NCBI RefSeq assembly: GCF_001262075.1
Contig: NZ_CP012073.1
Span: 1,674,001-1,738,000 of the forward strand
Origin: Ottowia sp. oral taxon 894
GTDB taxonomy: Bacteria > Pseudomonadota > Gammaproteobacteria > Burkholderiales > Burkholderiaceae_C
DNA: 64,000 nucleotides
Direction: 5' to 3'
This document shows positions 1 through 64,000 of this stretch, in pieces (within the stretch, counting starts at the first letter, position 1; each line of letters begins with the position of its first letter). The notes beneath the pieces were generated by a model, which did no database searches, was not told where the DNA came from, and saw only the letters and a program-made list of their open reading frames with translations. Both the position numbers and the translations under genes were made by a program.

Positions 1-1367
1 CCATTGCCCAGGAGCCGGCCGCCCTGGTGCGCGACGGCGGCGTGATCGCCCCCGGCCACGATGCCATGCTGGATGAGCTGCGCGCCATTGCCAGCAACTG
101 CGACGCCTTTTTGCTGGAGATGGAAACGCGCGAGCGCCAGCGCACCGGCATTGCCAATTTGCGCGTGCAGTTCAACAAAGTGCATGGCTTTTACATTGAA
201 GTCACGCAAGGCCAGGCCGCCAAAGTGCCCGCCGACTACCGCCGCCGCCAGACGCTGAAAAACGCCGAGCGCTTCATTACCCCCGAACTCAAGGCGTTTG
301 AAGACCGCGCCCTGTCGGCGCAAGAGCGCGCGCTGGCCCGCGAAAAATGGCTGTTTGACGAGCTGCTGCGCCGCTTGCAGCCGCACATTCCCGCCCTCAC
401 GCGCTTTGCCCGCGCGCTGGCCGCGCTGGACGCGCTGGCCGCCCTGGCCGAGCGCGCCCACACGCTGGAGTGGCGCAGGCCCGAATTCACGCGCGAGCCG
501 GGCATTGACATCACCGCAGGCCGCCACCCCGTCGTGCAGGCGCGCCTGCAAGAAAGCGGCCAGGGCGCTTTCATTGCCAACAGCACGCACCTGGGGCCGC
601 GCCAGCGCCTGCAAATCATCACCGGCCCCAACATGGGCGGCAAAAGCACCTACATGCGGCAAGTGGCCCTCATCACCTTGCTGGCCAGCATGGGCAGCTA
701 CGTGCCCGCCGAAAGCTGCCGCCTGGGGCCGGTGGATGCCATTCACACCCGCATCGGCGCGGCCGACGATTTGGCCAACGCCCAGTCCACCTTCATGCTG
801 GAGATGACCGAAGCGGCGCAAATCCTGCGCAGCGCCACGCCGCAGTCGCTGGTGCTCATGGACGAAATCGGGCGCGGCACCAGCACGTATGACGGCCTGT
901 CGCTGGCCACCGCCATTGCCGCCTGGCTGCACGGCAAGGCCCAGTGCCTCACCCTCTTTGCCACCCACTACTTTGAACTCACCGAGCTGCCCGCCGCCTG
1001 CCACGCCGCCATCAACGTGCACGTCAGCGCCGCAGAAACCGGCGAAGGCGGCGCCATCGCCTTCCTGCACGAAATCCAGCCCGGCCCCGCCAGCCGCAGC
1101 TACGGCATCCAGGTCGCCCGCCTGGCCGGCGTGCCCGCCGCCGTGGTGAACCACGCCCGCCACATGCTCGCCAAGCTGGAAACCGCCGCCGCCAGCCAGC
1201 AGGCCCAGCCCGACCTTTTCGCGCCCCTGCCAGAGCCTGACCCCGCGCCCGCCGCCGAACCGGCCCCGCCCAGCGAACTGCAAGCCGCCCTGGCCGCCCT
1301 CGAACCCGACGAACTCAGCCCCCGGCAGGCGCTGGAGGCGCTCTACCAGCTCAAAAAACTGGCCTGA
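1..1367 (+). CDS. mutS: DNA mismatch repair ATPase MutS (3' part, start outside window)
   Basis: MutS recognises mismatches and, with MutL, starts mismatch repair. The reading frame is open from the first bases, where the upstream residues ([18 protein letters not shown]) match the MutS lever/core region, so the gene begins before the window; an internal GTG at 27 is not the start. Visible parts are the core and clamp (about the first 150 residues), then the ATPase with Walker [10 protein letters not shown] near nt 624, STFMLEMTE, Walker [12 protein letters not shown] near nt 850 and the ATHYFEL segment. The C-terminus has a Pro/Ala-rich linker and the usual [16 protein letters not shown] tail, so the 3' end is intact. 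It converges on recG across a gap containing two copies of the intergenic repeat. Identification is secure. Confidence 0.97.
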
Positions 1368-1375
1368 ATTCGCTA

Positions 1376-1448
1376 TCGTTTGAATAGTGGTAGCGCCCGT
1401 ATCCAGGGCGCTCTGGCGGTTTTCAGGCCCGTTTTTTTGCTCCTGTTC
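1376..1448 (-). repeat. Intergenic repeat, hairpin-core variant
   Basis: The outer part matches the window-wide repeat (a stretch ending in TTTGCTCCTG preceded by TTTTCAGGCCC), but the core is a perfect hairpin, AGCGCCC / GGGCGCT around a GTATCCA loop (about 1392-1412). It directly follows the mutS stop, so it may also act as a 3'-end or terminator-like structure. The hairpin resembles the GCTAGCGC-type repeats I associate with comamonad genomes; that link is from memory. Confidence 0.6.
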
Positions 1449-1769
1449 TGTGGAGCGGCTCTTCGTCTGGCTGAGCAAGGACGAGGAGGCCGGCATGGTT
1501 TTGCTCAAGCGTGGCCCAGATTGCCCGTGGTTTGATTTGGCAAGAGGCTTTCAGAACCTTTTCTGAGTCTGACCGTAGGGCAAAAGCCTGGCTTGGGATG
1601 GCCGCAAGGCTCAAACCGCAGACGGGTTTGAGTTCCAGCAAGGCATTTGCAACGCCGCAGAGCGCCTTCAGGCCGCGCCTTTTGCCCTCACGGGCAAGCC
1701 GTGAACAGGCTCTCGGCCACTCAAGTGCCAGCCTGGGCGGCTGGGATATGCATGCGGAGTGCTTGAAAG
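1449..1769. other. Gap between two repeat copies, no gene seen
   Basis: This stretch lies between two oppositely oriented copies of the intergenic repeat in the convergent mutS-recG gap. Short open frames exist but none has a ribosome binding site or recognisable domain. A small stem TGCCC/GGGCA near 1683-1697 is followed by GTGAACAGGCTCT, a string that recurs at other gene ends in the window. Confidence 0.5.
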
Positions 1770-1849
1770 AGGAGCAAAAAACAGGTGCCCAAAAAGCCGC
1801 CTTGCGCCCGTTCTACTAGGACCTCATGCTACAAATCAAGGAGCGAAAA
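1770..1849 (+). repeat. Intergenic repeat copy
   Basis: Forward copy with core CTAGGACCTCATGCTA (1816-1831) between a GGAGCAAAA box and a GGAGCGAAA box. It lies at the 3' end of recG. Confidence 0.8.
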
Positions 1850-1874
1850 CAATCCTTCGCTCCCAAGCCCTGCA

Positions 1875-4091
1875 TCACGCCTTCAGATAGTCCATGCGCG
1901 CGCCCAGCCAGCGCTGCACGTGCTGCCCGGCCAGGGCGGGGTAGCGCGCCAGCATTTGCGGCGCGGCCTGGCGCGCCCATTCGATGAGCGGCTCGTCTTG
2001 CTGCAAATCGGCAAAGCGCAGCAGGGCCGCGCCGCTTTGGCGCTCGCCCAGAAATTCGCCGGGGCCGCGCAGCGCCAGATCGCGCCGGGCGATTTCAAAG
2101 CCGTCGTGCGTTTCCAGCATGGCCTTCAGGCGCTCGCGGGCCACTTCGCCCAGGCGGCCGCCCTCGGGCACTTCGTAGAGCAGCACGCAGGCGCTGGCGG
2201 CGCTGCCCCGGCCCACGCGGCCGCGCAGCTGGTGCAGCTGGCTCAGGCCAAAGCGCTCGGCGTGCTCGATGACCATGAGGCTGGCATTGGGCACGTCCAC
2301 GCCCACTTCAATCACGGTGGTGCTCACCAGCGCGGCCATCTGGCCGCTGGCAAAGGCGTCCATCACCGCTTTTTTGTCGGCAGCGGGCATGCGCGAGTGC
2401 AGCAGGCCCACGTTCAGGCCGGGCAGGGCGGCGGCCAGCTCGGCGTGGGTTTGCGTGGCGCTTTGCAAGTCCAGCGCCTCGCTTTCCTCGATCAGCGGGC
2501 ACACCCAGTAAGCCTGCGCGCCGCGCCGCAGCTGCTGGTGCAGGCGCTCGATGACTTCGCCGCGCCGGTGGCTGGCAATCAGCTTGGTGAGCACTGGCGT
2601 GCGCCCGGGCGGCAGCTCGTCCAGCGTGGACACGTCCAGATCGGCGTAGCAGCTCATGGCCAGCGTGCGCGGAATGGGCGTGGCGCTCATCATCAGCAAA
2701 TGCGGCTCCTGCCCGGCCAGCTTTTGCCGCAAGGCCAGGCGCTGCGCCACGCCAAAGCGGTGCTGCTCGTCAATCACGGCCAGCCCCAGCCGCGCGAAGT
2801 TCACCTGCTGCTGGATGACGGCGTGCGTGCCCACCACCAGCGCCGCCTCGCCCGATTCAATGGCCTGCAAGGCGGCGGCGCGCTCTTTTTTCTTCTGGCT
2901 GCCCGTCAGCCACGCCACGCGCTGGCCGCGCGCTTGCAGCAGGGGCGCAAGCCACTGCGTGAGCTTGTCAAAGTGCTGGCTGGCCAGAATTTCCGTGGGC
3001 GCCATCAGGGCGCACTGCCAGCCCGAGTCCATCGCCATGCAAGCGGCCAGCGCGGCCACCACCGTTTTGCCCGCGCCCACATCGCCTTGCAGCAGGCGGT
3101 GCATGGGCTGGGGGCGGGCCAGATCGCGCGCAATTTCTTCACTCACGCGGCGCTGCGCCGCCGTCAGCGCAAAAGGCAGCGCCGCCAGCAGCTTTTCATG
3201 CAGTCCGCCTGGGCGCACATGCAGCGCGGGCGCGGCCAGCGCCGCGCGCTCTTGCCGCGCGCGCCACTGCGACAGCTGCTGGGCCAGCAGCTCCTCGGCC
3301 TTCAGGCGCAGCCAGGCCGGATGCACGCGCTCTTGCAAAGCGGCCAGCGGCGTATCGGGCGGCGGCTGGTGCAAAAAAAACAGCGCCTCGCGCAACGTGG
3401 GCGGCGGGCTTTGCGGAGGCACGCCCGCTGCGCCCTTCAGCCCCGCGAACATGCCCGCCGCCAGATCGGGCGGCACGGTCTCGCCCAGCTGCCCGCTGGC
3501 ATCGGCGCGCGCCAGGCCCGACTGCACCGCCTTGCGCAAATACGCCTGCGCCAGCGCGGCCGTGGCCGGATACACGGGCGTGAGCCGCTCAGGCAGCGGC
3601 GCACCGGCCGCGCGCACGGCCGGATGCAGCATCACCGGCCCCGCCAGCCCGCTGCGCAACTGCCCGCGCACCCGCAGCCGCGCGCCCACGGCCATCTGCT
3701 TCATCAGCGAGGGGTAGAAGTTGAAAAAGCGCAGCAGGCACGTGCCGCTGCCGTCATCCAGCGTGACCAGCAGCTGCCGCCGCCCGCCGGCCGCCACTTC
3801 CTGATGGCGCACCACGCCCTCGATCTGCACCTCATCGCCCTCGCGCGCATCGCGCAAGCGGGTGATGTGCGTTTCATCCTCATAGCGCAGCGGCAAATGC
3901 AGCGCCAAATCCATATCGCGCACCAGCCCCAGCTTGCGCAGCGCCTTTTGCGGCGCAGACAAGGCCCTGACCGCTTTCTTTGCGGCGGCATCCGGCGGCG
4001 GGAGTGAAGAGGGTGCTGCGGGCATGGAAGAATTTTGCCCTTCGGGGTTTGGACGCCATGGCATCCCAACCCCGCCTTTCGTGAATGACAA
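1875..4091 (-). CDS. recG: ATP-dependent DNA helicase RecG
   Basis: RecG remodels stalled replication forks and Holliday junctions. The N-terminal wedge/OB region is followed by a superfamily 2 helicase core: Walker [12 protein letters not shown] near residue 335, the DEQH box in [10 protein letters not shown] near residue 440, [11 protein letters not shown], and the late helicase motif QLRGRVGRG. The 738-residue frame is longer than usual; an internal Met 23 codons in (start at 4025) gives 716 residues and avoids a Pro/Ser-rich extension, so that start is quite possible. It is divergent from queA, whose start lies within 100 bp, so the two promoters must share this short region. Identification is secure, the start is not. 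Confidence 0.96.
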
Positions 4092-4117
4092 CAGCCGCCA
4101 GCCAAGCGCCGACTGAC

Positions 4118-5170
4118 ATGACTTGCCCCCGCACCTACGCCACCAGCGATTTCGACTTTGACCTGCCGCCGCAGCTGATTGCCCAGCACCCGGCGGCCAC
4201 GCGCAGCGCTTCGCGCCTGCTGGACGGCACGGGCGCAGCGCCCGCTGACCGGCGCTTTGCCGATTTGCCCGGCCTGCTGCGCGAGGGCGACTTGCTGGTG
4301 CTCAACGACACGCAAGTGGTCAAGGCGCGCCTGTTTGGCGAAAAGCCCAGCGGCGGCAAGCTGGAGCTGCTGGTCGAGCGCGTGCTGGCCGACGGCACGG
4401 TGGCCGCGCACATGCGCGCGAGCAAAAAGCCGCCCGTGGGCGCGCGGCTGCGCATGGCTGGCGGCACGGAGCAAGGCGGCTTCGAGGCCGAGCTGCTGGG
4501 GCGCTGGCCGCAGGCGGACGGCGCGCTGTTTCACTTGCGCTTTTCGGGCGACGCCTACGCGCTGATGGCCGCGCACGGACACGTGCCGCTGCCGCCTTAC
4601 ATCACGCATGCCGATGGCGCGGAAGATGAGGCGCGCTATCAGACGGTGTTTGCCGCGCGCCCCGGCGCGGTGGCCGCGCCCACGGCTTCGCTGCACTTTG
4701 ACGAAGCCGTTTTGCAGGCGCTGGCCGCGCGCGGCGTGCAGCGCGCCTTCGTCACCCTGCACGTGGGCGCGGGCACCTTCCAGCCGGTGAAAACCGAGCG
4801 CCTGAGCGAGCACCAGATGCACGCCGAGCGCTACGACGTGCCCGCCGCCACGCAAGAGGCCATTGCCGCCTGCCGCGCGCGCGGCGGCCGCGTGGTGGCG
4901 GCGGGCACCACCAGCGTGCGCAGCCTGGAAGCGTGGGCGGCCACGGGGCAGGCAAGGGGCGACACGCGCATCTTCATCACGCCGGGCTTTCGCTTTCAGG
5001 TGGCGGACATGCTCCTGACCAATTTCCACCTGCCGCGCAGCACGCTCATGATGCTGGTGAGCGCCTTCGCAGGCCACGCGCACGTGATGGCGCTGTACCG
5101 CCACGCCATTGCGCAGCGCTACCGCTTTTTCAGCTATGGCGACGCCATGCTGCTGGCGCGGCAGGCGTGA
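4118..5170 (+). CDS. queA: tRNA preQ1(34) S-adenosylmethionine ribosyltransferase-isomerase QueA
   Basis: QueA transfers the ribosyl part of S-adenosylmethionine to preQ1 in tRNA to form epoxyqueuosine, the step after Tgt in queuosine synthesis. The frame shows the family hallmarks: N-terminal [47 protein letters not shown], and the C-terminal [19 protein letters not shown]. An earlier in-frame ATG at 4085 would add eleven residues not typical of the family, so the ATG at 4118 is preferred. Length of 350 residues is normal. tgt lies 3.3 kb downstream on the same strand, so two queuosine genes are neighbours although not in one operon. Confidence 0.96.
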
Positions 5171-5269
5171 GGGGCGGCTCCGCGCCCTGCGCCCGTCCCT
5201 GGAAGACGACGGCCCCGGCATGAGCGCCGCCCAGCCCGAAGCAGCCGCTCGAAGGCTTGATCTGAAGCA

Positions 5270-5351
5270 AAAACAGGAGCAGATACAGGGGCAATAAATG
5301 CCGCTCTGCGCAATCTCCACTAGGACGTCATGCTATGAATAGAGGAGCTGA
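5270..5351 (+). repeat. Intergenic repeat copy
   Basis: Forward copy with core CTAGGACGTCATGCTA (5320-5335) between AACAGGAGC and AGAGGAGC boxes. It fills the convergent gap between queA and the DUF4139-type gene. Confidence 0.85.
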
Positions 5352-5373
5352 CGATTGCCATGACCCGGGCCGT

Positions 5374-7029
5374 TCATTGCCTTTCGTCGATTTGCGCGTC
5401 TTTGGGCCATTGGATGGTGTGTTCGGCGCTGAAGCTGGCCGTGGCGCCAGCAGCCAGGCTTTGCTGCCAGAGGATGAGGCCGGGCTGTTTGAGAAAGGCG
5501 GTGTCAGCGGGCTTGGGCGTGTAGGCCGATTGCACGGTGATGCGCTCGTTTTTGGAAACGGGCGCGGCGTCAATCACTTGCAGCTCAATGGGTGTTTTGC
5601 GGCGGTTTTGCACGCTGAAGGCGCGGCGGGTTTTGCGCTCGCCCTTGCTGCCCATGAAACCGGCGGTGCCGCTCCTGTCCTGCGCCGCTTCGGCCTTGAC
5701 GCTGACTTGCTCGTCAGGCCCGAATGAGAGGGCGATGGGCGCGGGCTGGGAAAAGTCGAGCCGTCCGCTGCCGACCAGCGCGCCGTCGCGCGTGAGCTGC
5801 ATGGGGCCGGCGGGCCATATGCCGTCGGGCGGGGTGATTTCGGCAATGAGGTAGGCGGCTTCTTCCACCGCCGGAGCGGCGCGGGTGATGAGCCGCGCGG
5901 GCACAGTGACGCTGCCCAGCGTGAGGGTGACGCGCTCGCCGCTGGCGGGCACGGTGATGCGTTGCGGCGCCCTGAATTCGGTGGCGTAGGCGCGATCCGT
6001 GGTTTCCACTTCAAAGCGGGGCATTTCGGGGGCGCTGTCGGCTTCTTCAGCGCTGGCTTCCTGGGACATCACGGCAGGGGCCGCTGCGATGGAGTAGGAC
6101 CGGTCGCTGAAGCTGGCGCTGCGGGCGCGCTCAAGTTCGGGCTGGCTGATGTCCAGCGTCCAGGGGCGGGGCAGTTCGGCCTGCGTGGCGCGGCCGGGCT
6201 GGCCGGTGGAAAGGGTCAGGGCCACGTCTTGCCAGTCTTCTCCGGTGTCTTGCGCCACGAGGGCCAGGCGTTCCAGCTTCACGCCGGGGCCTGCGGGATC
6301 GAGCGCGGCGCGGTAGCCCGGCTGCCAGCCGGGGCCGCGCACCTGGTAGCTCAGGCGCACCTCGCCCGCTTTTTCGGCGGCCAGGGTCACGGTGACGGTG
6401 GTCACGCGGCTGCCGCCCAGACGGCGGCTTTCGGCCAGCAGGGGCTTGAGCTGGCGCTGCAAGTCTTCCTTGCGGCGATCCAGTTGCAGGGCGCGCAGGG
6501 CGTTGTCCTGCCCGCTTTTGCGCAGGGCTTCCGCCGTGGCGGTGATGGCGCTGGCGTTGGTGGCCGTGGCGCGCTCGCCGCCGTCTGGCGCGGCCTGCAC
6601 GGCTTTGATGACGGCTTTGAGGTATTCGGCGCTCAAGTCCAGCGCTTCTTTTTCCGCATCAGCGGCGGCGATCTTGTCCTGCAACTCGCGAATGCGTTCC
6701 TGTAGCGGACTGGCGCAGGCCGCTGCCTGCTCGCGCGGCAGGGTTTGCACGCTGATTTCACCCACGCGCACGGCCGCGCTGGCGCTGGCTGTCAGGCTTT
6801 GTTCATCCAGCTTGGCGGGCAGGCATTCAAACACCACGCGGCGCGCGCCAGCGGCCACGGGCGCGGCGCGCTCCACAACCGCTGCGCCCGGATAGACCGT
6901 GACGCGGGTGATGCGCGAAGCCGCGCTTTCAGGCGCGGCAGCTGCGGCAGGCAGGCTGGCGGCCAGGCTGGCCAGGGCCGCAAGGGCGGGAAAACGCAAC
7001 AAGCGCATGGGCATGAGCGGGCCTTTCAT
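5374..7029 (-). CDS. Exported DUF4139/DUF4140-type protein (MuiA-like)
   Basis: The first 30 residues form a clear Sec signal peptide (basic start, then a Leu/Ala-rich core ending in AAAAAPES), so the protein is exported. The mature part begins with a DUF4140-like strand region (RVTVYPGAAVVERAAPV), then a coiled coil (QERIRELQDKIAAADAEKEALDLS), then the DUF4139 beta-sandwich half with VRLSYQVRGPGWQPGYRA and VALTLSTGQP. It belongs to the family annotated 'mucoidy inhibitor MuiA'; no biochemical activity is established to my knowledge and no catalytic motif is visible. A second Met at residue 6 or 8 could also be the start. Neighbours give no pathway hint. Confidence 0.85.
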   Translation of the reverse strand: MKGPLMPMRLLRFPALAALASLAASLPAAAAAPESAASRITRVTVYPGAAVVERAAPVAAGARRVVFECLPAKLDEQSLTASASAAVRVGEISVQTLPREQAAACASPLQERIRELQDKIAAADAEKEALDLSAEYLKAVIKAVQAAPDGGERATATNASAITATAEALRKSGQDNALRALQLDRRKEDLQRQLKPLLAESRRLGGSRVTTVTVTLAAEKAGEVRLSYQVRGPGWQPGYRAALDPAGPGVKLERLALVAQDTGEDWQDVALTLSTGQPGRATQAELPRPWTLDISQPELERARSASFSDRSYSIAAAPAVMSQEASAEEADSAPEMPRFEVETTDRAYATEFRAPQRITVPASGERVTLTLGSVTVPARLITRAAPAVEEAAYLIAEITPPDGIWPAGPMQLTRDGALVGSGRLDFSQPAPIALSFGPDEQVSVKAEAAQDRSGTAGFMGSKGERKTRRAFSVQNRRKTPIELQVIDAAPVSKNERITVQSAYTPKPADTAFLKQPGLILWQQSLAAGATASFSAEHTIQWPKDAQIDERQ

Positions 7030-7116
7030 GAGCGGGGTAAAAGCGAAGCGGAAATGCTAGCAGCGCCCTGGCTGGCACTGGATAATTCGCGGCTTTGCCC
7101 ATTCCAGAGTTGCGCC

Positions 7117-9646
<2,530 letters not shown>

Positions 9647-9743
9647 GAGCCTGTTCAGCGTCTGGCACCTGCAATGCCCGCTCTCGTATCCGCTGCGCTG
9701 GCGTAAGAAAGGCGTGGCGGAGCAAGCATGACTGGCCGGTTAT

Positions 9744-9832
9744 TCAGCTCCTGTATCCATAGCATGATGTCCTAGTGGAAGCTGCGCAAGACGGTATTTC
9801 AGACCCTCTGAATTTGCTCCTGTTTTTGATCT
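9744..9832 (-). repeat. Intergenic repeat copy (reference-like)
   Basis: A well-preserved reverse copy: GCTCCTGTATCCA, core TAGCATGATGTCCTAG (9760-9775), GCTGCGCAAGACGG, TATTTCAGACCCTCTGAA, TTTGCTCCTG. It lies between convergent tgt and the ferric-reductase-like gene. Confidence 0.9.
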
Positions 9833-9860
9833 TGTCTGATGGACGGAGCGGCCCGTTTTT

Positions 9861-11240
9861 TCAGCGCATCTCAAACAGCTCCTGATGAAAGCGCCCGGCA
9901 GGCAGGCCGGCGGCCGTCAGCTCGCGTTGCAGCGCCTGGCCGAAGGCCGTGGGGCCGCAGAACCACACGCTGGCGGCGGTCCATTCGGGTGCGCGCTCGC
10001 GCAGGCGCTGGGCGGTCAGGCGGCCTTCGCTTTGGCTGGCGATGACGTGCAGCGTCACGCCCGCGCGGGCGGCCAGGGCCTGAAGCTCGCCGGTGAAAGC
10101 GGCATCGGGCTGCTGCGCGCAATAGAACAGGCGGATGTTTTGCGCGCCTTTTGCATCGCCTGCATCGCCTGCACTGCCCGCAGCATCACCTGCATTACGC
10201 AGCCGCGCCAGGTGTTCCATGCGCGCCATGAAAGGGGTGATGCCGATGCCCGCGCCCACCCAGATTTGCGCGCTCGCGCCGTCTTCAAACGTGAAGCAGC
10301 CATACGGCCCCTCCAGCATGGCGCGCTGCCCCGGGCGCAGCCACTCGTGCAGGCGGCTGGTGTAGTCGCCCAGCGCCTTGACGAGAAAGGTGATTTCGCG
10401 CCGCTGCCCGTCCCACGCCGAGGCGATGGTGTACGGATGCGCCCCTTCGGCGCGGCTGAAAGAAACAAAGGCGAATTGCCCCGGCGCGTGCCCCGCCCAG
10501 CCTGGCGGCACAGCCAGCCGCATGCGCAGCGTCTGCATGGGCGCCAGCCAGTCGGCGGCCTGCACCGTGGCCTGCACCCGGCGCTTTGCGCCCACGCGGC
10601 CAGCCAGCACCATCAGCGCCGCCACGCTGCCAGCGAGCATCAGCGCCGCCTCCACCCAGCCCACCGGCTGCGCCCAATAGGCAAAGCGCGTGCGAATCAC
10701 CGAGTGATACACCAGCGCCAGATACGCCACCGCCAGCAACGTGTGCGTTTTGGCAAACCAGCGGTAGGGAAAGCGCTTGATGAGCGCCAGCACGATGAGC
10801 GCCGCGCCGCCGTAAAAGGCCCATTCGCCCAGCGTATCGGCCAGCCCTTTCTGGCTGTTGAACCACAGCTGAACCGGATCGGTCACCTTCGGGCGCGGCC
10901 CGCGCTCGGGGCGCACCAGCCAGCCCCAGCCCACCATCCACTTGGTGCCCAGCGCCAGCCACCAGTGCGCCACCGAAGCGGCCAGCGCCGCAATGCCCAG
11001 CCACTTGTGCAGGCGGTAGGACTTGTCCAGCCCGTCCAGCCAGCGCTCGGCCCAGGCCGGGCGCGCGGCCAGCACGAGGATGACGCTCATCGCCCCAATG
11101 GCCAGCACCCCCGTCCACTGCACGGCCACCGAGCGGAAGGTGAAGTAGTGAAACGGCTGCGGCCACAGCGTATCGGCCAGCAGCCACAGGCCCGTCAGGC
11201 CCAGCAAAACGGCCCAAAGGGCGATGCGGATGTTTTTCAT
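9861..11240 (-). CDS. Ferric-reductase-like transmembrane flavoprotein
   Basis: The N-terminal half has about six hydrophobic segments with paired histidines expected to hold b-type haems (HKWLGIAALAASVAHWW and HTLLAVAYLALVYH). The C-terminal half is a ferredoxin-reductase module: FAD motif HPYTIAS, then the NAD(P) motif GAGIGITPFM and a terminal CGPTAFGQALQREL. This architecture transfers electrons from NAD(P)H across the membrane, as in ferric reductases and NADPH oxidases; the true acceptor is unknown. A short Gly/Asp/Ala-rich insertion (GDAAGSAGDAGDAKGA) interrupts the nucleotide-binding lobe and comes from a microrepeat in the DNA. The frame could start 15 residues earlier, but MKNIRIALW gives the better membrane start. 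Confidence 0.88.
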   Translation of the reverse strand: MKNIRIALWAVLLGLTGLWLLADTLWPQPFHYFTFRSVAVQWTGVLAIGAMSVILVLAARPAWAERWLDGLDKSYRLHKWLGIAALAASVAHWWLALGTKWMVGWGWLVRPERGPRPKVTDPVQLWFNSQKGLADTLGEWAFYGGAALIVLALIKRFPYRWFAKTHTLLAVAYLALVYHSVIRTRFAYWAQPVGWVEAALMLAGSVAALMVLAGRVGAKRRVQATVQAADWLAPMQTLRMRLAVPPGWAGHAPGQFAFVSFSRAEGAHPYTIASAWDGQRREITFLVKALGDYTSRLHEWLRPGQRAMLEGPYGCFTFEDGASAQIWVGAGIGITPFMARMEHLARLRNAGDAAGSAGDAGDAKGAQNIRLFYCAQQPDAAFTGELQALAARAGVTLHVIASQSEGRLTAQRLRERAPEWTAASVWFCGPTAFGQALQRELTAAGLPAGRFHQELFEMR

Positions 11241-11391
11241 GGCGGGAAAAAAGAGAAAGGCCGCCGCAGAAGGCCGCCTGGGCAAAGCCCGGAAAGGCGC
11301 GGATTCTCGCGGCTTCCCGTCAAGCGCAGGTAAAGCTCGGGCGCAGCGCCACCACTGGGCGGAGCATCCGCAGCAGCGGCTGCAATGGCAT

Positions 11392-11477
11392 CAAAAAAAG
11401 GAGCTAATCAAAGGGCCTTAAATAACCGGCTGCGCAATATCCACTAGGACATCATGCTATGGATAGAGGAGCGAAAT
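11392..11477 (+). repeat. Intergenic repeat copy
   Basis: Forward copy with core CTAGGACATCATGCTA (11444-11459), flanked by the inverted pair TATCCA / TGGATA that could close a stem around the core, and by AAGGAGC and AGGAGCGAAAT boxes. Confidence 0.9.
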
Positions 11478-11509
11478 GAAGGCAAAAGCCCCAAGCTGCA
11501 CGCGCAGCC

Positions 11510-12148
11510 TCACACGTGCAGCGGCAGCCAGCCTGCGCGCGCGGCCAGCGCCACAGCCAGCAAGGTGCAGGCAGCGGCCACCAGGTCATCCAGCATGATG
11601 CCCAGCGCGCCCAGCCAGCCGCCCCGGTCATGAAAGAGCTGATCGGCCCAGCGCACGGGGCCGGGCTTGGCAGCGTCAAACAAGCGGAACAGCGCGAAGG
11701 CCACGGCTTGGGAGGCCCAGCCCCAGGCCGCAGGAATGAGCCAGAGCACCAGCCAGAAAGCGGCCACTTCATCCCACACGATGGCGCGCGGATCAGGCTG
11801 GCCCAGCTTGCGCGCCGTCACCGCGCAGGCCCACCATCCCAGCGGCAGCGCCGCTGCTGCCAGCGCCCCTTGCGCGGGCGCTGGCAGCCAGGGCGCGATC
11901 AGCCAGGCCCAAACGCCCCAGGCCCACAGCGTGCCTGCCGTGCCCGCTGCCACGGGCGCAAGCCCGGAGCCAAAGCCCAGGGCGATGCAGTGCGCCGGAT
12001 GCCGCAAAAAGCGCCAGCCGGGGCGGGCGGCGGGCGGGGGCGCATTGCCTGCTTCGCGTGCGCTTTCGCGCCTGCGCGCCAGCTCGCGCAGGCGATCCAG
12101 TTGTTCCAATCGTTGTGGCGGCTCGGCGTTGCGGTCAGGCTCGGTCAT
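11510..12148 (-). CDS. pgpA: Phosphatidylglycerophosphatase A
   Basis: PgpA removes the phosphate from phosphatidylglycerophosphate to make phosphatidylglycerol at the inner membrane. After a charged N-terminal extension of about 45 residues, the family core is clear: IALGFGSGLAPVAAGTAGTL, then WDEVAAFWLVL, then WADQLFHDRGGWLGALGIMLDDLVAA, with acidic residues suited to Mg2+ binding, and a hydrophobic C-terminus. The N-terminal extension is longer than in the E. coli protein; a GTG or internal start cannot be excluded. The gene precedes nothing obviously related; the upstream minus-strand gene is a glycosyltransferase. Confidence 0.92.
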   Translation of the reverse strand: MTEPDRNAEPPQRLEQLDRLRELARRRESAREAGNAPPPAARPGWRFLRHPAHCIALGFGSGLAPVAAGTAGTLWAWGVWAWLIAPWLPAPAQGALAAAALPLGWWACAVTARKLGQPDPRAIVWDEVAAFWLVLWLIPAAWGWASQAVAFALFRLFDAAKPGPVRWADQLFHDRGGWLGALGIMLDDLVAAACTLLAVALAARAGWLPLHV

Positions 12149-12167
12149 GGCAGGGGGCGGAGAAGGG

Positions 12168-12256
12168 GCTTGCTATCAAAAACCATCGTTAAAAGGTTCA
12201 GCAGAGACTGCGCAGGCGGGTGTTCATGACCTCTCTGATTGGCTCATCTTGTGAGT
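12168..12256 (-). repeat. Degenerate intergenic repeat copy
   Basis: Reverse-orientation relative: GCTATCAAAAACC, then GACTGCGCAGGCGGGT, TTCATGACCTCTCTGATTGG, CTCATCTTGTGA, aligning with the right two thirds of the consensus. The CTAG core is lost. Confidence 0.5.
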
Positions 12257-12273
12257 GCAGCCTGGCTTGTCTT

Positions 12274-13893
12274 TCAGGGGGCGGGCGTTGCCGCAGGCAC
12301 GTCAAACACCGCGTAGGCGAATGGCATGGCGCGGGGAAAGGCCCAGCCGTGGCGCTGCGCGGTCAGCATGCGCGGCGCGGCGGGCTGGCCGCGCGCGGCC
12401 AGCCAGGCTTGCGCTTGCGCCACGCATTGGGTGGCTGGCACGGCGGCAGGCTGCGGAGCCTGTGAAAGCGGCCCCAGCGGGCAAAGCAGCAGGCCATCGA
12501 GGCTTTGCCAGGGGCCAGGCCAGGTCAGGCGCGCGGGCAGGCTGTCAGGCAGGCCGGGCACGGTGTGCAGATTGGGCTGTGCGTAAAAGGCGAGCATGGC
12601 GTTTTCCGCCCATTCGCCGCCTGCCCAGTGCAGGGTCTGGCCAGGATGGCGGGCCTGCCAGTCCTGCACGATGGCTTGCGCCGCTTCTCGCGAAGGGCGG
12701 TAGTAGTCGGCCTGCCCCGTGATCGCCCTGAAGGCGGCCACGCCCAGCGCCAGCGCCAGCGCCACGGCCAGCGCGGGCCACCAGGCGCGTTGCAGGCGCG
12801 CCAGCGCCGTGTTCAGCGCCGCCGCGTCCAGCGCGCGCAAATTGCGCAGCCATAGCAGCGAAAAGGCATAGCCGATGGGTATGGCCCAGGGGATGGACAG
12901 CTCCGCCACGCCCGCCACGCCAAAGCCCAATGTGAGCGCCCAGGGGGCGAAAGCCAGCCAGAACAGCGTGTCGCCCCAGCCTTGCGGGCGCCAGCTTTGC
13001 CAGGCCGCGCGGACTGCCGCGCGCCGCCAGCCGCCGGCCTCGCGCCGCCCGGCTGCGGCGTGCGCCAGGCACAGCGCAAGCCAGGCGGGCAGCCAGTACA
13101 GCAGGGGCGAGAGCGCGAAGCGCAGCACGTGACGCCATACCGTCTGGCCGCCGTTCTGGTCGGCCGCGTAGGCCAGCGTGGCCCAGCCGTGTTGCGCCAC
13201 CCAGTCCAGATGCGGCCACAGCGCCAGCGCGAACACGGCCAGCGCCAGCCAGGGCCGGGGCGTGAGCAGCCAGCGCCGCCCCTGCGGGTGCAAAAAAACA
13301 GGCGCCAGCAGGCCCGCCAGGAAGACGCCGCTGTAGTACTTGCCCAGCATGCAGGCGGCTGCCAGCAGGCCCAGCAAGACGCTGGCGCAGCCGCCGCGCC
13401 AGCCGCTGGCGCGCCAGCTGGCCAGCAGCAGCGCCGCCGTCCACGGCCACAACGGCAAAAGCTGGCTGTTGGCGTTGAACTTGCCCGCCAGCGTGGTGTA
13501 GGGAAAGCTCCATAGCAGCAGCAGCGCCCCCCATTGCGCCAGCGTTCCCAGCCCCAGGCGGCGGCCCAGCGCCGCCACTCCGGCCAGCGCCACCCAGACA
13601 TTGGCGTACGAAAGCAGGCGGTAAGCCCAGTCCGTTTGAGGAAACACCGCGAACCACGCGCCCACCACCCAGGCAAATAGCGGCGGATGCTTGTGCGTGC
13701 CCCAGCGGAAAGATTGCGACCAGGCGTAGTTCTCCAGCATGTCGAACTGGCTGTCCAGATTGCCATTGGCCACGGTGGACATCCATGCCCAGAGCAGGCA
13801 CGCCAGCGCCGCCATTTGCCACCACGCCTGGCGCGGCGCGGCGGGCTGGCTGCCAGAAAAAGCTGAATCAACGGAAGGCGCAAGGGGCGGCAT
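12274..13893 (-). CDS. ArnT/PMT-type membrane glycosyltransferase (GT83-like)
   Basis: An integral membrane protein with many hydrophobic segments. Near its N-terminus it has the lumenal acidic loop typical of glycosyltransferases that use polyprenyl-phosphate sugars (NLDSQFDMLENYAWSQSFRWG followed by THKHPPL), then a run of transmembrane helices and a C-terminal periplasmic domain. Such enzymes decorate lipid A or surface glycans in the periplasm; donor and acceptor cannot be told here. The frame extends upstream to 14019, but that adds a proline-rich, non-membrane stretch; the Met at 13893 is preferred. It is divergent from the ilv operon. Confidence 0.8.
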   Translation of the reverse strand: MPPLAPSVDSAFSGSQPAAPRQAWWQMAALACLLWAWMSTVANGNLDSQFDMLENYAWSQSFRWGTHKHPPLFAWVVGAWFAVFPQTDWAYRLLSYANVWVALAGVAALGRRLGLGTLAQWGALLLLWSFPYTTLAGKFNANSQLLPLWPWTAALLLASWRASGWRGGCASVLLGLLAAACMLGKYYSGVFLAGLLAPVFLHPQGRRWLLTPRPWLALAVFALALWPHLDWVAQHGWATLAYAADQNGGQTVWRHVLRFALSPLLYWLPAWLALCLAHAAAGRREAGGWRRAAVRAAWQSWRPQGWGDTLFWLAFAPWALTLGFGVAGVAELSIPWAIPIGYAFSLLWLRNLRALDAAALNTALARLQRAWWPALAVALALALGVAAFRAITGQADYYRPSREAAQAIVQDWQARHPGQTLHWAGGEWAENAMLAFYAQPNLHTVPGLPDSLPARLTWPGPWQSLDGLLLCPLGPLSQAPQPAAVPATQCVAQAQAWLAARGQPAAPRMLTAQRHGWAFPRAMPFAYAVFDVPAATPAP

Positions 13894-14159
13894 GGGCGGG
13901 CAGGCGAAAGCGGGAGGCTGGGCAAAGACGGCGATTGTGGCGATGAACCGGCCTGGCCAGGCCCCGCCGTCCGGCCTGGCCGCAGGAGGCGGTGCCATAA
14001 TGCGCGGCTGCACATACACAAGGCAAACGGGTCACGGCCCGGCGGTGCCACTCATGCCCGCCCATGGCCGCTGGCCTCAAGTCCTGACGCGGCCCCACAA
14101 GGGCTGGCAAGGGGCACCCAAGGTTTTTCTCGACTGAAATTTCCGAAAGGTTGATCACG

Positions 14160-15917
14160 ATGGACTCATGCACGTCTGACACGTCCGAGCGCGCGCCGCA
14201 GGAGCTGCGCGGTTCGGAAATTCTCATCAAGGCCTTGCAGGCCGAAGGCGTCAGGCAGATTTTTGGCTACCCGGGCGGCGCGGTTTTGCACATTTATGAC
14301 GCGCTGTTCCAGCAAGACAGCATCCAACACATCCTCACGCGCCATGAGCAGGCCGCCGTGCACGCGGCTGACGGCTACGCGCGCGCCACGGGCGAGGTGG
14401 GCGTGGCGCTGGTGACATCCGGCCCCGGCCTGACCAATGCCATCACGGGCATTGCCACGGCTTACATGGATTCGATTCCGCTGGTGGTCATCAGCGGGCA
14501 GGTGCCGCTGCCGCTCATTGGGCAAGACGCCTTCCAGGAGTGCGACGCCGTGGGCGTGACGCGGCCCGTGGTCAAGCACAACTTTCTGGTCAAGGATGTG
14601 CGGCAGATGGCCGAGGTGATGAAAAAAGCCTTCCACATCGCCCGCACAGGCCGCCCCGGCCCGGTGCTGGTGGACATTCCGAAAGACGTTTCCTTCAACA
14701 AAACGCTCTGGACGGGCTACCCCGAGTCCGTTTCGATGCGCTCCTACAACCCCGTGCGCAAGGGCCACGCGGGGCAAATCCGCAAGGCGCTGCAACTGCT
14801 TTTGTCGGCCAGGCGGGCGCTGATTTACGTGGGCGGCGGCGTGCTGCTGGGCAATGCCTGCCAGCAGCTGCGCGAGCTGGAAGACTTGCTCAATGTGCCC
14901 GTGACCGCCACGCTGATGGGGCTGGGCGCGTTCCCCAGCACCGACCGGCGCTTTGTGGGCATGGTGGGCATGCACGGCACGCTGGAGGCCAACCACGCCA
15001 TGCAGCATTGCGATGTGCTGCTGGCCGTGGGCGCGCGCTTTGACGACCGCGTGATCGGCAACGTCAAACACTTCGCGCAGCAAGAGCGCAAGATCATCCA
15101 CATTGACGTGGACCCTTCCAGCATTGCCAAGCGCGTCAAGACCGACGTGCCCATCGTGGGCGACGCCAGGGAAGTGCTCTCGGAGCTGATTGCCATGCTG
15201 CGCGAAAACCCGGCCCGGCCCGACGCGGCCGCGCTGGACGCCTGGTGGAAGCAAATCGAGCAGTGGCGCAGCCGCGACTGCCTGCAATACGACCGCGCCA
15301 ATACCGAAGTCATCAAGCCCCAGCACGTGGTCGAGACGCTGTGGAACATGACGCGCGGCGCCGACGCCTACATCACCAGCGACGTGGGCCAGCACCAGAT
15401 GTGGGCGGCGCAGTTCTACAAATTCGACGAGCCCCGGCGCTGGATCAACTCCGGCGGCGCGGGCACGATGGGCGTGGGCCTGCCCTTTGCCGTGGGCATC
15501 AAGATCGCCCGGCCCGACAGCGAAGTGTTTTGCATCACCGGCGAAGGCTCCATCCAGATGAACATCCAGGAGCTGGCCACCTGCAAGCACTACGACGCGC
15601 ACGTGAAAATCATTGCCCTGAACAACCGCTACCTGGGCATGGTGCGCCAGTGGCAGCAAATTGAATACAGCAGCCGCTACAGCCACACCTACATGGACGC
15701 GCTGCCCGATTTCGTGAAGCTGGCCGAAGCCTACGGCCACGTGGGCATGCTCATCGAGCGCCCGCAAGACGTGGAGCCTGCCTTGCGCGAAGCGCGCAAG
15801 CTGCGCGACCGCACCGTCTTTCTCGACATCCGCACCGACCCCACGGAAAACGTCTTTCCCATGGTGCGCGCAGGGCGCGGCATCACGGAAATGATGCTGA
15901 GAACGGACGCGGCCTGA
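14160..15917 (+). CDS. ilvI: Acetolactate synthase, large catalytic subunit
   Basis: This ThDP enzyme condenses two pyruvates, or pyruvate with 2-oxobutyrate, in the first common step of branched-chain amino acid synthesis. The N-terminal domain shows the catalytic-Glu region HEQAAVHAADGYARATG, the middle FAD-binding domain AVGARFDDRVIG, and the C-terminal ThDP site GEGSIQMNIQELATCKHYD with KIIALNN. A GAAAGG ribosome binding site sits about ten bases before the ATG at 14160; an in-frame TTG nine bases earlier is less likely. Length of 585 residues is normal. Paired with the small subunit 126 bp downstream. No branched-chain-rich leader peptide was found upstream. Confidence 0.97.
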   Translation: MDSCTSDTSERAPQELRGSEILIKALQAEGVRQIFGYPGGAVLHIYDALFQQDSIQHILTRHEQAAVHAADGYARATGEVGVALVTSGPGLTNAITGIATAYMDSIPLVVISGQVPLPLIGQDAFQECDAVGVTRPVVKHNFLVKDVRQMAEVMKKAFHIARTGRPGPVLVDIPKDVSFNKTLWTGYPESVSMRSYNPVRKGHAGQIRKALQLLLSARRALIYVGGGVLLGNACQQLRELEDLLNVPVTATLMGLGAFPSTDRRFVGMVGMHGTLEANHAMQHCDVLLAVGARFDDRVIGNVKHFAQQERKIIHIDVDPSSIAKRVKTDVPIVGDAREVLSELIAMLRENPARPDAAALDAWWKQIEQWRSRDCLQYDRANTEVIKPQHVVETLWNMTRGADAYITSDVGQHQMWAAQFYKFDEPRRWINSGGAGTMGVGLPFAVGIKIARPDSEVFCITGEGSIQMNIQELATCKHYDAHVKIIALNNRYLGMVRQWQQIEYSSRYSHTYMDALPDFVKLAEAYGHVGMLIERPQDVEPALREARKLRDRTVFLDIRTDPTENVFPMVRAGRGITEMMLRTDAA

Positions 15918-16043
15918 AGCTGCGGCCTGCCAGCCTGCGGCGCGGCCTTGCCAGACGCGCGCAGGCCATGACCCACAAGCCAGCGGCGCGCCAGCGCAAG
16001 GCGCTTCGGCCAGCGCCGGCGGCCTTCAGAGGAACCAGACACC

Positions 16044-16535
16044 ATGAAACACATCATCGCCGTTCTCATTGAAAACGAAGCCGGGGCGCTCTCGCGCGTG
16101 GTCGGCCTCTTTTCCGCGCGGGGCTACAACATCGAATCGCTCATCGTCGCGCCCACGGAAGACGCCAGCCTCTCGCGCATGACCATCGAAACACGCGGCT
16201 CCAACGACGTGATCGAGCAAATCACCAAGCACCTGAACCGCCTGATCGAAGTGGTGAAAGTGATTGACCTGACCGAAGGCGGCTACATCGAGCGCGAGCA
16301 CATGATGGTCAAGGTGCGCGCCATCGGCAAGGAGCGCGAAGAGATGAAGCGCATGGCCGACATCTTCCGGGGCCGCATCATCGACGTGACCGACAAGAGC
16401 TACACCATCGAACTCACGGGCAACCAGTCCAAGAACGACGCCTTTTTGAACGCCATTGAGCGCAGCGCCATTCTGGAAACCGTGCGCACCGGCGCCAGCG
16501 GCATCGGGCGCGGCGAGCGCGTTTTGCGGGTGTGA
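16044..16535 (+). CDS. ilvH: Acetolactate synthase, small regulatory subunit
   Basis: The regulatory subunit activates the large subunit and gives valine feedback inhibition. The N-terminal ACT domain is plain (MKHIIAVLIENEAGALSRVV, then GLFSARGYNIESL), followed by the second half with REHMMVKVRAIGKEREEM and GRIIDVTDKSYTIELTG. At 163 residues it is the IlvH/IlvN size. An AGAGGAACC ribosome binding site precedes the ATG. It lies between the catalytic subunit and a small membrane gene in what appears to be one operon ending after ilvC. Confidence 0.97.
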   Translation: MKHIIAVLIENEAGALSRVVGLFSARGYNIESLIVAPTEDASLSRMTIETRGSNDVIEQITKHLNRLIEVVKVIDLTEGGYIEREHMMVKVRAIGKEREEMKRMADIFRGRIIDVTDKSYTIELTGNQSKNDAFLNAIERSAILETVRTGASGIGRGERVLRV

Positions 16536-16606
16536 AGGCCCGCCATGAATCAAGAAAATCACAAACCAATCCCACGGCCGGTTTTTCATCAACCTGGAGA
16601 TTAAAA

Positions 16607-16873
16607 ATGCGGGATATTCTCGATTTCAAAGTCATGGTTACGCCGCTGATTGCCAAAGGCGTTTATCTGCTGTTGTCGGCCTTCGTCATTGTTTTGTCCC
16701 TTATTCAGATGTTCAAAGGCAGCTTTTGGAATGGCATTGTCATGCTGTGCCTGGGGCTGCTTGTCGTGCGCATATTCTTTGAATGGCTGATTCTGTTTTT
16801 CAGAATGCACGAAGCCCTGCAATCCATCGACCGCAAGCTGGGCGGCCAGCCCCAGCCGCCAGCCGCGCCATGA
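16607..16873 (+). CDS. Small membrane protein, DUF4282-like, inside the ilv operon
   Basis: An 88-residue protein with two strong hydrophobic segments (GVYLLLSAFVIVLSLIQMF and GIVMLCLGLLVVRIFFEW) separated by a short loop, and a cytosolic-looking tail ending in a proline-rich stretch. The pattern MRDILDFKVMVTPLIAKGVY fits the DUF4282 family, whose function is unknown to me. A CTGGAG ribosome binding site lies about nine bases before the ATG at 16607. It sits 71 bp after ilvH and about 100 bp before ilvC on the same strand, so co-transcription is likely; whether it has any role in branched-chain amino acid synthesis is open. The DNA here is less GC-rich than the flanking ilv genes. Confidence 0.75.
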   Translation: MRDILDFKVMVTPLIAKGVYLLLSAFVIVLSLIQMFKGSFWNGIVMLCLGLLVVRIFFEWLILFFRMHEALQSIDRKLGGQPQPPAAP

Positions 16874-16894
16874 AAAGGCGGCAAAACGCCATGA

Positions 16895-17992
<1,098 letters not shown>

Positions 17993-18033
17993 GGACTTTT
18001 TTGCGGGCTTTTTCCCGGCTCCGCCCCACACCC

Positions 18034-18059
18034 AAAGCTGCCTGCGGGCAGCTTTTTTT
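18034..18059 (+). terminator. Rho-independent terminator of the ilv operon
   Basis: A perfect nine-base-pair stem AAAGCTGCC / GGCAGCTTT closes a TGCG loop and runs into seven Ts. It follows the ilvC stop by about 40 bp. Confidence 0.9.
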
Positions 18060-18242
18060 GCGCCCGCAGAAAAGGAAAGGGCGCGCGCGGGCAGGGTTTC
18101 CCCACGGCATGGCATCACGCGCCTTGCGGGCCAGGCCCGCTGCTGGCCTTTGCCGCAGCCCGTTTGCCATGCGGCCCGGCAGCGCCTGCCGGGGCCACAA
18201 TGGGCGCATTCAATCCATTCATGGAAAACGAGGAGAGCTGCC

Positions 18243-18425
18243 ATGCACCTTCTGCACTTCAATATGGCCGCCGTCAGCATCTGCTGCCTTTTGCTGCTGG
18301 GCGGCTTTTCATACCGCCAGAGCAAGCCGGGCGTCTGGGCCATGCTGGTTGGCGCGCTGGGCCTGCTGGCGGTCATGGCCATCAATATCTACGCAACGCT
18401 GGGGTATGGCAACTGGCGGATGTGA
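18243..18425 (+). CDS. Small two-helix membrane protein of unknown function
   Basis: A 60-residue product with two hydrophobic segments (FNMAAVSICCLLLLGGF and GVWAMLVGALGLLAVMAINIY) joined by a short RQSKPG loop. The ribosome binding site GAGGAG lies seven bases before the ATG at 18243; upstream codons in the frame do not look coding. I do not recognise the family. It stands alone between the ilv terminator and a convergent glycosyltransferase gene. Confidence 0.6.
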   Translation: MHLLHFNMAAVSICCLLLLGGFSYRQSKPGVWAMLVGALGLLAVMAINIYATLGYGNWRM

Positions 18426-18451
18426 GCGCCTGCCCGGACTTGCCCAAATAC

Positions 18452-18541
18452 ATCAAAAAGAAGAGCGAATTTAAGGGCTGGAAACACCATTTCGCGCAAT
18501 ATCTACTAGGACATTGTGCTATGGATAACAGAGCAAAAGAT
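18452..18541 (+). repeat. Intergenic repeat copy
   Basis: Forward copy with core CTAGGACATTGTGCTA (18506-18521) between AAGAGCGAATT and CAGAGCAAAA boxes, in a convergent gap. Confidence 0.85.
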
Positions 18542-18665
18542 ACTGCTGAAGCAGGACGCAGCCCATTCAGCCTTGCCCATGCTGATTCGCGGATATCTCT
18601 CCGCGCCGTGCAGCCATCTCAGTTCCCGGGCCTTTGCTCCTTGCGGCCCGGCTCTGAACAGCTTC

Positions 18666-21600
18666 TTACTTCACCAGCCAGCTTTTGATGCGGCTTTGCC
18701 AGTGCGGCGGCACGGCGCGCGCCAGGCTGGAGAGCACGGGCAGGCTGCGCAGCCAGGCGAGCAGGCGCAGGGCGGCGCTGCGGGGGCCGCTGGCCTGGCC
18801 GGTGGCGGGCAGGTGGGCTTCGAGCACGGCGCGGTCGGGGCCGCCGGGGCGGGGCTGGACGGCGGGCAGGCGGGCCAGGTAGTCGGTGAGATACCAGTCC
18901 ACGGGGCGCTCGGGCGCGGGCGGGATGTGGTGCGTGGCTTCTTTGGGCTGCGCGGCGGCGCAAGGCTGCGGGGCCTGGCCGGTGAGCCAGTGGCGCTGGC
19001 GGATGTCTTCAAAGAAGGCCAGCCACTGGGCGGGGGTTTGGTCCCAGGGCTGCACCCAGGTCCAGCCGCGCCCTTGCAGCCGTTCGGCGAACGCGCCCAA
19101 GTCAGGCGCGACGACGGGCCAGCCGCCCTGCAGGCAGGCGCTCAAGGTGTAGCTGTAGGTTTCGGGCCACTGGGCGGGGAACCAGACGAGGTCGGGCGCC
19201 AGCCAGTCGAGCAGCGCGGGCAGGTCGGCTTCTTCGTAGCGGCCATAGACGGTGAGGTGGGTGCGCGGGCGCGCGCGCAGGGTGCGGTAGCCGTAGCCGA
19301 TGAGGTGGAATTCGACGGGCGCGCCGCTTTTGCGGGCGGCGGCGGCCACGTCTTCCAGCACGTCGGCGCCCTTGATGGCGCTGAGCGCGCCGATCACGGC
19401 CACTTTGAGCGGGCGGCCGCCTTGCAGCGGCTTGGGGTGCGGCGCGGGCAGGGGGCGGGCGGGGTCGATGTCGGTGTGCGGCACGTGGCGCAGGGGGGCG
19501 CCGGGCAGGTAGCGGGCCAGGCGCTGGAGCACGTCGCGCCCCGGCCCGATGAGGTAGCGCGCCTGGTTGGCAAAAGCGATGTGGTTTTGCCGCCAGGCGG
19601 CCAGCGCGGCGGGGCTGCCGCCGGGCGGGCCGTCTTCGCCGCAGTAGCGGCCGTCGGGGCCGGTGAGGGTGATTTCGGGGCAGATGAGGTAGAAGTCGTG
19701 CGCGGTGAAGTCGTAGCCCACGCCCAGGCGCAGCGGCAGCCGGCGCACTTCGTCGCCGTGGCCCAGCAGGTGGTGGAAGTGGATGTGGCACACGCCGAAC
19801 TGGCGCAGCACGTCCAGCAGCAGCGGGTATTCGCTTTGCAAGGAAAAGACCAGCTCGAAGCCTTCATCCGGATCGGGCAGGCGCAGGCTCACGCGCTGGC
19901 CGGGCAGGGGGCGCAGCACGATGAACTGGGCGCGCTCGCGCAAGGCGGCGGCCAGCTCGTGCACGTGGCGCTCGGTGCCGCCCTGGCGGTCGTGCAGCAC
20001 GGCAAGGATGACGGGGCGCGGCTGGCCCTCCTGGTTGGGCGCGAGGATGCGGGCCACGTCCACGGCCATGCGCGCGGGGCGGGCCGGGTCGGCCTGCACG
20101 AAGCGCAGCACATCGCCCTCGTAGCGCGGGTGCAGGCGGCGCAGGGTTTGCATGGCGGCGCGCTCGCGCGGGCTTTTGGCCTCGCCAAAGCTCACGCCGC
20201 CAAAGTGGCGCACGAAGGTGTCGAGCGCGTGCAGGTTGCGCCAGCCCGCCTGGGCGGCGCGGATGCAGAAGTCGTTTTCTTCGCCATAGCCTTTGCCGAA
20301 GTGCTCTTCGTCAAACAGGCCCACGGCCTGCAAGGCGGCGCGGCGGATGTACATGCAAAAGCCTACGCCAGTGGGCACGTCCACGGCCTGGCCGGCGTTG
20401 GCGCGGGCAAAGAGGGCGTCCAGCCGCGCGGTGTCGTAGCCGGCGGGCAGCTCGTTGTCTTTGCAAAACTGCGGGTAGCTGCAAATGGTGGCGTTGTTGG
20501 AAAAGGGCGTGACGGTGGCCACGCGCTGGTCGCCATAGGCGGCGGCGCGGATGCGGTCGAGCCAGTCGCCAGCCACTTCGGCGTCGCTGTTGAGCAGGAG
20601 CACGTCATGCGCATCAGACAGGGCCATGCCGCGATTGACGGTGCCCACAAAGCCCAGGTTCTGTTCGTTTTCCAGCAGGGTGATGCGCGGCTCGCTGGCG
20701 GCCTTGGCGCGCAGCCATTCGGCCAGCTCCGGCTCCGGGCTGGCGTCGTTGATGACGATGAGCCGCCAGGCTGTTTTGCAGCCGCTGGCCAGCACCGATT
20801 CGATGCAGCGGCGCGTGTCTTGCAGCCCGCGATAGACGGGGACGATGATGTCCACGGGCGCATCAGGCGGGGTCAGGGGTTGGGGCGCGGGGGCGGGCTT
20901 GGGGCGGGCCGAGCCGATGCCCAGCAGGCGGTCGATGGACATCTTGGCGTGGACGATGGGGCGCGTGGCGCGAAAGACGGTGGAGTTTTCAATGTCGCGC
21001 AGCAGGCGGCGGGCGTCATCGTTTTCGCGGGTGAGAACGCTGGCGCGCTCCAGCAGGGTTTTGCCCTGCTCGCGCAGGCTGTCGTTTTGCTGCTCCAGCG
21101 CGGCCACCTGGCGGGCCAGCTCGCGCCCTTGCGCCTCGGCGGCGTGCAGGGCGCTGGCGCGCTCGTGCATCTGGCGCTCCCATTCGGCGTGGTCTGCCTG
21201 GTGCGCGGCGCGCTCGCTTTCGGTTTGCTCGCGGGCATCGGCAATTTCACGCTGGGCCGCGCCAGCCAGCGCCAGCCAGTCGGCGGACATGGGCCAGCCT
21301 GCTTGCACTTCCAACGCGCCGCCCGCAGCCAGCGCCAGCGCGTCTGGCGGGATGGGCAGCTCCATCCACGGGTCGTCATCCAGCAGCAGCGCCACCAGCG
21401 CGCCTTGCGGCGTGGCGGGCGGCTGCAAGGCCATGCCGCTGCGTTTGGCTTGCAGCAGGGGCAGGGTGTTGCGGCTATCCCATTGCCAGAGCGGCTCGCC
21501 TGAAGCGCTGCGCAAGGTGATGGCGTGCAGGTAGAAAAAACCGGGGCGGTCGGCGGGGTCGAACTTCAGGCCCGTGGGCGGCTCGCCCGCAGGCAGCTCA

Positions 21601-22457
21601 AAGCGCAGGGTTTGCTGCGGCTGGCCCATCACGCCTGCTGCGCGCAGCTTGTGCTCTTCGGCAAAGCCGCCGCCGGGCTGGCCCAGATACAGCTCGCTGC
21701 TGAACAGCGCTTGCGCGGGCAGCAGCGGCTCTGCCGGGGGCGGCTCCACGCGCTCGCCCGGCGCGGCGGCGCGCGCCACGACGATGAACTGGTAGGTCAG
21801 CGCGTCGGGCAGCGCCAGCAGGTGCCGCGCCACGGGGGCGGGCAGGGCGTCAAAGGCCGCGCGAAATTCTGATTCGGGCAGCGTGCGCTGGATGGTTTCC
21901 AGACTGTCGATGGCCCAGCCGTTTTCGGCCAGAAAGCGCGTGAGGGCGCGGCGGGTGAAAAAGCGCAGGTGCGTTTCATCCAGCAAGCCTTCGGGGCGGT
22001 AGCGGAATTCGCCCGCCATCAGCTCCGCAATCAGGCCGCAGTAGCCAGCGTTGGGAATGGAGATGAGCACGCGCCCGCTCTCGGCCAGCAGGCGGCGGGC
22101 GCTGGCCAGCACCTGCTCCGGGTGGCGGGTGTGCTCCAGCACGTCGGCGCAGACGATGGCGTCGTACTGGCTGCCGGCGAACAGGGCGGCGAGGTCGGCG
22201 CTGTCCAGGTTGGCCACTTCCACGCGGCGGTAGTCGGGAGCGGCCAGGGCGGCTTCTTCGGTGTTGAGCGTGAGGCCGTCAATCACCGCGCCATCGCCGC
22301 GCCGCGTGAGAAAGCGGCCCACGGCGCCGCTGCCGCAGCCCAGGTCCAGCACGCGCGCGCCGGGCGGAATGTGGGCGCTCAAAACGGAAAGGGAGGTGCG
22401 CTCGCTGCCGTGAATCTCGCGGTCATACACGTGCAGGGCGGAAGAGGGCATGGTCAT
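18666..22457 (-). CDS. Three-domain methyltransferase / GT2 / GT4 glycan polypeptide
   Basis: A 1263-residue soluble protein made of three enzyme modules. Residues about 1-220 form a class I methyltransferase (motif I VLDLGCGSGAVGRFL, then CADVLEHTRHPEQVL). A beta-rich segment and a coiled coil (about 410-490, ending near ENDDARRLLRDIENS) follow. A GT2 glycosyltransferase spans about 530-780 (VDIIVPVYRGLQDTRRCIES, LLLNSDAEVAGDW, GYGEENDFCIRAAQAGW). The last 450 residues are a GT1/GT4-like glycosyltransferase (VAVIGALSAIKGADVLEDV, SYTLSACLQGGWPVVAPD). Together they suggest synthesis of a methylated or capped surface polysaccharide. The nearby WecA-type gene supports this. The exact sugars are unknown. 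Confidence 0.85.
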   Translation of the reverse strand: MTMPSSALHVYDREIHGSERTSLSVLSAHIPPGARVLDLGCGSGAVGRFLTRRGDGAVIDGLTLNTEEAALAAPDYRRVEVANLDSADLAALFAGSQYDAIVCADVLEHTRHPEQVLASARRLLAESGRVLISIPNAGYCGLIAELMAGEFRYRPEGLLDETHLRFFTRRALTRFLAENGWAIDSLETIQRTLPESEFRAAFDALPAPVARHLLALPDALTYQFIVVARAAAPGERVEPPPAEPLLPAQALFSSELYLGQPGGGFAEEHKLRAAGVMGQPQQTLRFELPAGEPPTGLKFDPADRPGFFYLHAITLRSASGEPLWQWDSRNTLPLLQAKRSGMALQPPATPQGALVALLLDDDPWMELPIPPDALALAAGGALEVQAGWPMSADWLALAGAAQREIADAREQTESERAAHQADHAEWERQMHERASALHAAEAQGRELARQVAALEQQNDSLREQGKTLLERASVLTRENDDARRLLRDIENSTVFRATRPIVHAKMSIDRLLGIGSARPKPAPAPQPLTPPDAPVDIIVPVYRGLQDTRRCIESVLASGCKTAWRLIVINDASPEPELAEWLRAKAASEPRITLLENEQNLGFVGTVNRGMALSDAHDVLLLNSDAEVAGDWLDRIRAAAYGDQRVATVTPFSNNATICSYPQFCKDNELPAGYDTARLDALFARANAGQAVDVPTGVGFCMYIRRAALQAVGLFDEEHFGKGYGEENDFCIRAAQAGWRNLHALDTFVRHFGGVSFGEAKSPRERAAMQTLRRLHPRYEGDVLRFVQADPARPARMAVDVARILAPNQEGQPRPVILAVLHDRQGGTERHVHELAAALRERAQFIVLRPLPGQRVSLRLPDPDEGFELVFSLQSEYPLLLDVLRQFGVCHIHFHHLLGHGDEVRRLPLRLGVGYDFTAHDFYLICPEITLTGPDGRYCGEDGPPGGSPAALAAWRQNHIAFANQARYLIGPGRDVLQRLARYLPGAPLRHVPHTDIDPARPLPAPHPKPLQGGRPLKVAVIGALSAIKGADVLEDVAAAARKSGAPVEFHLIGYGYRTLRARPRTHLTVYGRYEEADLPALLDWLAPDLVWFPAQWPETYSYTLSACLQGGWPVVAPDLGAFAERLQGRGWTWVQPWDQTPAQWLAFFEDIRQRHWLTGQAPQPCAAAQPKEATHHIPPAPERPVDWYLTDYLARLPAVQPRPGGPDRAVLEAHLPATGQASGPRSAALRLLAWLRSLPVLSSLARAVPPHWQSRIKSWLVK

Positions 22458-22560
22458 GGGCTGGCATTCAGCAAGGAAAGGAGCGGCGCGCGCCTGAAAG
22501 GCCAGGCGTTCGCGCTCGCTTGATCAGGCAAGAGCCTGGGTTGTGGCCGCCTTTGCGATT

Positions 22561-22647
22561 AAAACAGTAGCAAATTCAGGGCATCCAAAAACAGGATTGT
22601 CGCTTTATCTGCAGGGATGGGTTGCTACCAATCAAGGAGCAAAAATT
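22561..22647 (+). repeat. Intergenic repeat copy, divergent core
   Basis: Forward relative with AACAGTAGCAAATTCAGGGC, TCGCTTTATC, GGTTGCTACC and AAGGAGCAAAAA aligned to the consensus; the CTAGGAC core is changed to CAGGGATGGG. It lies between divergent genes. Confidence 0.6.
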
Positions 22648-22764
22648 TCTCTTTCCTGTGGCCCGCTCGCATGTGTGGATGGGCAAGAGCGAACCGGCGC
22701 CGGAAACCCGGAAAAACGCCCCTGCGGAGAGGGGCGGCAAAGGGGGAGGCAAGAGGGCGTCCAG

Positions 22765-23928
22765 ATGGCGGCGAATGCTACCATGCGCGAATTTTTTGGC
22801 ACTTTTTCCCACATGACTTCGCTGGCGCTGTTTGCCTTTCTGGTGTCACTGGTGGCCACTTTGCTGGTGCGCCGGCTGGCGCTGCGCTGGCACACCCCTT
22901 ATGCGCAAGATGCCTCGCAGCGCCTGCATGTGGGCTATGTGCCGCGCCTGGGCGGGCTGGGCGTGCTTGCGGGCTGGGCCTGCGCCCTCGCGGCGCTGCC
23001 GCTGCTCCAGCGGCTGGGCATGGCGGGCAATATTGATTTGGTCCGGCTGGCCCTGCCTTGGTGGGCGGCCGCGCTGCTGCCCGCCTTTGCTGGCGGCGTG
23101 CTGGAAGATTTGACCCAGCGCCTGACGGCGCGCTGGCGGCTGCTGCTCACCCTGGTTTCGGGCCTGCTGGCCTGGGCGCTGCTGGGCGCGCAGGTGCCGC
23201 GCCTGGGCTTTGGCTGGCTCGACGGCTACTGGAGCGCCGCCCCGTGGCTGGGCGTGGCGCTGGCCGTTTTTGCCGTCACGGGCCTGCCCCATGCCTTCAA
23301 CCTGATCGACGGCGTGAACGGCCTGGCGGGCACCGTGGCGCTGGTGGTGTGCCTGGCTTTCGCGCATGTGGCCATTCAGCTGGGCGACCGGGAGCTGGCC
23401 TCCATCGCCATTGCGCTGGCCGCCGCCACGGCGGGCTTTCTGTTCTGGAACTACCCGCGCGGGCTGGTTTTTGCGGGCGATTCGGGCGCTTACCTGTGGG
23501 GGCTGGTCATTGCCATGCTCAGCGTGCTGCTGGTGCAGCGCCACCCGGGCGTGTCGCCGTGGTTTCCCGTGCTGGTGCTGATGTATCCGGTGTGGGAAAC
23601 CGTTTTTTCTATCTACCGCAAGCTGGCCCGGGGCGACTCGCCCGGCATGGCTGACGCGCTGCACCTGCACCAGCTCATCTACCGCCGCCTGGCGTGCAGC
23701 GTGCTGCAAGAAGACGAGGCCGCCGCCATGCTCAAGCGCAACAGCCGCACAGCGCCCTATCTCTGGGGCTTTTTGCTGCTCACCGTGGCGCCGGCCGTTC
23801 TGTTCTGGCGCAACAGCGCCGTGCTGCTGGCTTTTTGCCTGCTTTTTGCCGCCAGCTACGTGGCGGCTTATCTGAGCCTGGTTCACTTCAAGGCCCAAAG
23901 GGTTTTTGGCCGCAGAAGCGACTCGTGA
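22765..23928 (+). CDS. WecA/MraY-family polyprenyl-phosphate sugar-1-phosphate transferase
   Basis: Such enzymes load a sugar-1-phosphate onto undecaprenyl phosphate to begin O-antigen, enterobacterial common antigen or similar glycans. About ten membrane segments are visible. Family motifs are the cytosolic loop DASQRLHVGYVPRLGG, the acidic GVLEDLTQRLTARWRLL (usually DD; here ED), and the catalytic HAFNLIDGVNGLAG. The C-terminal HLHQLIYRRL matches the substrate-specificity histidine region. The best start is uncertain: ATG at 22765, 22783 or 22813 all precede the first helix. It is divergent from the large glycosyltransferase gene, with which it probably shares a pathway. Confidence 0.85.
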   Translation: MAANATMREFFGTFSHMTSLALFAFLVSLVATLLVRRLALRWHTPYAQDASQRLHVGYVPRLGGLGVLAGWACALAALPLLQRLGMAGNIDLVRLALPWWAAALLPAFAGGVLEDLTQRLTARWRLLLTLVSGLLAWALLGAQVPRLGFGWLDGYWSAAPWLGVALAVFAVTGLPHAFNLIDGVNGLAGTVALVVCLAFAHVAIQLGDRELASIAIALAAATAGFLFWNYPRGLVFAGDSGAYLWGLVIAMLSVLLVQRHPGVSPWFPVLVLMYPVWETVFSIYRKLARGDSPGMADALHLHQLIYRRLACSVLQEDEAAAMLKRNSRTAPYLWGFLLLTVAPAVLFWRNSAVLLAFCLLFAASYVAAYLSLVHFKAQRVFGRRSDS

Positions 23929-23993
23929 TCCGCCGGGCGGCCATTGCGCGCGGCGGATGGGCCAGACAGGGCCTGCGCATCAGCCTGAGAGTG

Positions 23994-24080
23994 CCAAAAA
24001 CAGGAGCGAATTCAAGGGCCGGAAATGCCGCTTCGCGCAGTATCCACTAGGACGTTGTGCTCCGAATAAAAGAGCGAAAT
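23994..24080 (+). repeat. Intergenic repeat copy (reference-like)
   Basis: Forward copy with AACAGGAGCGAATTCAAGGG, AAATGCCGCTTCGCGCAG, core CTAGGACGTTGTGCTC (24047-24062) and AGAGCGAAATAAGGAGCG. It lies between convergent genes. Confidence 0.9.
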
Positions 24081-24146
24081 AAGGAGCGAAATGGCAGGCG
24101 CTTTGGCCTTGCTCTGCCGCCCCTGCGGGCGGCGGGTGAACAGGCG

Positions 24147-24698
24147 CTAGGCCGCTGGCGGCAGCTTCATGGCGCGGGCCGCTTCGGTCTGGGCGGCGCG
24201 GAATGCGTCGAGCTTTTGCCGCAAGGCGGCGTCGCGGCAGGCCAGCATGGCAATGGCAAACAACGCCGCGTTGGCTGCGCCCGCCGCGCCAATGGCGAAG
24301 GTGGCCACGGGCACGCCCTTGGGCATTTGCACGATGCTGTGCAGCGAGTCCACGCCTTGCAAGTGGCGCGAGGCCACGGGCACGCCCAGCACGGGCACGG
24401 GCGTTTTGGCCGCCAGCATGCCGGGCAGGTGGGCGGCGCCGCCTGCGCCCGCGATGATGGCTTCAAGCCCCCGGCCGCGCGCGCTTTCGGCGTAGGCGAA
24501 CAGCTCGTCGGGCATGCGGTGGGCCGAGACCACGCGCGCCTCGTGCGGCACGCCAAAGGATTGCAGCATTTGCACGGCGTGCTGCATGGTTTCCCAGTCG
24601 CTGCTGGAGCCCATGAGCACGCCGACGAGAGGGGCTTGGGAAGAGGTTTGAGAAGGGGTTCCGGAAGGGGCGGGCGTGTCGGTCATCATCTTGCACAA
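24147..24698 (-). CDS. purE: N5-carboxyaminoimidazole ribonucleotide mutase PurE
   Basis: PurE moves the carboxylate of N5-CAIR to carbon 4 in de novo purine synthesis. Hallmarks are [18 protein letters not shown], the catalytic-His region [41 protein letters not shown] and [15 protein letters not shown]. At 183 residues it is slightly longer than usual because of a Pro/Ser/Thr-rich N-terminus; Met 4 or Met 5 may be the true start. The usual partner purK is not in this window next to it. Confidence 0.95.
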
Positions 24699-24753
24699 TG
24701 GTTTTTTGGCCCGATTTTCCCCGTTTCACTGATTCATCCAGAGAGCGTTTTTC

Positions 24754-25710
24754 ATGATTGAAGTCACCCTGCAAAACTTTGAAAGCGAAGTCATCGCCGC
24801 TTCCATGCACACGCCCGTGCTGCTCGATTTCTGGGCGGCCTGGTGCGGCCCCTGCCAGTCGCTTGGCCCCGTGCTGGAGCAGCTGGAGGGCGAATACGCA
24901 GGCCGCTTTGTGCTGGCCAAGGTGGATTCAGACCGGCAGCAGCAACTGGCCGCAGCCTTTGGCATACGCAGCCTGCCCACGTGCATCTTGCTCAAGGGCG
25001 GCCAGCCGGTGGACGGCTTTACCGGCGCGCTGCCCGCCGGGCAGGTGCGCCAGTTTCTGGACAAGCACGTGCCCAGCGAAGGCGCCGTGGCCGCCGAGGG
25101 CAGCGTGCAAGAAGCCGACGCGCTGCTGGAATCGGGCGACCCGGCCGCCGCCCTGGCCAAGCTGGCCGATGCGCTGGCGCAAGACCCGGCCAATGACGAG
25201 GCCCGCTTTGACTACGTGCGCCTCTTGATTGCCACGGGCCGGCTGGACGAAGCGGGCGCGGCCCTGCAAGAGCCGCTGGCGCGCGAGCCGCGCCCCTTGC
25301 GCTTTGACGCGCTCCATCACTGGCTGCAAGCGGCGCGCGCCGCCAAGGCAGGCGACTGGGGGCAGTGGAAGCTGGCGGAGCTGGATGCGGCCATTGCGCA
25401 AGACAAGCGCAACTTCACCGCGCGTTACCAGAAAGCGCAAATCCTCATGGCCGAAGGCGTGTGGACGCAGGCGATGGACGAGCTGCTCGAAATCGTCATG
25501 CGCGACCGCAAGTGGGAAGACGATCTGGCCCGCAAAACCTACGTGGCCATTTTGGAGCTGCTCACGCCCGCGCCCGACAAGGCCAAGGCGCATGAAGGCA
25601 AGAGCGCTGGCGGCATCGAGCTGACCGGCAAGGCCGCCGCCGCGCAGCAAGACCCGCAGGCCGAACTCGTCTCGCGCTACCGCCGCAAGCTCTCCATGGC
25701 GCTGAACTGA
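24754..25710 (+). CDS. cnoX: Thioredoxin-TPR protein (CnoX/YbbN type)
   Basis: The first 110 residues are a thioredoxin fold with LLDFWAAWCGPCQSLGP and the cis-proline segment IRSLPTCILL. The remaining 200 residues are TPR-like repeats (ADALLESGDPAAALAKLADA, RLLIATGRLDEAGAAL, AQILMAEGVWTQAMDELLEI). This matches CnoX, a chaperone-redoxin that holds unfolding proteins and passes them to DnaK or GroEL. Both cysteines of the WCGPC site are kept, unlike E. coli CnoX as I recall it, so redox activity is likely. The ATG follows an AGAGCG site. It is divergent from purE across about 55 bp. Confidence 0.87.
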   Translation: MIEVTLQNFESEVIAASMHTPVLLDFWAAWCGPCQSLGPVLEQLEGEYAGRFVLAKVDSDRQQQLAAAFGIRSLPTCILLKGGQPVDGFTGALPAGQVRQFLDKHVPSEGAVAAEGSVQEADALLESGDPAAALAKLADALAQDPANDEARFDYVRLLIATGRLDEAGAALQEPLAREPRPLRFDALHHWLQAARAAKAGDWGQWKLAELDAAIAQDKRNFTARYQKAQILMAEGVWTQAMDELLEIVMRDRKWEDDLARKTYVAILELLTPAPDKAKAHEGKSAGGIELTGKAAAAQQDPQAELVSRYRRKLSMALN

Positions 25711-25756
25711 AGGCCGGGGCGGCCAGGCGCGGGCCGCCGCATGGCGCGCCATTGCC

Positions 25757-25846
25757 CCAAAAAGAGGAGCGAATTTGAGGGGGTGCAAATGCCGTCTGGC
25801 GCAGTTTCCACTAGGACATCATGCTCTTGATTCAAGAGCTAAATCA
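25757..25846 (+). repeat. Intergenic repeat copy
   Basis: Forward copy with AGAGGAGCGAATTTGAGGGG, AAATGCCGTCTGGCGCAG, and core CTAGGACATCATGCTC (25811-25826). It lies between two plus-strand genes. Confidence 0.87.
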
Positions 25847-25966
25847 AGCGCGAAACCAGCGTGCCTGCTTGCCTGACGGCGGCGGCACGCCAAAAGCGGC
25901 CAGCGGACAATCGCCGCTGTCTTCTTTTCCTCTTTTCCCTTCTCCTCTTTTCATTTCCCGCGCCCT

Positions 25967-26644
25967 ATGCCAGCTCCCATCCAGGCCGTCATGCTTGACT
26001 GCGACGGCACGCTCGTCGATACGCTGGGCGACTTTGACGCCGCCCTGAACGCCATGCTGCGGCAGATGCGCTGCCCCCGCATCGAGCGCGAGCAGATCGC
26101 CCGCTTCGTGGGGCGCGGCACGGAGCATTTGCTGCGCTGCGTGCTGGCCCTGCAAGATGGCGGGGCAATGCCCGATGAGGCCACGTTCAATCAGGCCTGG
26201 GCCGCTTACTTGCAGGCGTACGGGCAAGTCAATGGCACGCACAGCCGGCTCTATCCGGGCGTGCGCGAAGGGCTGGCGGCCTTGCAGGCGCAGGGGCTGC
26301 CGCTGGCGTGCCTGACCAACAAGCCGCAGGCTTTTGCCCGCGAGCTGATGCGCAGGCTGGGGCTGGCGCCGTTTTTCCGCTTCATTCACGGCGGCGACAC
26401 CTTCGCGCGCAAGAAGCCCGATCCGCTGCCGCTGCTGGAAACCTGCCGCCTGCTGGGCGCGCCCCCTGCGGCCACGCTGATGGTGGGCGACTCGCGCAAC
26501 GACGCGCAGGCTGCGCGCGCGGCGGGCTGCCCCGTCTTCTTGCTGCCCTATGGCTACAACTACGGCTGCCCAGTCGAGCAGGAAGGCGCAGATGCCGTGC
26601 TGCCGGATTTGCCCGCCATCGCCAAGCGCCTGCAAGCGGCTTGA
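25967..26644 (+). CDS. gph: Phosphoglycolate phosphatase (HAD superfamily)
   Basis: HAD hydrolase that removes phosphoglycolate arising from DNA repair or oxygenase activity. The nucleophile motif is MLDCDGTLVDTLGDFDAAL, the lysine region GDTFARKKPDPLPLL, and the acidic motif LMVGDSRNDAQAARAAGCP. A cap domain lies in between. At 225 residues it fits Gph, and gph upstream of trpE is a common arrangement in this group; related HAD phosphatases of unknown substrate cannot be fully excluded. About 420 bp separate it from trpE, including a repeat copy and the trp leader. Confidence 0.88.
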   Translation: MPAPIQAVMLDCDGTLVDTLGDFDAALNAMLRQMRCPRIEREQIARFVGRGTEHLLRCVLALQDGGAMPDEATFNQAWAAYLQAYGQVNGTHSRLYPGVREGLAALQAQGLPLACLTNKPQAFARELMRRLGLAPFFRFIHGGDTFARKKPDPLPLLETCRLLGAPPAATLMVGDSRNDAQAARAAGCPVFLLPYGYNYGCPVEQEGADAVLPDLPAIAKRLQAA

Positions 26645-26673
26645 TCACGCGGGCGGCCCGGCAGCCGGATACT

Positions 26674-26761
26674 TCAATAAGAAGAGCGAATTCAAAGGGG
26701 CAAAAAAGCCACTCGTCGCTTTATTGGCGTGATAGTGCGCTATGAAACAAAGAGCGAATCA
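26674..26761 (+). repeat. Intergenic repeat copy, divergent core
   Basis: Forward relative with AAGAGCGAATTCAAAGGGGC, CGTCGCTTTATTGGCGTGAT, AGTGCGCTATGAAAC and AAAGAGCGAATC. The CTAGGAC core is replaced, as in the 22.6 kb copy. Confidence 0.7.
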
Positions 26762-26840
26762 AGGCGCTTTTCCCGCGCCGTTTCCAGCCTGCTTGCCGCC
26801 GCCAGCTTGTTTGCTGGCCCTCCAGTAAACTGCCCGCCCC

Positions 26841-26921
26841 ATGTTGCCGCTGCTTTTTTCTTTTGCTGATGCGGGCCGCCGTGCCCGGGGGGCGTGGCCC
26901 TGGCGCAAGCCTGCGCGCTGA
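26841..26921 (+). CDS. Candidate trp leader peptide (26 aa) with Trp-Pro-Trp
   Basis: A short frame beginning ATG TTG CCG and ending TGA encodes 26 residues with two tryptophans, TGG CCC TGG, near its C-terminus (GAWPWRKPAR). Just after these codons GCGCA/TGCGC can pair around AGCC (26903-26916), as expected of an attenuator 1:2 hairpin. No Shine-Dalgarno sequence is visible; a TAAACT at 26826 could be a -10 box, which would make the leader nearly leaderless. The position between gph and trpE and the terminator 30 bp downstream support a role in tryptophan attenuation. Inferred from sequence only. Confidence 0.55.
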   Translation: MLPLLFSFADAGRRARGAWPWRKPAR

Positions 26922-26950
26922 CTTTGCCCCTGGCTTTCGCGTCCGCAATG

Positions 26951-26986
26951 GGCGCGCGCGGCGGAGGCCGCCGCCGCAGCCTTTTT
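26951..26986 (+). terminator. Candidate trp attenuator terminator upstream of trpE
   Basis: A GC-rich hairpin with a perfect inner stem GCGGCGG / CCGCCGC around AGG, extendable through GGCGCG / CGC..GCC with single bulges, ends directly in TTTTT. The GCGCGC within its left arm can instead pair with the GCGCGC at 26913-26918 at the end of the leader peptide frame, giving a possible antiterminator. trpE starts about 80 bp downstream. Confidence 0.6.
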
Positions 26987-27063
26987 CCCCTTTTCAAGTT
27001 TCTTTCGCGCGCGCCAGCGGCTGGCTTTGCGCGCATGTTTTTCTGATGACAGGAAACCGATTC

Positions 27064-28578
27064 ATGACCGAGCAGGAATTCAAGGCCCTGGCCGCGCAGG
27101 GCTACAACCGCATTGCGCTGGTGGCCCAGGCGTTCGCCGATCTGGAGACGCCGCTGTCGCTGTATCTGAAGCTCACGGCCACGCCGGGCAAGCCGGATGA
27201 CACGGGCGGCCGCCGCTACAGCTTTTTGCTGGAGTCGGTGGTGGGCGGCGAGCGTTTCGGGCGCTACTCGTTCATTGGCCTGCCCGCGCGCACTTTTTTG
27301 CGCGCCAGCGGCTTTGGCGAGCAGGCGAAAACCGAGGTGGTGACCGATGGCCAGGTGGTGGAAACCGCCCCGGGCAATCCGCTGGATTTCATCGAGCGCT
27401 ACCAGCGCCGCTTCAAGGTGGCGCTGCCGCCAGCGGCGCCGCGCTTTTGCGGCGGGCTGGCGGGCTACTTTGGCTATGACACGGTGCGCCACATCGAGAA
27501 AAAGCTGGCGCACACCTGCCCGCCCGACACGCTGGGCTGCCCGGACATTTTTTTGCTGCACTGCGAGGAGGTGGCCGTCATTGACAACCTCACGGGCAAG
27601 CTGCATTTCATCGTCTATGCCGATCCGGCCCAGGCGGGCGCTTTCGAGCGTGCACGCGCGCGCCTGCACGAGCTGCACGAGCGCCTGTGCCAGCCCGTGA
27701 TTCCGCCGCGCCTGCGGCCCGCGCCCGCGCAAGCCGTGCACCGCGAGTTCGACAAGGCCGATTTCCTGGCCGCCGTGGCGCGCGCCAAGGAGCTGATTGC
27801 GGCGGGCGACTTCATGCAGGTGGAAGTGGGTCAGCGCCTGTCCAAGCCCTTTGCGGGCGATGCGCTGTCGCTCTACCGCGCGCTGCGCTCGCTCAACCCG
27901 TCGCCCTATCTGTATTTTTATGACTTGGGCGATTTCCACGTTGTCGGCTCCAGCCCCGAAATCCTGGTGCGCCACGAGCGGGCCGAAGGCGGGCAGAAGA
28001 TCACCATCCGCCCGCTGGCGGGCACGCGCCCGCGCGGCGCCACGCCCGAGGCCGACCAGGCCGCCGAAGCCGAGCTGCTGGCCGACCCCAAGGAGCGCGC
28101 CGAGCACGTCATGCTCATTGACCTGGCCCGCAACGACATTGGCCGCATCGCCCGCATTGGCAGCGTGAAAGTGACCGAAGCCTTTGCCGTGGAGCGCTAC
28201 AGCCACGTCATGCACATCGTCAGCAATGTGGAAGGCCTGCTGCTGGATGGCATGAGCCACATGGACGTGCTCCGGGCCACCTTCCCCGCCGGCACCTTGA
28301 GCGGCGCGCCCAAGATTCACGCGATGGAGCTGATAGACGAGCTGGAGCCGAGCAAGCGGGGCGTGTATGGCGGCGCGTGCGGCCACATCAGCTACGCGGG
28401 CGACATGGACCTGGCCATTGCCATTCGCACCGGCATCGTCAAGGGCGGGCGGCTCTACACCCAGGCGGCCGCCGGCATCGTGGCCGACAGCGACCCTGAA
28501 ATGGAGTGGCGCGAAACCGAGGCCAAGGCCCGCGCCCTGCTGCGCGCCAGCGAGCTGGTGGAAGAAGGGCTGCACTGA
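27064..28578 (+). CDS. trpE: Anthranilate synthase component I
   Basis: TrpE makes anthranilate from chorismate with ammonia from the TrpG amidotransferase. The N-terminal part contains the feedback region with LLESVVGGERFGRYSFIG; the chorismate-binding half shows DFMQVEVGQRLSKPF, SPYLYFYDLG, IRPLAGTRPRG, HVMLIDLARNDIGR, FPAGTLSGAPKIHAMELID and YGGACGHISYAGDMD. The ATG at 27064 gives 504 residues; the longer frame upstream runs through the attenuator. Downstream it is followed 2 bp later by a chorismate mutase gene and then trpG. Likely controlled by the leader described upstream. Confidence 0.97.
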   Translation: MTEQEFKALAAQGYNRIALVAQAFADLETPLSLYLKLTATPGKPDDTGGRRYSFLLESVVGGERFGRYSFIGLPARTFLRASGFGEQAKTEVVTDGQVVETAPGNPLDFIERYQRRFKVALPPAAPRFCGGLAGYFGYDTVRHIEKKLAHTCPPDTLGCPDIFLLHCEEVAVIDNLTGKLHFIVYADPAQAGAFERARARLHELHERLCQPVIPPRLRPAPAQAVHREFDKADFLAAVARAKELIAAGDFMQVEVGQRLSKPFAGDALSLYRALRSLNPSPYLYFYDLGDFHVVGSSPEILVRHERAEGGQKITIRPLAGTRPRGATPEADQAAEAELLADPKERAEHVMLIDLARNDIGRIARIGSVKVTEAFAVERYSHVMHIVSNVEGLLLDGMSHMDVLRATFPAGTLSGAPKIHAMELIDELEPSKRGVYGGACGHISYAGDMDLAIAIRTGIVKGGRLYTQAAAGIVADSDPEMEWRETEAKARALLRASELVEEGLH

Positions 28579-28580
28579 TC

Positions 28581-28937
28581 ATGAAAGTGAAAGCCATTGC
28601 CCAGGTTCGCCACTGCGAAAACATGGCCGAAGTGCGCGCCTGCGTGGACGCGCTGGACGACGCCCTTGTGCCCCTGCTCGTGACCCGCTGCGGCTACATG
28701 ACGCAAGCGGCCCGCATCAAGGGCGATGCCCGGCTGGTTCATGACCAGGCCCGCATCGACCAGATCGTGGCCCGCGTGCGCGAGCAGGCCGCCGCCGAAG
28801 GCGGCAACCCCGGCCTGCTGGAGCGCATCTACCGCGCCCTTATCGACTGCTGCATTGCCCATGAGCACGAAGAGCTGCGCCGCTTGCAGGCTGGCCCCGA
28901 TTCCGCTTCATCCTCTTGTGCAGGAGCTGCGCCATGA
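28581..28937 (+). CDS. AroQ-class chorismate mutase between trpE and trpG
   Basis: A 118-residue, all-helical protein matching the AroQ/PchB-type chorismate mutase fold: MAEVRACVDALDDALVPLLVTR (helix 1 with the conserved Arg/Asp pattern), then QAARIKGDARLVHDQARIDQI and VREQAAAEGGNPGLLERIYRALIDCCIAHEHEEL. It would convert chorismate to prephenate, the competing branch toward phenylalanine and tyrosine. It begins two bases after the trpE stop and its TGA overlaps the ATG of trpG, so the three are translationally coupled. An isochorismate-pyruvate lyase activity is a less likely alternative. Confidence 0.85.
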   Translation: MKVKAIAQVRHCENMAEVRACVDALDDALVPLLVTRCGYMTQAARIKGDARLVHDQARIDQIVARVREQAAAEGGNPGLLERIYRALIDCCIAHEHEELRRLQAGPDSASSSCAGAAP

Positions 28938-29524
28938 ACCTCTTGATGATTGACAACTACGACAGCTTCACTTTCAACATCGTCCAGTACTTTGGCGAGC
29001 TGGGCGCGCGCGTGAGCACGCTGCGCAACGACGAAACCACGCTGGAAGATTTGCAGGCGCGCTTTGCCCGGGGCGAATTCAGCCGCCTGTGCATCAGCCC
29101 CGGCCCTTGCGCGCCAGCGCAGGCGGGCGTGTCGGTGGCTGCCATTCGCCACTTTGCGGGCAAAGTGCCCATTCTGGGCGTGTGCCTGGGCCACCAGGCC
29201 ATAGGCGAGGCGCTGGGCGGGCGCATCGTGCGCGCCGGGCGGCAAATGCACGGCAAAACCAGCGTCATCACCACCGATCAAAAAGGCGTGTTCGCCGGGC
29301 TGCCCAGGCAGTTCACCGTCAATCGCTACCACTCGCTGGTGATTGAGCGCGCCACCTGCCCGCCAGAGCTGGACATCACCGCCGCCAGCGACGATGACGG
29401 CGAAATCATGGCCGTGCGCCACAAAACCCTGCCCATCGAAGGCGTGCAGTTCCACCCCGAAAGCGTGCTGACCGAGCACGGCCACGCCATGCTCAGGAAC
29501 TTTCTGGAGCAGCCCGCCGGCTGA
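28934..29524 (+). CDS. trpG: Anthranilate synthase component II (glutamine amidotransferase)
   Basis: Class I glutamine amidotransferase that feeds ammonia to TrpE. It shows LLMIDNYDSFTFNIVQYFGE, the oxyanion loop SPGPCAP, the nucleophile GVCLGHQAIGEALGG, and the His/Glu pair in EGVQFHPESVLTEHG. The start at 28934 overlaps the stop of the chorismate mutase gene (ATGA). trpD and trpC, which often follow, are absent; the next gene is glpD. Confidence 0.97.
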   Translation: MNLLMIDNYDSFTFNIVQYFGELGARVSTLRNDETTLEDLQARFARGEFSRLCISPGPCAPAQAGVSVAAIRHFAGKVPILGVCLGHQAIGEALGGRIVRAGRQMHGKTSVITTDQKGVFAGLPRQFTVNRYHSLVIERATCPPELDITAASDDDGEIMAVRHKTLPIEGVQFHPESVLTEHGHAMLRNFLEQPAG

Positions 29525-29595
29525 TCTGCCGGCAGGGCATGCGGTTCGCGCCGTCATGCATCAAATCGGCCTGACGTCCTGGTGCAGACTGGATT

Positions 29596-29640
29596 TGCAG
29601 CTATTGATTTGATAGTGAATGCAGGCGAAGAGCGCCGCCC
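29596..29640. repeat. Possible repeat remnant with stem-loop between trpG and glpD
   Basis: GCAGCTATTGATTTGATAG resembles the left end of the intergenic repeat in reverse orientation. It is followed by ATGCAGG and CCTGCAT, which can pair around a GC-rich loop. Too degenerate for a firm call. Confidence 0.35.
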
Positions 29641-29685
29641 CTGCATACACTCGCCCCTCTTTTTCAATACCGCCGCGTGTGCTTC

Positions 29686-31278
29686 ATGACTGCCGCCCCT
29701 ATGCCGACCCATCGATCTGAGCTGATGCAACGTCTGGCCCGGCCCGGGCGGTATGACGTGGCGGTGATTGGCGGCGGCGCCACGGGGCTGGGCGTGGCAC
29801 TGGATGCGGCAGTGCGCGGCCTGAAAGTGCTGCTGCTGGAAGCGCATGACTTTGCCAAGGGCACTTCATCACGCGCCACCAAGCTGGTGCATGGCGGGGT
29901 GCGTTATCTGGCGCAGGGCAATGTGGCGCTGGTGCGCGAGGCGCTGCACGAGCGCGCGCACATCCTGGCGGCGGCGCCCCATCTGGCGCAGCCGCTGGCG
30001 TTCGTGATGCCGTCTTACAGCTGGTGGGAAACGCCCTGGTACGGCATGGGGCTGAAGGTTTATGACCTGCTGGCGGGCCAGGCCAGTTTGGGGAGTACGC
30101 AGTGGCTGGGCACGATTGCCGTGCAAAACCGCCTGCCGGGCGCGCAGCCGCAGGGCCTGAAGGGCGGCGTGCAGTATTGGGATGGGCAGTTTGACGACGC
30201 GCGGCTGGCGCTGGCGCTGGCGCGCACGGCGGCGGCGCATGGCGCTTTGCTGGTGAACCATTGCCCCGTGACGCAGTTGCGCCACGCAGGCGGCAAGGTG
30301 ACGGGGCTGCGGGCAAGGGATGCCGAAACAGGGCAGGAATATGACATTGAGGCGGGCTGCGTCATCAACGCCACAGGCGTGTGGGTGGACGCCTTGCGCC
30401 AGCAAGACGCCGCAGCCACAGGGCGCAGCGCTGGCGCGCTGGTTGCGCCCAGCCAGGGCGTGCATGTGGTGGTGGATCAGGACTTTCTGCCTGGCCGCCG
30501 CGCGCTGCTGGTGCCCAGCACGGCGGACGGGCGCGTTCTGTTTGCCGTGCCGTGGCTGGGCAAACTCATTTTGGGCACGACGGACAACCCGCGCCATGAT
30601 TTGCCGCTGGAGCCTTGCCCGCAAGAAGATGAAGTGGACTTCATCTTGCGCGAAGCGGGGCGCTACCTGCGCCGCCCGCCCCGGCGCGCCGATGTGCGCA
30701 GCCAGTGGGCGGGGCTGCGGCCGCTGGTCAAGCCGCAGGGCCAGGCTGCAACCAAGTCAATCAGCCGCGAGCACACCATCCTGATCGACGCAAGCGGGCT
30801 GGTGACCGTGACGGGCGGCAAATGGACGACTTACCGTGCCATGGCCCAGGACGTGCTGGCCCGCTGCGCCGACGCGGGCCTGGTGCCGCAAGGTAAATCG
30901 CGCACGGCAGGCTTGAAGCTGGTGGGCGCCTTGCCGGATGGCGCGCAAGCCGTACCGTTGAACGAGGCGCCCGGGCCGCATTTGTATGGCGGCGAAGCGG
31001 ATGCGCTGACGCAACTGCCGGGGCATGAACGCTGGGTGGCGGACGGGCTGAGCGAGGCCATGGTGCGCTTTGCGGCGCGGCATGAATACGCCCGCAGCGT
31101 GGAAGATGTGCTGGCGCGCCGCTCGCGCCTGCTGTTTCTGGACGCTGCGGCTGCGGCTGCCGTGGCGCCTGCCGTGGCGAATGTGCTGCAAGAAGAGACG
31201 GGCCGGGATGCCGGGCTGGAAAGCTTTCTGACCTTGGCTGCTCAATTTGGCAGTCTTGGGGGCGCAAAAAGAGCTTGA
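29686..31278 (+). CDS. glpD: Glycerol-3-phosphate dehydrogenase (FAD, respiratory)
   Basis: GlpD oxidises glycerol 3-phosphate to dihydroxyacetone phosphate at the inner membrane and passes electrons to quinone. The FAD motif is YDVAVIGGGATGLGVALDAA, followed by the family strings KGTSSRATKLVHGGVRYL and LILGTTDNPRHD, then VTVTGGKWTTYRAMAQD and a C-terminal helical domain. The ATG at 29686 is preferred over a GTG three codons upstream; length is about 530 residues. The stop codon lies inside the -35 box of the rplN promoter, so read-through into the ribosomal operon is possible. Confidence 0.94.
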   Translation: MTAAPMPTHRSELMQRLARPGRYDVAVIGGGATGLGVALDAAVRGLKVLLLEAHDFAKGTSSRATKLVHGGVRYLAQGNVALVREALHERAHILAAAPHLAQPLAFVMPSYSWWETPWYGMGLKVYDLLAGQASLGSTQWLGTIAVQNRLPGAQPQGLKGGVQYWDGQFDDARLALALARTAAAHGALLVNHCPVTQLRHAGGKVTGLRARDAETGQEYDIEAGCVINATGVWVDALRQQDAAATGRSAGALVAPSQGVHVVVDQDFLPGRRALLVPSTADGRVLFAVPWLGKLILGTTDNPRHDLPLEPCPQEDEVDFILREAGRYLRRPPRRADVRSQWAGLRPLVKPQGQAATKSISREHTILIDASGLVTVTGGKWTTYRAMAQDVLARCADAGLVPQGKSRTAGLKLVGALPDGAQAVPLNEAPGPHLYGGEADALTQLPGHERWVADGLSEAMVRFAARHEYARSVEDVLARRSRLLFLDAAAAAAVAPAVANVLQEETGRDAGLESFLTLAAQFGSLGGAKRA

Positions 31279-31303
31279 CAAGCTTGTTTCAGGTTGCCAT
31301 AAT
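31275..31303 (+). promoter_or_regulatory. Near-consensus sigma-70 promoter for the spc ribosomal operon
   Basis: TTGACA and CATAAT are separated by exactly 17 bp. The glpD stop TGA is embedded in the -35 box. About 110 bp of leader separate it from the rplN ATG. Confidence 0.85.
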
Positions 31304-31422
31304 TCGCTGCTTCACTTGCTTTCGAGCTACTCAAAGCGGGTGGTTCAAGCAAATTCTGCCCATACACGGGCCCAAGACTGTTCCTGTTGGTGATATGACA
31401 GGGTGCAAGTTGGGAAATTGAA

Positions 31423-31791
31423 ATGATCCAGACTGAATCTCGACTCGAGGTTGCCGATAACACCGGCGCCAAGTCCGTCCTGTGCATCAAGGTGCTGGGC
31501 GGATCCAAGCGCCGTTACGCAAGTGTTGGCGACATCATTAAGGTGAGCGTGAAAGAAGCCGCTCCGCGTGGCCGCGTCAAAAAAGGCGAGGTTTATAGCG
31601 CCGTGGTGGTGCGCACGGCCAAAGGTGTGCGCAGGCCTGATGGTTCGCTCATCAAATTTGACGGCAATGCCGCCGTTTTGCTCAACAACAAGCTGGAGCC
31701 GATTGGCACCCGCATTTTTGGTCCGGTGACGCGCGAGCTGCGTTCCGAGCGATTCATGAAGATCGTGTCGCTGGCCCCTGAGGTCATCTGA
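31423..31791 (+). CDS. rplN: 50S ribosomal protein L14
   Basis: L14 binds 23S rRNA at the subunit interface. [20 protein letters not shown] and the C-terminal [24 protein letters not shown] are diagnostic; 122 residues is the standard length. It is the first gene of the cluster here: the S10 operon genes that commonly precede it are not upstream, where glpD lies instead. Confidence 0.98.
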
Positions 31792-31804
31792 AAGGGCTGT
31801 TGCC

Positions 31805-32125
31805 ATGAAGAAGATTCGCAAAGGCGATGAAGTCATCGTGATTGCCGGGCGCGACAAGGGTAAGCGCGGCAAAGTGCTTTCGCGCGTCAGTGAAGAACGC
31901 GTGATTGTCGAAGGCGTGAATATTGTGAAAAAGCACGTCAAACCCAATCCCATGATGGGTGTGCCTGGCGGCATCACTGAAAAGACGATGCCGATTCATC
32001 AATCCAATATCGCCATTTTCAATAGCGCAACAGGCAAGGCTGATCGCGTGGGTGTCAAGACGCTTGCGGATGGCAAGCGTGTCCGTGTGTTCAAGTCCAG
32101 CGGTGAAGAAATCAGGGTGGCGTGA
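31805..32125 (+). CDS. rplX: 50S ribosomal protein L24
   Basis: L24 is an early assembly protein of the large subunit. The KOW-type start [25 protein letters not shown] and [15 protein letters not shown] identify it. 106 residues is normal. It starts 13 bp after rplN. Confidence 0.98.
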
Positions 32126-32126
32126 A

Positions 32127-32666
32127 ATGGCACGACTGCAACAACACTATCGCGAAAAAGTGGTGCCCGAACTGATGCAGAAGTTCGGCTACAAATCCGT
32201 TATGGAAGTTCCTCGTCTGAGCAAAATCACCCTGAATATGGGTGTGAGCGAAGCTGTGGCTGATAAGAAGGTGATGGATCACGCGGTGTCGGATCTGGCG
32301 CGCATTGCCGGTCAGAAGCCTGTTGTGACCAAGGCCCGCAAGGCCATTGCCGGCTTCAAGATTCGCGAGGGGCAGGCGATTGGCTGCATGGTGACGCTGC
32401 GTGGCGTTCGTATGTATGAGTTTCTTGATCGTTTTGTAACCGTTGCGCTGCCTCGCGTGCGAGATTTTCGGGGTATTTCGGGACGTTCTTTTGACGGGCG
32501 CGGCAATTACAACGTGGGCGTCAAAGAGCAAATTATTTTCCCCGAAATCGAATACGACAAGGTGGATGCTTTGCGAGGGTTGAACATCAGCATTACGACG
32601 ACGGCCAAGTCTGATGAAGAGTGCAAGGCGCTGCTTTCAGCTTTCCGTTTTCCGTTTAAGAACTAA
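32127..32666 (+). CDS. rplE: 50S ribosomal protein L5
   Basis: L5 binds 5S rRNA in the central protuberance. It shows [48 protein letters not shown] and [18 protein letters not shown]. The ATG at 32127 directly follows the rplX stop, giving the standard 179 residues; the frame is open further upstream inside rplX but that is not coding. Confidence 0.98.
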
Positions 32667-32677
32667 AGGGTAACGTT

Positions 32678-32983
32678 GTGGCAAAAACCGCTTTGATCGA
32701 GCGTGAACTCAAGCGCAAAAACCTGGCCGCCAAATATGCGGCTAAATATGCCGAACTAAAGGCTGTCGCTGGTGATGTCAAACGTTCCGAGGAAGAACGT
32801 GCACAAGCCCGTCTGGCATTGCAGAAACTGCCGCGAAATGCCAATCCAACGCGCCAGCGCAATCGCTGCGAAATTACAGGGCGTCCGCGTGGCACATTTC
32901 GTCAATTTGGACTGGGGCGAGCCAAGATTCGCGAAATGGCCTTTTCTGGCGATATCCCTGGCGTAACCAAGGCAAGTTGGTAA
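32678..32983 (+). CDS. rpsN: 30S ribosomal protein S14 (zinc-free form)
   Basis: S14 of the long, 101-residue form without the CxxC zinc motifs: [16 protein letters not shown], then [21 protein letters not shown] and the terminal PGVTKASW. It starts with GTG behind AAAGGGTAAC. Confidence 0.97.
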
Positions 32984-33002
32984 TCCGGGCAGGAGATACA
33001 TA

Positions 33003-33398
33003 ATGAGCATGAGTGATCCCATTGCCGACCTGCTCACGCGCATTCGCAATGCGCAAATGGTCGCAAAATCTACAGTTGTAGTTCCTTCTTCCAAAGTCAA
33101 GGTGGCAATTGCCCAGGTGCTGAAAGATGAGGGATATATTGATGGTTTTCAGGTGAAGGCTGATGGCAAGAAGTCAGAGTTGGAGATCACTCTGAAATAC
33201 TACGCTGGCCGGCCTGTTATCGAGCGTATTGAGCGTGTAAGCCGCCCTGGCCTGCGCGTTTATAAAGGGTGCGAGAAGTTGCCTCAGGTGATGAATGGTC
33301 TGGGGGTGGCAATCGTGACGACTCCAAAAGGCGTTATGACGGATCGCAAGGCGCGCGCTGCCGGTGTTGGTGGCGAAGTGTTGTGCTACGTGGCCTAA
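33003..33398 (+). CDS. rpsH: 30S ribosomal protein S8
   Basis: S8 organises the 16S central domain and in E. coli represses the spc operon translationally. [19 protein letters not shown] and the C-terminal [19 protein letters not shown] are typical; 131 residues. A GCAGGAGATAC ribosome binding site precedes the ATG. Confidence 0.98.
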
Positions 33399-33422
33399 TG
33401 CGCGGAACAAAGGAGAGATGAA

Positions 33423-33956
33423 ATGTCCCGTGTAGCAAAAATGCCCGTGGCGATACCTTCTGGCATCGATGTCAACTTGAAGGATGATCAAATTACGGTC
33501 AAAGGCGGCGGAGTAGAGCTGAAATTGGCTCAGAACGCTTTAGTGAAAATCTCGTCTCAAAATGGTGTTTTGTCTTTTGAACCTGCTGATGAAACGCGGG
33601 AAGCAAATGCCATGAGTGGAACCATGCGACAGCTTGTCAACAACATGGTCGTTGGCGTAAGCAAAGGGTTTGAAAAGAAGTTGGCCTTGGTGGGCGTGGG
33701 TTACCGCGCTCAGGCACAAGGCAATAAGCTGAATCTTGCGCTTGGGTTTTCGCATCCTGTAATTATTGAGATGCCTGCAGGTATTTCTGTAGCTACTCCT
33801 TCGCCGACGGAAATCGTGATTAAAGGAGCTGATCGCCAACGAGTCGGCCAAATCGCTTCTGAGATTCGTGCAATACGGCCTCCGGAGCCTTACAAAGGCA
33901 AGGGTGTGCGTTATGCTGACGAAAAGGTCATCATTAAAGAGACCAAGAAGAAATAA
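33423..33956 (+). CDS. rplF: 50S ribosomal protein L6
   Basis: L6 lies near the factor-binding region of the large subunit. [37 protein letters not shown] and the C-terminal [20 protein letters not shown] identify it; 177 residues as usual. An AAGGAGAGATG site precedes the start. Confidence 0.98.
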
Positions 33957-33968
33957 AGGCTTCTCATC

Positions 33969-34334
33969 ATGTTGAATAAAAAAGAGCAACGTCTGCGTCG
34001 CGCCCGGCAGACCCGTATCCGTATTGCAGAACAAGGGATCGCTCGTCTTGCGGTCAATAGAACCAATTTGCATATTTACGCCAGTTTGATTTCTGACGAT
34101 GGTGCTCGTATATTGGCGAGCGCTTCAACGATAGAGCCAGAAGTTCGCAAGCAATTGTGCGGATCTGGAAAGGGTGGCAATGTGGCGGCTGCAGAGATCG
34201 TTGGTAAGCGTATCGCCGAGCGTGCCAAGGCTGTTGGCGTAGAAAAGGTCGCTTTCGATCGGTCTGGCTTTTCTTATCATGGACGTGTCAAGGCGCTGGC
34301 CGATGCTGCGCGTGAGGCTGGATTGCAGTTTTAA
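33969..34334 (+). CDS. rplR: 50S ribosomal protein L18
   Basis: L18 binds 5S rRNA next to L5. Arg-rich N-terminus [20 protein letters not shown], then [19 protein letters not shown] and [20 protein letters not shown]. 121 residues, typical for betaproteobacteria. Confidence 0.98.
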
Positions 34335-34354
34335 TTTTTGCGAGGCGAATCAAA

Positions 34355-34873
34355 ATGGCTAAATTTCAGGCGAAAATGCAAAGCGATGGCCCTGAGGATG
34401 GCTTGCGCGAAAAGATGATTTCAGTCAACCGCGTTACTAAAGTTGTTAAAGGGGGCCGTATTCTCGGCTTCGCTGCTTTGACTGTTGTTGGCGATGGCGA
34501 TGGGCGAGTTGGCATGGGTAAGGGGAAATCCAAAGAGGTGCCTGCCGCGGTGCAAAAGGCCATGGATGAGGCCCGTCGCAACATGACGAAAGTTTCTTTA
34601 AGGGATGGCACCATTCACCATAATGTAACGGGGACGCATGGCGCCGCTGTTGTCATGATGGCGCCTGCTCCGAAGGGTACGGGCATCATTGCTGGCGGCC
34701 CTATGCGCGCTGTATTTGAGGTGATGGGAATTACTGATATCGTGGCGAAAAGTCACGGTTCTTCTAATCCATATAATATGGTACGGGCCACATTTGACGC
34801 GCTTGCCAACTGTACGACTCCTGCGGAAGTTGCTGCCAAGAGAGGCAAAAGTGTCGATGATTTGTTTGCGTAA
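34355..34873 (+). CDS. rpsE: 30S ribosomal protein S5
   Basis: S5 acts in decoding fidelity near S4. It shows [55 protein letters not shown] and [19 protein letters not shown]. 172 residues. Codons are noticeably AT-richer than in the flanking non-ribosomal genes. Confidence 0.98.
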
Positions 34874-34891
34874 TTCGCAGGGATGTGAGAG

Positions 34892-35077
34892 ATGGTTAAG
34901 GAAAACAAGACGTTAAAAGTTCAGCTTGTCCGCAGCCCGATTGGATGCAAAGAGTCTCATCGCGCGACCGTCCGTGGTTTGGGTTTGCGTAGGTTAAATA
35001 GCGTGCGTGAGCTGGAAGATACTCCGGCAATTCGAGGCATGATCAATAAGGTTGACTACCTGGTTAAATTGCTTTAA
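34892..35077 (+). CDS. rpmD: 50S ribosomal protein L30
   Basis: A 61-residue protein with [19 protein letters not shown] and the family core [20 protein letters not shown]. It starts 18 bp after rpsE behind GAGAG. Confidence 0.97.
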
Positions 35078-35102
35078 TCGGTTGTTAATTAAAGGATTGC
35101 AA

Positions 35103-35534
35103 ATGGAACTTAATGGAATTAAGCCCGCTGCGGGAGCTAAACACGCGCGTCGCCGCGTTGGGCGTGGCATTGGCTCTGGTCTGGGGAAAACTGCTGGCAG
35201 AGGTCACAAGGGCCAAAAGTCGCGTTCTGGCGGTTACCATAAGGTCGGCTTTGAGGGTGGTCAGATGCCTTTGCAGCGTCGATTGCCGAAGCGAGGGTTC
35301 AAGTCTGTTTCCTTGAGATTTAACGCGGAAATTACGCTCTCGGATTTGGCTTGTTTGCAAGTTGAAGTGATTGATTTATTGCTGCTGAAAGAAAGGGGTT
35401 TAGTACCTGCTCATGCCAAGACTGTCAAGGTGATCAAGTCCGGAAATCTGACGAAGGCTGTTAAATTGACGGGTGTGGCTGCGACGGCAGGGGCGAGGCT
35501 GGCAATTGAAGCGGCTGGTGGTTCCATTGTCTGA
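35103..35534 (+). CDS. rplO: 50S ribosomal protein L15
   Basis: L15 is a late assembly protein. The Gly/Arg/Lys-rich N-terminus [20 protein letters not shown], then [20 protein letters not shown], is diagnostic. The ATG at 35103, after AAAGGATTGCAA, gives 143 residues; upstream codons overlap rpmD and are not used. Confidence 0.97.
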
Positions 35535-35548
35535 TTAGAGCGGACATC

Positions 35549-36862
35549 GTGGCAATAGACGCAGTGCGGATCGCGAAAACGGGAAAATATGGTGACCTAC
35601 GCCGTCGCCTTGTTTTTCTGCTGCTGGCGCTCGTGGTATATCGAGTTGGCGCGCATATACCAGTTCCGGGCATCAATCCAGACCAATTACGGCAGTTTTT
35701 TTCAAGCCAAGGAGGGGGCATATTGAATTTGTTCAATATGTTTTCCGGTGGGGCGCTTTCTCGTTTTACGGTTTTTGCATTAGGGATCATGCCTTATATT
35801 TCGGCATCGATCATCATGCAGCTTGTCTCCTACGTTGTTCCATTTTTCGAACAGCTCAAAAAAGAGGGTGAGGCCGGTCGGCGCAAGATCACCCAATACA
35901 CACGATATGGAACCTTGGCGTTGGGAATCTTCCAGTCTTGGGGAATTGCAGTTGCGTTGCAATCATCGCAAGGATTGGTACTGAATCCGGGATTGCTTTT
36001 TCAATTGACAACGGTGGTTAGTCTGACTGCTGGAACTATGTTTTTGATGTGGCTTGGTGAGCAGATTACCGAGCGAGGCTTGGGGAATGGTATTTCAATA
36101 CTAATTTTTGCGGGTATCGCTGCTGGGCTGCCAGGAGCCATTGGTGGCATGCTTGAGCTGGTTCGTTCAGGAGCGATGAGCGAGATAGTGGCGCTGTTTA
36201 TCTGCGCACTGGTTGTGCTGGTAACTTATTTTGTCGTGTTCGTTGAGCGTGGACAGCGAAAAATCTTGGTAAACTATGCCCGCAGGCAGGTTGGCAACAA
36301 GGTTTACGGGGGGCAGTCGTCTCATTTACCGTTAAAATTAAATATGGCAGGCGTTATTCCGCCGATTTTTGCTTCTTCTATTATCTTATTGCCGGCAACA
36401 GTCGTTGGGTGGTTTGGTGCAGGAGAGTCTACTCATTGGCTTAGTGATATTGCTGCGGCGCTTTCTCCTGGGCAGCCAATTTATATTATGCTGTATGCGA
36501 CAGCCATTATTGGTTTTTGTTTTTTCTATACGGCGCTGGTTTTTAATAGTAGGGAGACGGCGGATAATCTGAAGAAGAGTGGTGCTTTTATTCCTGGCGT
36601 CCGGCCTGGAGAGAATACTGCTAAGGCTATCGACAGAATTCTGGCGCGTTTGACTTTTGTTGGTGCTATTTATGTGACTTTGGTTTGCTTGTTGCCAGAG
36701 TTTTTGATACTAAAATACAATGTGCCGTTTTATTTTGGTGGAACCTCGTTGTTAATTTTGGTTGTTGTGACAATGGACTTTATGGCGCAGGTTCAGACGT
36801 ACATGATGAGTCAGCAATATGAGTCTCTGTTGAAAAAAGCGAGCTTCAAGGCGTCTCTGTAG
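35549..36862 (+). CDS. secY: Protein translocase subunit SecY
   Basis: SecY is the channel of the Sec translocon in the inner membrane. Ten hydrophobic segments are visible, with [13 protein letters not shown] at the first periplasmic loop, [34 protein letters not shown], and [13 protein letters not shown]. It starts with GTG and has 437 residues, the usual size. Its DNA is the most AT-rich coding stretch in the window. infA, which follows secY in many Burkholderiales as I recall, is absent; only 29 bp separate it from rpmJ. Confidence 0.98.
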
Positions 36863-36891
36863 AAGTGAATATTTTGGTTTAGGAGAATTGG

Positions 36892-37005
36892 ATGAGAGTT
36901 TCCGCATCAGTAAAGAAGATTTGTCGCAACTGCAAAATCATCAGGCGTAAAAATGTCGTGCGCGTGATTTGTTCAGATCCGCGGCATAAGCAGCGTCAGG
37001 GTTGA
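36892..37005 (+). CDS. rpmJ: 50S ribosomal protein L36
   Basis: A 37-residue protein, [20 protein letters not shown] and onward, ending in HKQRQG. The zinc ligands CxxC, a later Cys and a His are all present, so this is the zinc-binding form. The ribosome binding site AGGAG lies upstream of the ATG. Confidence 0.96.
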
Positions 37006-37049
37006 GTGGCGTCACTTTCCTGCGATAAATTGTTTAGAGGCTAGAAACT

Positions 37050-37415
37050 ATGGCTCGTATTGCTGGTATCAATATCCCGCCGCATCAACACGCAGAGATC
37101 GGGTTGACGGCTATTTATGGCATTGGCCGTGCGCGAGCGCGCAAAATTTGCGACGCTTGCGGCATTTCATATTCTAAGAAGGTTAAAGATCTGAGTGATG
37201 CCGATCTGGAAAAGATTCGTGACCAGGTTTCCCGATTCGTAATTGAAGGCGACCTTCGCCGCGAAACTACGATGAATATTAAACGGCTCATGGACATCGG
37301 GTGTTATCGAGGTTTTCGTCATCGCCGGGGACTGCCTTTGCGTGGACAACGCACGCGCACAAATGCACGAACCCGTAAGGGGCCTCGTAAGGCGGCTCAG
37401 TCTTTGAAAAAATAA
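37050..37415 (+). CDS. rpsM: 30S ribosomal protein S13
   Basis: S13 sits at the head of the small subunit, contacting t[42 protein letters not shown] and the basic tail [18 protein letters not shown] identify it; 121 residues. It begins the alpha-operon part of the cluster. Confidence 0.98.
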
Positions 37416-37432
37416 TTTAAGAGAGAACAGTT

Positions 37433-37837
37433 ATGGCAAAGTCTCCAGCAGGAAATGCTGCACAGCGCGTACGCAAGAAGGTCCGCAAAAATATTGCGGA
37501 CGGGGTCGCTCATGTGCATGCTTCATTTAACAATACCATTATTACTATCACTGATAGACAGGGGAATGCCTTGTCTTGGGCTTCCTCTGGTGGGCAAGGA
37601 TTTAAAGGGTCACGCAAATCTACCCCCTTTGCTGCGCAGGTTGCTTCAGAGGTGGCTGGCCGTGCAGCACAGGATCAGGGTATCAAAAATCTTGATGTCG
37701 AAATCAAAGGGCCAGGTCCGGGTCGGGAGTCTTCTGTTCGTGCGCTGGCAGCTCTTGGAATTCGTATTACATCGATTTCCGATGTGACGCCTGTCCCACA
37801 TAATGGGTGCCGTCCTCAGAAGCGGCGACGCATTTAA
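37433..37837 (+). CDS. rpsK: 30S ribosomal protein S11
   Basis: S11 lies on the platform of the small subunit. [39 protein letters not shown] and the terminal [18 protein letters not shown] are characteristic; 134 residues. Confidence 0.98.
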
Positions 37838-37916
37838 TACTATCGTTGCCAGAATCGGTTTGTTCTGGTGTTTGCAATCAAGACCACTGCCGTCGCATTG
37901 TTCAGCGTGAAGGCTC

Positions 37917-37935
37917 CCTCGCTTAATAAGTGAGG
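37917..37935 (+). promoter_or_regulatory. Stem-loop upstream of rpsD
   Basis: CCTCGCTT and AAGTGAGG pair around AAT just before the purine-rich ribosome binding region of rpsD. It may take part in control by S4, which in E. coli represses this operon; that is an inference. Confidence 0.35.
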
Positions 37936-37958
37936 AAGAAGGAAAAAAGGAATTTAAG

Positions 37959-38582
37959 GTGGCACGTTATATCGGACCCAAGGCTAAGCTTTCTCGTCGC
38001 GAAGGCACAGACCTTTTTTTGAAGAGCGCCCGTCGCTCGATTAGTGACAAGGCGAAATTTGATACGAAACCCGGTCAGCATGGTCGGACTTCTGGCTCAC
38101 GCACCTCAGATTATGGCTTGCAGTTGCGCGAAAAACAGAAGGTTAAGCGCATGTACGGTGTTTTGGAAAAGCAGTTTCGCCGTTATTTTTCGGAGGCTGA
38201 TCGCCGTCGCGGAAATACGGGCGCGAATCTCCTGTTTTTGCTCGAATCTCGTCTGGACAACGTGGTTTATCGTATGGGGTTTGGATCGACTCGCGCCGAA
38301 GCGCGTCAGTTGGTTTCGCACAAGGCCATTCTCGTGAATGGCCAGTCTGTGAACATTCCCTCATATTTGGTGAAAGCGGGCGATATCATCGCTGTCCGCG
38401 AGCAGTCCAGAAAACAGACACGTGTCCAGGAGGCCTTGCAATTGGCTACCCAAGTGGGTATGCCATCTTGGGTTGAGGTCAGCGTCGACAAAGTGGAAGG
38501 CGTTTTCAAGAAGGTGCCAGACCGCGATGAATTTGGTGCTGATATTAATGAATCGTTGATCGTTGAATTGTATTCACGCTAG
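37959..38582 (+). CDS. rpsD: 30S ribosomal protein S4 (zinc-free form)
   Basis: S4 nucleates small-subunit assembly. The N-terminus lacks the cysteine motif ([20 protein letters not shown]), and the S4 RNA-binding domain follows ([39 protein letters not shown]). It starts with GTG behind AAAAGGAATTTAAG; 207 residues. Confidence 0.98.
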
Positions 38583-38611
38583 TTTTGGGTCTCGTCCCTT
38601 AGTGTTCCACG

Positions 38612-38628
38612 CCCGCCACCTTGGCGGG
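38612..38628 (+). promoter_or_regulatory. Stem-loop between rpsD and rpoA
   Basis: A perfect seven-base-pair stem CCCGCCA / TGGCGGG with a three-base loop and no T-run. It may tune expression between rpsD and rpoA. Confidence 0.4.
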
Positions 38629-38690
38629 TTTGGTGCTTCACCAACCTTGCCGGTGCAACGAACCGCAGGTATTGAGAGGAAGTTCGGAAT

Positions 38691-39683
38691 ATGCAAACAA
38701 ATTTGCTGAAACCCAAAAGTATTACGGTCGAATCTTTGGATGACAATCGGGCTGAGGTGATATTAGAGCCTTTTGAGCGGGGATATGGTCACACCTTGGG
38801 TAACGCTTTGCGGCGTGTGTTGTTGTCATCCATGGTAGGATATGCTCCTACTGAGGTAACGATTGCGGGCGTTGTTCATGAATATTCAACTCTGGATGGC
38901 GTACAGGAAGATGTCGTTAATATTCTGCTGAATCTCAAGGGAGTCGTCTTTAAACTGCATAACCGCGATGAGGTGACGCTAACTCTGCGTAAGGATGGAG
39001 AGGGGGTGGTAACTGGAGCAGACATCCAGGTGCCTCATGATGTAGAAGTTGTGAACCCTGGGCATGTTATTGCTACGCTTTCGCAGGGCGGCAAGCTGGA
39101 TATGCAGATTCGGGTGGAGAAGGGCAGAGGTTACGTTCCTGGCAATGTCCGGCGTTACGCTGATGAGGGATCTAAGCCAATTGGGAAAATAGTGCTTGAT
39201 GCGTCTTTTTCGCCGATTCGCCGTGTTAGTTATGCCGTAGAAAGCGCGCGTGTAGAGCAGCGCACTGATCTTGATAAATTGGTTTTGGATATTGAAACGA
39301 ATGGCACGATCAGTGCTGAGGATGCTGTTCGTGCAGCAGCCAAGATTTTGGTTGAGCAGTTGGCAGTATTTGCCCAACTGGAAGGGCACGAACTGGCGGC
39401 CTTCGACCAGTCAACACAGAAAGGGGCGGCGGATCGTTTCGACCCAATCTTGTTGCGCCCTGTCGATGAATTGGAGTTAACGGTGCGTTCGGCCAACTGT
39501 CTGAAGGCTGAGAATATTTATTATATAGGTGATTTGATTCAGAGAACGGAAAACGAGTTGCTGAAAACACCGAATCTGGGGCGTAAATCACTTAATGAGA
39601 TCAAAGAGGTCCTGGCTTCTCGTGGACTGACGCTTGGCATGAAGCTGGAAAATTGGCCGCCTTTGGGTTTGGATAAGCGCTAA
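38691..39683 (+). CDS. rpoA: RNA polymerase alpha subunit
   Basis: RpoA dimerises to start polymerase assembly. The N-terminal domain shows [20 protein letters not shown] and [16 protein letters not shown]; the C-terminal domain shows [20 protein letters not shown] and [20 protein letters not shown], used for UP-element and activator contacts. 330 residues, typical of betaproteobacteria. Confidence 0.98.
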
Positions 39684-39735
39684 TTGAATGAGTGAGAAGT
39701 TTTGGAATGATGTCCGCTGGATGTCGTTCTTTTGT

Positions 39736-39785
39736 GCGCCATGAATGGCGCCATGTGCCGGAGGCCGTACCTGATACGGCGGCCT
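39736..39785 (+). promoter_or_regulatory. Two consecutive stem-loops between rpoA and rplQ
   Basis: The first is GCGCCAT / ATGGCGC with a GA turn; the second is GCCGTA / TACGGC around CCTGA, followed by GGCCTTTTAT. The second resembles a weak terminator placed just before rplQ, so rplQ expression may be separated from rpoA. Confidence 0.45.
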
Positions 39786-39810
39786 TTTATAAGCAAAGAA
39801 AGGAAGCACT

Positions 39811-40212
39811 ATGCGTCACCGTCATGGTTTACGCAAACTCAACCGCACCAGCGCCCATCGTCAAGCGATGCTGCGCAATATGATGAATTCGCTGATTGAG
39901 CATGAGGCAATCAAGACGACCTTGCCTAAGGCCAAAGAGCTGCGCAAGATCATTGAACCCATGATCACGCTTGCAAAGAAGGATTCTTTGGCTAATAAAC
40001 GCTTGGCGTTTAATCGTCTGCGCGATCGCGATAGTGTTGTCAAGCTGTTTGCCGTTCTGGGGCCTCGCTATCAAACCCGTCCAGGAGGATATACGCGCAT
40101 TTTGAAGATGGGGTTTCGCGTAGGGGATAACGCTCCGATGGCTTTTGTTGAGCTGGTAGATAGACCTGATGCCGTTGTTGAGAGCAGTGACTTGCAGGAA
40201 GCTAAAGAATAA
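39811..40212 (+). CDS. rplQ: 50S ribosomal protein L17
   Basis: Last gene of the alpha operon. [39 protein letters not shown] and the [20 protein letters not shown] segment identify it; 133 residues. A GAAAGGAAGC site precedes the ATG. Its 3' end carries the -35 box of the downstream tRNA promoter. Confidence 0.98.
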
Positions 40213-40225
40213 AGTACAATATAAT
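40192..40225 (+). promoter_or_regulatory. Promoter for tRNA-fMet
   Basis: TTGCAG and TACAAT are spaced by 17 bp; an overlapping TATAAT lies at 40220. The -35 box is inside the end of rplQ, and the tRNA begins a few bases after the expected start site. Confidence 0.65.
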
Positions 40226-40230
40226 TTTGT

Positions 40231-40307
<77 letters not shown>

Positions 40308-40313
40308 ATATTT

Positions 40314-40344
40314 AAGGCCTGCCAGCTTTTGGTAGGCCTTTTTG
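40314..40344 (+). terminator. Rho-independent terminator after tRNA-fMet
   Basis: AAGGCCTGCCA and TTGGTAGGCCTT pair as a long stem (one wobble or mismatch) and run into Ts. It lies 7 bp after the tRNA. Confidence 0.88.
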
Positions 40345-40525
40345 TTTGCTGGATGAAGAAGAACGAATATCGATAGTAACTCCAATTGCGTTTGCTCTTT
40401 TGACTTCGCTAACAGCGGAGTCGTTGTATTCGATGACTCCATCGAAGGGGCCACCGAGTTGCGCGAATTGAGAAGAACAGCTACTAGGGCCTGTTGAGAA
40501 TCCCCTCTTATGCTGCAATCCCGCC

Positions 40526-41361
40526 ATGGAAAGAAGAGTATTGAGCGACAAGCATTGGGCACTGATGCCCCCGCACTGCCTGGGAAAGCCTGGCGATGCA
40601 GGGCCAAGAGGCACGGACAACCGTTTGTTTGTAGAGGCCGTGCAGTGGATCGTGCGCACAGGCAGCCCCTGGCGCGATTTGCCTGAAGAATTCGGCAAAT
40701 GGAACACCGTTTTCAAACGCTTTCGTGACTGGGTCAAGGCCGATATCTGGCAAAAACTCTTTGATGCTGTCAGCGGCCAGCCGGATATGCAATACGCCAT
40801 GGTTGATGCCACGATCGTGAAAGTGCACCGTCACGGTCAGGGCGCAAAAGGGGGACTCAAAGGGGGGACTCAAAGCCAGGCCATAGGGCACTCGCGTGGG
40901 GGCGTGAGCACCAAAAAGATACTGGCCCTGTGCGATGCGCTGGGTAATCTGGTCAAGTTCGCTCTGATGCCAGGCCAGCGGCATGACAGCAAAGAAGTCG
41001 AATAACTGATCCGGAACCAAAAGTTTGAGGCGCTGCTGGCGGACAAGGCGTTTGATGTTCAATGGCTGATAGATCGATTGCAAGCACAAGGCGTGCAAAT
41101 CGTGATCTCTCAAAGATCCAATCGACGCCGGCCTTTGACCATTGATGAGTACAGGTACCGCTGGCGTCACCTCATAGAAAACTTTTTTGGCAAGCTCAAG
41201 GAGTTCAAGCGCCTTGTGCCATGCGCAGTGACAAGACCTGTTGGGCACCCGCTATGCTGGTACGCAACGTTCAAGCGCCTTGTGCCATGCGCAGTGACAA
41301 GACCGATGCCAGCTTCAAGGCGGTGATCTATCTGGCTTCGGCTGTGATTCAATCTCGGTAA
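40526..41361 (+). pseudogene. IS5-family transposase, disrupted
   Basis: The product would be a DDE transposase: RLFVEAVQWIVRTGSPWRDL, VDATIVKVHRHGQGAKGG, then ADKAFD and RWRHLIENFFGKLKEFKR. The frame is stopped by TAA at 41003-41005, a GGGGACTCAAA duplication near 40853 inserts four residues, and after KEFKR a frameshift plus a 66-bp internal duplication (36-bp units at 41203 and 41269) breaks the C-terminus. The native ending, SFKAVIYLASAVIQSR, is still readable in another frame up to the TAA at 41359. The element can only move with help from another copy. Confidence 0.85.
41203..41304 (+). repeat. 66-bp-offset direct duplication inside the decayed transposase
   Basis: Two identical 36-bp units (41203-41238 and 41269-41304), each containing GCCATGCGCAGTGACAAGAC, are separated by 30 bp not matching the transposase. 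Confidence 0.85.
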
Positions 41362-41377
41362 TTCTCAACAGACCCTA

Positions 41378-42198
41378 GGCCGAATCGACATTCATCCGGT
41401 ATCTTCGGCGGATGTCCGAGGCCAAGCATCCGCGGCCCAGTCGCTACGAATTGACCCAAACCCAATGGGAGCGGATCGAAGATCTGCTCCCAGGCAAGGC
41501 CAGTGACCCTGGACGTACGGCGGCGGACAACCGCAGATTCGTCAATGGCGTGCTGTGGGTGTTGCGCTCCGGGGCGCGCTGGAGTGATCTGCCAACGCGC
41601 TACGGCGCCTACAAGAGCGTGCACAAGCGCTTCACCCGCTGGGCGGCCAAGGGTATCTGGGAGCGGGTGTTGCAGTCCCTGATTCAAGAGCGAAGCAACG
41701 AGTATCTGCTGATCGACAGCAGCATTGTCCGGGCGCATGCACAGGCGGCGACCGCAAAAGGGGGGCAACGCACCCGGCTCTGGGGCGTTGCCCAGGAGGT
41801 CTGAGCACGAAGATCCACATGGCGGTGGATGGCCAGGGCCGCCCGGTGCGTTTTATCCTCACTGGCGGCCAGCGTAACGACATCACGCAAGTCCCAGCGC
41901 TGCTGGCCCGGTTCAAGCCCAAGTGCGTCTTGGCCGGCAAAGGCTATGACAGCCGGCAACTGGTGGCGCAGATCCACTCGCTCGGCGCCCAGCCGGTGAT
42001 CCCGCCTCGCAGCTGCCAGCAACCGCGTGCCTACGATAAGGCACTGTACCGACTACGCAATCGCATCGAACGTTGCTTTGCCAGGCTCAAACCGTTTCGC
42101 CGCATCGCCACTTGCTTCGACCGCAAGCCCTCCCACTTCCTGGCTTTCCTCTACCTCGCATCAATTCCCTTGTGGGTGGGGTGAATGTCGATTCGGCC
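41378..42198 (+). mobile_element. Intact-looking IS5-family (IS427-like) insertion sequence
   Basis: Perfect 17-bp terminal inverted repeats GGCCGAATCGACATTCA / TGAATGTCGATTCGGCC bound an 821-bp element with TA on both sides. The left TA is shared with the right end of the decayed IS. The right flank starts inside the window-wide intergenic repeat at its CTAG, so that repeat was probably a target. Confidence 0.9.
41412..42184 (+). CDS. IS427-like transposase made by programmed -1 frameshift
   Basis: The first frame (130 residues, to 41804) carries the DUF4096-like N-terminus QTQWERIEDLLPGKASDP and the first catalytic Asp in LLIDSSIVRAHAQAATAKGG. The second frame, one base back, reads ALGRCPGGLSTKIHMAVDG, then VLAGKGYDSRQLV (second Asp) and YRLRNRIERCFARLKPFRRI (catalytic Glu). 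The join lies at or after AAAAGGGGGG (41756-41765), a slippery run typical of this IS group. The stop TGA is inside the right inverted repeat. Nothing indicates decay. Confidence 0.85.
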
Positions 42199-42256
42199 TA
42201 GTGGAATGGCCGTAAGAGGCATTTCAGGCCCCTTGAATTCGCTCCTCTTTCTAATT
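42199..42256 (-). repeat. Truncated intergenic repeat at the IS right end
   Basis: Reverse copy starting at its core: CTAGTGGAATGGCCG, then AGAGGCATTTCAGGCCCCTT and GAATTCGCTCCTC. The half that should lie on the other side of the IS pair is not found left of the elements. Confidence 0.8.
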
Positions 42257-42643
42257 TCTCTCAGGACCAGACTTTGGACGGGTTCAGAACGCGGCTGGCA
42301 TCTCATTGACTGTGGCGATGCCATGCGGCGCCAGCTTCAGCGCGCGCCAGCGGCCACTGCGGTTGATTGCGCCGCTGTCCGTTTGGCAATGGGTTGCGGG
42401 TCATGCAGCAATGCAGTCAGTGGCGCGTGCTCTATTTCATTGAATTCATTGACAGAGCCACGCTGCCTGCCGCGCCTGGCGCCGCCTTGCGGCCCCGCCA
42501 CCACAGCCCCGAAGAGCAGGCTGCCCTGCTGGCTGAGGTGCAGGCGCTTTGAAGGGGCTTTGCCGGGGCAAACTCCACTTGGTGCGCGATTCCGACCGTT
42601 ACGTCCTGGGCTTTGATGGCGGCATGCGCCAGCAAGCACCATG
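42257..42643 (+). other. Gap with possible decayed gene, no function seen
   Basis: Frames here read like coding debris: VMQQCSQWRVLYFIEFIDR followed by SPEEQAALLAEVQAL and a stop, then in another frame GKLHLVRDSDRYVLGFDGGM. I do not recognise a family. A broken gene beside the IS pair is possible but not shown. Confidence 0.3.
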
Positions 42644-42731
42644 ATTTCGCTCTTTTATTCGTAGCATCATGTCTTAGTGCAAACTGGGCTGAATGGCATA
42701 TCTGGCCTTCGAATTTGCTCCTGTTTCTGAT
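42644..42731 (-). repeat. Intergenic repeat copy
   Basis: Reverse copy with TTCGCTCTTTTATTCG, core TAGCATCATGTCTTAG (42662-42677), GGCCTTCGAA and TTTGCTCCTG. It lies at the 3' end of ffh, about 400 bp from the truncated copy in the same orientation. Confidence 0.85.
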
Positions 42732-42765
42732 GTGGATTGACCGCAGCCAGATCATGAACAGGTTC

Positions 42766-44178
42766 TTAAAACGGCCCTTTCCCGCCCATTCCGGGAGGCA
42801 TGGGCGGCAGGCCGCCGCCGAGCAGGCCGCCCAGGCCTTTCATGCCGCCCATGCGGCGCATGAGCTTCATCAGGCCGCTGCCTTTGAGCTGTTTCATCAT
42901 GCCCTGCATCTGCTCGAACTCTTTGAGCAGGCGGTTGACTTCCTGCACATGCACGCCCGCGCCCTGGGCGACGCGGCGCTTGCGGCTGGCCTTGAGCAGC
43001 TCGGGCTTGCGGCGCTCTTCGGGGGTCATGCTGTTGATGATGCCTTCCTTGCGGCGGATGTCTTTTTCGGCGCGGGTCAGGTCGGCTTCGCTGGCTTTGG
43101 CGGCCAGCTGGGTGGGCAGTTTGTCCATGAAGCTGCCCAGGCCGCCCATTTGCTTCATCTGCTGGAGCTGGCCGAGAAAGTCTTCCAGGTCGAAGCTGCT
43201 GCCCTTTTTCATTTTTTCGGCCAGCTTCCGGGCGGCGGCCAAATCCACGCCTTCGGCCACTTGCTCGACCAGGGCCACGATGTCGCCCATGCCGAGGATG
43301 CGGCCCGCGTGGCGTTCGGCGTCGAACACTTCCAGGCCGTCGATTTTTTCGGATGTGCCCGCGAATTTGATGGGCGCGCCGGTGATTTGCCGCACCGACA
43401 GCGCCGCGCCGCCGCGCGAGTCGCCGTCCATCTTGGTGAGCACGATGCCGGTGAGCGGCAGCGCCTGGCTGAAGGCTTTGGCGGTGTTGGCGGCGTCCTG
43501 GCCTTGCATGGCATCGACCACGAACAAAGTTTCCACGGGCTTGAGGGCGGCGTGCAGGGTTTTGATTTCCTGCATCAGCGCTTCGTCAATGGCCAGGCGG
43601 CCTGCGGTGTCCACCAGCAGCACGTCGTAATACTGGCGGCGGGCGTGGTCCAGGGCAGCGCGGGCGATGTCCAGCGGCTGCTGATCGGGCGAGGAAGGGA
43701 ACCAGTCGGCGCCGGCCTGCGCCGTCACGGTTTTGAGCTGCTCGATGGCGGCGGGGCGGTACACGTCGCCCGAGACGGTGAGCACTTTTTTCTTGCGCTT
43801 CTGGATCAGGTGCCGCGCCAGTTTGGCCGTGGTGGTGGTTTTGCCCGCGCCTTGCAGGCCGGCCATGAGGATGACGGCGGGCGGCTGCGCGGCCAGGTTG
43901 ATGTCGCTCACGCCTTCGCCCATGGTGGCGGCCAGCTCGCGATTGACGATGCCCACCAGCGCCTGGCCGGGTTTGAGGCTGCCCAGCACTTCCTGGCCCA
44001 GCGCCTTTTCTTTCACGCGGGCGATGAAGTCGCGCACCACGGGCAGGGCCACGTCGGCTTCCAGCAGGGCCATGCGCACTTCGCGCAGCATGTCGGCCAC
44101 GTTGCTTTCGGTGATGCGGGCCTGGCCGCTGATGTGCTTGACCAGGCGCGAGAGTTTTTCGGTAAGGGCGGAGGCCAT
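42766..44178 (-). CDS. ffh: Signal recognition particle GTPase Ffh
   Basis: Ffh with 4.5S RNA targets nascent membrane proteins to FtsY. The N domain (MASALTEKLSRLVKHISGQA) leads into the G domain: GLQGAGKTTTTAKLA, DVYRPAAIEQLKT, LLVDTAGRLAID, LTKMDGDSRGGAAL. The methionine-rich M domain has FMDKLPTQL, INSMTPEERRKPELL and a GMGG-containing tail. The frame is open upstream to 44307 but the Met at 44178 matches the family start and gives 470 residues. Confidence 0.97.
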   Translation of the reverse strand: MASALTEKLSRLVKHISGQARITESNVADMLREVRMALLEADVALPVVRDFIARVKEKALGQEVLGSLKPGQALVGIVNRELAATMGEGVSDINLAAQPPAVILMAGLQGAGKTTTTAKLARHLIQKRKKKVLTVSGDVYRPAAIEQLKTVTAQAGADWFPSSPDQQPLDIARAALDHARRQYYDVLLVDTAGRLAIDEALMQEIKTLHAALKPVETLFVVDAMQGQDAANTAKAFSQALPLTGIVLTKMDGDSRGGAALSVRQITGAPIKFAGTSEKIDGLEVFDAERHAGRILGMGDIVALVEQVAEGVDLAAARKLAEKMKKGSSFDLEDFLGQLQQMKQMGGLGSFMDKLPTQLAAKASEADLTRAEKDIRRKEGIINSMTPEERRKPELLKASRKRRVAQGAGVHVQEVNRLLKEFEQMQGMMKQLKGSGLMKLMRRMGGMKGLGGLLGGGLPPMPPGMGGKGPF

Positions 44179-44352
44179 GTCAGGAAGGGCGATGGAAAAG
44201 GGCGCTGGAATGCGGCGCGGACAAGGGCAATCGGGAAATCGCGCGCCAGGCGCGAAAGAAGAGCCAAGAGGGTGGCAGCAGCGGTGGCGAAAGCGTGAAA
44301 GAGCCATGAAAAAGCCCCTTGCGCAGAGGGGCCAGCCGCTAAACTTGTGCGC

Positions 44353-45165
44353 ATGATTTTAGCCAGCCCCCCTCTTGAAGGCGTGCTTTTGGGCGCGGGC
44401 GCGGCGCTGGCCTACGCCGTGCCGGCGCTGGCCTGGCGTGCGCTGGGCGAGAGGCGTGCGCGCTGGGCGCTGGTGGTGGCCTGGGCGTTGCATGCGGCGG
44501 CGCTGGGCTGGGCGCTCCTGGGCGGACATGGCGGCGCGCGCTTTGGCTTCGCGCAGGCGCTGTCCGTGACGGCTTGGTTGGTGGTGACGGTGTATGTGGT
44601 GGAAAGCCAGGTGCTGCCCCAGTTGCGTGCGCGCTGGGCGCTGGCCGGTTTTGGCTCGGCGGCGGTGCTGCTGGCGCTGTTTTTCCCGGGGCAGAAACTT
44701 CCGCCCACGCAATCGCCCTTGCTGCCGCTGCACTGGGCGCTGGGCATCGCTTCCTACGGGTTGTTTGCTGCCGCCACAGCGCACGGCTGGCTGATGCTGC
44801 GCTCCGAGCGCCTGCTGCGCCAGCGCGCACAAAACGCCAGCGGCGTGCCGCTGCTGACGCTGGAGCGGTTGATGTTCCGGCTGATCACGGCCGGCTTCAT
44901 CGTGCTGTCGGCCACGCTGCTGGCCGGCGGCATTTTTGGCGAAACGCTGTATGGCAGCCAGCACACGGGCTGGCGCTGGGATCACAAACGCGTGTTCACG
45001 CTGCTGTCGTGGGCCACGTTCGCCGTGCTGCTGCTGGGCCGCTGGCAGTTGGGCTGGCGCGGGCGGCGCGCCGTGCACGTGCTCTACGCAGGTGCGGCGC
45101 TGCTGTTGCTGGCGTATGTAGGCTCGCGCTTCGTGCTGGAAGTGCTGCTGGAGCGCACGGCATGA
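44353..45165 (+). CDS. CcsA-like cytochrome c assembly / YpjD-type membrane protein
   Basis: About eight hydrophobic segments with the haem-handling type motifs of the CcsA family: LLPLHWALGIASYGLFAAAT and a C-terminal GWRWDHKRVFTLLSWATF, close to the WxWDxKxxxxLxxW signature. The gene is divergent from ffh, the same neighbourhood as ypjD in E. coli. Start is taken at ATG 44353; a GTG six bases upstream is possible. Its function in haem delivery is inferred from family only. Its stop overlaps the next start (ATGA). Confidence 0.85.
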   Translation: MILASPPLEGVLLGAGAALAYAVPALAWRALGERRARWALVVAWALHAAALGWALLGGHGGARFGFAQALSVTAWLVVTVYVVESQVLPQLRARWALAGFGSAAVLLALFFPGQKLPPTQSPLLPLHWALGIASYGLFAAATAHGWLMLRSERLLRQRAQNASGVPLLTLERLMFRLITAGFIVLSATLLAGGIFGETLYGSQHTGWRWDHKRVFTLLSWATFAVLLLGRWQLGWRGRRAVHVLYAGAALLLLAYVGSRFVLEVLLERTA

Positions 45166-45431
45166 AGCTGCTGGTGCTGCTGGCCGTGGTGGCCGGGCTG
45201 TGGTGGCTGCAGCGGCTGGCGCAGGTGGGCCGCCTGGCAAGGCAGCTGCGGCAGATGCGCGAGGCCCCGCCCCGTCCCGCGCCGCAGCCCATGCTGCGCT
45301 GTCTGGTGTGCGGCACGCAGACGCCCGCCAGCGAAGCCTTGCAAGATGCCCGTGGCGCGTATTGCTGCGCGGCGCATCAGGCAAAGGCTGCGCAGGACGC
45401 GTTATCCCGCCCAGGGGAGAGAAAAGAGTGA
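45162..45431 (+). CDS. PP0621-like small protein with Cys-rich tail
   Basis: An 89-residue protein with one N-terminal membrane segment (MKLLVLLAVVAGLWWLQRL) and a C-terminal cluster of cysteines CLVCGTQTPASEAL and GAYCCAAH that looks like a small metal-binding knuckle. The arrangement matches the PP0621 family found upstream of pilS in many proteobacteria. It overlaps ccsA-like upstream (ATGA) and pilS downstream (GTGA), so the genes are translationally coupled. Function unknown. Confidence 0.8.
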   Translation: MKLLVLLAVVAGLWWLQRLAQVGRLARQLRQMREAPPRPAPQPMLRCLVCGTQTPASEALQDARGAYCCAAHQAKAAQDALSRPGERKE

Positions 45432-47188
45432 CTTCTTCCTCCGCAGAACAGGCCCGTTTTGCCGAAGCGCGGCTGCTGAACCGCCTGACCGCCGCCAGTG
45501 CGGCCGAGTGGCCCCAGCCGCCAGAGACGCGCCGCAGCTTCACGAGACTGTGGAATGCCTTTTTGACGGCGCGCACGCTCATCGCCCTGGCGCTGCTGGC
45601 CTTGCAGGGCCTGGCGTGGGGCATGGGCCGCCCGGCGCCGCAGGTGGCGGTGTGGATCTGCGTCACCTATCTGGTCATCACGCTGGTCACCCGCCTGTGG
45701 CTGACGCCGCCGCCCGCCCGCGCCGCAGGCGTGCGCTGGCTGTGGGTGGCGGGCGTGGATCTGCTGGTATTCGCCCTGCTGCACTGGTGGCAGGAAGCCG
45801 CCAGCTACACGCCGCTGTTCGTGGTGCCGGTGCTGATGACGGCCATGCTGGCCACCCGGGCGCTGGCGCTGGGCACGGCGGCCGTGGCGACGTTGCTGCT
45901 GCTGTCCAACGCGGGCTGGACCTATCTGACGGAAAGCCGCGTGTCGGTGGACAGCTTCTCGCAAGCGGCGCTCAGCGGCGCGGGCTTGTTCGTGCTGGCT
46001 TTGCTGACCAGCCAGCTGGCCGCGCGGCTCAAGCAGGAAGAAAGCCAGGGCCGGCGCGCGCACGCCGAGGCTCTGCTGCAAACGCTGGTTAATGACCTGG
46101 TCATCGAATACATGCACGATGGCCTGCTGGTCGTGGACGAGCAGCTTGCGGTGCGCGCCGCTAACCCGGCCGCGCGCGCCATGCTGGGCACGGATGAAGT
46201 GGTCACGCCCGCTTCTTTCACGCTGACGGACGATGCCGCCTGGGCCGATCTGGTGGCGCTGGCCCGGCAGGTGCTGGCCGACGGGCAGGAGCGCACGGCT
46301 GAAATCACCCTGCAACGCGAGGGGCAGACTGCACGCCATGCGCTGGCGCGCGTGCAGCATACGCCCGCGCCCATGCCCAGCGCCAAGGGCCTGTGCGTGT
46401 TTTTCATGCAGGATTTGCGCGAAATGCAGGCGCGCGTGCGCACTGAAAAACTGGCTGCGATGGGTCGCCTTTCAGCCGCCGTGGCGCACGAAATCCGCAA
46501 CCCGCTGGCGGCCATCAGCCAGGCCAACGCGCTGCTGCTGGAGCAGCTGGACGATCCGGCCATGCGGCGCCTGTCGGGCATGGTGGCGCAAAACGCCCAG
46601 CGGCTGGGCCGCATCGTCAATGACGTGCTGGACGCTGCCCGCGTGCAGCACGAAGGCAGCACGGGCACATTGCAGCAAATCGCGCTTGACGAAGAGGTGG
46701 CCGATATCTGCACTGGCTGGGTGCGCCAGCACGGCATCAAAGGCAATCTGCGCATCACGCTCAGGGGCGAAGACGCACAGGTGCGCTTCACCACTGACCA
46801 TCTGCACCGCGTGCTGGTCAATCTGCTGGACAACGCCTTGCGTTATGCCGCGCCGGGCGAAGGGGCCATTCAGGTCGTGACGGAACTCGTCTCTGCGAAG
46901 CAGGCCCGTCTGGCGGTCTGGAGCAAAGCCCCTGCGCTGGAGCCGGGCGTGCAACGCCACTTGTTCGAGCCGTTTTTTTCTTCCGAAAGCCGCTCCAGCG
47001 GCCTGGGGCTTTTCATCTGCCGCGAGCTGTGCCAGCGCCACGGCGGCGCCATCGCCTACGAACGCGCCTCGCGTCTGTATGAGGGGCAGCTTGTGGAAGG
47101 CAACGAATTCTTCGTCACCCTTGAGCGCGTTGCCGCGCCCGCCGCCGTGCCCGTGCAGCCCCAGCTTGCGCTCAATGATCCCGCCTGA
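45428..47188 (+). CDS. pilS: Sensor histidine kinase PilS
   Basis: PilS senses pilin levels in the membrane and phosphorylates PilR to control type IV pilus genes. About six hydrophobic segments occupy residues 45-200. A PAS-like domain follows (EYMHDGLLVVDEQLAVRAAN), then the H box AVAHEIRNPLAAISQANALL, the N box HRVLVNLLDNALRYA and the G box SSGLGLFICRELCQRHGG. The GTG start overlaps the preceding stop, behind AGGGGAGA. 586 residues is normal. pilR follows after 5 bp. Confidence 0.93.
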   Translation: MTSSSAEQARFAEARLLNRLTAASAAEWPQPPETRRSFTRLWNAFLTARTLIALALLALQGLAWGMGRPAPQVAVWICVTYLVITLVTRLWLTPPPARAAGVRWLWVAGVDLLVFALLHWWQEAASYTPLFVVPVLMTAMLATRALALGTAAVATLLLLSNAGWTYLTESRVSVDSFSQAALSGAGLFVLALLTSQLAARLKQEESQGRRAHAEALLQTLVNDLVIEYMHDGLLVVDEQLAVRAANPAARAMLGTDEVVTPASFTLTDDAAWADLVALARQVLADGQERTAEITLQREGQTARHALARVQHTPAPMPSAKGLCVFFMQDLREMQARVRTEKLAAMGRLSAAVAHEIRNPLAAISQANALLLEQLDDPAMRRLSGMVAQNAQRLGRIVNDVLDAARVQHEGSTGTLQQIALDEEVADICTGWVRQHGIKGNLRITLRGEDAQVRFTTDHLHRVLVNLLDNALRYAAPGEGAIQVVTELVSAKQARLAVWSKAPALEPGVQRHLFEPFFSSESRSSGLGLFICRELCQRHGGAIAYERASRLYEGQLVEGNEFFVTLERVAAPAAVPVQPQLALNDPA

Positions 47189-47193
47189 CCGCC

Positions 47194-49152
47194 ATGACTA
47201 CAGCCGCACGCATTCTTGTCGTTGATGACGAACCCGACCTGCTCACCCTCTACGAGCTGGCCCTCATCCGCGAAGGCCATCAGGTGCAGACCGCCAGCAC
47301 GCTGGCCGAAGCCCGCAGCGCCCTGGCCGAAGCCACGTTTGACGTGCTCATTACCGACATGCGCCTGCCTGACGGCCTGGGCATGGAGCTGCTGCGCGAA
47401 CTGGCCGCCGCCAGAAGGCCGGAGCGCAGCATCATGGTGACGGCCTACGGATCTCCCGAGACCGCCGTGGAAGCCCTCAAGGCCGGCGCGTTTGACTACC
47501 TCACCAAGCCGGTCGATCTCAAACAGCTGCGCACCGTTGTCGCCTCCGCCTTGCAAGACGCGCCCGCGCCTGCCAGGGCCGCTGCCCCGGCGGCATCCGC
47601 TGCGCCCGCCGCTTCGCAAGCTGCGGCGGCGCGCCCGGCCCCGGCCACCCCGTCCCCCGCCGCGCCTGCTGCACCCGCTGCGCCCGCATTCGAAGGCGAA
47701 GACATCAGCCCGCAAGGTCAGGCGGCGCTGGCGCGGCTGGTAGGCCAGTCGCCCGCCATGCAAATGGCCAAGCAGCGCATAGCCAAAGTGGCCCGCAGCA
47801 TGGCCCCCGTGCTGGTGCACGGCGAATCGGGTACGGGCAAAGAGCTGGTGGCCAATGCCGTGCATGCATGCAGCCACCGCGCCAGCGGGCCGTTCGTGCC
47901 CGTCAATTGCGGCGCCATTCCTGAGAACCTGCTCGAAGCCGAATTTTTCGGCGCGCGCAAAGGCTCCTACACCGGCGCCACGCAAGACCGTGTTGGTTTT
48001 TTCCAGGCCGCTGCGGGCGGCACGCTGTTTCTGGACGAAATCGGCGACCTGCCCCTGGCCATGCAGGCCAAGCTGCTGCGCGCCATACAGGAGCGGCGCG
48101 TTCGCCCGCTGGGCGCCACCCAGGAAGAGCCTGTAGACGTGCGCATCGTCAGCGCCACCCACAAAGACTTGGCCGCCCAAGTGCAGGCCGGCCACTTCCG
48201 GCAAGACTTGTATTACCGCCTGAACGTCATTGAACTCATCGTGCCGCCCCTGCGCGAGCGCCGCGAAGACCTGCCCCTGCTTTGCCAGGCGCTGCTCGCG
48301 CGCATCGCCAGCGAGGCGGGCAGCCCGCCGCTGGCCCTGACGCCGCAGCTCATGCGCGACATTGCCTCCCAGCCACTGGAAGGCAACGTGCGCGAACTTG
48401 AAAACCTGCTGCACCGCGCCGTGGCACTGGGCGAGGTAGCACCTGCTGGCAGCCCCGGCGCGCTGGACTGGGCCGATGCCGCGCGCATTGCCGCCGCCGC
48501 CACGCCCGCTTGGCCGCCGCCTGCGGCTGCCATGCCTGCGCCAGCGCTCGCGGCGGCATACCCGGCTGCGCCGCCGTATGCCCAGCCTCCCCAGGCGTTT
48601 CAGGCGCCTCAAACGCTGCCTCAAATGCCGCCTCAAACGCCGTCTCTTCAGGCGCCGCTCCCGCAAGCGCCGTTTTATGGCCAGCCTGCCGCGCCCGCGC
48701 AGCCGCCGCAGTCTTACCCGCCGCCATCTGCCGTGGCGGCGCAGCCTTTCGTGCCGCCTCCCGCGCCTGCCGCGTTCCAGCCGCCCGCGCCCACCTTCGC
48801 CGAGCAGACGGCCCGCGCGGCCCAGGCGTATGGCGCTCCTTTTTCGCTGGAGCCTGCGCCTGCCGCGCCGCCCGCCGCACCCGTTTCAGATGCGGGCCTG
48901 CCACCGGGCGAGGCCGTTGCCAGCGGCCAGACGCCCCTGCCGTCTGATCTGGAAGCCTGGCTCAACGAGCAGGAGCGCCAGGTGCTCATCCGCGCGCTCA
49001 ATGAAACGGGCTTTAACCGCACGGCCGCCGCCGCCCGCCTGGGGCTGAACCTGCGCCAGATCCGCTACCGCATGGCGCGCCTGGGCATCGTTCCGCCCGG
49101 CAGCCACGCCGAAGAAAGCGGTAACGACGGCGATGACGGCGAAGCAGCCTGA
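47194..49152 (+). CDS. pilR: NtrC-family response regulator PilR with long Pro/Ala/Gln linker
   Basis: A sigma-54 activator. The receiver domain (residues 1-120) has ILVVDDEPDLL, the phospho-acceptor in VLITDMRLPDG and KPVD. A Pro/Ala linker leads to the AAA+ domain: HGESGTGKELVANAVHA, the GAFTGA-type loop as GSYTGA, LFLDEIGDLPLAMQAKLLRA and YYRLNVIELIVPPLRERRED. About 150 residues rich in Pro, Ala and Gln then separate it from the C-terminal Fis-type helix-turn-helix (GFNRTAAAARLGLNLRQIRY). At 652 residues it is far longer than PilR proteins I know, all through this linker. The 3' end overlaps ampD. Confidence 0.93.
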   Translation: MTTAARILVVDDEPDLLTLYELALIREGHQVQTASTLAEARSALAEATFDVLITDMRLPDGLGMELLRELAAARRPERSIMVTAYGSPETAVEALKAGAFDYLTKPVDLKQLRTVVASALQDAPAPARAAAPAASAAPAASQAAAARPAPATPSPAAPAAPAAPAFEGEDISPQGQAALARLVGQSPAMQMAKQRIAKVARSMAPVLVHGESGTGKELVANAVHACSHRASGPFVPVNCGAIPENLLEAEFFGARKGSYTGATQDRVGFFQAAAGGTLFLDEIGDLPLAMQAKLLRAIQERRVRPLGATQEEPVDVRIVSATHKDLAAQVQAGHFRQDLYYRLNVIELIVPPLRERREDLPLLCQALLARIASEAGSPPLALTPQLMRDIASQPLEGNVRELENLLHRAVALGEVAPAGSPGALDWADAARIAAAATPAWPPPAAAMPAPALAAAYPAAPPYAQPPQAFQAPQTLPQMPPQTPSLQAPLPQAPFYGQPAAPAQPPQSYPPPSAVAAQPFVPPPAPAAFQPPAPTFAEQTARAAQAYGAPFSLEPAPAAPPAAPVSDAGLPPGEAVASGQTPLPSDLEAWLNEQERQVLIRALNETGFNRTAAAARLGLNLRQIRYRMARLGIVPPGSHAEESGNDGDDGEAA

Positions 49153-49759
49153 CCCCGCTTTTCCCGCTACTCCCGCCGCCTCCGTCTGGCAGGCCGGCTG
49201 GTTAGCTGGCGCGCGCCGCTGCCCCTCGCCCAACATTGGCGCGCGTCCTGCGGGCGTGATGATCGACCTCGTCGTCATCCACTCCATCAGCCTGCCGCCC
49301 GGCCAGTACGGCGGCGACGAAGTGCAGCGCCTGTTCACCAATACGCTGGACTGGGACGTCCACCCCTGGTTCAGCCAGATACGCGGCCTGCAAGTGTCGG
49401 CCCACTTCTACATCCGCCGCACGGGCGAACTCTGGCAGTTCGCCCCCGTGCAGGCGCGCGCCTGGCATGCAGGCGCTTCCAGCTACGAGGGCCGCCCCAA
49501 CTGCAACGACTACTCCATCGGCATCGAGCTGGAAGGGCTGGAAGGCGGCCTGTTTGAAGACGCCCAGTACGCCACGCTGGCCGCCCTGTGCCGCGCGCTG
49601 GCTACTGCCTGCCCCATCCGCGCCGTGGCAGGCCACGAGCACATTGCCCCAGGCCGCAAGCATGACCCCGGCAGCGGCTTTGACTGGCCGCGCCTGCGCC
49701 GCGCCTTGCAAGATCTTCATTGGCGTTTCCCATGCACTGATGCGCCGCCGCAACCGTAG
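49133..49759 (+). CDS. ampD: 1,6-anhydro-N-acetylmuramyl-L-alanine amidase AmpD
   Basis: A zinc amidase that cleaves the peptide from anhydromuropeptides during cell wall recycling; its loss derepresses ampC in species that have it. Visible are PSPNIGARPAGVMIDLVVIH, SAHFYIRRTGELWQFAPVQ, AWHAGASSYEGRPNCNDYSI, GIELEG and the zinc and catalytic segment AGHEHIAPGRKHDPGSGFDW. 208 residues is slightly long because of the N-terminus. Its start lies 20 bp inside the end of pilR in another frame, suggesting coupling. Confidence 0.94.
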   Translation: MTAKQPDPAFPATPAASVWQAGWLAGARRCPSPNIGARPAGVMIDLVVIHSISLPPGQYGGDEVQRLFTNTLDWDVHPWFSQIRGLQVSAHFYIRRTGELWQFAPVQARAWHAGASSYEGRPNCNDYSIGIELEGLEGGLFEDAQYATLAALCRALATACPIRAVAGHEHIAPGRKHDPGSGFDWPRLRRALQDLHWRFPCTDAPPQP

Positions 49760-49812
49760 TGGTCCGCACCAGGGCGCGGGACGGGTATCAACAGCAGACG
49801 GATAGATACTAT

Positions 49813-49904
49813 TTTTGCTACTTTGTTTGCAGCGCAATGTCCTAGTAAATACTGCGTCACTTGATATTTTGATGCCCTGTTTTTTGCTCCTGTTTTTTTG
49901 ATTC
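49813..49904 (-). repeat. Intergenic repeat copy
   Basis: Reverse copy with TTGCTACTTTGTTTG, core CAGCGCAATGTCCTAG (49830-49845), AAATACTGCGTCACTTGAT, GATGCCCTG and TTTTGCTCCTG. It follows ampD. Confidence 0.8.
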
Positions 49905-50118
49905 ATTCAGGCTTGCAGTGCATGCACATAGCCCGCCTGCGGGCGGCGAAAAACCGCTTGTGCGGGGTCTGTATCGGGCGGCAGCGGCAGCCGCGCGCAA
50001 CGGCCGCCTAGCGAGTAACACCAGCCGGGAACGATCCCCGCAAATTGAGGCTGTCAGCATTGAAGGGCCTCTGGCGGCTTTTTAGTCAAGCCGAACCGGT
50101 TGCTTTCCCATTTTTTCC
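49905..50118. other. Gap downstream of ampD, no gene seen
   Basis: Contains a GCCCGC/GCGGGC hairpin near 49935 and a stretch AGGGCCTCTGGCGGCTTTTT that vaguely recalls the repeat. No coding frame is supported. Confidence 0.4.
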
Positions 50119-50700
50119 ATGAAAGGCTTTATATGGAGGATTCTTTTTCTTCTTTCAGCTGCTAGCCAATGCGCCTGCTCTCAAGTGGGTGGAGGCGGCG
50201 GAGCATCAGCCGCAGTCAATAAAACCCATGGAGGAGGTAGCCGATTTACCGAATGAAGATGCCAGTGCGGTGGTGAGCAAGCTTTCAGAAGCAGCCATGG
50301 CTATTTATGCCAAATCGGTCATAAATGCCAAAGCGTATAGGCAGTTGGGCGATTCAGGTTCGTTTGGCACGGGGCAATGACTTGAAGGAAGATCACGCAG
50401 AGTTGTTCAATAGCCCTAATTTCAGTGACGCCAATAAAAGGTAAAGACCGTCAATGCGTTAATCAGCAACACGGTCGCAGTGGTGGCTCTGAGACTGCCG
50501 CCTTTGGGCGGTGCCGGTGTAACTTCGGGCGCGACGGGAAGTGGTGTTGCAGCCAAAGCCGTCTACGATCAATCCGTCAGTGCCAAGCACGATGCCGTGG
50601 CCAAACTGCTGGATGCCTCTTTGCCTGTTGGCAGCGCCCGCCAGCGTTCGAGCGGAGAAAAAGATAAGGAGACAGCATATAAGTCGAATTCGATTGACCT
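50119..50700 (+). pseudogene. Possible frameshifted small secreted or lipoprotein gene
   Basis: An ATG at 50119 opens a frame with a hydrophobic signal-like start MKGFIWRILFLLSAASQCAC that stops at 50256. A second frame continues with DASAVVSKLSEAAMAIYAKS (stop 50380), a third with GNDLKEDHAELFNSPNFSDA (stop 50442), and a fourth with KTVNALISNTVAVVALRLPP, which is open into the next gene. Read in series they look like one protein broken by several frameshifts. The DNA is less GC-rich than its flanks, which fits acquired and decaying sequence. Family unknown; independent small genes are an alternative. Confidence 0.35.
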
Positions 50701-50743
50701 ATTTCGTAGCGACATGGATTCTTGTCAAAAACAGTGCGCTGCC

Positions 50744-51619
50744 ATGAAACCAGGGGCGTTTATCCGCCTGACGCACAGGCGCAAGGCTGGGCTGGGCCAT
50801 GCATGGCTATTTGTCAACCTGATTGCGCTGTTGGTGGCGTGCAAAGATGCGTGTTCACAACCTGTCTGGCACGACGCCGAAGCCACCCCCAGCGCCGGGA
50901 GCACTTTCATGACCGCTCACCACGAACCCAAGCCCCAGCAAGCTGCGCAGACCATCGCCAGCTTGCGTGATGCTTTGCGCGCAGGCAATGTGCAGGCCGT
51001 AACGCAAGTGACGGCGCTGGTGACCGGCACGCAGGCCCCCGAAGTGGTGCAGGCCTTGGCGCTACACGCACAAGAGCGCGACGGGCGTGCGCTTCACGAC
51101 TGGGCGCGGGCGCTGCTGCGCGCGGGCGACACCCAGCCCCTGGCCGATGTGCTGGCACGGCTGGTGTTAGGAGGGCAATTGCAGCAGCCAGCGCCACAGC
51201 GCTTTAACACGGCCACTGCGCCATCGACATCCCATGCCCCAGCTGCGCCCTATGCGCCGTACACCCCTGCGGCAACGCTGGGCTATTGGGCTGGTGTGTT
51301 GCAGGCTGCCCTGGTATCGGCAGCGCCCGACGAAAGCGCGCGTGGCAAGCTGGTTGAACGCCTGTTGGCTTATGCGGCCAGCCTGGCTGATGCCACGCCA
51401 GCCGGTCGTCAATGGCGCATGCTGAATCTGGATTCAAATACGGCCCGCAAGATGTCTCCAGACACCCGTCTGAGCAACGCCATGCGCCCACTGGCTGTCA
51501 AGGGCATCCGGGCCAATGGCGAGCCGGACGTCGAAACGGCAGACGAGAGCGGGCCGTTTTCCGCGTTCATGGGCGCTGCCAGGCGTGTGCGTGAAGGCCT
51601 GGAGCGCAATGCCAGATAG
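50744..51619 (+). CDS. Putative lipoprotein of unknown function
   Basis: From the ATG at 50744 the product has an Arg-rich n-region, a hydrophobic core (AWLFVNLIALLVAC) and a lipobox-like LVAC, so an outer-membrane or periplasmic lipoprotein of about 270 mature residues is plausible. The rest has Ala-rich helical repeats (QTIASLRDALRAGNVQAVTQ, VVQALALHAQERDGRALHDW) and a Pro/Thr-rich middle. The frame is open upstream to about 50444 and also offers an ATG at 50909 behind GGGAG, giving a shorter cytosolic protein. I do not recognise the family. Confidence 0.45.
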   Translation: MKPGAFIRLTHRRKAGLGHAWLFVNLIALLVACKDACSQPVWHDAEATPSAGSTFMTAHHEPKPQQAAQTIASLRDALRAGNVQAVTQVTALVTGTQAPEVVQALALHAQERDGRALHDWARALLRAGDTQPLADVLARLVLGGQLQQPAPQRFNTATAPSTSHAPAAPYAPYTPAATLGYWAGVLQAALVSAAPDESARGKLVERLLAYAASLADATPAGRQWRMLNLDSNTARKMSPDTRLSNAMRPLAVKGIRANGEPDVETADESGPFSAFMGAARRVREGLERNAR

Positions 51620-51854
51620 AGAGCTGCGGATTTCAACGGCTCACTTCAACTGTCCATCAGCGGCTGGCAGGCAAGGGCAAAGCCCTCAGAGCCTGTACGA
51701 AATCCGCCCATGGGTGCAGCCCACGTTTTGTTCGCGGCTGCCTGCCGCCACGCAGCAAACCACACCGCTATCGCTACAAGGCTTCACGCATGCTGCACAG
51801 CAGCCCGCGCTGCGGCATGCATGTCGGCCATGCCGGAAAGAGAAAGAGGGGAGG
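51620..51854. other. Gap after the putative lipoprotein, no gene seen
   Basis: No supported frame, RNA gene or hairpin with a T-run was found. The far end runs into a repeat copy. Confidence 0.4.
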
Positions 51855-51857
51855 CGA

Positions 51858-51945
51858 ATTTGCCCCTGATTTCATAGCATGAAGTCTTGGTGAAATCAGC
51901 GCAAAACGGGTTTTTTGACCCTATAAATTTGCTCCTTTTTAATTG
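51858..51945 (-). repeat. Intergenic repeat copy
   Basis: Reverse copy with CCTGATTTCA, core TAGCATGAAGTCTTGG (51875-51890), AATCAGCGCAAAACGGG, TTGACCCTATAA and ATTTGCTCCTTTTT. Confidence 0.8.
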
Positions 51946-51956
51946 AGATTCCGTCC

Positions 51957-52386
51957 TCAAAACGATCCCAAAAGTCTGACCATGCGCCGGACGCAAGCGA
52001 TCTTGACGAATGCTTCAGCTGAGGCCACGCTGACTTCGTCGTCCTTACTTAATCGTCTCGATTGACTTATTAGCCAGGCAAGCATGAACAGCCTGATCAG
52101 CAAAGCCCTGGCTCCTGCCCGGTCTTGAATGCCAGCCGAGTGCATCACCACGGCCGACAGCAGTCCCATCGGGTCTACGGCTATGTGGCGCTTGCGCCCA
52201 AGATTTTTTTGCTTGCGTCATATTCGCGCTGCCCCTTTTGAGACGGTCTTGACCGATTGGGAGTTGATGACGACCGCGCTGGGCTTGGCCCGCATGCCTT
52301 GGCGTGCACCTGCTGGTGCAGCAGCGTCAGCAGCACGTCCCACACGCTGCGCTGACGTCAGCGGGCAAAGGTGTTGTAGATCTGTT
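51957..52386 (-). pseudogene. IS5-family transposase remnant
   Basis: On the minus strand, pieces of a DDE transposase are readable in different frames: [43 protein letters not shown] and [20 protein letters not shown], then [18 protein letters not shown] and a C-terminal [16 protein letters not shown]. The first third is missing and at least two frameshifts are present. No inverted repeats were recognised. It differs from both elements at 40-42 kb. Confidence 0.8.
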
Positions 52387-53253
52387 TCAAAGCGACTGCG
52401 CGCCGAAAGTGTCGCAAGCCGCCACGCTGCCGCTTTTGTATCCCGTCAAAAACCAGCGCTGGCGCTGGGCGCTGGTGCCGTGGGTGAAGGTGTCGGGCCG
52501 GGCCACGCCAGACTGCTCGCGCTGGAGATGGTCATCGCCGATCTGGGCGGCGGCATTGATGGCTGATTCCAGATCGCCCTGCTCCAGCCACTGTTTGGCC
52601 CGCTGCGACTGGTGCGCCCAGATGCCCGCATAGCAATCGGCTTGCAGCTCCACGCGCACCGACAAGGCGTTTTGCTCGCGCTGGCTGATGCGCCCGCGCA
52701 AGGCATCTACCTTCTGCGTGGTGCCCAGCAGCGTCTGCACGTGGTGCCCCACCTCATGCGCAATGACATAGGCCCGCGCGAATTCGCCCGGCGCGCCCAG
52801 TTGCCGGCTCAGGGTGTCAAAAAAATCCATGTCCAGATACACCTTGCGGTCACCAGGGCAATAAAACGGCCCCATCGCCGCCTGCCCTGTGCCGCAAGCC
52901 GTAGGCGTTGCGCCCCGGTACAGCACCAGACGCGGCGGCTGGTACCGCGCCCCTGCCGCAGCGAACACCTGCTGCCAGGCATCTTCGGTTGAAGCCAGCA
53001 CGGTAGATACAAAAGCGGCATCCCGGTCATTGGCGGGCGGCTGCCTTGCAGGCGCCTGATGCGCCACCTGTGTTTGTCCGCTGCCCGCCAGCAAACCCAG
53101 CGTGGTCAGCGGATTGATGCCAAACACGCCCCAGGCCACCAGCGCAATGACGACGCTGCCCACGCCAATGCCGCGCCCGCCCACGCCGAAGCTGCCGCCG
53201 GAACCGCGCCGGTCTTCCACATTGTCAGACTGTCGATTGCCTTCCCATTTCAT
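52387..53253 (-). CDS. Neutral zinc metallopeptidase (YpfJ family)
   Basis: A 288-residue protein with the zinc-protease motif HEVGHH (in AYVIAHEVGHHVQTLLG) and a downstream ELQADCYAGIWAH that supplies the third ligand. Its N-terminus MKWEGNRQSDNVEDRRG is typical of the YpfJ family; then comes a Gly-rich stretch, one membrane anchor (VGSVVIALVAWGVFGI) and the soluble catalytic domain. The terminal CDTFGAQSL matches the family end, so it is complete although an IS remnant abuts its 3' end. The frame extends upstream to 53391, but the Met at 53253 fits the family. The cellular substrate is unknown. Confidence 0.9.
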   Translation of the reverse strand: MKWEGNRQSDNVEDRRGSGGSFGVGGRGIGVGSVVIALVAWGVFGINPLTTLGLLAGSGQTQVAHQAPARQPPANDRDAAFVSTVLASTEDAWQQVFAAAGARYQPPRLVLYRGATPTACGTGQAAMGPFYCPGDRKVYLDMDFFDTLSRQLGAPGEFARAYVIAHEVGHHVQTLLGTTQKVDALRGRISQREQNALSVRVELQADCYAGIWAHQSQRAKQWLEQGDLESAINAAAQIGDDHLQREQSGVARPDTFTHGTSAQRQRWFLTGYKSGSVAACDTFGAQSL

Positions 53254-54003
53254 CGCAAATGCTCCCGCGTTCCAAACCTGCAAATGAAAAGATGGTAGCC
53301 CCGGACAGAGGCTGCCTTCTGGCTGGCGCGCCGGTCTTCTGCTCCGGACGAAGCACGCCTCTTTCCGCGCGCAGGCCTTGTGGCATTTCATTAAACAGCA
53401 GGCCGGTCATAGATACTTTTGTGCCAGCCTGATCCGGATGGTCTTTTATTTCTGCCCATCTGGAGGCTGTTCTAAAAATCATCCTCAATACCGCACCATC
53501 GTTTGACGATATTACAGTCAACCTGTCGTGCGGGTATTATGTTAGCGTATTGAAAACACGCGCCAGAAAACATACTCATGCGAAATTTCCAATTCAAGTT
53601 GTTCACTCAGTAATATGCTGTACATTTACAGCATCCTCCGCCCAGAAACCAAACCAAAAAAGCTCTGCGCATGGCCTGATGAAGAGGGATGAAAAGCAAC
53701 CCAAAATACCCAACTGAAATATCCAAGCGACATTAACCGAAAACAGCTTGAGCGCATCTGCCCCCTATTGGAGAGGTAGGGCGCACGCAAGAGCACCCAT
53801 CCGCGTAAGGTGGCCCCTTACGATGTGTTTTGTGCCGCGCTGTTTTCTTGTGCGCGCTCTTTCTTTAACAGGCGCCTGGGGCCTGCTTCAATGTGCTTAT
53901 GCCGCTCGTTTCAGGCTCGCTGCATTTGTGCCAGCAGGCAGCATGCCCTGCCACGTTGGAAAACCGGGTGGTAAATAGCACCACAGGCAGTCTGTGACGT
54001 TTT
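53254..54003. other. Long gap with an AT-rich segment, no gene supported
   Basis: Roughly 53460-53740 is markedly AT-rich for this genome. It contains the perfect 20-bp palindrome at 53615. Short open frames, for example from 53748, have no ribosome binding site or recognisable domain. Confidence 0.5.
53615..53634. promoter_or_regulatory. Perfect palindrome, possible operator
   Basis: ATGCTGTA and TACAGCAT surround CATT. It has CTG and CAG half-sites, but the spacing is two bases shorter than a LexA box, so it is not a standard SOS operator. There is no T-run, so it is not a typical terminator. Confidence 0.4.
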
Positions 54004-54085
54004 AAAGCAAGAGCGAGTTCAAGGAGAAAAAAAGGCATTCATGCCCGTTTTGCCAGGACTCGGTGCTATTGATAAAAAAGCGCAA
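54004..54085 (+). repeat. Intergenic repeat copy, divergent
   Basis: Forward relative with AGAGCGAGTTCAAGGAG, AGGCATTCATGCCCG, core CCAGGACTCGGTGCTA (54053-54068) and AAAAAGCGCAA. One of the more altered copies. Confidence 0.6.
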
Positions 54086-54221
54086 CAAGCCGATACCAGC
54101 TGCCTGTTGCGCAGCCCGCCTCGCATCCGCGTTTCTTGCTATTTCCCGCAAGCCTTGATGCACGGCTTGGCAGACGTGTTTCGAAGCGCCTCATTCGCGC
54201 CCACGGACTGCTGACAGGGGC

Positions 54222-54878
54222 TTATTTGTTCAGCTTGCCCGGCTCGCTGTCAGGAGGCAGGCCCATGAGGTCGGTGAGATTGGCCGGGCTGGTGGTGGTC
54301 GCCGCTGGTTTGCCGCCAGCCTGGCTGCCGCCTTTGTCTTGCTTGATGTAGTAGGAGGCGATGGGGTCGCGCGCGCGGCCCAGTGATTCGGCCAGCTTGG
54401 CGGCGAATTCTTCAGGCGGCGGCAGCTTGCTGACCGAGCGCTGGATGCGCAGCAGCCGCAAATCCACGCTCTTGAGAACCAGGGTTTTGAAGGCGGTTTC
54501 GCGGCGTTGCTGGTTCTCGTCGATGTTGGCGCTGCGCATGCGCACATCGAACACATGCTCGGCCTTGCCGTCAGGCGTGCAGACGACGAAATCCACCACA
54601 TGCGCGGCCAGTTGCGCGGTGGCCAGCGCGCGGTTTTCGGAGTGGCGCACGGAAATGATCTGATCCATGCGGGGGCGGAACAGCACGGCGCGGCCCGGGA
54701 AAGCCTCGCGCAGGTACATCAGCAAGCTGATGTGCGCGGGCGAGATGGCTTCTTCCGTCGCGTAGCGGTTGTCGTCAATGGAGGCGGTGGATGACTTGTT
54801 TTGCTGCTTCATGTACAGCCACGCGCCAACGCCTGCCAGCACGGCGACGATGAGCAAAAGCCCCAATCCCAAAGACAT
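54222..54878 (-). CDS. Membrane-anchored DUF2726-like protein
   Basis: A 218-residue protein with one N-terminal membrane segment (MSLGLGLLLIVAVLAGVGAW) and a soluble domain LMYLREAFPGRAVLFRPRMD, then AAHVVDFVVCTPDGKAEHVF, which resembles DUF2726, a nuclease-like fold often found in predicted membrane-linked proteins. The helical region after it and the Pro/Gly-rich tail show no motif. It is divergent from an SDR gene. The function is unknown and the family match is from memory. Confidence 0.65.
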   Translation of the reverse strand: MSLGLGLLLIVAVLAGVGAWLYMKQQNKSSTASIDDNRYATEEAISPAHISLLMYLREAFPGRAVLFRPRMDQIISVRHSENRALATAQLAAHVVDFVVCTPDGKAEHVFDVRMRSANIDENQQRRETAFKTLVLKSVDLRLLRIQRSVSKLPPPEEFAAKLAESLGRARDPIASYYIKQDKGGSQAGGKPAATTTSPANLTDLMGLPPDSEPGKLNK

Positions 54879-54966
54879 GATGCGTGTTCTCCCTAGTGAA
54901 AAATGACGGCATGATAAGCGACTTTTTTCAACATTTGAACGATTTTTCTTGCAAGGAAACACCATC

Positions 54967-55752
54967 ATGAACGCAATTGCGAGCGCAGCCTGCCCGCCGC
55001 TGGCGGCGCAGACCATCCTGGTGACGGGCGGCGCGCGCGGTCTGGGCCGCGCCATTTCGGAGGCCTTTTTGGCGCAAGGCGCGCGCGTGCTCATCAACTG
55101 CCTGCATAGCCTGGAGGCGGCCCGCGCGCTGGCGGCGCAGCACCCCGGCCAGGCGCTGGCCGTGCAGGCGGATGTGCGTGACGCGCAGGCTGTGCAGGCC
55201 ATGCTTGAGCAAGCGCGCGCGCACTTTGGCGCGCCTGTTTGCACCGTAGTGAACAACGCGCTGCCTGCCTTCAGCTTCAACGGTGACGCCCGTCCGCATG
55301 CCGATGCGCTGAGCTGGCAGGCCGTATCCGGCCAGCTCGAAGGCGTGCGCGCCGCGCTCAACACCACGCAGGCGGCGCTGGCGGGCATGCGGGCGCAGGG
55401 CTTTGGCCGCATCGTCAATATCGGCACCAATCTCGTGCAAAACCCCGTGGTGCCTTACCACGACTACACCGCAGCCAAGGCGGCGCTGCTGGCGCTCACG
55501 CGCACGCTGGCGCAGGAGCTGGGGCCGGAGGGCATCACGGTGAACATGGTCTCTGGCGGCCTGCTGCGCACCACCGACGCTTCTGCCGCCACGCCCGCAG
55601 CGGTGTTCGAGCTGATTGCCGCCAGCACGCCCCTGCGCCGCGTGACCACGCCTGCCGAGCTGGCCGATGCCGTGCTGTTCTTCGCCTCGCCCTGGGCGCG
55701 CGCCGTGACGGGGCAGAACCTGATTGTGGATGGCGGCCTGGTCAAGCACTGA
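54967..55752 (+). CDS. SDR-family oxidoreductase (FabG-like) with Thr at the catalytic Ser position
   Basis: A 261-residue short-chain dehydrogenase. The cofactor motif is LVTGGARGLGRAIS, the NNAG motif is replaced by VVNNALPAF, and the active-site YTAAK is intact. The residue 13 positions before the Tyr, normally Ser, is Thr within NIGTNLVQNPVVPYHDYTAA. The C-terminal GGLLRTT and VTGQNLIVDGGL match 3-oxoacyl-ACP reductase-like members. The ATG at 54967 follows AAGGAAACACC. The substrate is unknown; the Thr may keep weak activity. Confidence 0.82.
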   Translation: MNAIASAACPPLAAQTILVTGGARGLGRAISEAFLAQGARVLINCLHSLEAARALAAQHPGQALAVQADVRDAQAVQAMLEQARAHFGAPVCTVVNNALPAFSFNGDARPHADALSWQAVSGQLEGVRAALNTTQAALAGMRAQGFGRIVNIGTNLVQNPVVPYHDYTAAKAALLALTRTLAQELGPEGITVNMVSGGLLRTTDASAATPAAVFELIAASTPLRRVTTPAELADAVLFFASPWARAVTGQNLIVDGGLVKH

Positions 55753-55806
55753 TCGGCGCTGGCAGTCCGCCCGCAGCTGCCGTGCGGGCGCAAGCAGGCA
55801 TCGATT

Positions 55807-55889
55807 CAGCTCCTTATTCCATAGCATTAGGTCCTAGTAGAACGAGCGCGAGCGCCCATTTCTGGCTCCTAAATTTGCTCCTCTTATTG
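55807..55889 (-). repeat. Intergenic repeat copy abutting the porin start
   Basis: Reverse copy with CAGCTCCTTATTCCA, core TAGCATTAGGTCCTAG (55822-55837), GAGCGCCCATTTCTGG and AAATTTGCTCCTCTTATTG. Its last bases touch the porin ATG, so the repeat forms most of the porin leader. Confidence 0.85.
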
Positions 55890-56852
55890 ATGCAAAAAAC
55901 CTTCTATTCGCGCCCGGACCGCTTGGCCTTGGCCCTGCTGGCCGCCAGCCTTTTCGCGCCCGCCGTGGCGCAAGGACAGGACGGCGTCACGCTGTATGGA
56001 CGCCTGGACGTCAATCTCACCCGCGCCCGAGGTCAGAAATGGCACATGGACCGCGCCTCGCACAGCCGCATCGGCCTGCGCGGCAGCGAAGATCTGGGCG
56101 GCGGCCTGCGCGCCCAGTTCCAGCTTGAAAGCCGCATCAGCCTGAAGGACGGCGCTGTGGACGCCGCCCGCCCCTGGGGCCGCCAGGCCTGGCTGGGCCT
56201 GCGCGGCCCTTGGGGCGCGCTGCGCATGGGGCGCTCTTACTCGCCTTCGCGCTACGCCGCTTCCAGCTATGACGCAATGGACGGCGGCATCGGCACGCCA
56301 GGCACGCGCGCCTTGCTGCTGGGCCACGCTTCAGCCACCTTTGTGCGTTTTGAAAACGGCGTGTATTACGAAACCCCCCGGCTGGCGGGTTTGGCCTTGT
56401 CTGCTGCCGTCTCGCTCCATGCCGCAGGCGGCGCAAAGCCCCGGCGCCGGGCGCGTTCACTTCGCCTGCACTATCGGCGTGGCGCGGCAGATCTCTCCGT
56501 GGCCTACGGCCAGCCAGGCGAAGGCGGGCATGTGGCATCAGCGGGCCTGGCATGGGATTTCGGTTTCATCAAACCAATGGCCCAGTTCCATGCAGGCGCC
56601 CGCGAGGGGCGCTGCCGCGCTGCCTGGCAGATCGGTCTGGCGCTGCCCAGCGGCGCGGGCGAATGGCGCGCCGCTTTTTCGCGGCTCGATGACCGTGGCC
56701 CTGCGCCGCAAGCCGACCGCAAGCTGCTGGCCTTGAGCTACCGCCACAAGCTCTCCCGGCGCACCGTGCTCTACGCCACGGTGGCGCATGACCAGGCCCG
56801 CAGTCAGCCAGGCCGCAAAGGCATTGAGCTGGGACTGCGGCATTCTTTTTGA
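55890..56852 (+). CDS. Gram-negative porin (short OmpC-like)
   Basis: A signal peptide (residues 1-27, LALALLAASLFAPAVAQG) is followed by VTLYGRLDVNLTRARG, the first strand of betaproteobacterial trimeric porins, then SRIGLRGSEDLGGGLRAQFQ and LGLRGPWGALRMGRSYSPSR. It ends with the beta-signal LGLRHSF with the terminal Phe needed for outer-membrane insertion. At 320 residues with signal it is shorter than the 350-380 usual for the group. No clear ribosome binding site precedes the ATG; the upstream bases belong to an intergenic repeat. Open frames further upstream add no signal-like sequence. Confidence 0.88.
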   Translation: MQKTFYSRPDRLALALLAASLFAPAVAQGQDGVTLYGRLDVNLTRARGQKWHMDRASHSRIGLRGSEDLGGGLRAQFQLESRISLKDGAVDAARPWGRQAWLGLRGPWGALRMGRSYSPSRYAASSYDAMDGGIGTPGTRALLLGHASATFVRFENGVYYETPRLAGLALSAAVSLHAAGGAKPRRRARSLRLHYRRGAADLSVAYGQPGEGGHVASAGLAWDFGFIKPMAQFHAGAREGRCRAAWQIGLALPSGAGEWRAAFSRLDDRGPAPQADRKLLALSYRHKLSRRTVLYATVAHDQARSQPGRKGIELGLRHSF

Positions 56853-57204
56853 TGCATGGGTTCTGAAGGCCCGCTCAAAGTTTGCCTTGGGTGCGGAAAG
56901 CGCAGCCTCGGGTGACTTGGGGCGTTGCGAATCCTCGCCGGGTCACAAGATCCGTTTGTGGTTTGCGCCTTGCCGTTCGCGCTGATCCTCTGCCCCTGAC
57001 GGTCAGATTGCAAACAGGCTCTTGGGGCGTGAAGCGGCGCATCGCGGACACGGTCTGTTTCCTGCTGTTCATCGCTGTTTCCGTCTGTTCATTCCGATAG
57101 CATCCGCCAGGCTGCTGGCCGCATGGAGCTGGCGGCGCGCTCCCATTTCCCATTCCACATTTCCCATTCCATCCCGCCCGCCTGATCCGCCAAGGACCAC
57201 CCTC
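56853..57204. other. Gap before the giant ATPase gene, no gene seen
   Basis: It contains one CAAACAGGCTCTT string like those at other gene ends, but no supported coding frame. The ATPase frame is open back to 57022, yet these codons do not look coding. Confidence 0.4.
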
Positions 57205-60200
57205 ATGAATGCCCCTGAAGAACGCAACGCCGAACGCGCCGCCGAAAACCCCGAAGCCGCCGCCGTAGATGCCGTGGATGCCGCCGTGGCTGCCAGCAGC
57301 AGCTATGAGCTGCTGAAAAAGCGCCTGCAAGCGCAAGGCGGTGCGCTGCTGGACAAGGCGCTGGCGCTCAACGCCGGGCGGCAGGCGCAATTCGGGCAGA
57401 CCGAGCAGCGCCTGGTGCTGCGCACGCGCGCGCGCACCGAGCACAACTGCGTGGCGCGCGACATGGTGCGCATCGGCCCCGGCAAGCTGCTGTTTGGCTT
57501 CAACGTGTTCATGGGCTTGCGGCAGGAAACGGGCGTGGGCGACGTGTTCGCGCTCTACGAGCTGGCGCACACCGAGGGCGAGGCGGAAAGCGACGAGCTG
57601 ATCGCCCTGCCCATTGAGGGCAGCTTTTTGCAAGACGCGCGCTTTGTGGCCGATTTCCGCGAGCTGTATACCTATTACAAACACGCCACGCTGCGGCAGC
57701 TCACGCACACGCAGGAATATGTGCTGGCTTCATTTCAAATCGGGCAGCAAAATCAGGATATTCGCGTATTCCGCTGGCGCTATGAATCCGACGGCAGCCT
57801 GACTTATGTGGACAATCGCGGCGAGCGCGATATTGCCCTGCCCGCCAGCCATGATTTTGAATGGACGGCCGTCACGCGCGAGCAGCACGTGAGCGGGCGG
57901 CATCCGCACATCAATATTCTGGACACGGTTTTTGTTGAAACCACGGGCGGCGATTTGACCGTGAAGGTGGAAAACAATACCGAATCGGGCCTGGGCATTT
58001 ACAGCGAGCCGGTGGAAGACGCCAGCCAGGCGCTGGGCGATGCCGAAATTGCCTACGCGAAACTGGGCCGGCTGATTTTGCTGCGCATACGCCCGTACCG
58101 TGAAAGCACGGTGCGCTATCTGGTTTACAACCAGCGCACGCAGCAGGTGGTGCGCATTGATGCCATCGGCGCTTCCTGCGTGCAATTGCCCGAAGACCAC
58201 GGCATTATCTTTCCGGGCGGCTATTATTTGCAATCAGGCGAATACAAGCAGTTTGATTTGCCGGCCGAAACGGCGGCCAATTTGCGTTTTGCCCGCATGT
58301 TGCGCTCGCCCAATGGCGAAGATGTGGCGTATATTTTTTACGGCAGCACGCCCCATAACGGAAAATCAGGCCAGGGCCACTCCGATATTTCGCATCTGGA
58401 TATTCCGCATTACGCCCTGTTTACATACAACCTGATTGAAAAGCGGCTGGCCGCGCCGATTATGGCCAACGGTTTTGCCCGGTTTTATGACGGGCGGGTG
58501 CTGGTTTTTCAGGCCACGCAAGGCGAGGCCACGCGCATACACCCCATGCAGCTGTGGCAAACGCCTTTTGCCACGGAGGAATACGCCAGCCGCCAGCCGG
58601 GGCGGCACGGCACGGGCTTTTATGGCCGCGTGGGCAATGCCGATTTGGTGCGCGGCATTTCCGACCTGAACGGCATTGCCCGCGCGGTGCGCGAGCAAGC
58701 GCCCACGCGCACGGCGTATGAAGACCTCATCCGCCAGTGCCAGCGCGCGCGCGATGCCTACTTCTGGCTGGACGCGCCAGAGGCCGGCCAGGCCGCGCAA
58801 GACCTGCACGCCATCGAGCAAACGGCGCAGGCCACGCTGGCCGAGTTCGAGAAAGTGGAGGCCATCCGCGCCAGCACGGCGCGCGCACTGGACGCCGCCG
58901 AATCGAAAACGCGCGAGCTGCTGGGCGAGCTGGCCGCGCAGATGTGGCGCCAGCCCGCCGATTTCGTGCACGCGCTGGAGCAGCTGCGCCAGCGCCAGGG
59001 CGAGATGCATGCGCTGCGCGAATTGCGCTATGCCGATGTGCCGCGCATCGACGGCATGGCGCAGCAGCTGGCCGCCGAGCAGCAGCGCGTGGGCGAGCGC
59101 GCCCTGCAATTTCTGAGCGGCGAAAAAGCCTTTGCCGCGCAAGAGCAGGCGCTGGCGCAACTGACCCAGCAGCTGCCGCAGGCGGGCAGCGCCACGCAAG
59201 TGGGCGACATGCTGGCCGGGCTGGACGCGCAAGCGGCCGGGCTGGACTTGCTGAGCGAGCAAATCGGCCTGCTGCCGGGCGGCGACGCCGTGCAGCGCAC
59301 CGCCATCCTGGACCGCATTGCGCGGCTGTATGCCGACATCAACCGTCTGCGCGCCGAGGCCCGCCAGCGCCGCCGCACGCTGGGCGCGGCCGAGCAGCGG
59401 GCCGAATTTGGCGCGCAGTTCAAACTGTTCGGCCAGGCCGTGGAAAACGCGCTGGAGCTGGCCGACACGCCCGAAAAATGCGACGAGGCGCTCACCCGCC
59501 TGCTGGCGCAGCTGGAAGACATCGAGGCGCGCTTTGCCGATCAGGAAGACTTTCTGGCCGACATTGCCGCCCAGCGCGAAGCCGTTTACGAAGCCCTGGG
59601 CGCGCGCCGCCAGAGCCTGCTGGACGCGCGCCAGCGCCGCGCCAAGGCCCTGGCCGACGCGGCGGGCCGCATTCTGGACGGCGTGCCGCGCCGCGTGGCC
59701 AGCTTTGCCGACGTGGCGCAAGTGCACAGCTACTTTGCCGCCGACCCCCTGCTGGCCAAGCTGCGCGAGCAGGGGGCCGAGTTGCGCCGCCTGGGCGCGG
59801 CCGTGGCGGCCGATGACCTGGCCACACGCCTGAAGGCCGCGCAAGAGCAGGCCATGCGCGCCGTGCGCGACCAGCGCGACCTGGCCGCTGAAGACGCCGC
59901 AGGGGGCGCGGGCGGCATCCGCCTGGGCCAGCACGTCTTTACCGTCAATCGCCAGCCCATCGACCTGACGCTGGTGGCGCATGAAGAAGGCGGCCAGCCC
60001 GCGCTGGCCTGGCAGATCACCGGCACCGACTACCTGGCCCCCGCGCGAGACGAGCGCCTGCTGGCGCTGCGCCCTTTCTGGAACCAGCCGCTGGCGTCTG
60101 AAACGCCGCAACTGGCTCGCGCCGAATGGCTGGCCGCCCAGTGGCTGGACGCCGTGCAGGCCGGCCAGGCCGAACCCGGCTGGGACGCGCTGCTGGCCGC

Positions 60201-62760
60201 GCTCACCGAATCCGACCTTGCCGACCCTGCTGAATCCGCTGAAAACGGCGAAGCGGCCGCCCCCGCTGCCCTGCTGGAGCCGCTGCGCCGCTTTGCCGCC
60301 GCCCGCTACCAGGAGGGCTACCAGCGCGGCATTCATGACGATGACGCGCTGGCCATCGTGCGCGCCCTTGCCCCCATGCAGGCCGCCGCCGGGCTGCTTA
60401 TCTACAGCGGCGCGGCCCGCGCGCTGGCCCTGCTGATGTGGGAAAACGGCCTGCGCGACGAAGCGCGCGAATCGCTGGCCCGGCGCGCGCGCGCCGCGCA
60501 AGGCATTGCGCTACTGTTTTCAGAGCGCCAAAGCGTTGATGCGCTTGCGGCAGAGGCGGATTTGATGCTGCAAGCCTTCGCGGCCGAACACCCCGACGTG
60601 CTGCAAGAGCTGCTGCCCGCCGCCGACGACGCGCAAGAGCGCGCCAGCCTGTGCCGCGAAGCCGCCGCCTACCTTGCGCGCGAGCTGGCGCAAGGCGAAG
60701 CCGAAGGGGGCCTGACCTGGGCCGCCAGCGGCAGCGGGCAGGACTTGGCTGCCGCGCTGGAGCGCTCGCTGGACAGCGGCGGCCAGCTGGCGGCCTGGCA
60801 GCGCGACCTGGCCGCCGCCGCTCCGCTGGAGAAGTGGCGCATCGCCCGCCAGTGGGCCAGTGCCTTCGCGCAAGCCCAGGGCAAAGACAGCGCCGCACGC
60901 CCGGGCAGCGTGGAAGACGCCGCCACCTGCCTGGCGTGCGCCGCCGCGCGCCGCCGCGTCAATGCCGCTCTCACGGCCACCGTCACCGGCCTGCGCAGCG
61001 AGCACCCGCGCATCACGAACGGCGCGCTGGCGCTGGATCTCAATGACTTCTGGCAGCGCGTGCGCCGCCACCGCGAGCGCGTGCTGCCCGGCTTTCACGC
61101 CTTCCAGACCCTGCGGCACGAGCTGCTGGAGCAAGAGCGCGCCCGCCTGCACCTGGCGCAGTTTCAGGCCCAGCCCCTCACCACTTTCGTGCGCAACCGG
61201 CTCATTGACGAGGTGTATCTGCCGCTCATCGGCGCCAACCTTGCGCGGCAAATCGGCGCGGCGGGCGAAGCCAGCCGCAGCGACCGCAGCGGGCTGCTGC
61301 TGCTCATCTCCCCGCCCGGCTACGGCAAAACCACGCTCATGGAATACGTGGCCCAGCGGCTGGGGCTGGTGTTCGTGCGCATCAACTGCCCGGCGCTGGG
61401 CCACGGCGTGACCAGCATCGACCCCGCCGCCGCCCCCAACAGCGCCGCGCGCCAGGAGCTGGAAAAGCTCAACCTCGGCCTGGCGATGGGCAGCAACGTC
61501 ATGCTGTATCTGGACGACATCCAGCACACCCACCCCGAATTCCTGCAAAAGTTCATCGCCCTGGCCGACAGCACCCGCCGCATCGAAGGCGTATGGCAGG
61601 GCCAAAGCCGCACCTGGGACATGCGCGGCAAGCGCTTTGCCATCGTCATGGCCGGCAACCCCTACACCGAATCGGGCGAAGTCTTCCGCATCCCCGACAT
61701 GCTCGCCAACCGCGCCGACATCTACAACCTGGGCGACGTGCTCACGGGCCGCGAAGAAGCGTTTGCCCTTTCCTACATCGAAAACAGCCTCACCAGCCAC
61801 CCCGTCACCCAGCCGCTGGCCAGCCGCGAGCCGCAAGACGTGCAGCTGCTCGTGCGCATGGCCCAGGGCGAAGCCGTGGACGCCGCCCGCCTGGCCCACC
61901 CCTACAGCGCCGCCGAGCTGGAAGAAATCCGCAACCTGCTGGTGCGCCTGATGAGCGTGCGCGACGTGCTGCTCAAGGTCAATCAGGCCTACATCCAGTC
62001 CGCCGCGCAAGACGACCGCTACCGCCAGTCGCCCCCCTTCCGGCTGCAAGGCAGCTACCGCAACATGGCGCGCCTGGCCCCGCAAGTCACCCCGCTGATG
62101 ACACCGCAGGAAATCGGCGATCTGCTGCGCGACCACTACCGCGCCGAAGCCCAGACCCTCACCAGCGGCGCGGAAGAAAACCTGCTCCAGCTCGCCCAGC
62201 TCACCGGCCAGGCCACTGAAGCAGAAACCGCCCGCTGGCAGCAAGTGCAGGCCGAATTCCGCCGCCAGCGCCAGATGGGCGGCGCCGATGACGACCCCGC
62301 CATCCGCATCACGCGCGGCCTGCTCGATATTTCACGCAGCCTCGAAGCCCTCAACCCCGAAAAAACCGCCGAAAAACTGGCCCGCCAGCTCACGCAAGGC
62401 CACATGCTCCTGGCGCGGCCCCTGACCGCACTGGCCCGCAGCATCAAGGAAGGCGACGCGGCCACCCAGCGCCAGCTGCAAGACACCCTGTCCGCCACGG
62501 CAGCCGCCCTCAAGGCCTTGCAGGGCGCCGCCGCCGATCTGGCCCAGCACAGCGACCGCGCCCAGGAAAAGTGCATGGTCGAAGCGCTGCTGTCGCTTTC
62601 CGTCACCTACCGCCAGCTCATCATGCCGCTGGTGCGCGGCATCGAAGCGCGCCTGGGCCACGACGCGCCAACACGGGCGCAGACACACGCGCAAATCGAA
62701 CAAGTGGAAAAAGAGCTGCGCAAGCTAGAGCAAAAGGAACACGAGCCACGAAGCTCATGA
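57205..62760 (+). CDS. Giant DUF3686-type 'DNA repair ATPase' with C-terminal AAA+ domain
   Basis: An 1851-residue cytosolic protein. Residues about 30-480 form a beta-rich region (HNCVARDMVRIGPGKLLFGF, FRWRYESDGSLTYVDNRGER) of the type called DUF3686. A long helical, coiled-coil middle follows (about 500-950), then a conserved helical region. The AAA+ ATPase lies at about 1365-1620 with Walker A LLISPPGYGKTTLMEY, Walker B NVMLYLDDIQHTHPEFLQ, and GKRFAIVMAGNPYTESGEVF. A helical tail ends in a charged coiled coil. Families of this kind are annotated as DNA repair ATPases, but I know no demonstrated activity. It stands alone, with a repeat copy downstream. The ATG follows GGACCACC at a suitable distance. 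Confidence 0.82.
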   Translation: MNAPEERNAERAAENPEAAAVDAVDAAVAASSSYELLKKRLQAQGGALLDKALALNAGRQAQFGQTEQRLVLRTRARTEHNCVARDMVRIGPGKLLFGFNVFMGLRQETGVGDVFALYELAHTEGEAESDELIALPIEGSFLQDARFVADFRELYTYYKHATLRQLTHTQEYVLASFQIGQQNQDIRVFRWRYESDGSLTYVDNRGERDIALPASHDFEWTAVTREQHVSGRHPHINILDTVFVETTGGDLTVKVENNTESGLGIYSEPVEDASQALGDAEIAYAKLGRLILLRIRPYRESTVRYLVYNQRTQQVVRIDAIGASCVQLPEDHGIIFPGGYYLQSGEYKQFDLPAETAANLRFARMLRSPNGEDVAYIFYGSTPHNGKSGQGHSDISHLDIPHYALFTYNLIEKRLAAPIMANGFARFYDGRVLVFQATQGEATRIHPMQLWQTPFATEEYASRQPGRHGTGFYGRVGNADLVRGISDLNGIARAVREQAPTRTAYEDLIRQCQRARDAYFWLDAPEAGQAAQDLHAIEQTAQATLAEFEKVEAIRASTARALDAAESKTRELLGELAAQMWRQPADFVHALEQLRQRQGEMHALRELRYADVPRIDGMAQQLAAEQQRVGERALQFLSGEKAFAAQEQALAQLTQQLPQAGSATQVGDMLAGLDAQAAGLDLLSEQIGLLPGGDAVQRTAILDRIARLYADINRLRAEARQRRRTLGAAEQRAEFGAQFKLFGQAVENALELADTPEKCDEALTRLLAQLEDIEARFADQEDFLADIAAQREAVYEALGARRQSLLDARQRRAKALADAAGRILDGVPRRVASFADVAQVHSYFAADPLLAKLREQGAELRRLGAAVAADDLATRLKAAQEQAMRAVRDQRDLAAEDAAGGAGGIRLGQHVFTVNRQPIDLTLVAHEEGGQPALAWQITGTDYLAPARDERLLALRPFWNQPLASETPQLARAEWLAAQWLDAVQAGQAEPGWDALLAALTESDLADPAESAENGEAAAPAALLEPLRRFAAARYQEGYQRGIHDDDALAIVRALAPMQAAAGLLIYSGAARALALLMWENGLRDEARESLARRARAAQGIALLFSERQSVDALAAEADLMLQAFAAEHPDVLQELLPAADDAQERASLCREAAAYLARELAQGEAEGGLTWAASGSGQDLAAALERSLDSGGQLAAWQRDLAAAAPLEKWRIARQWASAFAQAQGKDSAARPGSVEDAATCLACAAARRRVNAALTATVTGLRSEHPRITNGALALDLNDFWQRVRRHRERVLPGFHAFQTLRHELLEQERARLHLAQFQAQPLTTFVRNRLIDEVYLPLIGANLARQIGAAGEASRSDRSGLLLLISPPGYGKTTLMEYVAQRLGLVFVRINCPALGHGVTSIDPAAAPNSAARQELEKLNLGLAMGSNVMLYLDDIQHTHPEFLQKFIALADSTRRIEGVWQGQSRTWDMRGKRFAIVMAGNPYTESGEVFRIPDMLANRADIYNLGDVLTGREEAFALSYIENSLTSHPVTQPLASREPQDVQLLVRMAQGEAVDAARLAHPYSAAELEEIRNLLVRLMSVRDVLLKVNQAYIQSAAQDDRYRQSPPFRLQGSYRNMARLAPQVTPLMTPQEIGDLLRDHYRAEAQTLTSGAEENLLQLAQLTGQATEAETARWQQVQAEFRRQRQMGGADDDPAIRITRGLLDISRSLEALNPEKTAEKLARQLTQGHMLLARPLTALARSIKEGDAATQRQLQDTLSATAAALKALQGAAADLAQHSDRAQEKCMVEALLSLSVTYRQLIMPLVRGIEARLGHDAPTRAQTHAQIEQVEKELRKLEQKEHEPRSS

Positions 62761-62914
62761 ACGGCGAAACGAAAAATCCCTGCGCGTGAAATGGCTCATG
62801 GGCCAAGCAGCATGCCGCAAGCGCATGGATGCCACCGCCGCCCGCGCGGGCAGCCCCCGCTTTGCGGAGCGGGCTGCATTTCAGGCGAGATCATGTGCGG
62901 CGGAGAATGGCTTT

Positions 62915-63001
62915 TTAGCTCCTTTATCCATAGCGCGATGTCCTAGTAGATATTGCGCAGAATGATATTTATGCCCCTTTGAATTTGCTCCTGTTTTGAT
63001 T
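62915..63001 (-). repeat. Intergenic repeat copy (reference-like)
   Basis: Reverse copy with TTTAGCTCCTTTATCCA, core TAGCGCGATGTCCTAG (62931-62946), ATATTGCGCAGAATGATATT, GCCCCTTTGAATTTGCTCC. It lies in the convergent gap between the ATPase gene and rplY. Confidence 0.9.
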
Positions 63002-63447
63002 CATCTTGACGGTGCAGGCTTGCCCGCCCCGGCGCGGGCCGGCTGCAACCAGACGCCGGGCGTCATTGGCTCACGCGCAGCGGCCCGTGAATGCGCCATG
63101 AAGCCGCGCAGGCAGGCGAAGCGGCGCAGCAGCCCTTTTTCAGCTTGCCTTCAGCAGCGCGCGCTGGCGGAAGACGGGGCGGAGGTGCACCGCCATCGGC
63201 AGGCAAGGCGGACGCGAGGCTGGCTGACCATGCTGATGGCGGTGCTGGACAGGCGACAGCTTCCGTCACGTCGTGCGAGACCATGGACGCGGCCAGCTGG
63301 CAGCGGACCATTTCAGCCAGCAGCAAGCGGTGCATCTGGCCTTTGAAAGCCTGTCCATGCTCTGGCGGCATGGGACAAAAGCCCGCAGGCGGACCTTGCA
63401 GACCACTTGCGGATAGTGAACAGTTTTTTAGCTGGCCAAGGCACAAA
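63002..63447. other. Gap, no gene supported
   Basis: A 116-codon frame runs through part of this stretch, but its composition is that of random GC-rich sequence and it lacks a ribosome binding site. Nothing else is recognised. Confidence 0.4.
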
Positions 63448-63479
63448 AAAAGCCTGCCAAGTGTTCTTGGCAGGCTTTT
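63448..63479 (-). terminator. Strong bidirectional terminator downstream of rplY
   Basis: A perfect 14-base-pair stem AAAAGCCTGCCAAG / CTTGGCAGGCTTTT with a four-base loop. On the minus strand it is followed by a run of seven Ts, so it most likely ends the rplY transcript; it can also stop plus-strand transcription. Confidence 0.92.
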
Positions 63480-63627
63480 GTGGCCCCGGGCAAAGCCGAA
63501 GAGGAAAAGCAGCGGAGTCTGGAGGGGCCGCCACTCAAATGGCGGCTTGTGGCGGGTTGCCGTGGCTTGCGCCTGGCGTGGTGCTGATCGGCCACGCTCC
63601 CCGCGCCCTGACTCCAGACAGGTGGCC

Positions 63628-64000
63628 TTATTCGGCGGTGGGTTGATCAGCCGCCGGTGCTGGCGCTGGCGCCTCGTCTTCGCTTTCACTGCTTGCCGCA
63701 GGCATGACCACCGTGACCAGCACGGGATCATTCTTGCCATGCAGAACAGGCTTGACGCCCTTGGGCAGAGCCACATCGCTCAGGTGCAAGGTGGCGCCGA
63801 TTTCCAGCTTGGACAGATCGACCTCGATGGCTTCAGGCAGATCAGCGGGCAGGCACGAGATTTCGATTTCGGTCAGCACGGGGTTGATCAGCGCCTTGCC
63901 CAGCTTGACGGCGGGCGATTCTTCTTCGCCCTTGTAGTGCAGCGGCACTTTGGTGTGCAGGCGCGTCTTGGCCGACACGCGCTGGAAATCAACGTGCAGG
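63628..64000 (-). CDS. rplY: 50S ribosomal protein L25/general stress protein Ctc (3' part)
   Basis: L25 binds 5S rRNA; this longer Ctc-type form has an extra C-terminal domain. The visible part reads LHVDFQRVSAKTRLHTKVPL, PVLTEIEISCLPADLPEAIE and LHLSDVALPKGVKPVL, with a Glu/Ala/Pro-rich tail ending in DQPTAE. The frame runs past the window edge, so the start is not seen; a GTG inside (SAKTR) is not the start. Confidence 0.93.
   Translation of the reverse strand, partial: LHVDFQRVSAKTRLHTKVPLHYKGEEESPAVKLGKALINPVLTEIEISCLPADLPEAIEVDLSKLEIGATLHLSDVALPKGVKPVLHGKNDPVLVTVVMPAASSESEDEAPAPAPAADQPTAE

What the first reader, a model, noticed from the sequence alone, without database searches (positions are those of the whole stretch)
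1376..63001. Dense family of intergenic repeats with core TAGCATGATGTCCTAG
Seen directly: about fifteen clear copies plus four to five degenerate ones occupy nearly every intergenic gap outside the ribosomal cluster, in both orientations. The layout is constant: a GGAGC-type box, about 20 bp ending in GGG, AAATGCC-like, TGCGCA, CTAGGACATCATGCTA, a second GGAGC-type box 67-69 bp from the first. None lies in a gene I support. Ends are direct, not inverted, repeats, so it is not a classic MITE; in several copies TATCCA/TGGATA could close a stem around the core. Most copies sit at 3' ends or in convergent gaps, suggesting a 3'-end, RNA-stability or nucleoid role. The density is unusual.
Basis: seen in the sequence. 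Interest (0 to 1): 0.75.

Follow-up and report, generated by a model that had tools for sequence, protein, structure and literature searches.

The report
One-per-gap DNA repeats of Ottowia
A bacterium of the genus Ottowia carries an estimated 650 copies of an 87-letter DNA element, seldom more than one in a gap between genes and mostly near gene ends, and its conserved parts look kept by selection rather than freshly copied, which suggests a widespread and little-studied signal at gene boundaries.

Summary
The family is real. A profile finds 17 stretches in the window and 189 in 864 kb of the genome (reversed control 0), about 650 per genome. It is an 86-87 bp, A+T-rich element with two direct AGC boxes 68-69 bp apart. 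Of gaps of at least 90 bp it occupies 52 of 80 convergent, 97 of 256 tandem and 16 of 84 divergent ones, without orientation preference and with few doubles (6 extra copies; 33-61 expected). Conserved columns barely vary while the most variable ones are near saturation. In the sample there is no recent duplicate and few decayed copies. I saw no target-site duplication or terminal inverted repeats, and the genome has no Y1/RAYT transposase. The folded-RNA idea fails. It is a variant, seen only in this genome so far, of a Comamonadaceae repeat (Acidovorax, Comamonas, Polaromonas, other Ottowia) in which AGCGCTTG-N5-CAAGCGC stands for the GCGC...CTAGGAC part; ten literature searches found no description. 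The density is ordinary for the genus. Most likely it is a DNA-level, protein-recognised site at transcription-unit boundaries, of mobile origin but now fixed. Protein and function are inferred, not shown; a mobile family is nearly as likely.

The parts
9744..9829 (-). full copy, convergent gap after tgt
   Evidence: profile 80.2 bits; neighbour
25758..25843 (+). full copy, tandem gap after a thioredoxin-TPR gene
   Evidence: 72.1 bits; neighbour
62915..62997 (-). full copy, convergent gap
   Evidence: 68.6 bits
5268..5350 (+). full copy, convergent gap after queA
   Evidence: 66.6 bits; neighbour
11391..11475 (+). full copy, tandem gap, 3' of pgpA
   Evidence: 66.2 bits; neighbour
23995..24078 (+). 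full copy, convergent gap, 3' of an AIR carboxylase gene (purE)
   Evidence: 65.1 bits; neighbour
55806..55890 (-). full copy, tandem gap, directly before the called start of a porin gene (a longer ORF from 55782 would include it)
   Evidence: 64.4 bits; neighbours
51859..51940 (-). full copy, convergent gap
   Evidence: 60.6 bits
18453..18537 (+). full copy, convergent gap
   Evidence: 60.3 bits
1765..1847 (+). full copy, convergent gap between a MutS-family gene and a recG-like gene
   Evidence: 56.7 bits; neighbours
42646..42730 (-). full copy, convergent gap, 3' of ffh
   Evidence: 54.1 bits; neighbour
22561..22643 (+). diverged copy; divergent gap by my calls, but inside the longer ORF 22543-23928
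   Evidence: 42.7 bits (ORF)
26674..26758 (+). diverged copy with a changed core, tandem gap
   Evidence: 37.3 bits
54004..54084 (+). diverged copy, tandem gap
   Evidence: 34.7 bits
49814..49896 (-). diverged copy, tandem gap
   Evidence: 32.9 bits
42197..42252 (-). partial copy: box 1 to core
   Evidence: profile positions 3-59, 32.6 bits
12199..12250 (-). doubtful partial copy
   Evidence: 17.2 bits, E 0.003

Best explanation
The element is a DNA-level site at the ends of transcription units. A protein, not yet known, recognises several conserved blocks laid out over about 80 bp at fixed spacing: AGGAGCnAAT, AAA, GCGC, CACTAGGACnTnnTGCTAT and AGGAGCnAA. It acts without regard to orientation, for example as a barrier or topological site between neighbouring transcription units or as a nucleoid-protein site. 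The sites are an old version of a Comamonadaceae repeat that must once have spread by copying; today they are maintained by selection, usually one per gap. Shown here: anatomy, copy number, preference for convergent and avoidance of divergent gaps, the one-per-gap rule, block-wise constraint without recent duplicates in the sample, lack of RNA structure, and the family-wide relatives. Inferred: that a protein binds, that selection acts on single copies, and that the purpose is boundary, topology or nucleoid function.
For: (1) Constraint: 175 full copies differ pairwise at 7.9% of cells in 39 conserved columns, 44% in 30 intermediate and 65% in 17 variable ones. Nearest-neighbour identity has median 0.805 and maximum 0.894, against 0.78 and 0.84-0.87 for column-shuffled copies, so no copy in the sample is a recent duplicate of another. 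(2) Few decayed copies: 7 of 189 score below 30 bits, mode 60-70; 125 of 126 core matches in the sample lie inside profile copies. (3) Rigid geometry: length between profile ends 86 or 87 in 170 of 174; box spacing 68/69 in 167 of 170 measured. (4) Place: convergent 52 of 80, tandem 97 of 256, divergent 16 of 84 eligible gaps occupied (Fisher p 2e-9 convergent against divergent, 3e-5 convergent against tandem); the order holds in three gap-length classes; convergent copies score higher (p 4e-5). (5) One per gap: 6 extra copies against 60.6, 33.1, 38.7 and 41.6 under four placement schemes; in four congeners 5 against 24.4. (6) No orientation bias, 45:56. (7) No RNA fold. (8) In three low-copy stretches that I examined, the parts with phage or conjugative-element genes hold no copy.
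Against: No binding protein was found or sought. Intrinsic-terminator-like hairpins are as frequent in tandem gaps with the element as without (30 of 82 and 34 of 91, p 1.0) and not significantly rarer in convergent gaps (18 of 44 and 12 of 19, p 0.17), so no replacement of terminators is seen. The sequence differs strongly between species of the genus, easier for a family that spreads by copying than for hundreds of fixed sites. Avoidance of divergent gaps and genes is also what harmful insertions would show. In four congeners the convergent preference is absent (17 against 14.3 expected, p 0.46) and 29 of 109 copies were not placed in gaps. Neighbouring columns are correlated, so subfamilies exist and the copies are not fully independent. 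Profile searches favour conserved copies. The mobile stretches were looked at because they had few copies; no prophage was looked for elsewhere. At single genes, keeping of our sites across species is not shown.
Confidence: 0.42

Rival explanations
1. A selfish, non-autonomous mobile family (MITE- or REP-like in behaviour) moved in trans by an unknown enzyme. Copies survive only where they do little harm, in 3' gaps. One per gap comes from target choice or insertion immunity, and the conserved blocks are what the enzyme needs.
For: Hundreds of copies with unrelated flanks in both orientations; congeners have their own variants, and this genome also holds 10 separate copies per 864 kb of a second, classical-like variant; subfamily blocks; divergent gaps and genes are avoided.
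Against: No close pairs in the sample, few decayed copies, no terminal inverted repeats by inspection, no target-site duplication (best of 2,527 settings 7 of 174 copies), no PF01797 match in the genome, mobile parts of three examined stretches without a copy. A 131-base query around one copy finds nothing in plasmid or phage records, and the exact core nothing in viral contigs.
Confidence: 0.36
2. A bidirectional transcription terminator or roadblock acting on RNA polymerase at gene ends.
For: Best occupancy and best scores in convergent gaps; a weak A-rich/GC/T-rich hairpin could act both ways.
Against: No stable fold; intrinsic terminators are not replaced; conserved blocks lie mostly outside the weak hairpin.
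Confidence: 0.12
3. A folded RNA in 3' untranslated regions (stability, processing).
For: 3' position; slight arm match in hairpin 1 (z -2.5 sense, -3.7 antisense; 24 of 500 shuffles).
Against: Energies near shuffled; the proposed stem shows no covariation; no Rfam match to the repeat; no orientation bias.
Confidence: 0.06

Closest known systems
Comamonadaceae-wide intergenic repeat, consensus AAAtngGCCtCC-AGCGCTTG-N5-CAAGCGC-tg-GCAGCTAT-caatttngtAGca (derived here from 129 copies; I recalled seeing such repeats but know no published name)
   Same: Same order of blocks (AAA-GCC-GCGC-...-GCTAT-...-AGC); in four Ottowia congeners mostly single per gap and few in divergent gaps.
   Different: Here the AGCGCTTG/CAAGCGC palindrome is lost (right arm CTAGGAC), and copies bear an upstream box (AGC in 174 of 174; GAGC in 156 of 174), 68-69 bp from the second. 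The broad consensus does not show that box.
REP/BIME elements (PMC2817692; passages seen by a term search)
   Same: Hundreds of intergenic copies, species-specific sequence; BIMEs bind gyrase and IHF, a possible functional analogue.
   Different: No GT(A/G)G head, no GC-rich palindrome, no Y1_Tnp match in the genome, single copies rather than clusters, 86-87 bp.
BRE, Beta-proteobacterial repeat element of Bordetella (PMC3110155; abstract, passages and section 14 read)
   Same: About 90 bp, mostly intergenic, also reported from Comamonadaceae; no known function.
   Different: BRE: at most 29 copies per genome, tandem arrays, mean GC 69% in Bordetella. Here: about 650 dispersed copies, GC 45%.
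MITEs (Correia and RUP, named in a passage of PMC2817692; their details recalled)
   Same: Small, many, non-coding, intergenic.
   Different: No terminal inverted repeats by inspection; no target-site duplication found.

Membership tests
REP / BIME with RAYT | GT(A/G)G head followed by a GC-rich palindrome | tested here: not met
   Consensus has no such head or palindrome; no stable fold.
REP / BIME with RAYT | cognate Y1 (RAYT) transposase in the genome | tested here: not met
   PF01797: 0 matches in the genome; found in 5 of 14 control genomes. Relatives were not searched for it.
REP / BIME with RAYT | many intergenic copies, clustered in mosaic units | tested here: inconclusive
   Many copies, but singles: 159 gaps with one, 6 with two.
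MITE | terminal inverted repeats | tested here: not met
   By inspection of the alignments the ends are direct AGGAGC boxes.
MITE | target-site duplication | tested here: not met
   At most 7 of 174 copies in the best of 2,527 settings; old copies could have lost it.
BRE (Bordetella) | sequence homology to the published BRE | not tested
BRE (Bordetella) | tandem, variable-number arrays and high GC | tested here: not met
   GC 0.452 against flanks 0.644; 159 of 165 occupied gaps hold one copy.
Comamonadaceae-wide repeat (this report) | shared block order and profile similarity | tested here: met
   The model of this family finds related copies in 12 of 28 congeners (read). The broad profile overlaps 9 of the 189 copies here, 7 on the same strand. 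11 of 29 copies of congener G014 have an AGGAC-like right arm.
Structured RNA family (Rfam) | covarying helix / Rfam hit | tested here: not met
   hairpin 1 weak only. Seven loci of relatives gave only a tRNA.
Intrinsic terminator | GC hairpin plus U-run, replacing other terminators | tested here: not met

The most novel reading that the evidence does not exclude
Comamonadaceae chromosomes are punctuated by an undescribed boundary element, an estimated several hundred to more than a thousand copies, usually one per intergenic gap, bound by a dedicated protein that coevolves with it so that species have their own versions. It would insulate neighbouring transcription units from each other.
Probability: 0.25. 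Interest if true: 0.85.

Novelty: new variant of a known kind. Interest (0 to 1): 0.6.

Why it matters
If gaps between transcription units carry one selected DNA site each across a bacterial family, this would be a genome-wide boundary system comparable to, but distinct from, BIMEs; the searches made here found no description of it. Even as a mobile relic, block-wise constraint with no recent copies in the sample and a one-per-gap rule is a pattern that I know of no account for (recalled, not searched). Laboratory Acidovorax and Comamonas strains would make it testable.

Tried and rejected
Rejected: folded RNA. Terminators replaced by the element (a looser scan was uninformative because its controls were nearly as high). 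An element in the loop of a larger hairpin, suggested by one copy and refuted over 174 (z -0.6 and -1.0). Target-site duplication. REP/RAYT.

Change in place of ancestral sites: at ffh 11 of 20 evaluated congeners have an element after the gene, all oriented as in our genome. By eye a twelfth, G014, which the profile did not pass, has one in the opposite orientation. At pgpA 9 of 23 do, but reading them showed that there it seems to form the start of the next gene (cinA-like to my eye, recalled, not searched), and our genome has another neighbour. So orthology with our copies is not shown. For these counts I gave only part of the fetched loci: 21 congeners of 25 with a match for tgt, 20 of 28 for ffh, 21 of 27 for gph, 25 of 26 for pgpA and 21 of 28 for trx, leaving out broken, cut or paralogous matches; a length and stop filter then left 20, 20, 20, 23 and 19. 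The threshold was lenient (12 bits) and had no control of its own.

A first count that suggested frequent double copies in congeners was an artefact: the palindromic classical element matches on both strands. After merging (190 to 158 matches) most gaps there hold one (70 with one, 5 with two). The densities are superseded.

Literature: 10 searches gave no paper on this repeat; BRE was the only near case. Most subscription papers are not in that library.

Limits: statistics rest on 864 kb (window plus 40 evenly spaced 20-kb stretches; 10 kb of it N), 30% of the genome. Gene calls come from a simple codon-usage caller that I wrote; starts are unreliable and part of the ribosomal cluster was missed. 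8 of 189 copies could not be assigned. The folding z used the 100 best-scoring of 174 copies. The model search scores at most 150 candidates per genome, so 150 for the own genome is a floor. L040, L054 and L065 were examined because they had few copies; other low-copy stretches were not identified.
Full report
What is there. The window belongs to a 2.93-Mb single-contig genome. A profile seeded with 13 window copies and iterated on 41 stretches (window plus 40 of 20 kb; 864 kb, 10 kb of it N) gives 189 copies, and 0 in the reversed sequence, hence about 650 per genome.

Anatomy. Of 174 copies with complete flanks, 170 are 86 or 87 long between the profile's ends. Consensus: TCAAAAACAGGAGCAAATTCAAGGGG(n3-4)AAAnnCCnnTTTGCGCAnnTTCCACTAGGACnTCATGCTATGGATAnAGGAGCGAAA. 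The most conserved blocks are AGC of box 1 (187 of 187 letters at each of its three columns), AAA, GCGC, AGGAC, GCTAT and AGC of box 2. The distance between the AGC boxes is 68 or 69 in 167 of 170 measured copies. G+C is 0.45 against 0.64 in the flanks. Flanks are not complementary to each other, and no target-site duplication is visible.

Where it lies. With my own gene caller 171 of 189 copies fall in gaps, 10 overlap a called gene by more than 25 bases and 8 were unassigned. Occupied gaps among those of at least 90 bp: convergent 52 of 80, tandem 97 of 256, divergent 16 of 84 (Fisher p 2e-9 convergent against divergent and 3e-5 convergent against tandem). The order holds within length classes, for example at 200-350 bp 24 of 38, 41 of 76 and 6 of 30. 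In tandem gaps 45 copies run with the genes and 56 against (p 0.32). Copies are mostly single: 159 gaps hold one and 6 hold two. Six extra copies compare with 60.6 under length-weighted placement, a figure inflated by a few long gaps, and with 33.1, 38.7 and 41.6 under three more conservative schemes. Copies in convergent gaps score higher than the rest (p 4e-5).

How old and how constrained. Among 175 full copies the best pair is 89.4% identical. The nearest-neighbour median of 0.805 is a little above that of column-shuffled copies (0.78), and the maximum 0.894 above theirs (0.84-0.87). Copies therefore behave nearly like independent draws from one profile, with some subfamily linkage, which neighbouring columns also show. 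Pairwise differences are 7.9% in 39 conserved columns, 44% in 30 intermediate and 65% in 17 variable ones. Only 7 of 189 copies score under 30 bits. Neutral decay of dead transposon copies would spread changes over all columns and leave a tail of weak matches; neither is seen. Three stretches with few copies were looked at more closely: L054 (tail and methyltransferase genes of a prophage) and L040 (genes like those of a conjugative element: AcaB, ParB-like, helicase) have none, and in L065 both copies lie beyond the integrase gene of a prophage. They were chosen for their low counts, so this is an illustration and not a test. The exact core is absent from viral contigs, and a query around one copy finds nothing in phage or plasmid records. 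Only 30% of the genome was sampled, so the parent of a young copy would be missed about two times in three.

Not an RNA. Mean folding z-scores are -0.35 (sense) and -0.08 (antisense) for the 100 best-scoring of 174 copies. A weak hairpin around AAGGGG-AAAT-CC is supported a little. Rfam finds only a tRNA in the window at the gathering threshold, nothing on the repeat at E up to 1, and only a tRNA in seven loci of relatives. Intrinsic-terminator-like hairpins occur equally in tandem gaps with and without the element (30 of 82 and 34 of 91; antisense controls 10 and 13), and in convergent gaps in 18 of 44 and 12 of 19 (p 0.17).

Relatives. The core with two mismatches is missing from 40 relatives (24 of the genus, 16 of the order) except for one stray match, and from 199 other genomes of the family except for four single matches. 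No named species genome of the r220 collection holds the exact core, near relatives of the window's genome possibly left out. A sequence-only model of the family finds weaker relatives in 12 of 28 congeners, 38 in G014 and 1-3 in the others. Reading them led to a classical version, AAAnngGCC..AGCGCTTG-N5-CAAGCGC..GCAGCTAT..AGC. In the four congeners with 100 kb sampled each, density is 2.1-3.4 per 10 kb; six others, with smaller samples or stretches partly chosen around matches, have 0.4-2.5. In those four, 80 of 109 copies lie in gaps. Divergent gaps hold 6 against 16.8 expected (p 0.001), convergent 17 against 14.3 (p 0.46), and extra copies per gap are 5 against 24.4 (length-weighted). So the one-per-gap rule and the avoidance of divergent gaps extend to congeners, the convergent preference does not. 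In G014, 11 of 29 copies carry an AGGAC-like right arm as here. The present genome also has 10 separate copies of a classical-like variant in the sample.

Orthologous sites. After ffh 11 of 20 evaluated congeners have an element, all oriented as in our genome (by eye G014 has one in the opposite orientation); after tgt 4 of 20, opposite to ours; after trx 1 of 19; after gph 0 of 20; after pgpA 9 of 23. At pgpA the relatives' element seems to form the start of the next gene, and our genome has a different neighbour. Site sharing among congeners is therefore likely at two genes, but descent of our copies from the same insertions is not shown.

Interpretation. Orientation independence, rigid spacing, conserved blocks without structure, position at unit ends and one per gap point to a DNA-binding site acting at transcription-unit boundaries. 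The nearest functional analogue is the gyrase- and IHF-binding BIMEs (PMC2817692, passages), but REP membership fails on head, palindrome and transposase. BRE (PMC3110155, abstract and section 14) is about 90 bp and beta-proteobacterial, but has at most 29 copies, tandem arrays and 69% G+C; its sequence could not be compared. The main rival is a selfish family moved by an unknown enzyme.

Noticed in passing
window 1553-1572 (+), 9646-9665 (+), 18647-18666 (-), 42267-42286 (-), 42747-42766 (-); genome sample: A second repeat, TnAGAaCCTGTTCAnaGtCTGgCCGtGaG: 60 copies in the 864-kb sample by profile (0 in the reversed control), 36 of 60 within 250 bp of an 87-bp element (12% of the sample lies that near). 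20 of 60 have a same-strand gene end near their start, 14 of them exactly at the stop codon. It looks like a 3'-UTR module that begins in the stop codon.
   Followed up: partly
L043:6047-6099, L037:12604-12656, L062:14323-14378 and 7 others in the sample: A low-copy second variant of the Comamonadaceae repeat in the same genome, e.g. AAGTCCCCGTGGAATCAGCGCGGGCAGCTATC.
   Followed up: partly
L364, L365, L366, L370, L374-L376, L380, L381 (3' of pgpA in congeners): By eye the repeat seems to have become the first codons of the gene after pgpA (ATGCTACAAAATAAAGAGCTG...), an apparent case of a repeat turned into coding sequence.
   Followed up: no
L157, L160, L188, L191; L145: In several congener loci the last box seems to supply the start codon or ribosome-binding site of the next gene (..GCTATTGAATCATGAGCA.., AAGGAGCAAACATG).
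   Followed up: no
L187, L188, L191 (3' of ffh in three congeners): A long inverted repeat with GCAGAGGACGCAAAGG... on one side and CTTTTGCGTCCTCTGCG on the other stands before the element, or a close form of it.
   Followed up: no
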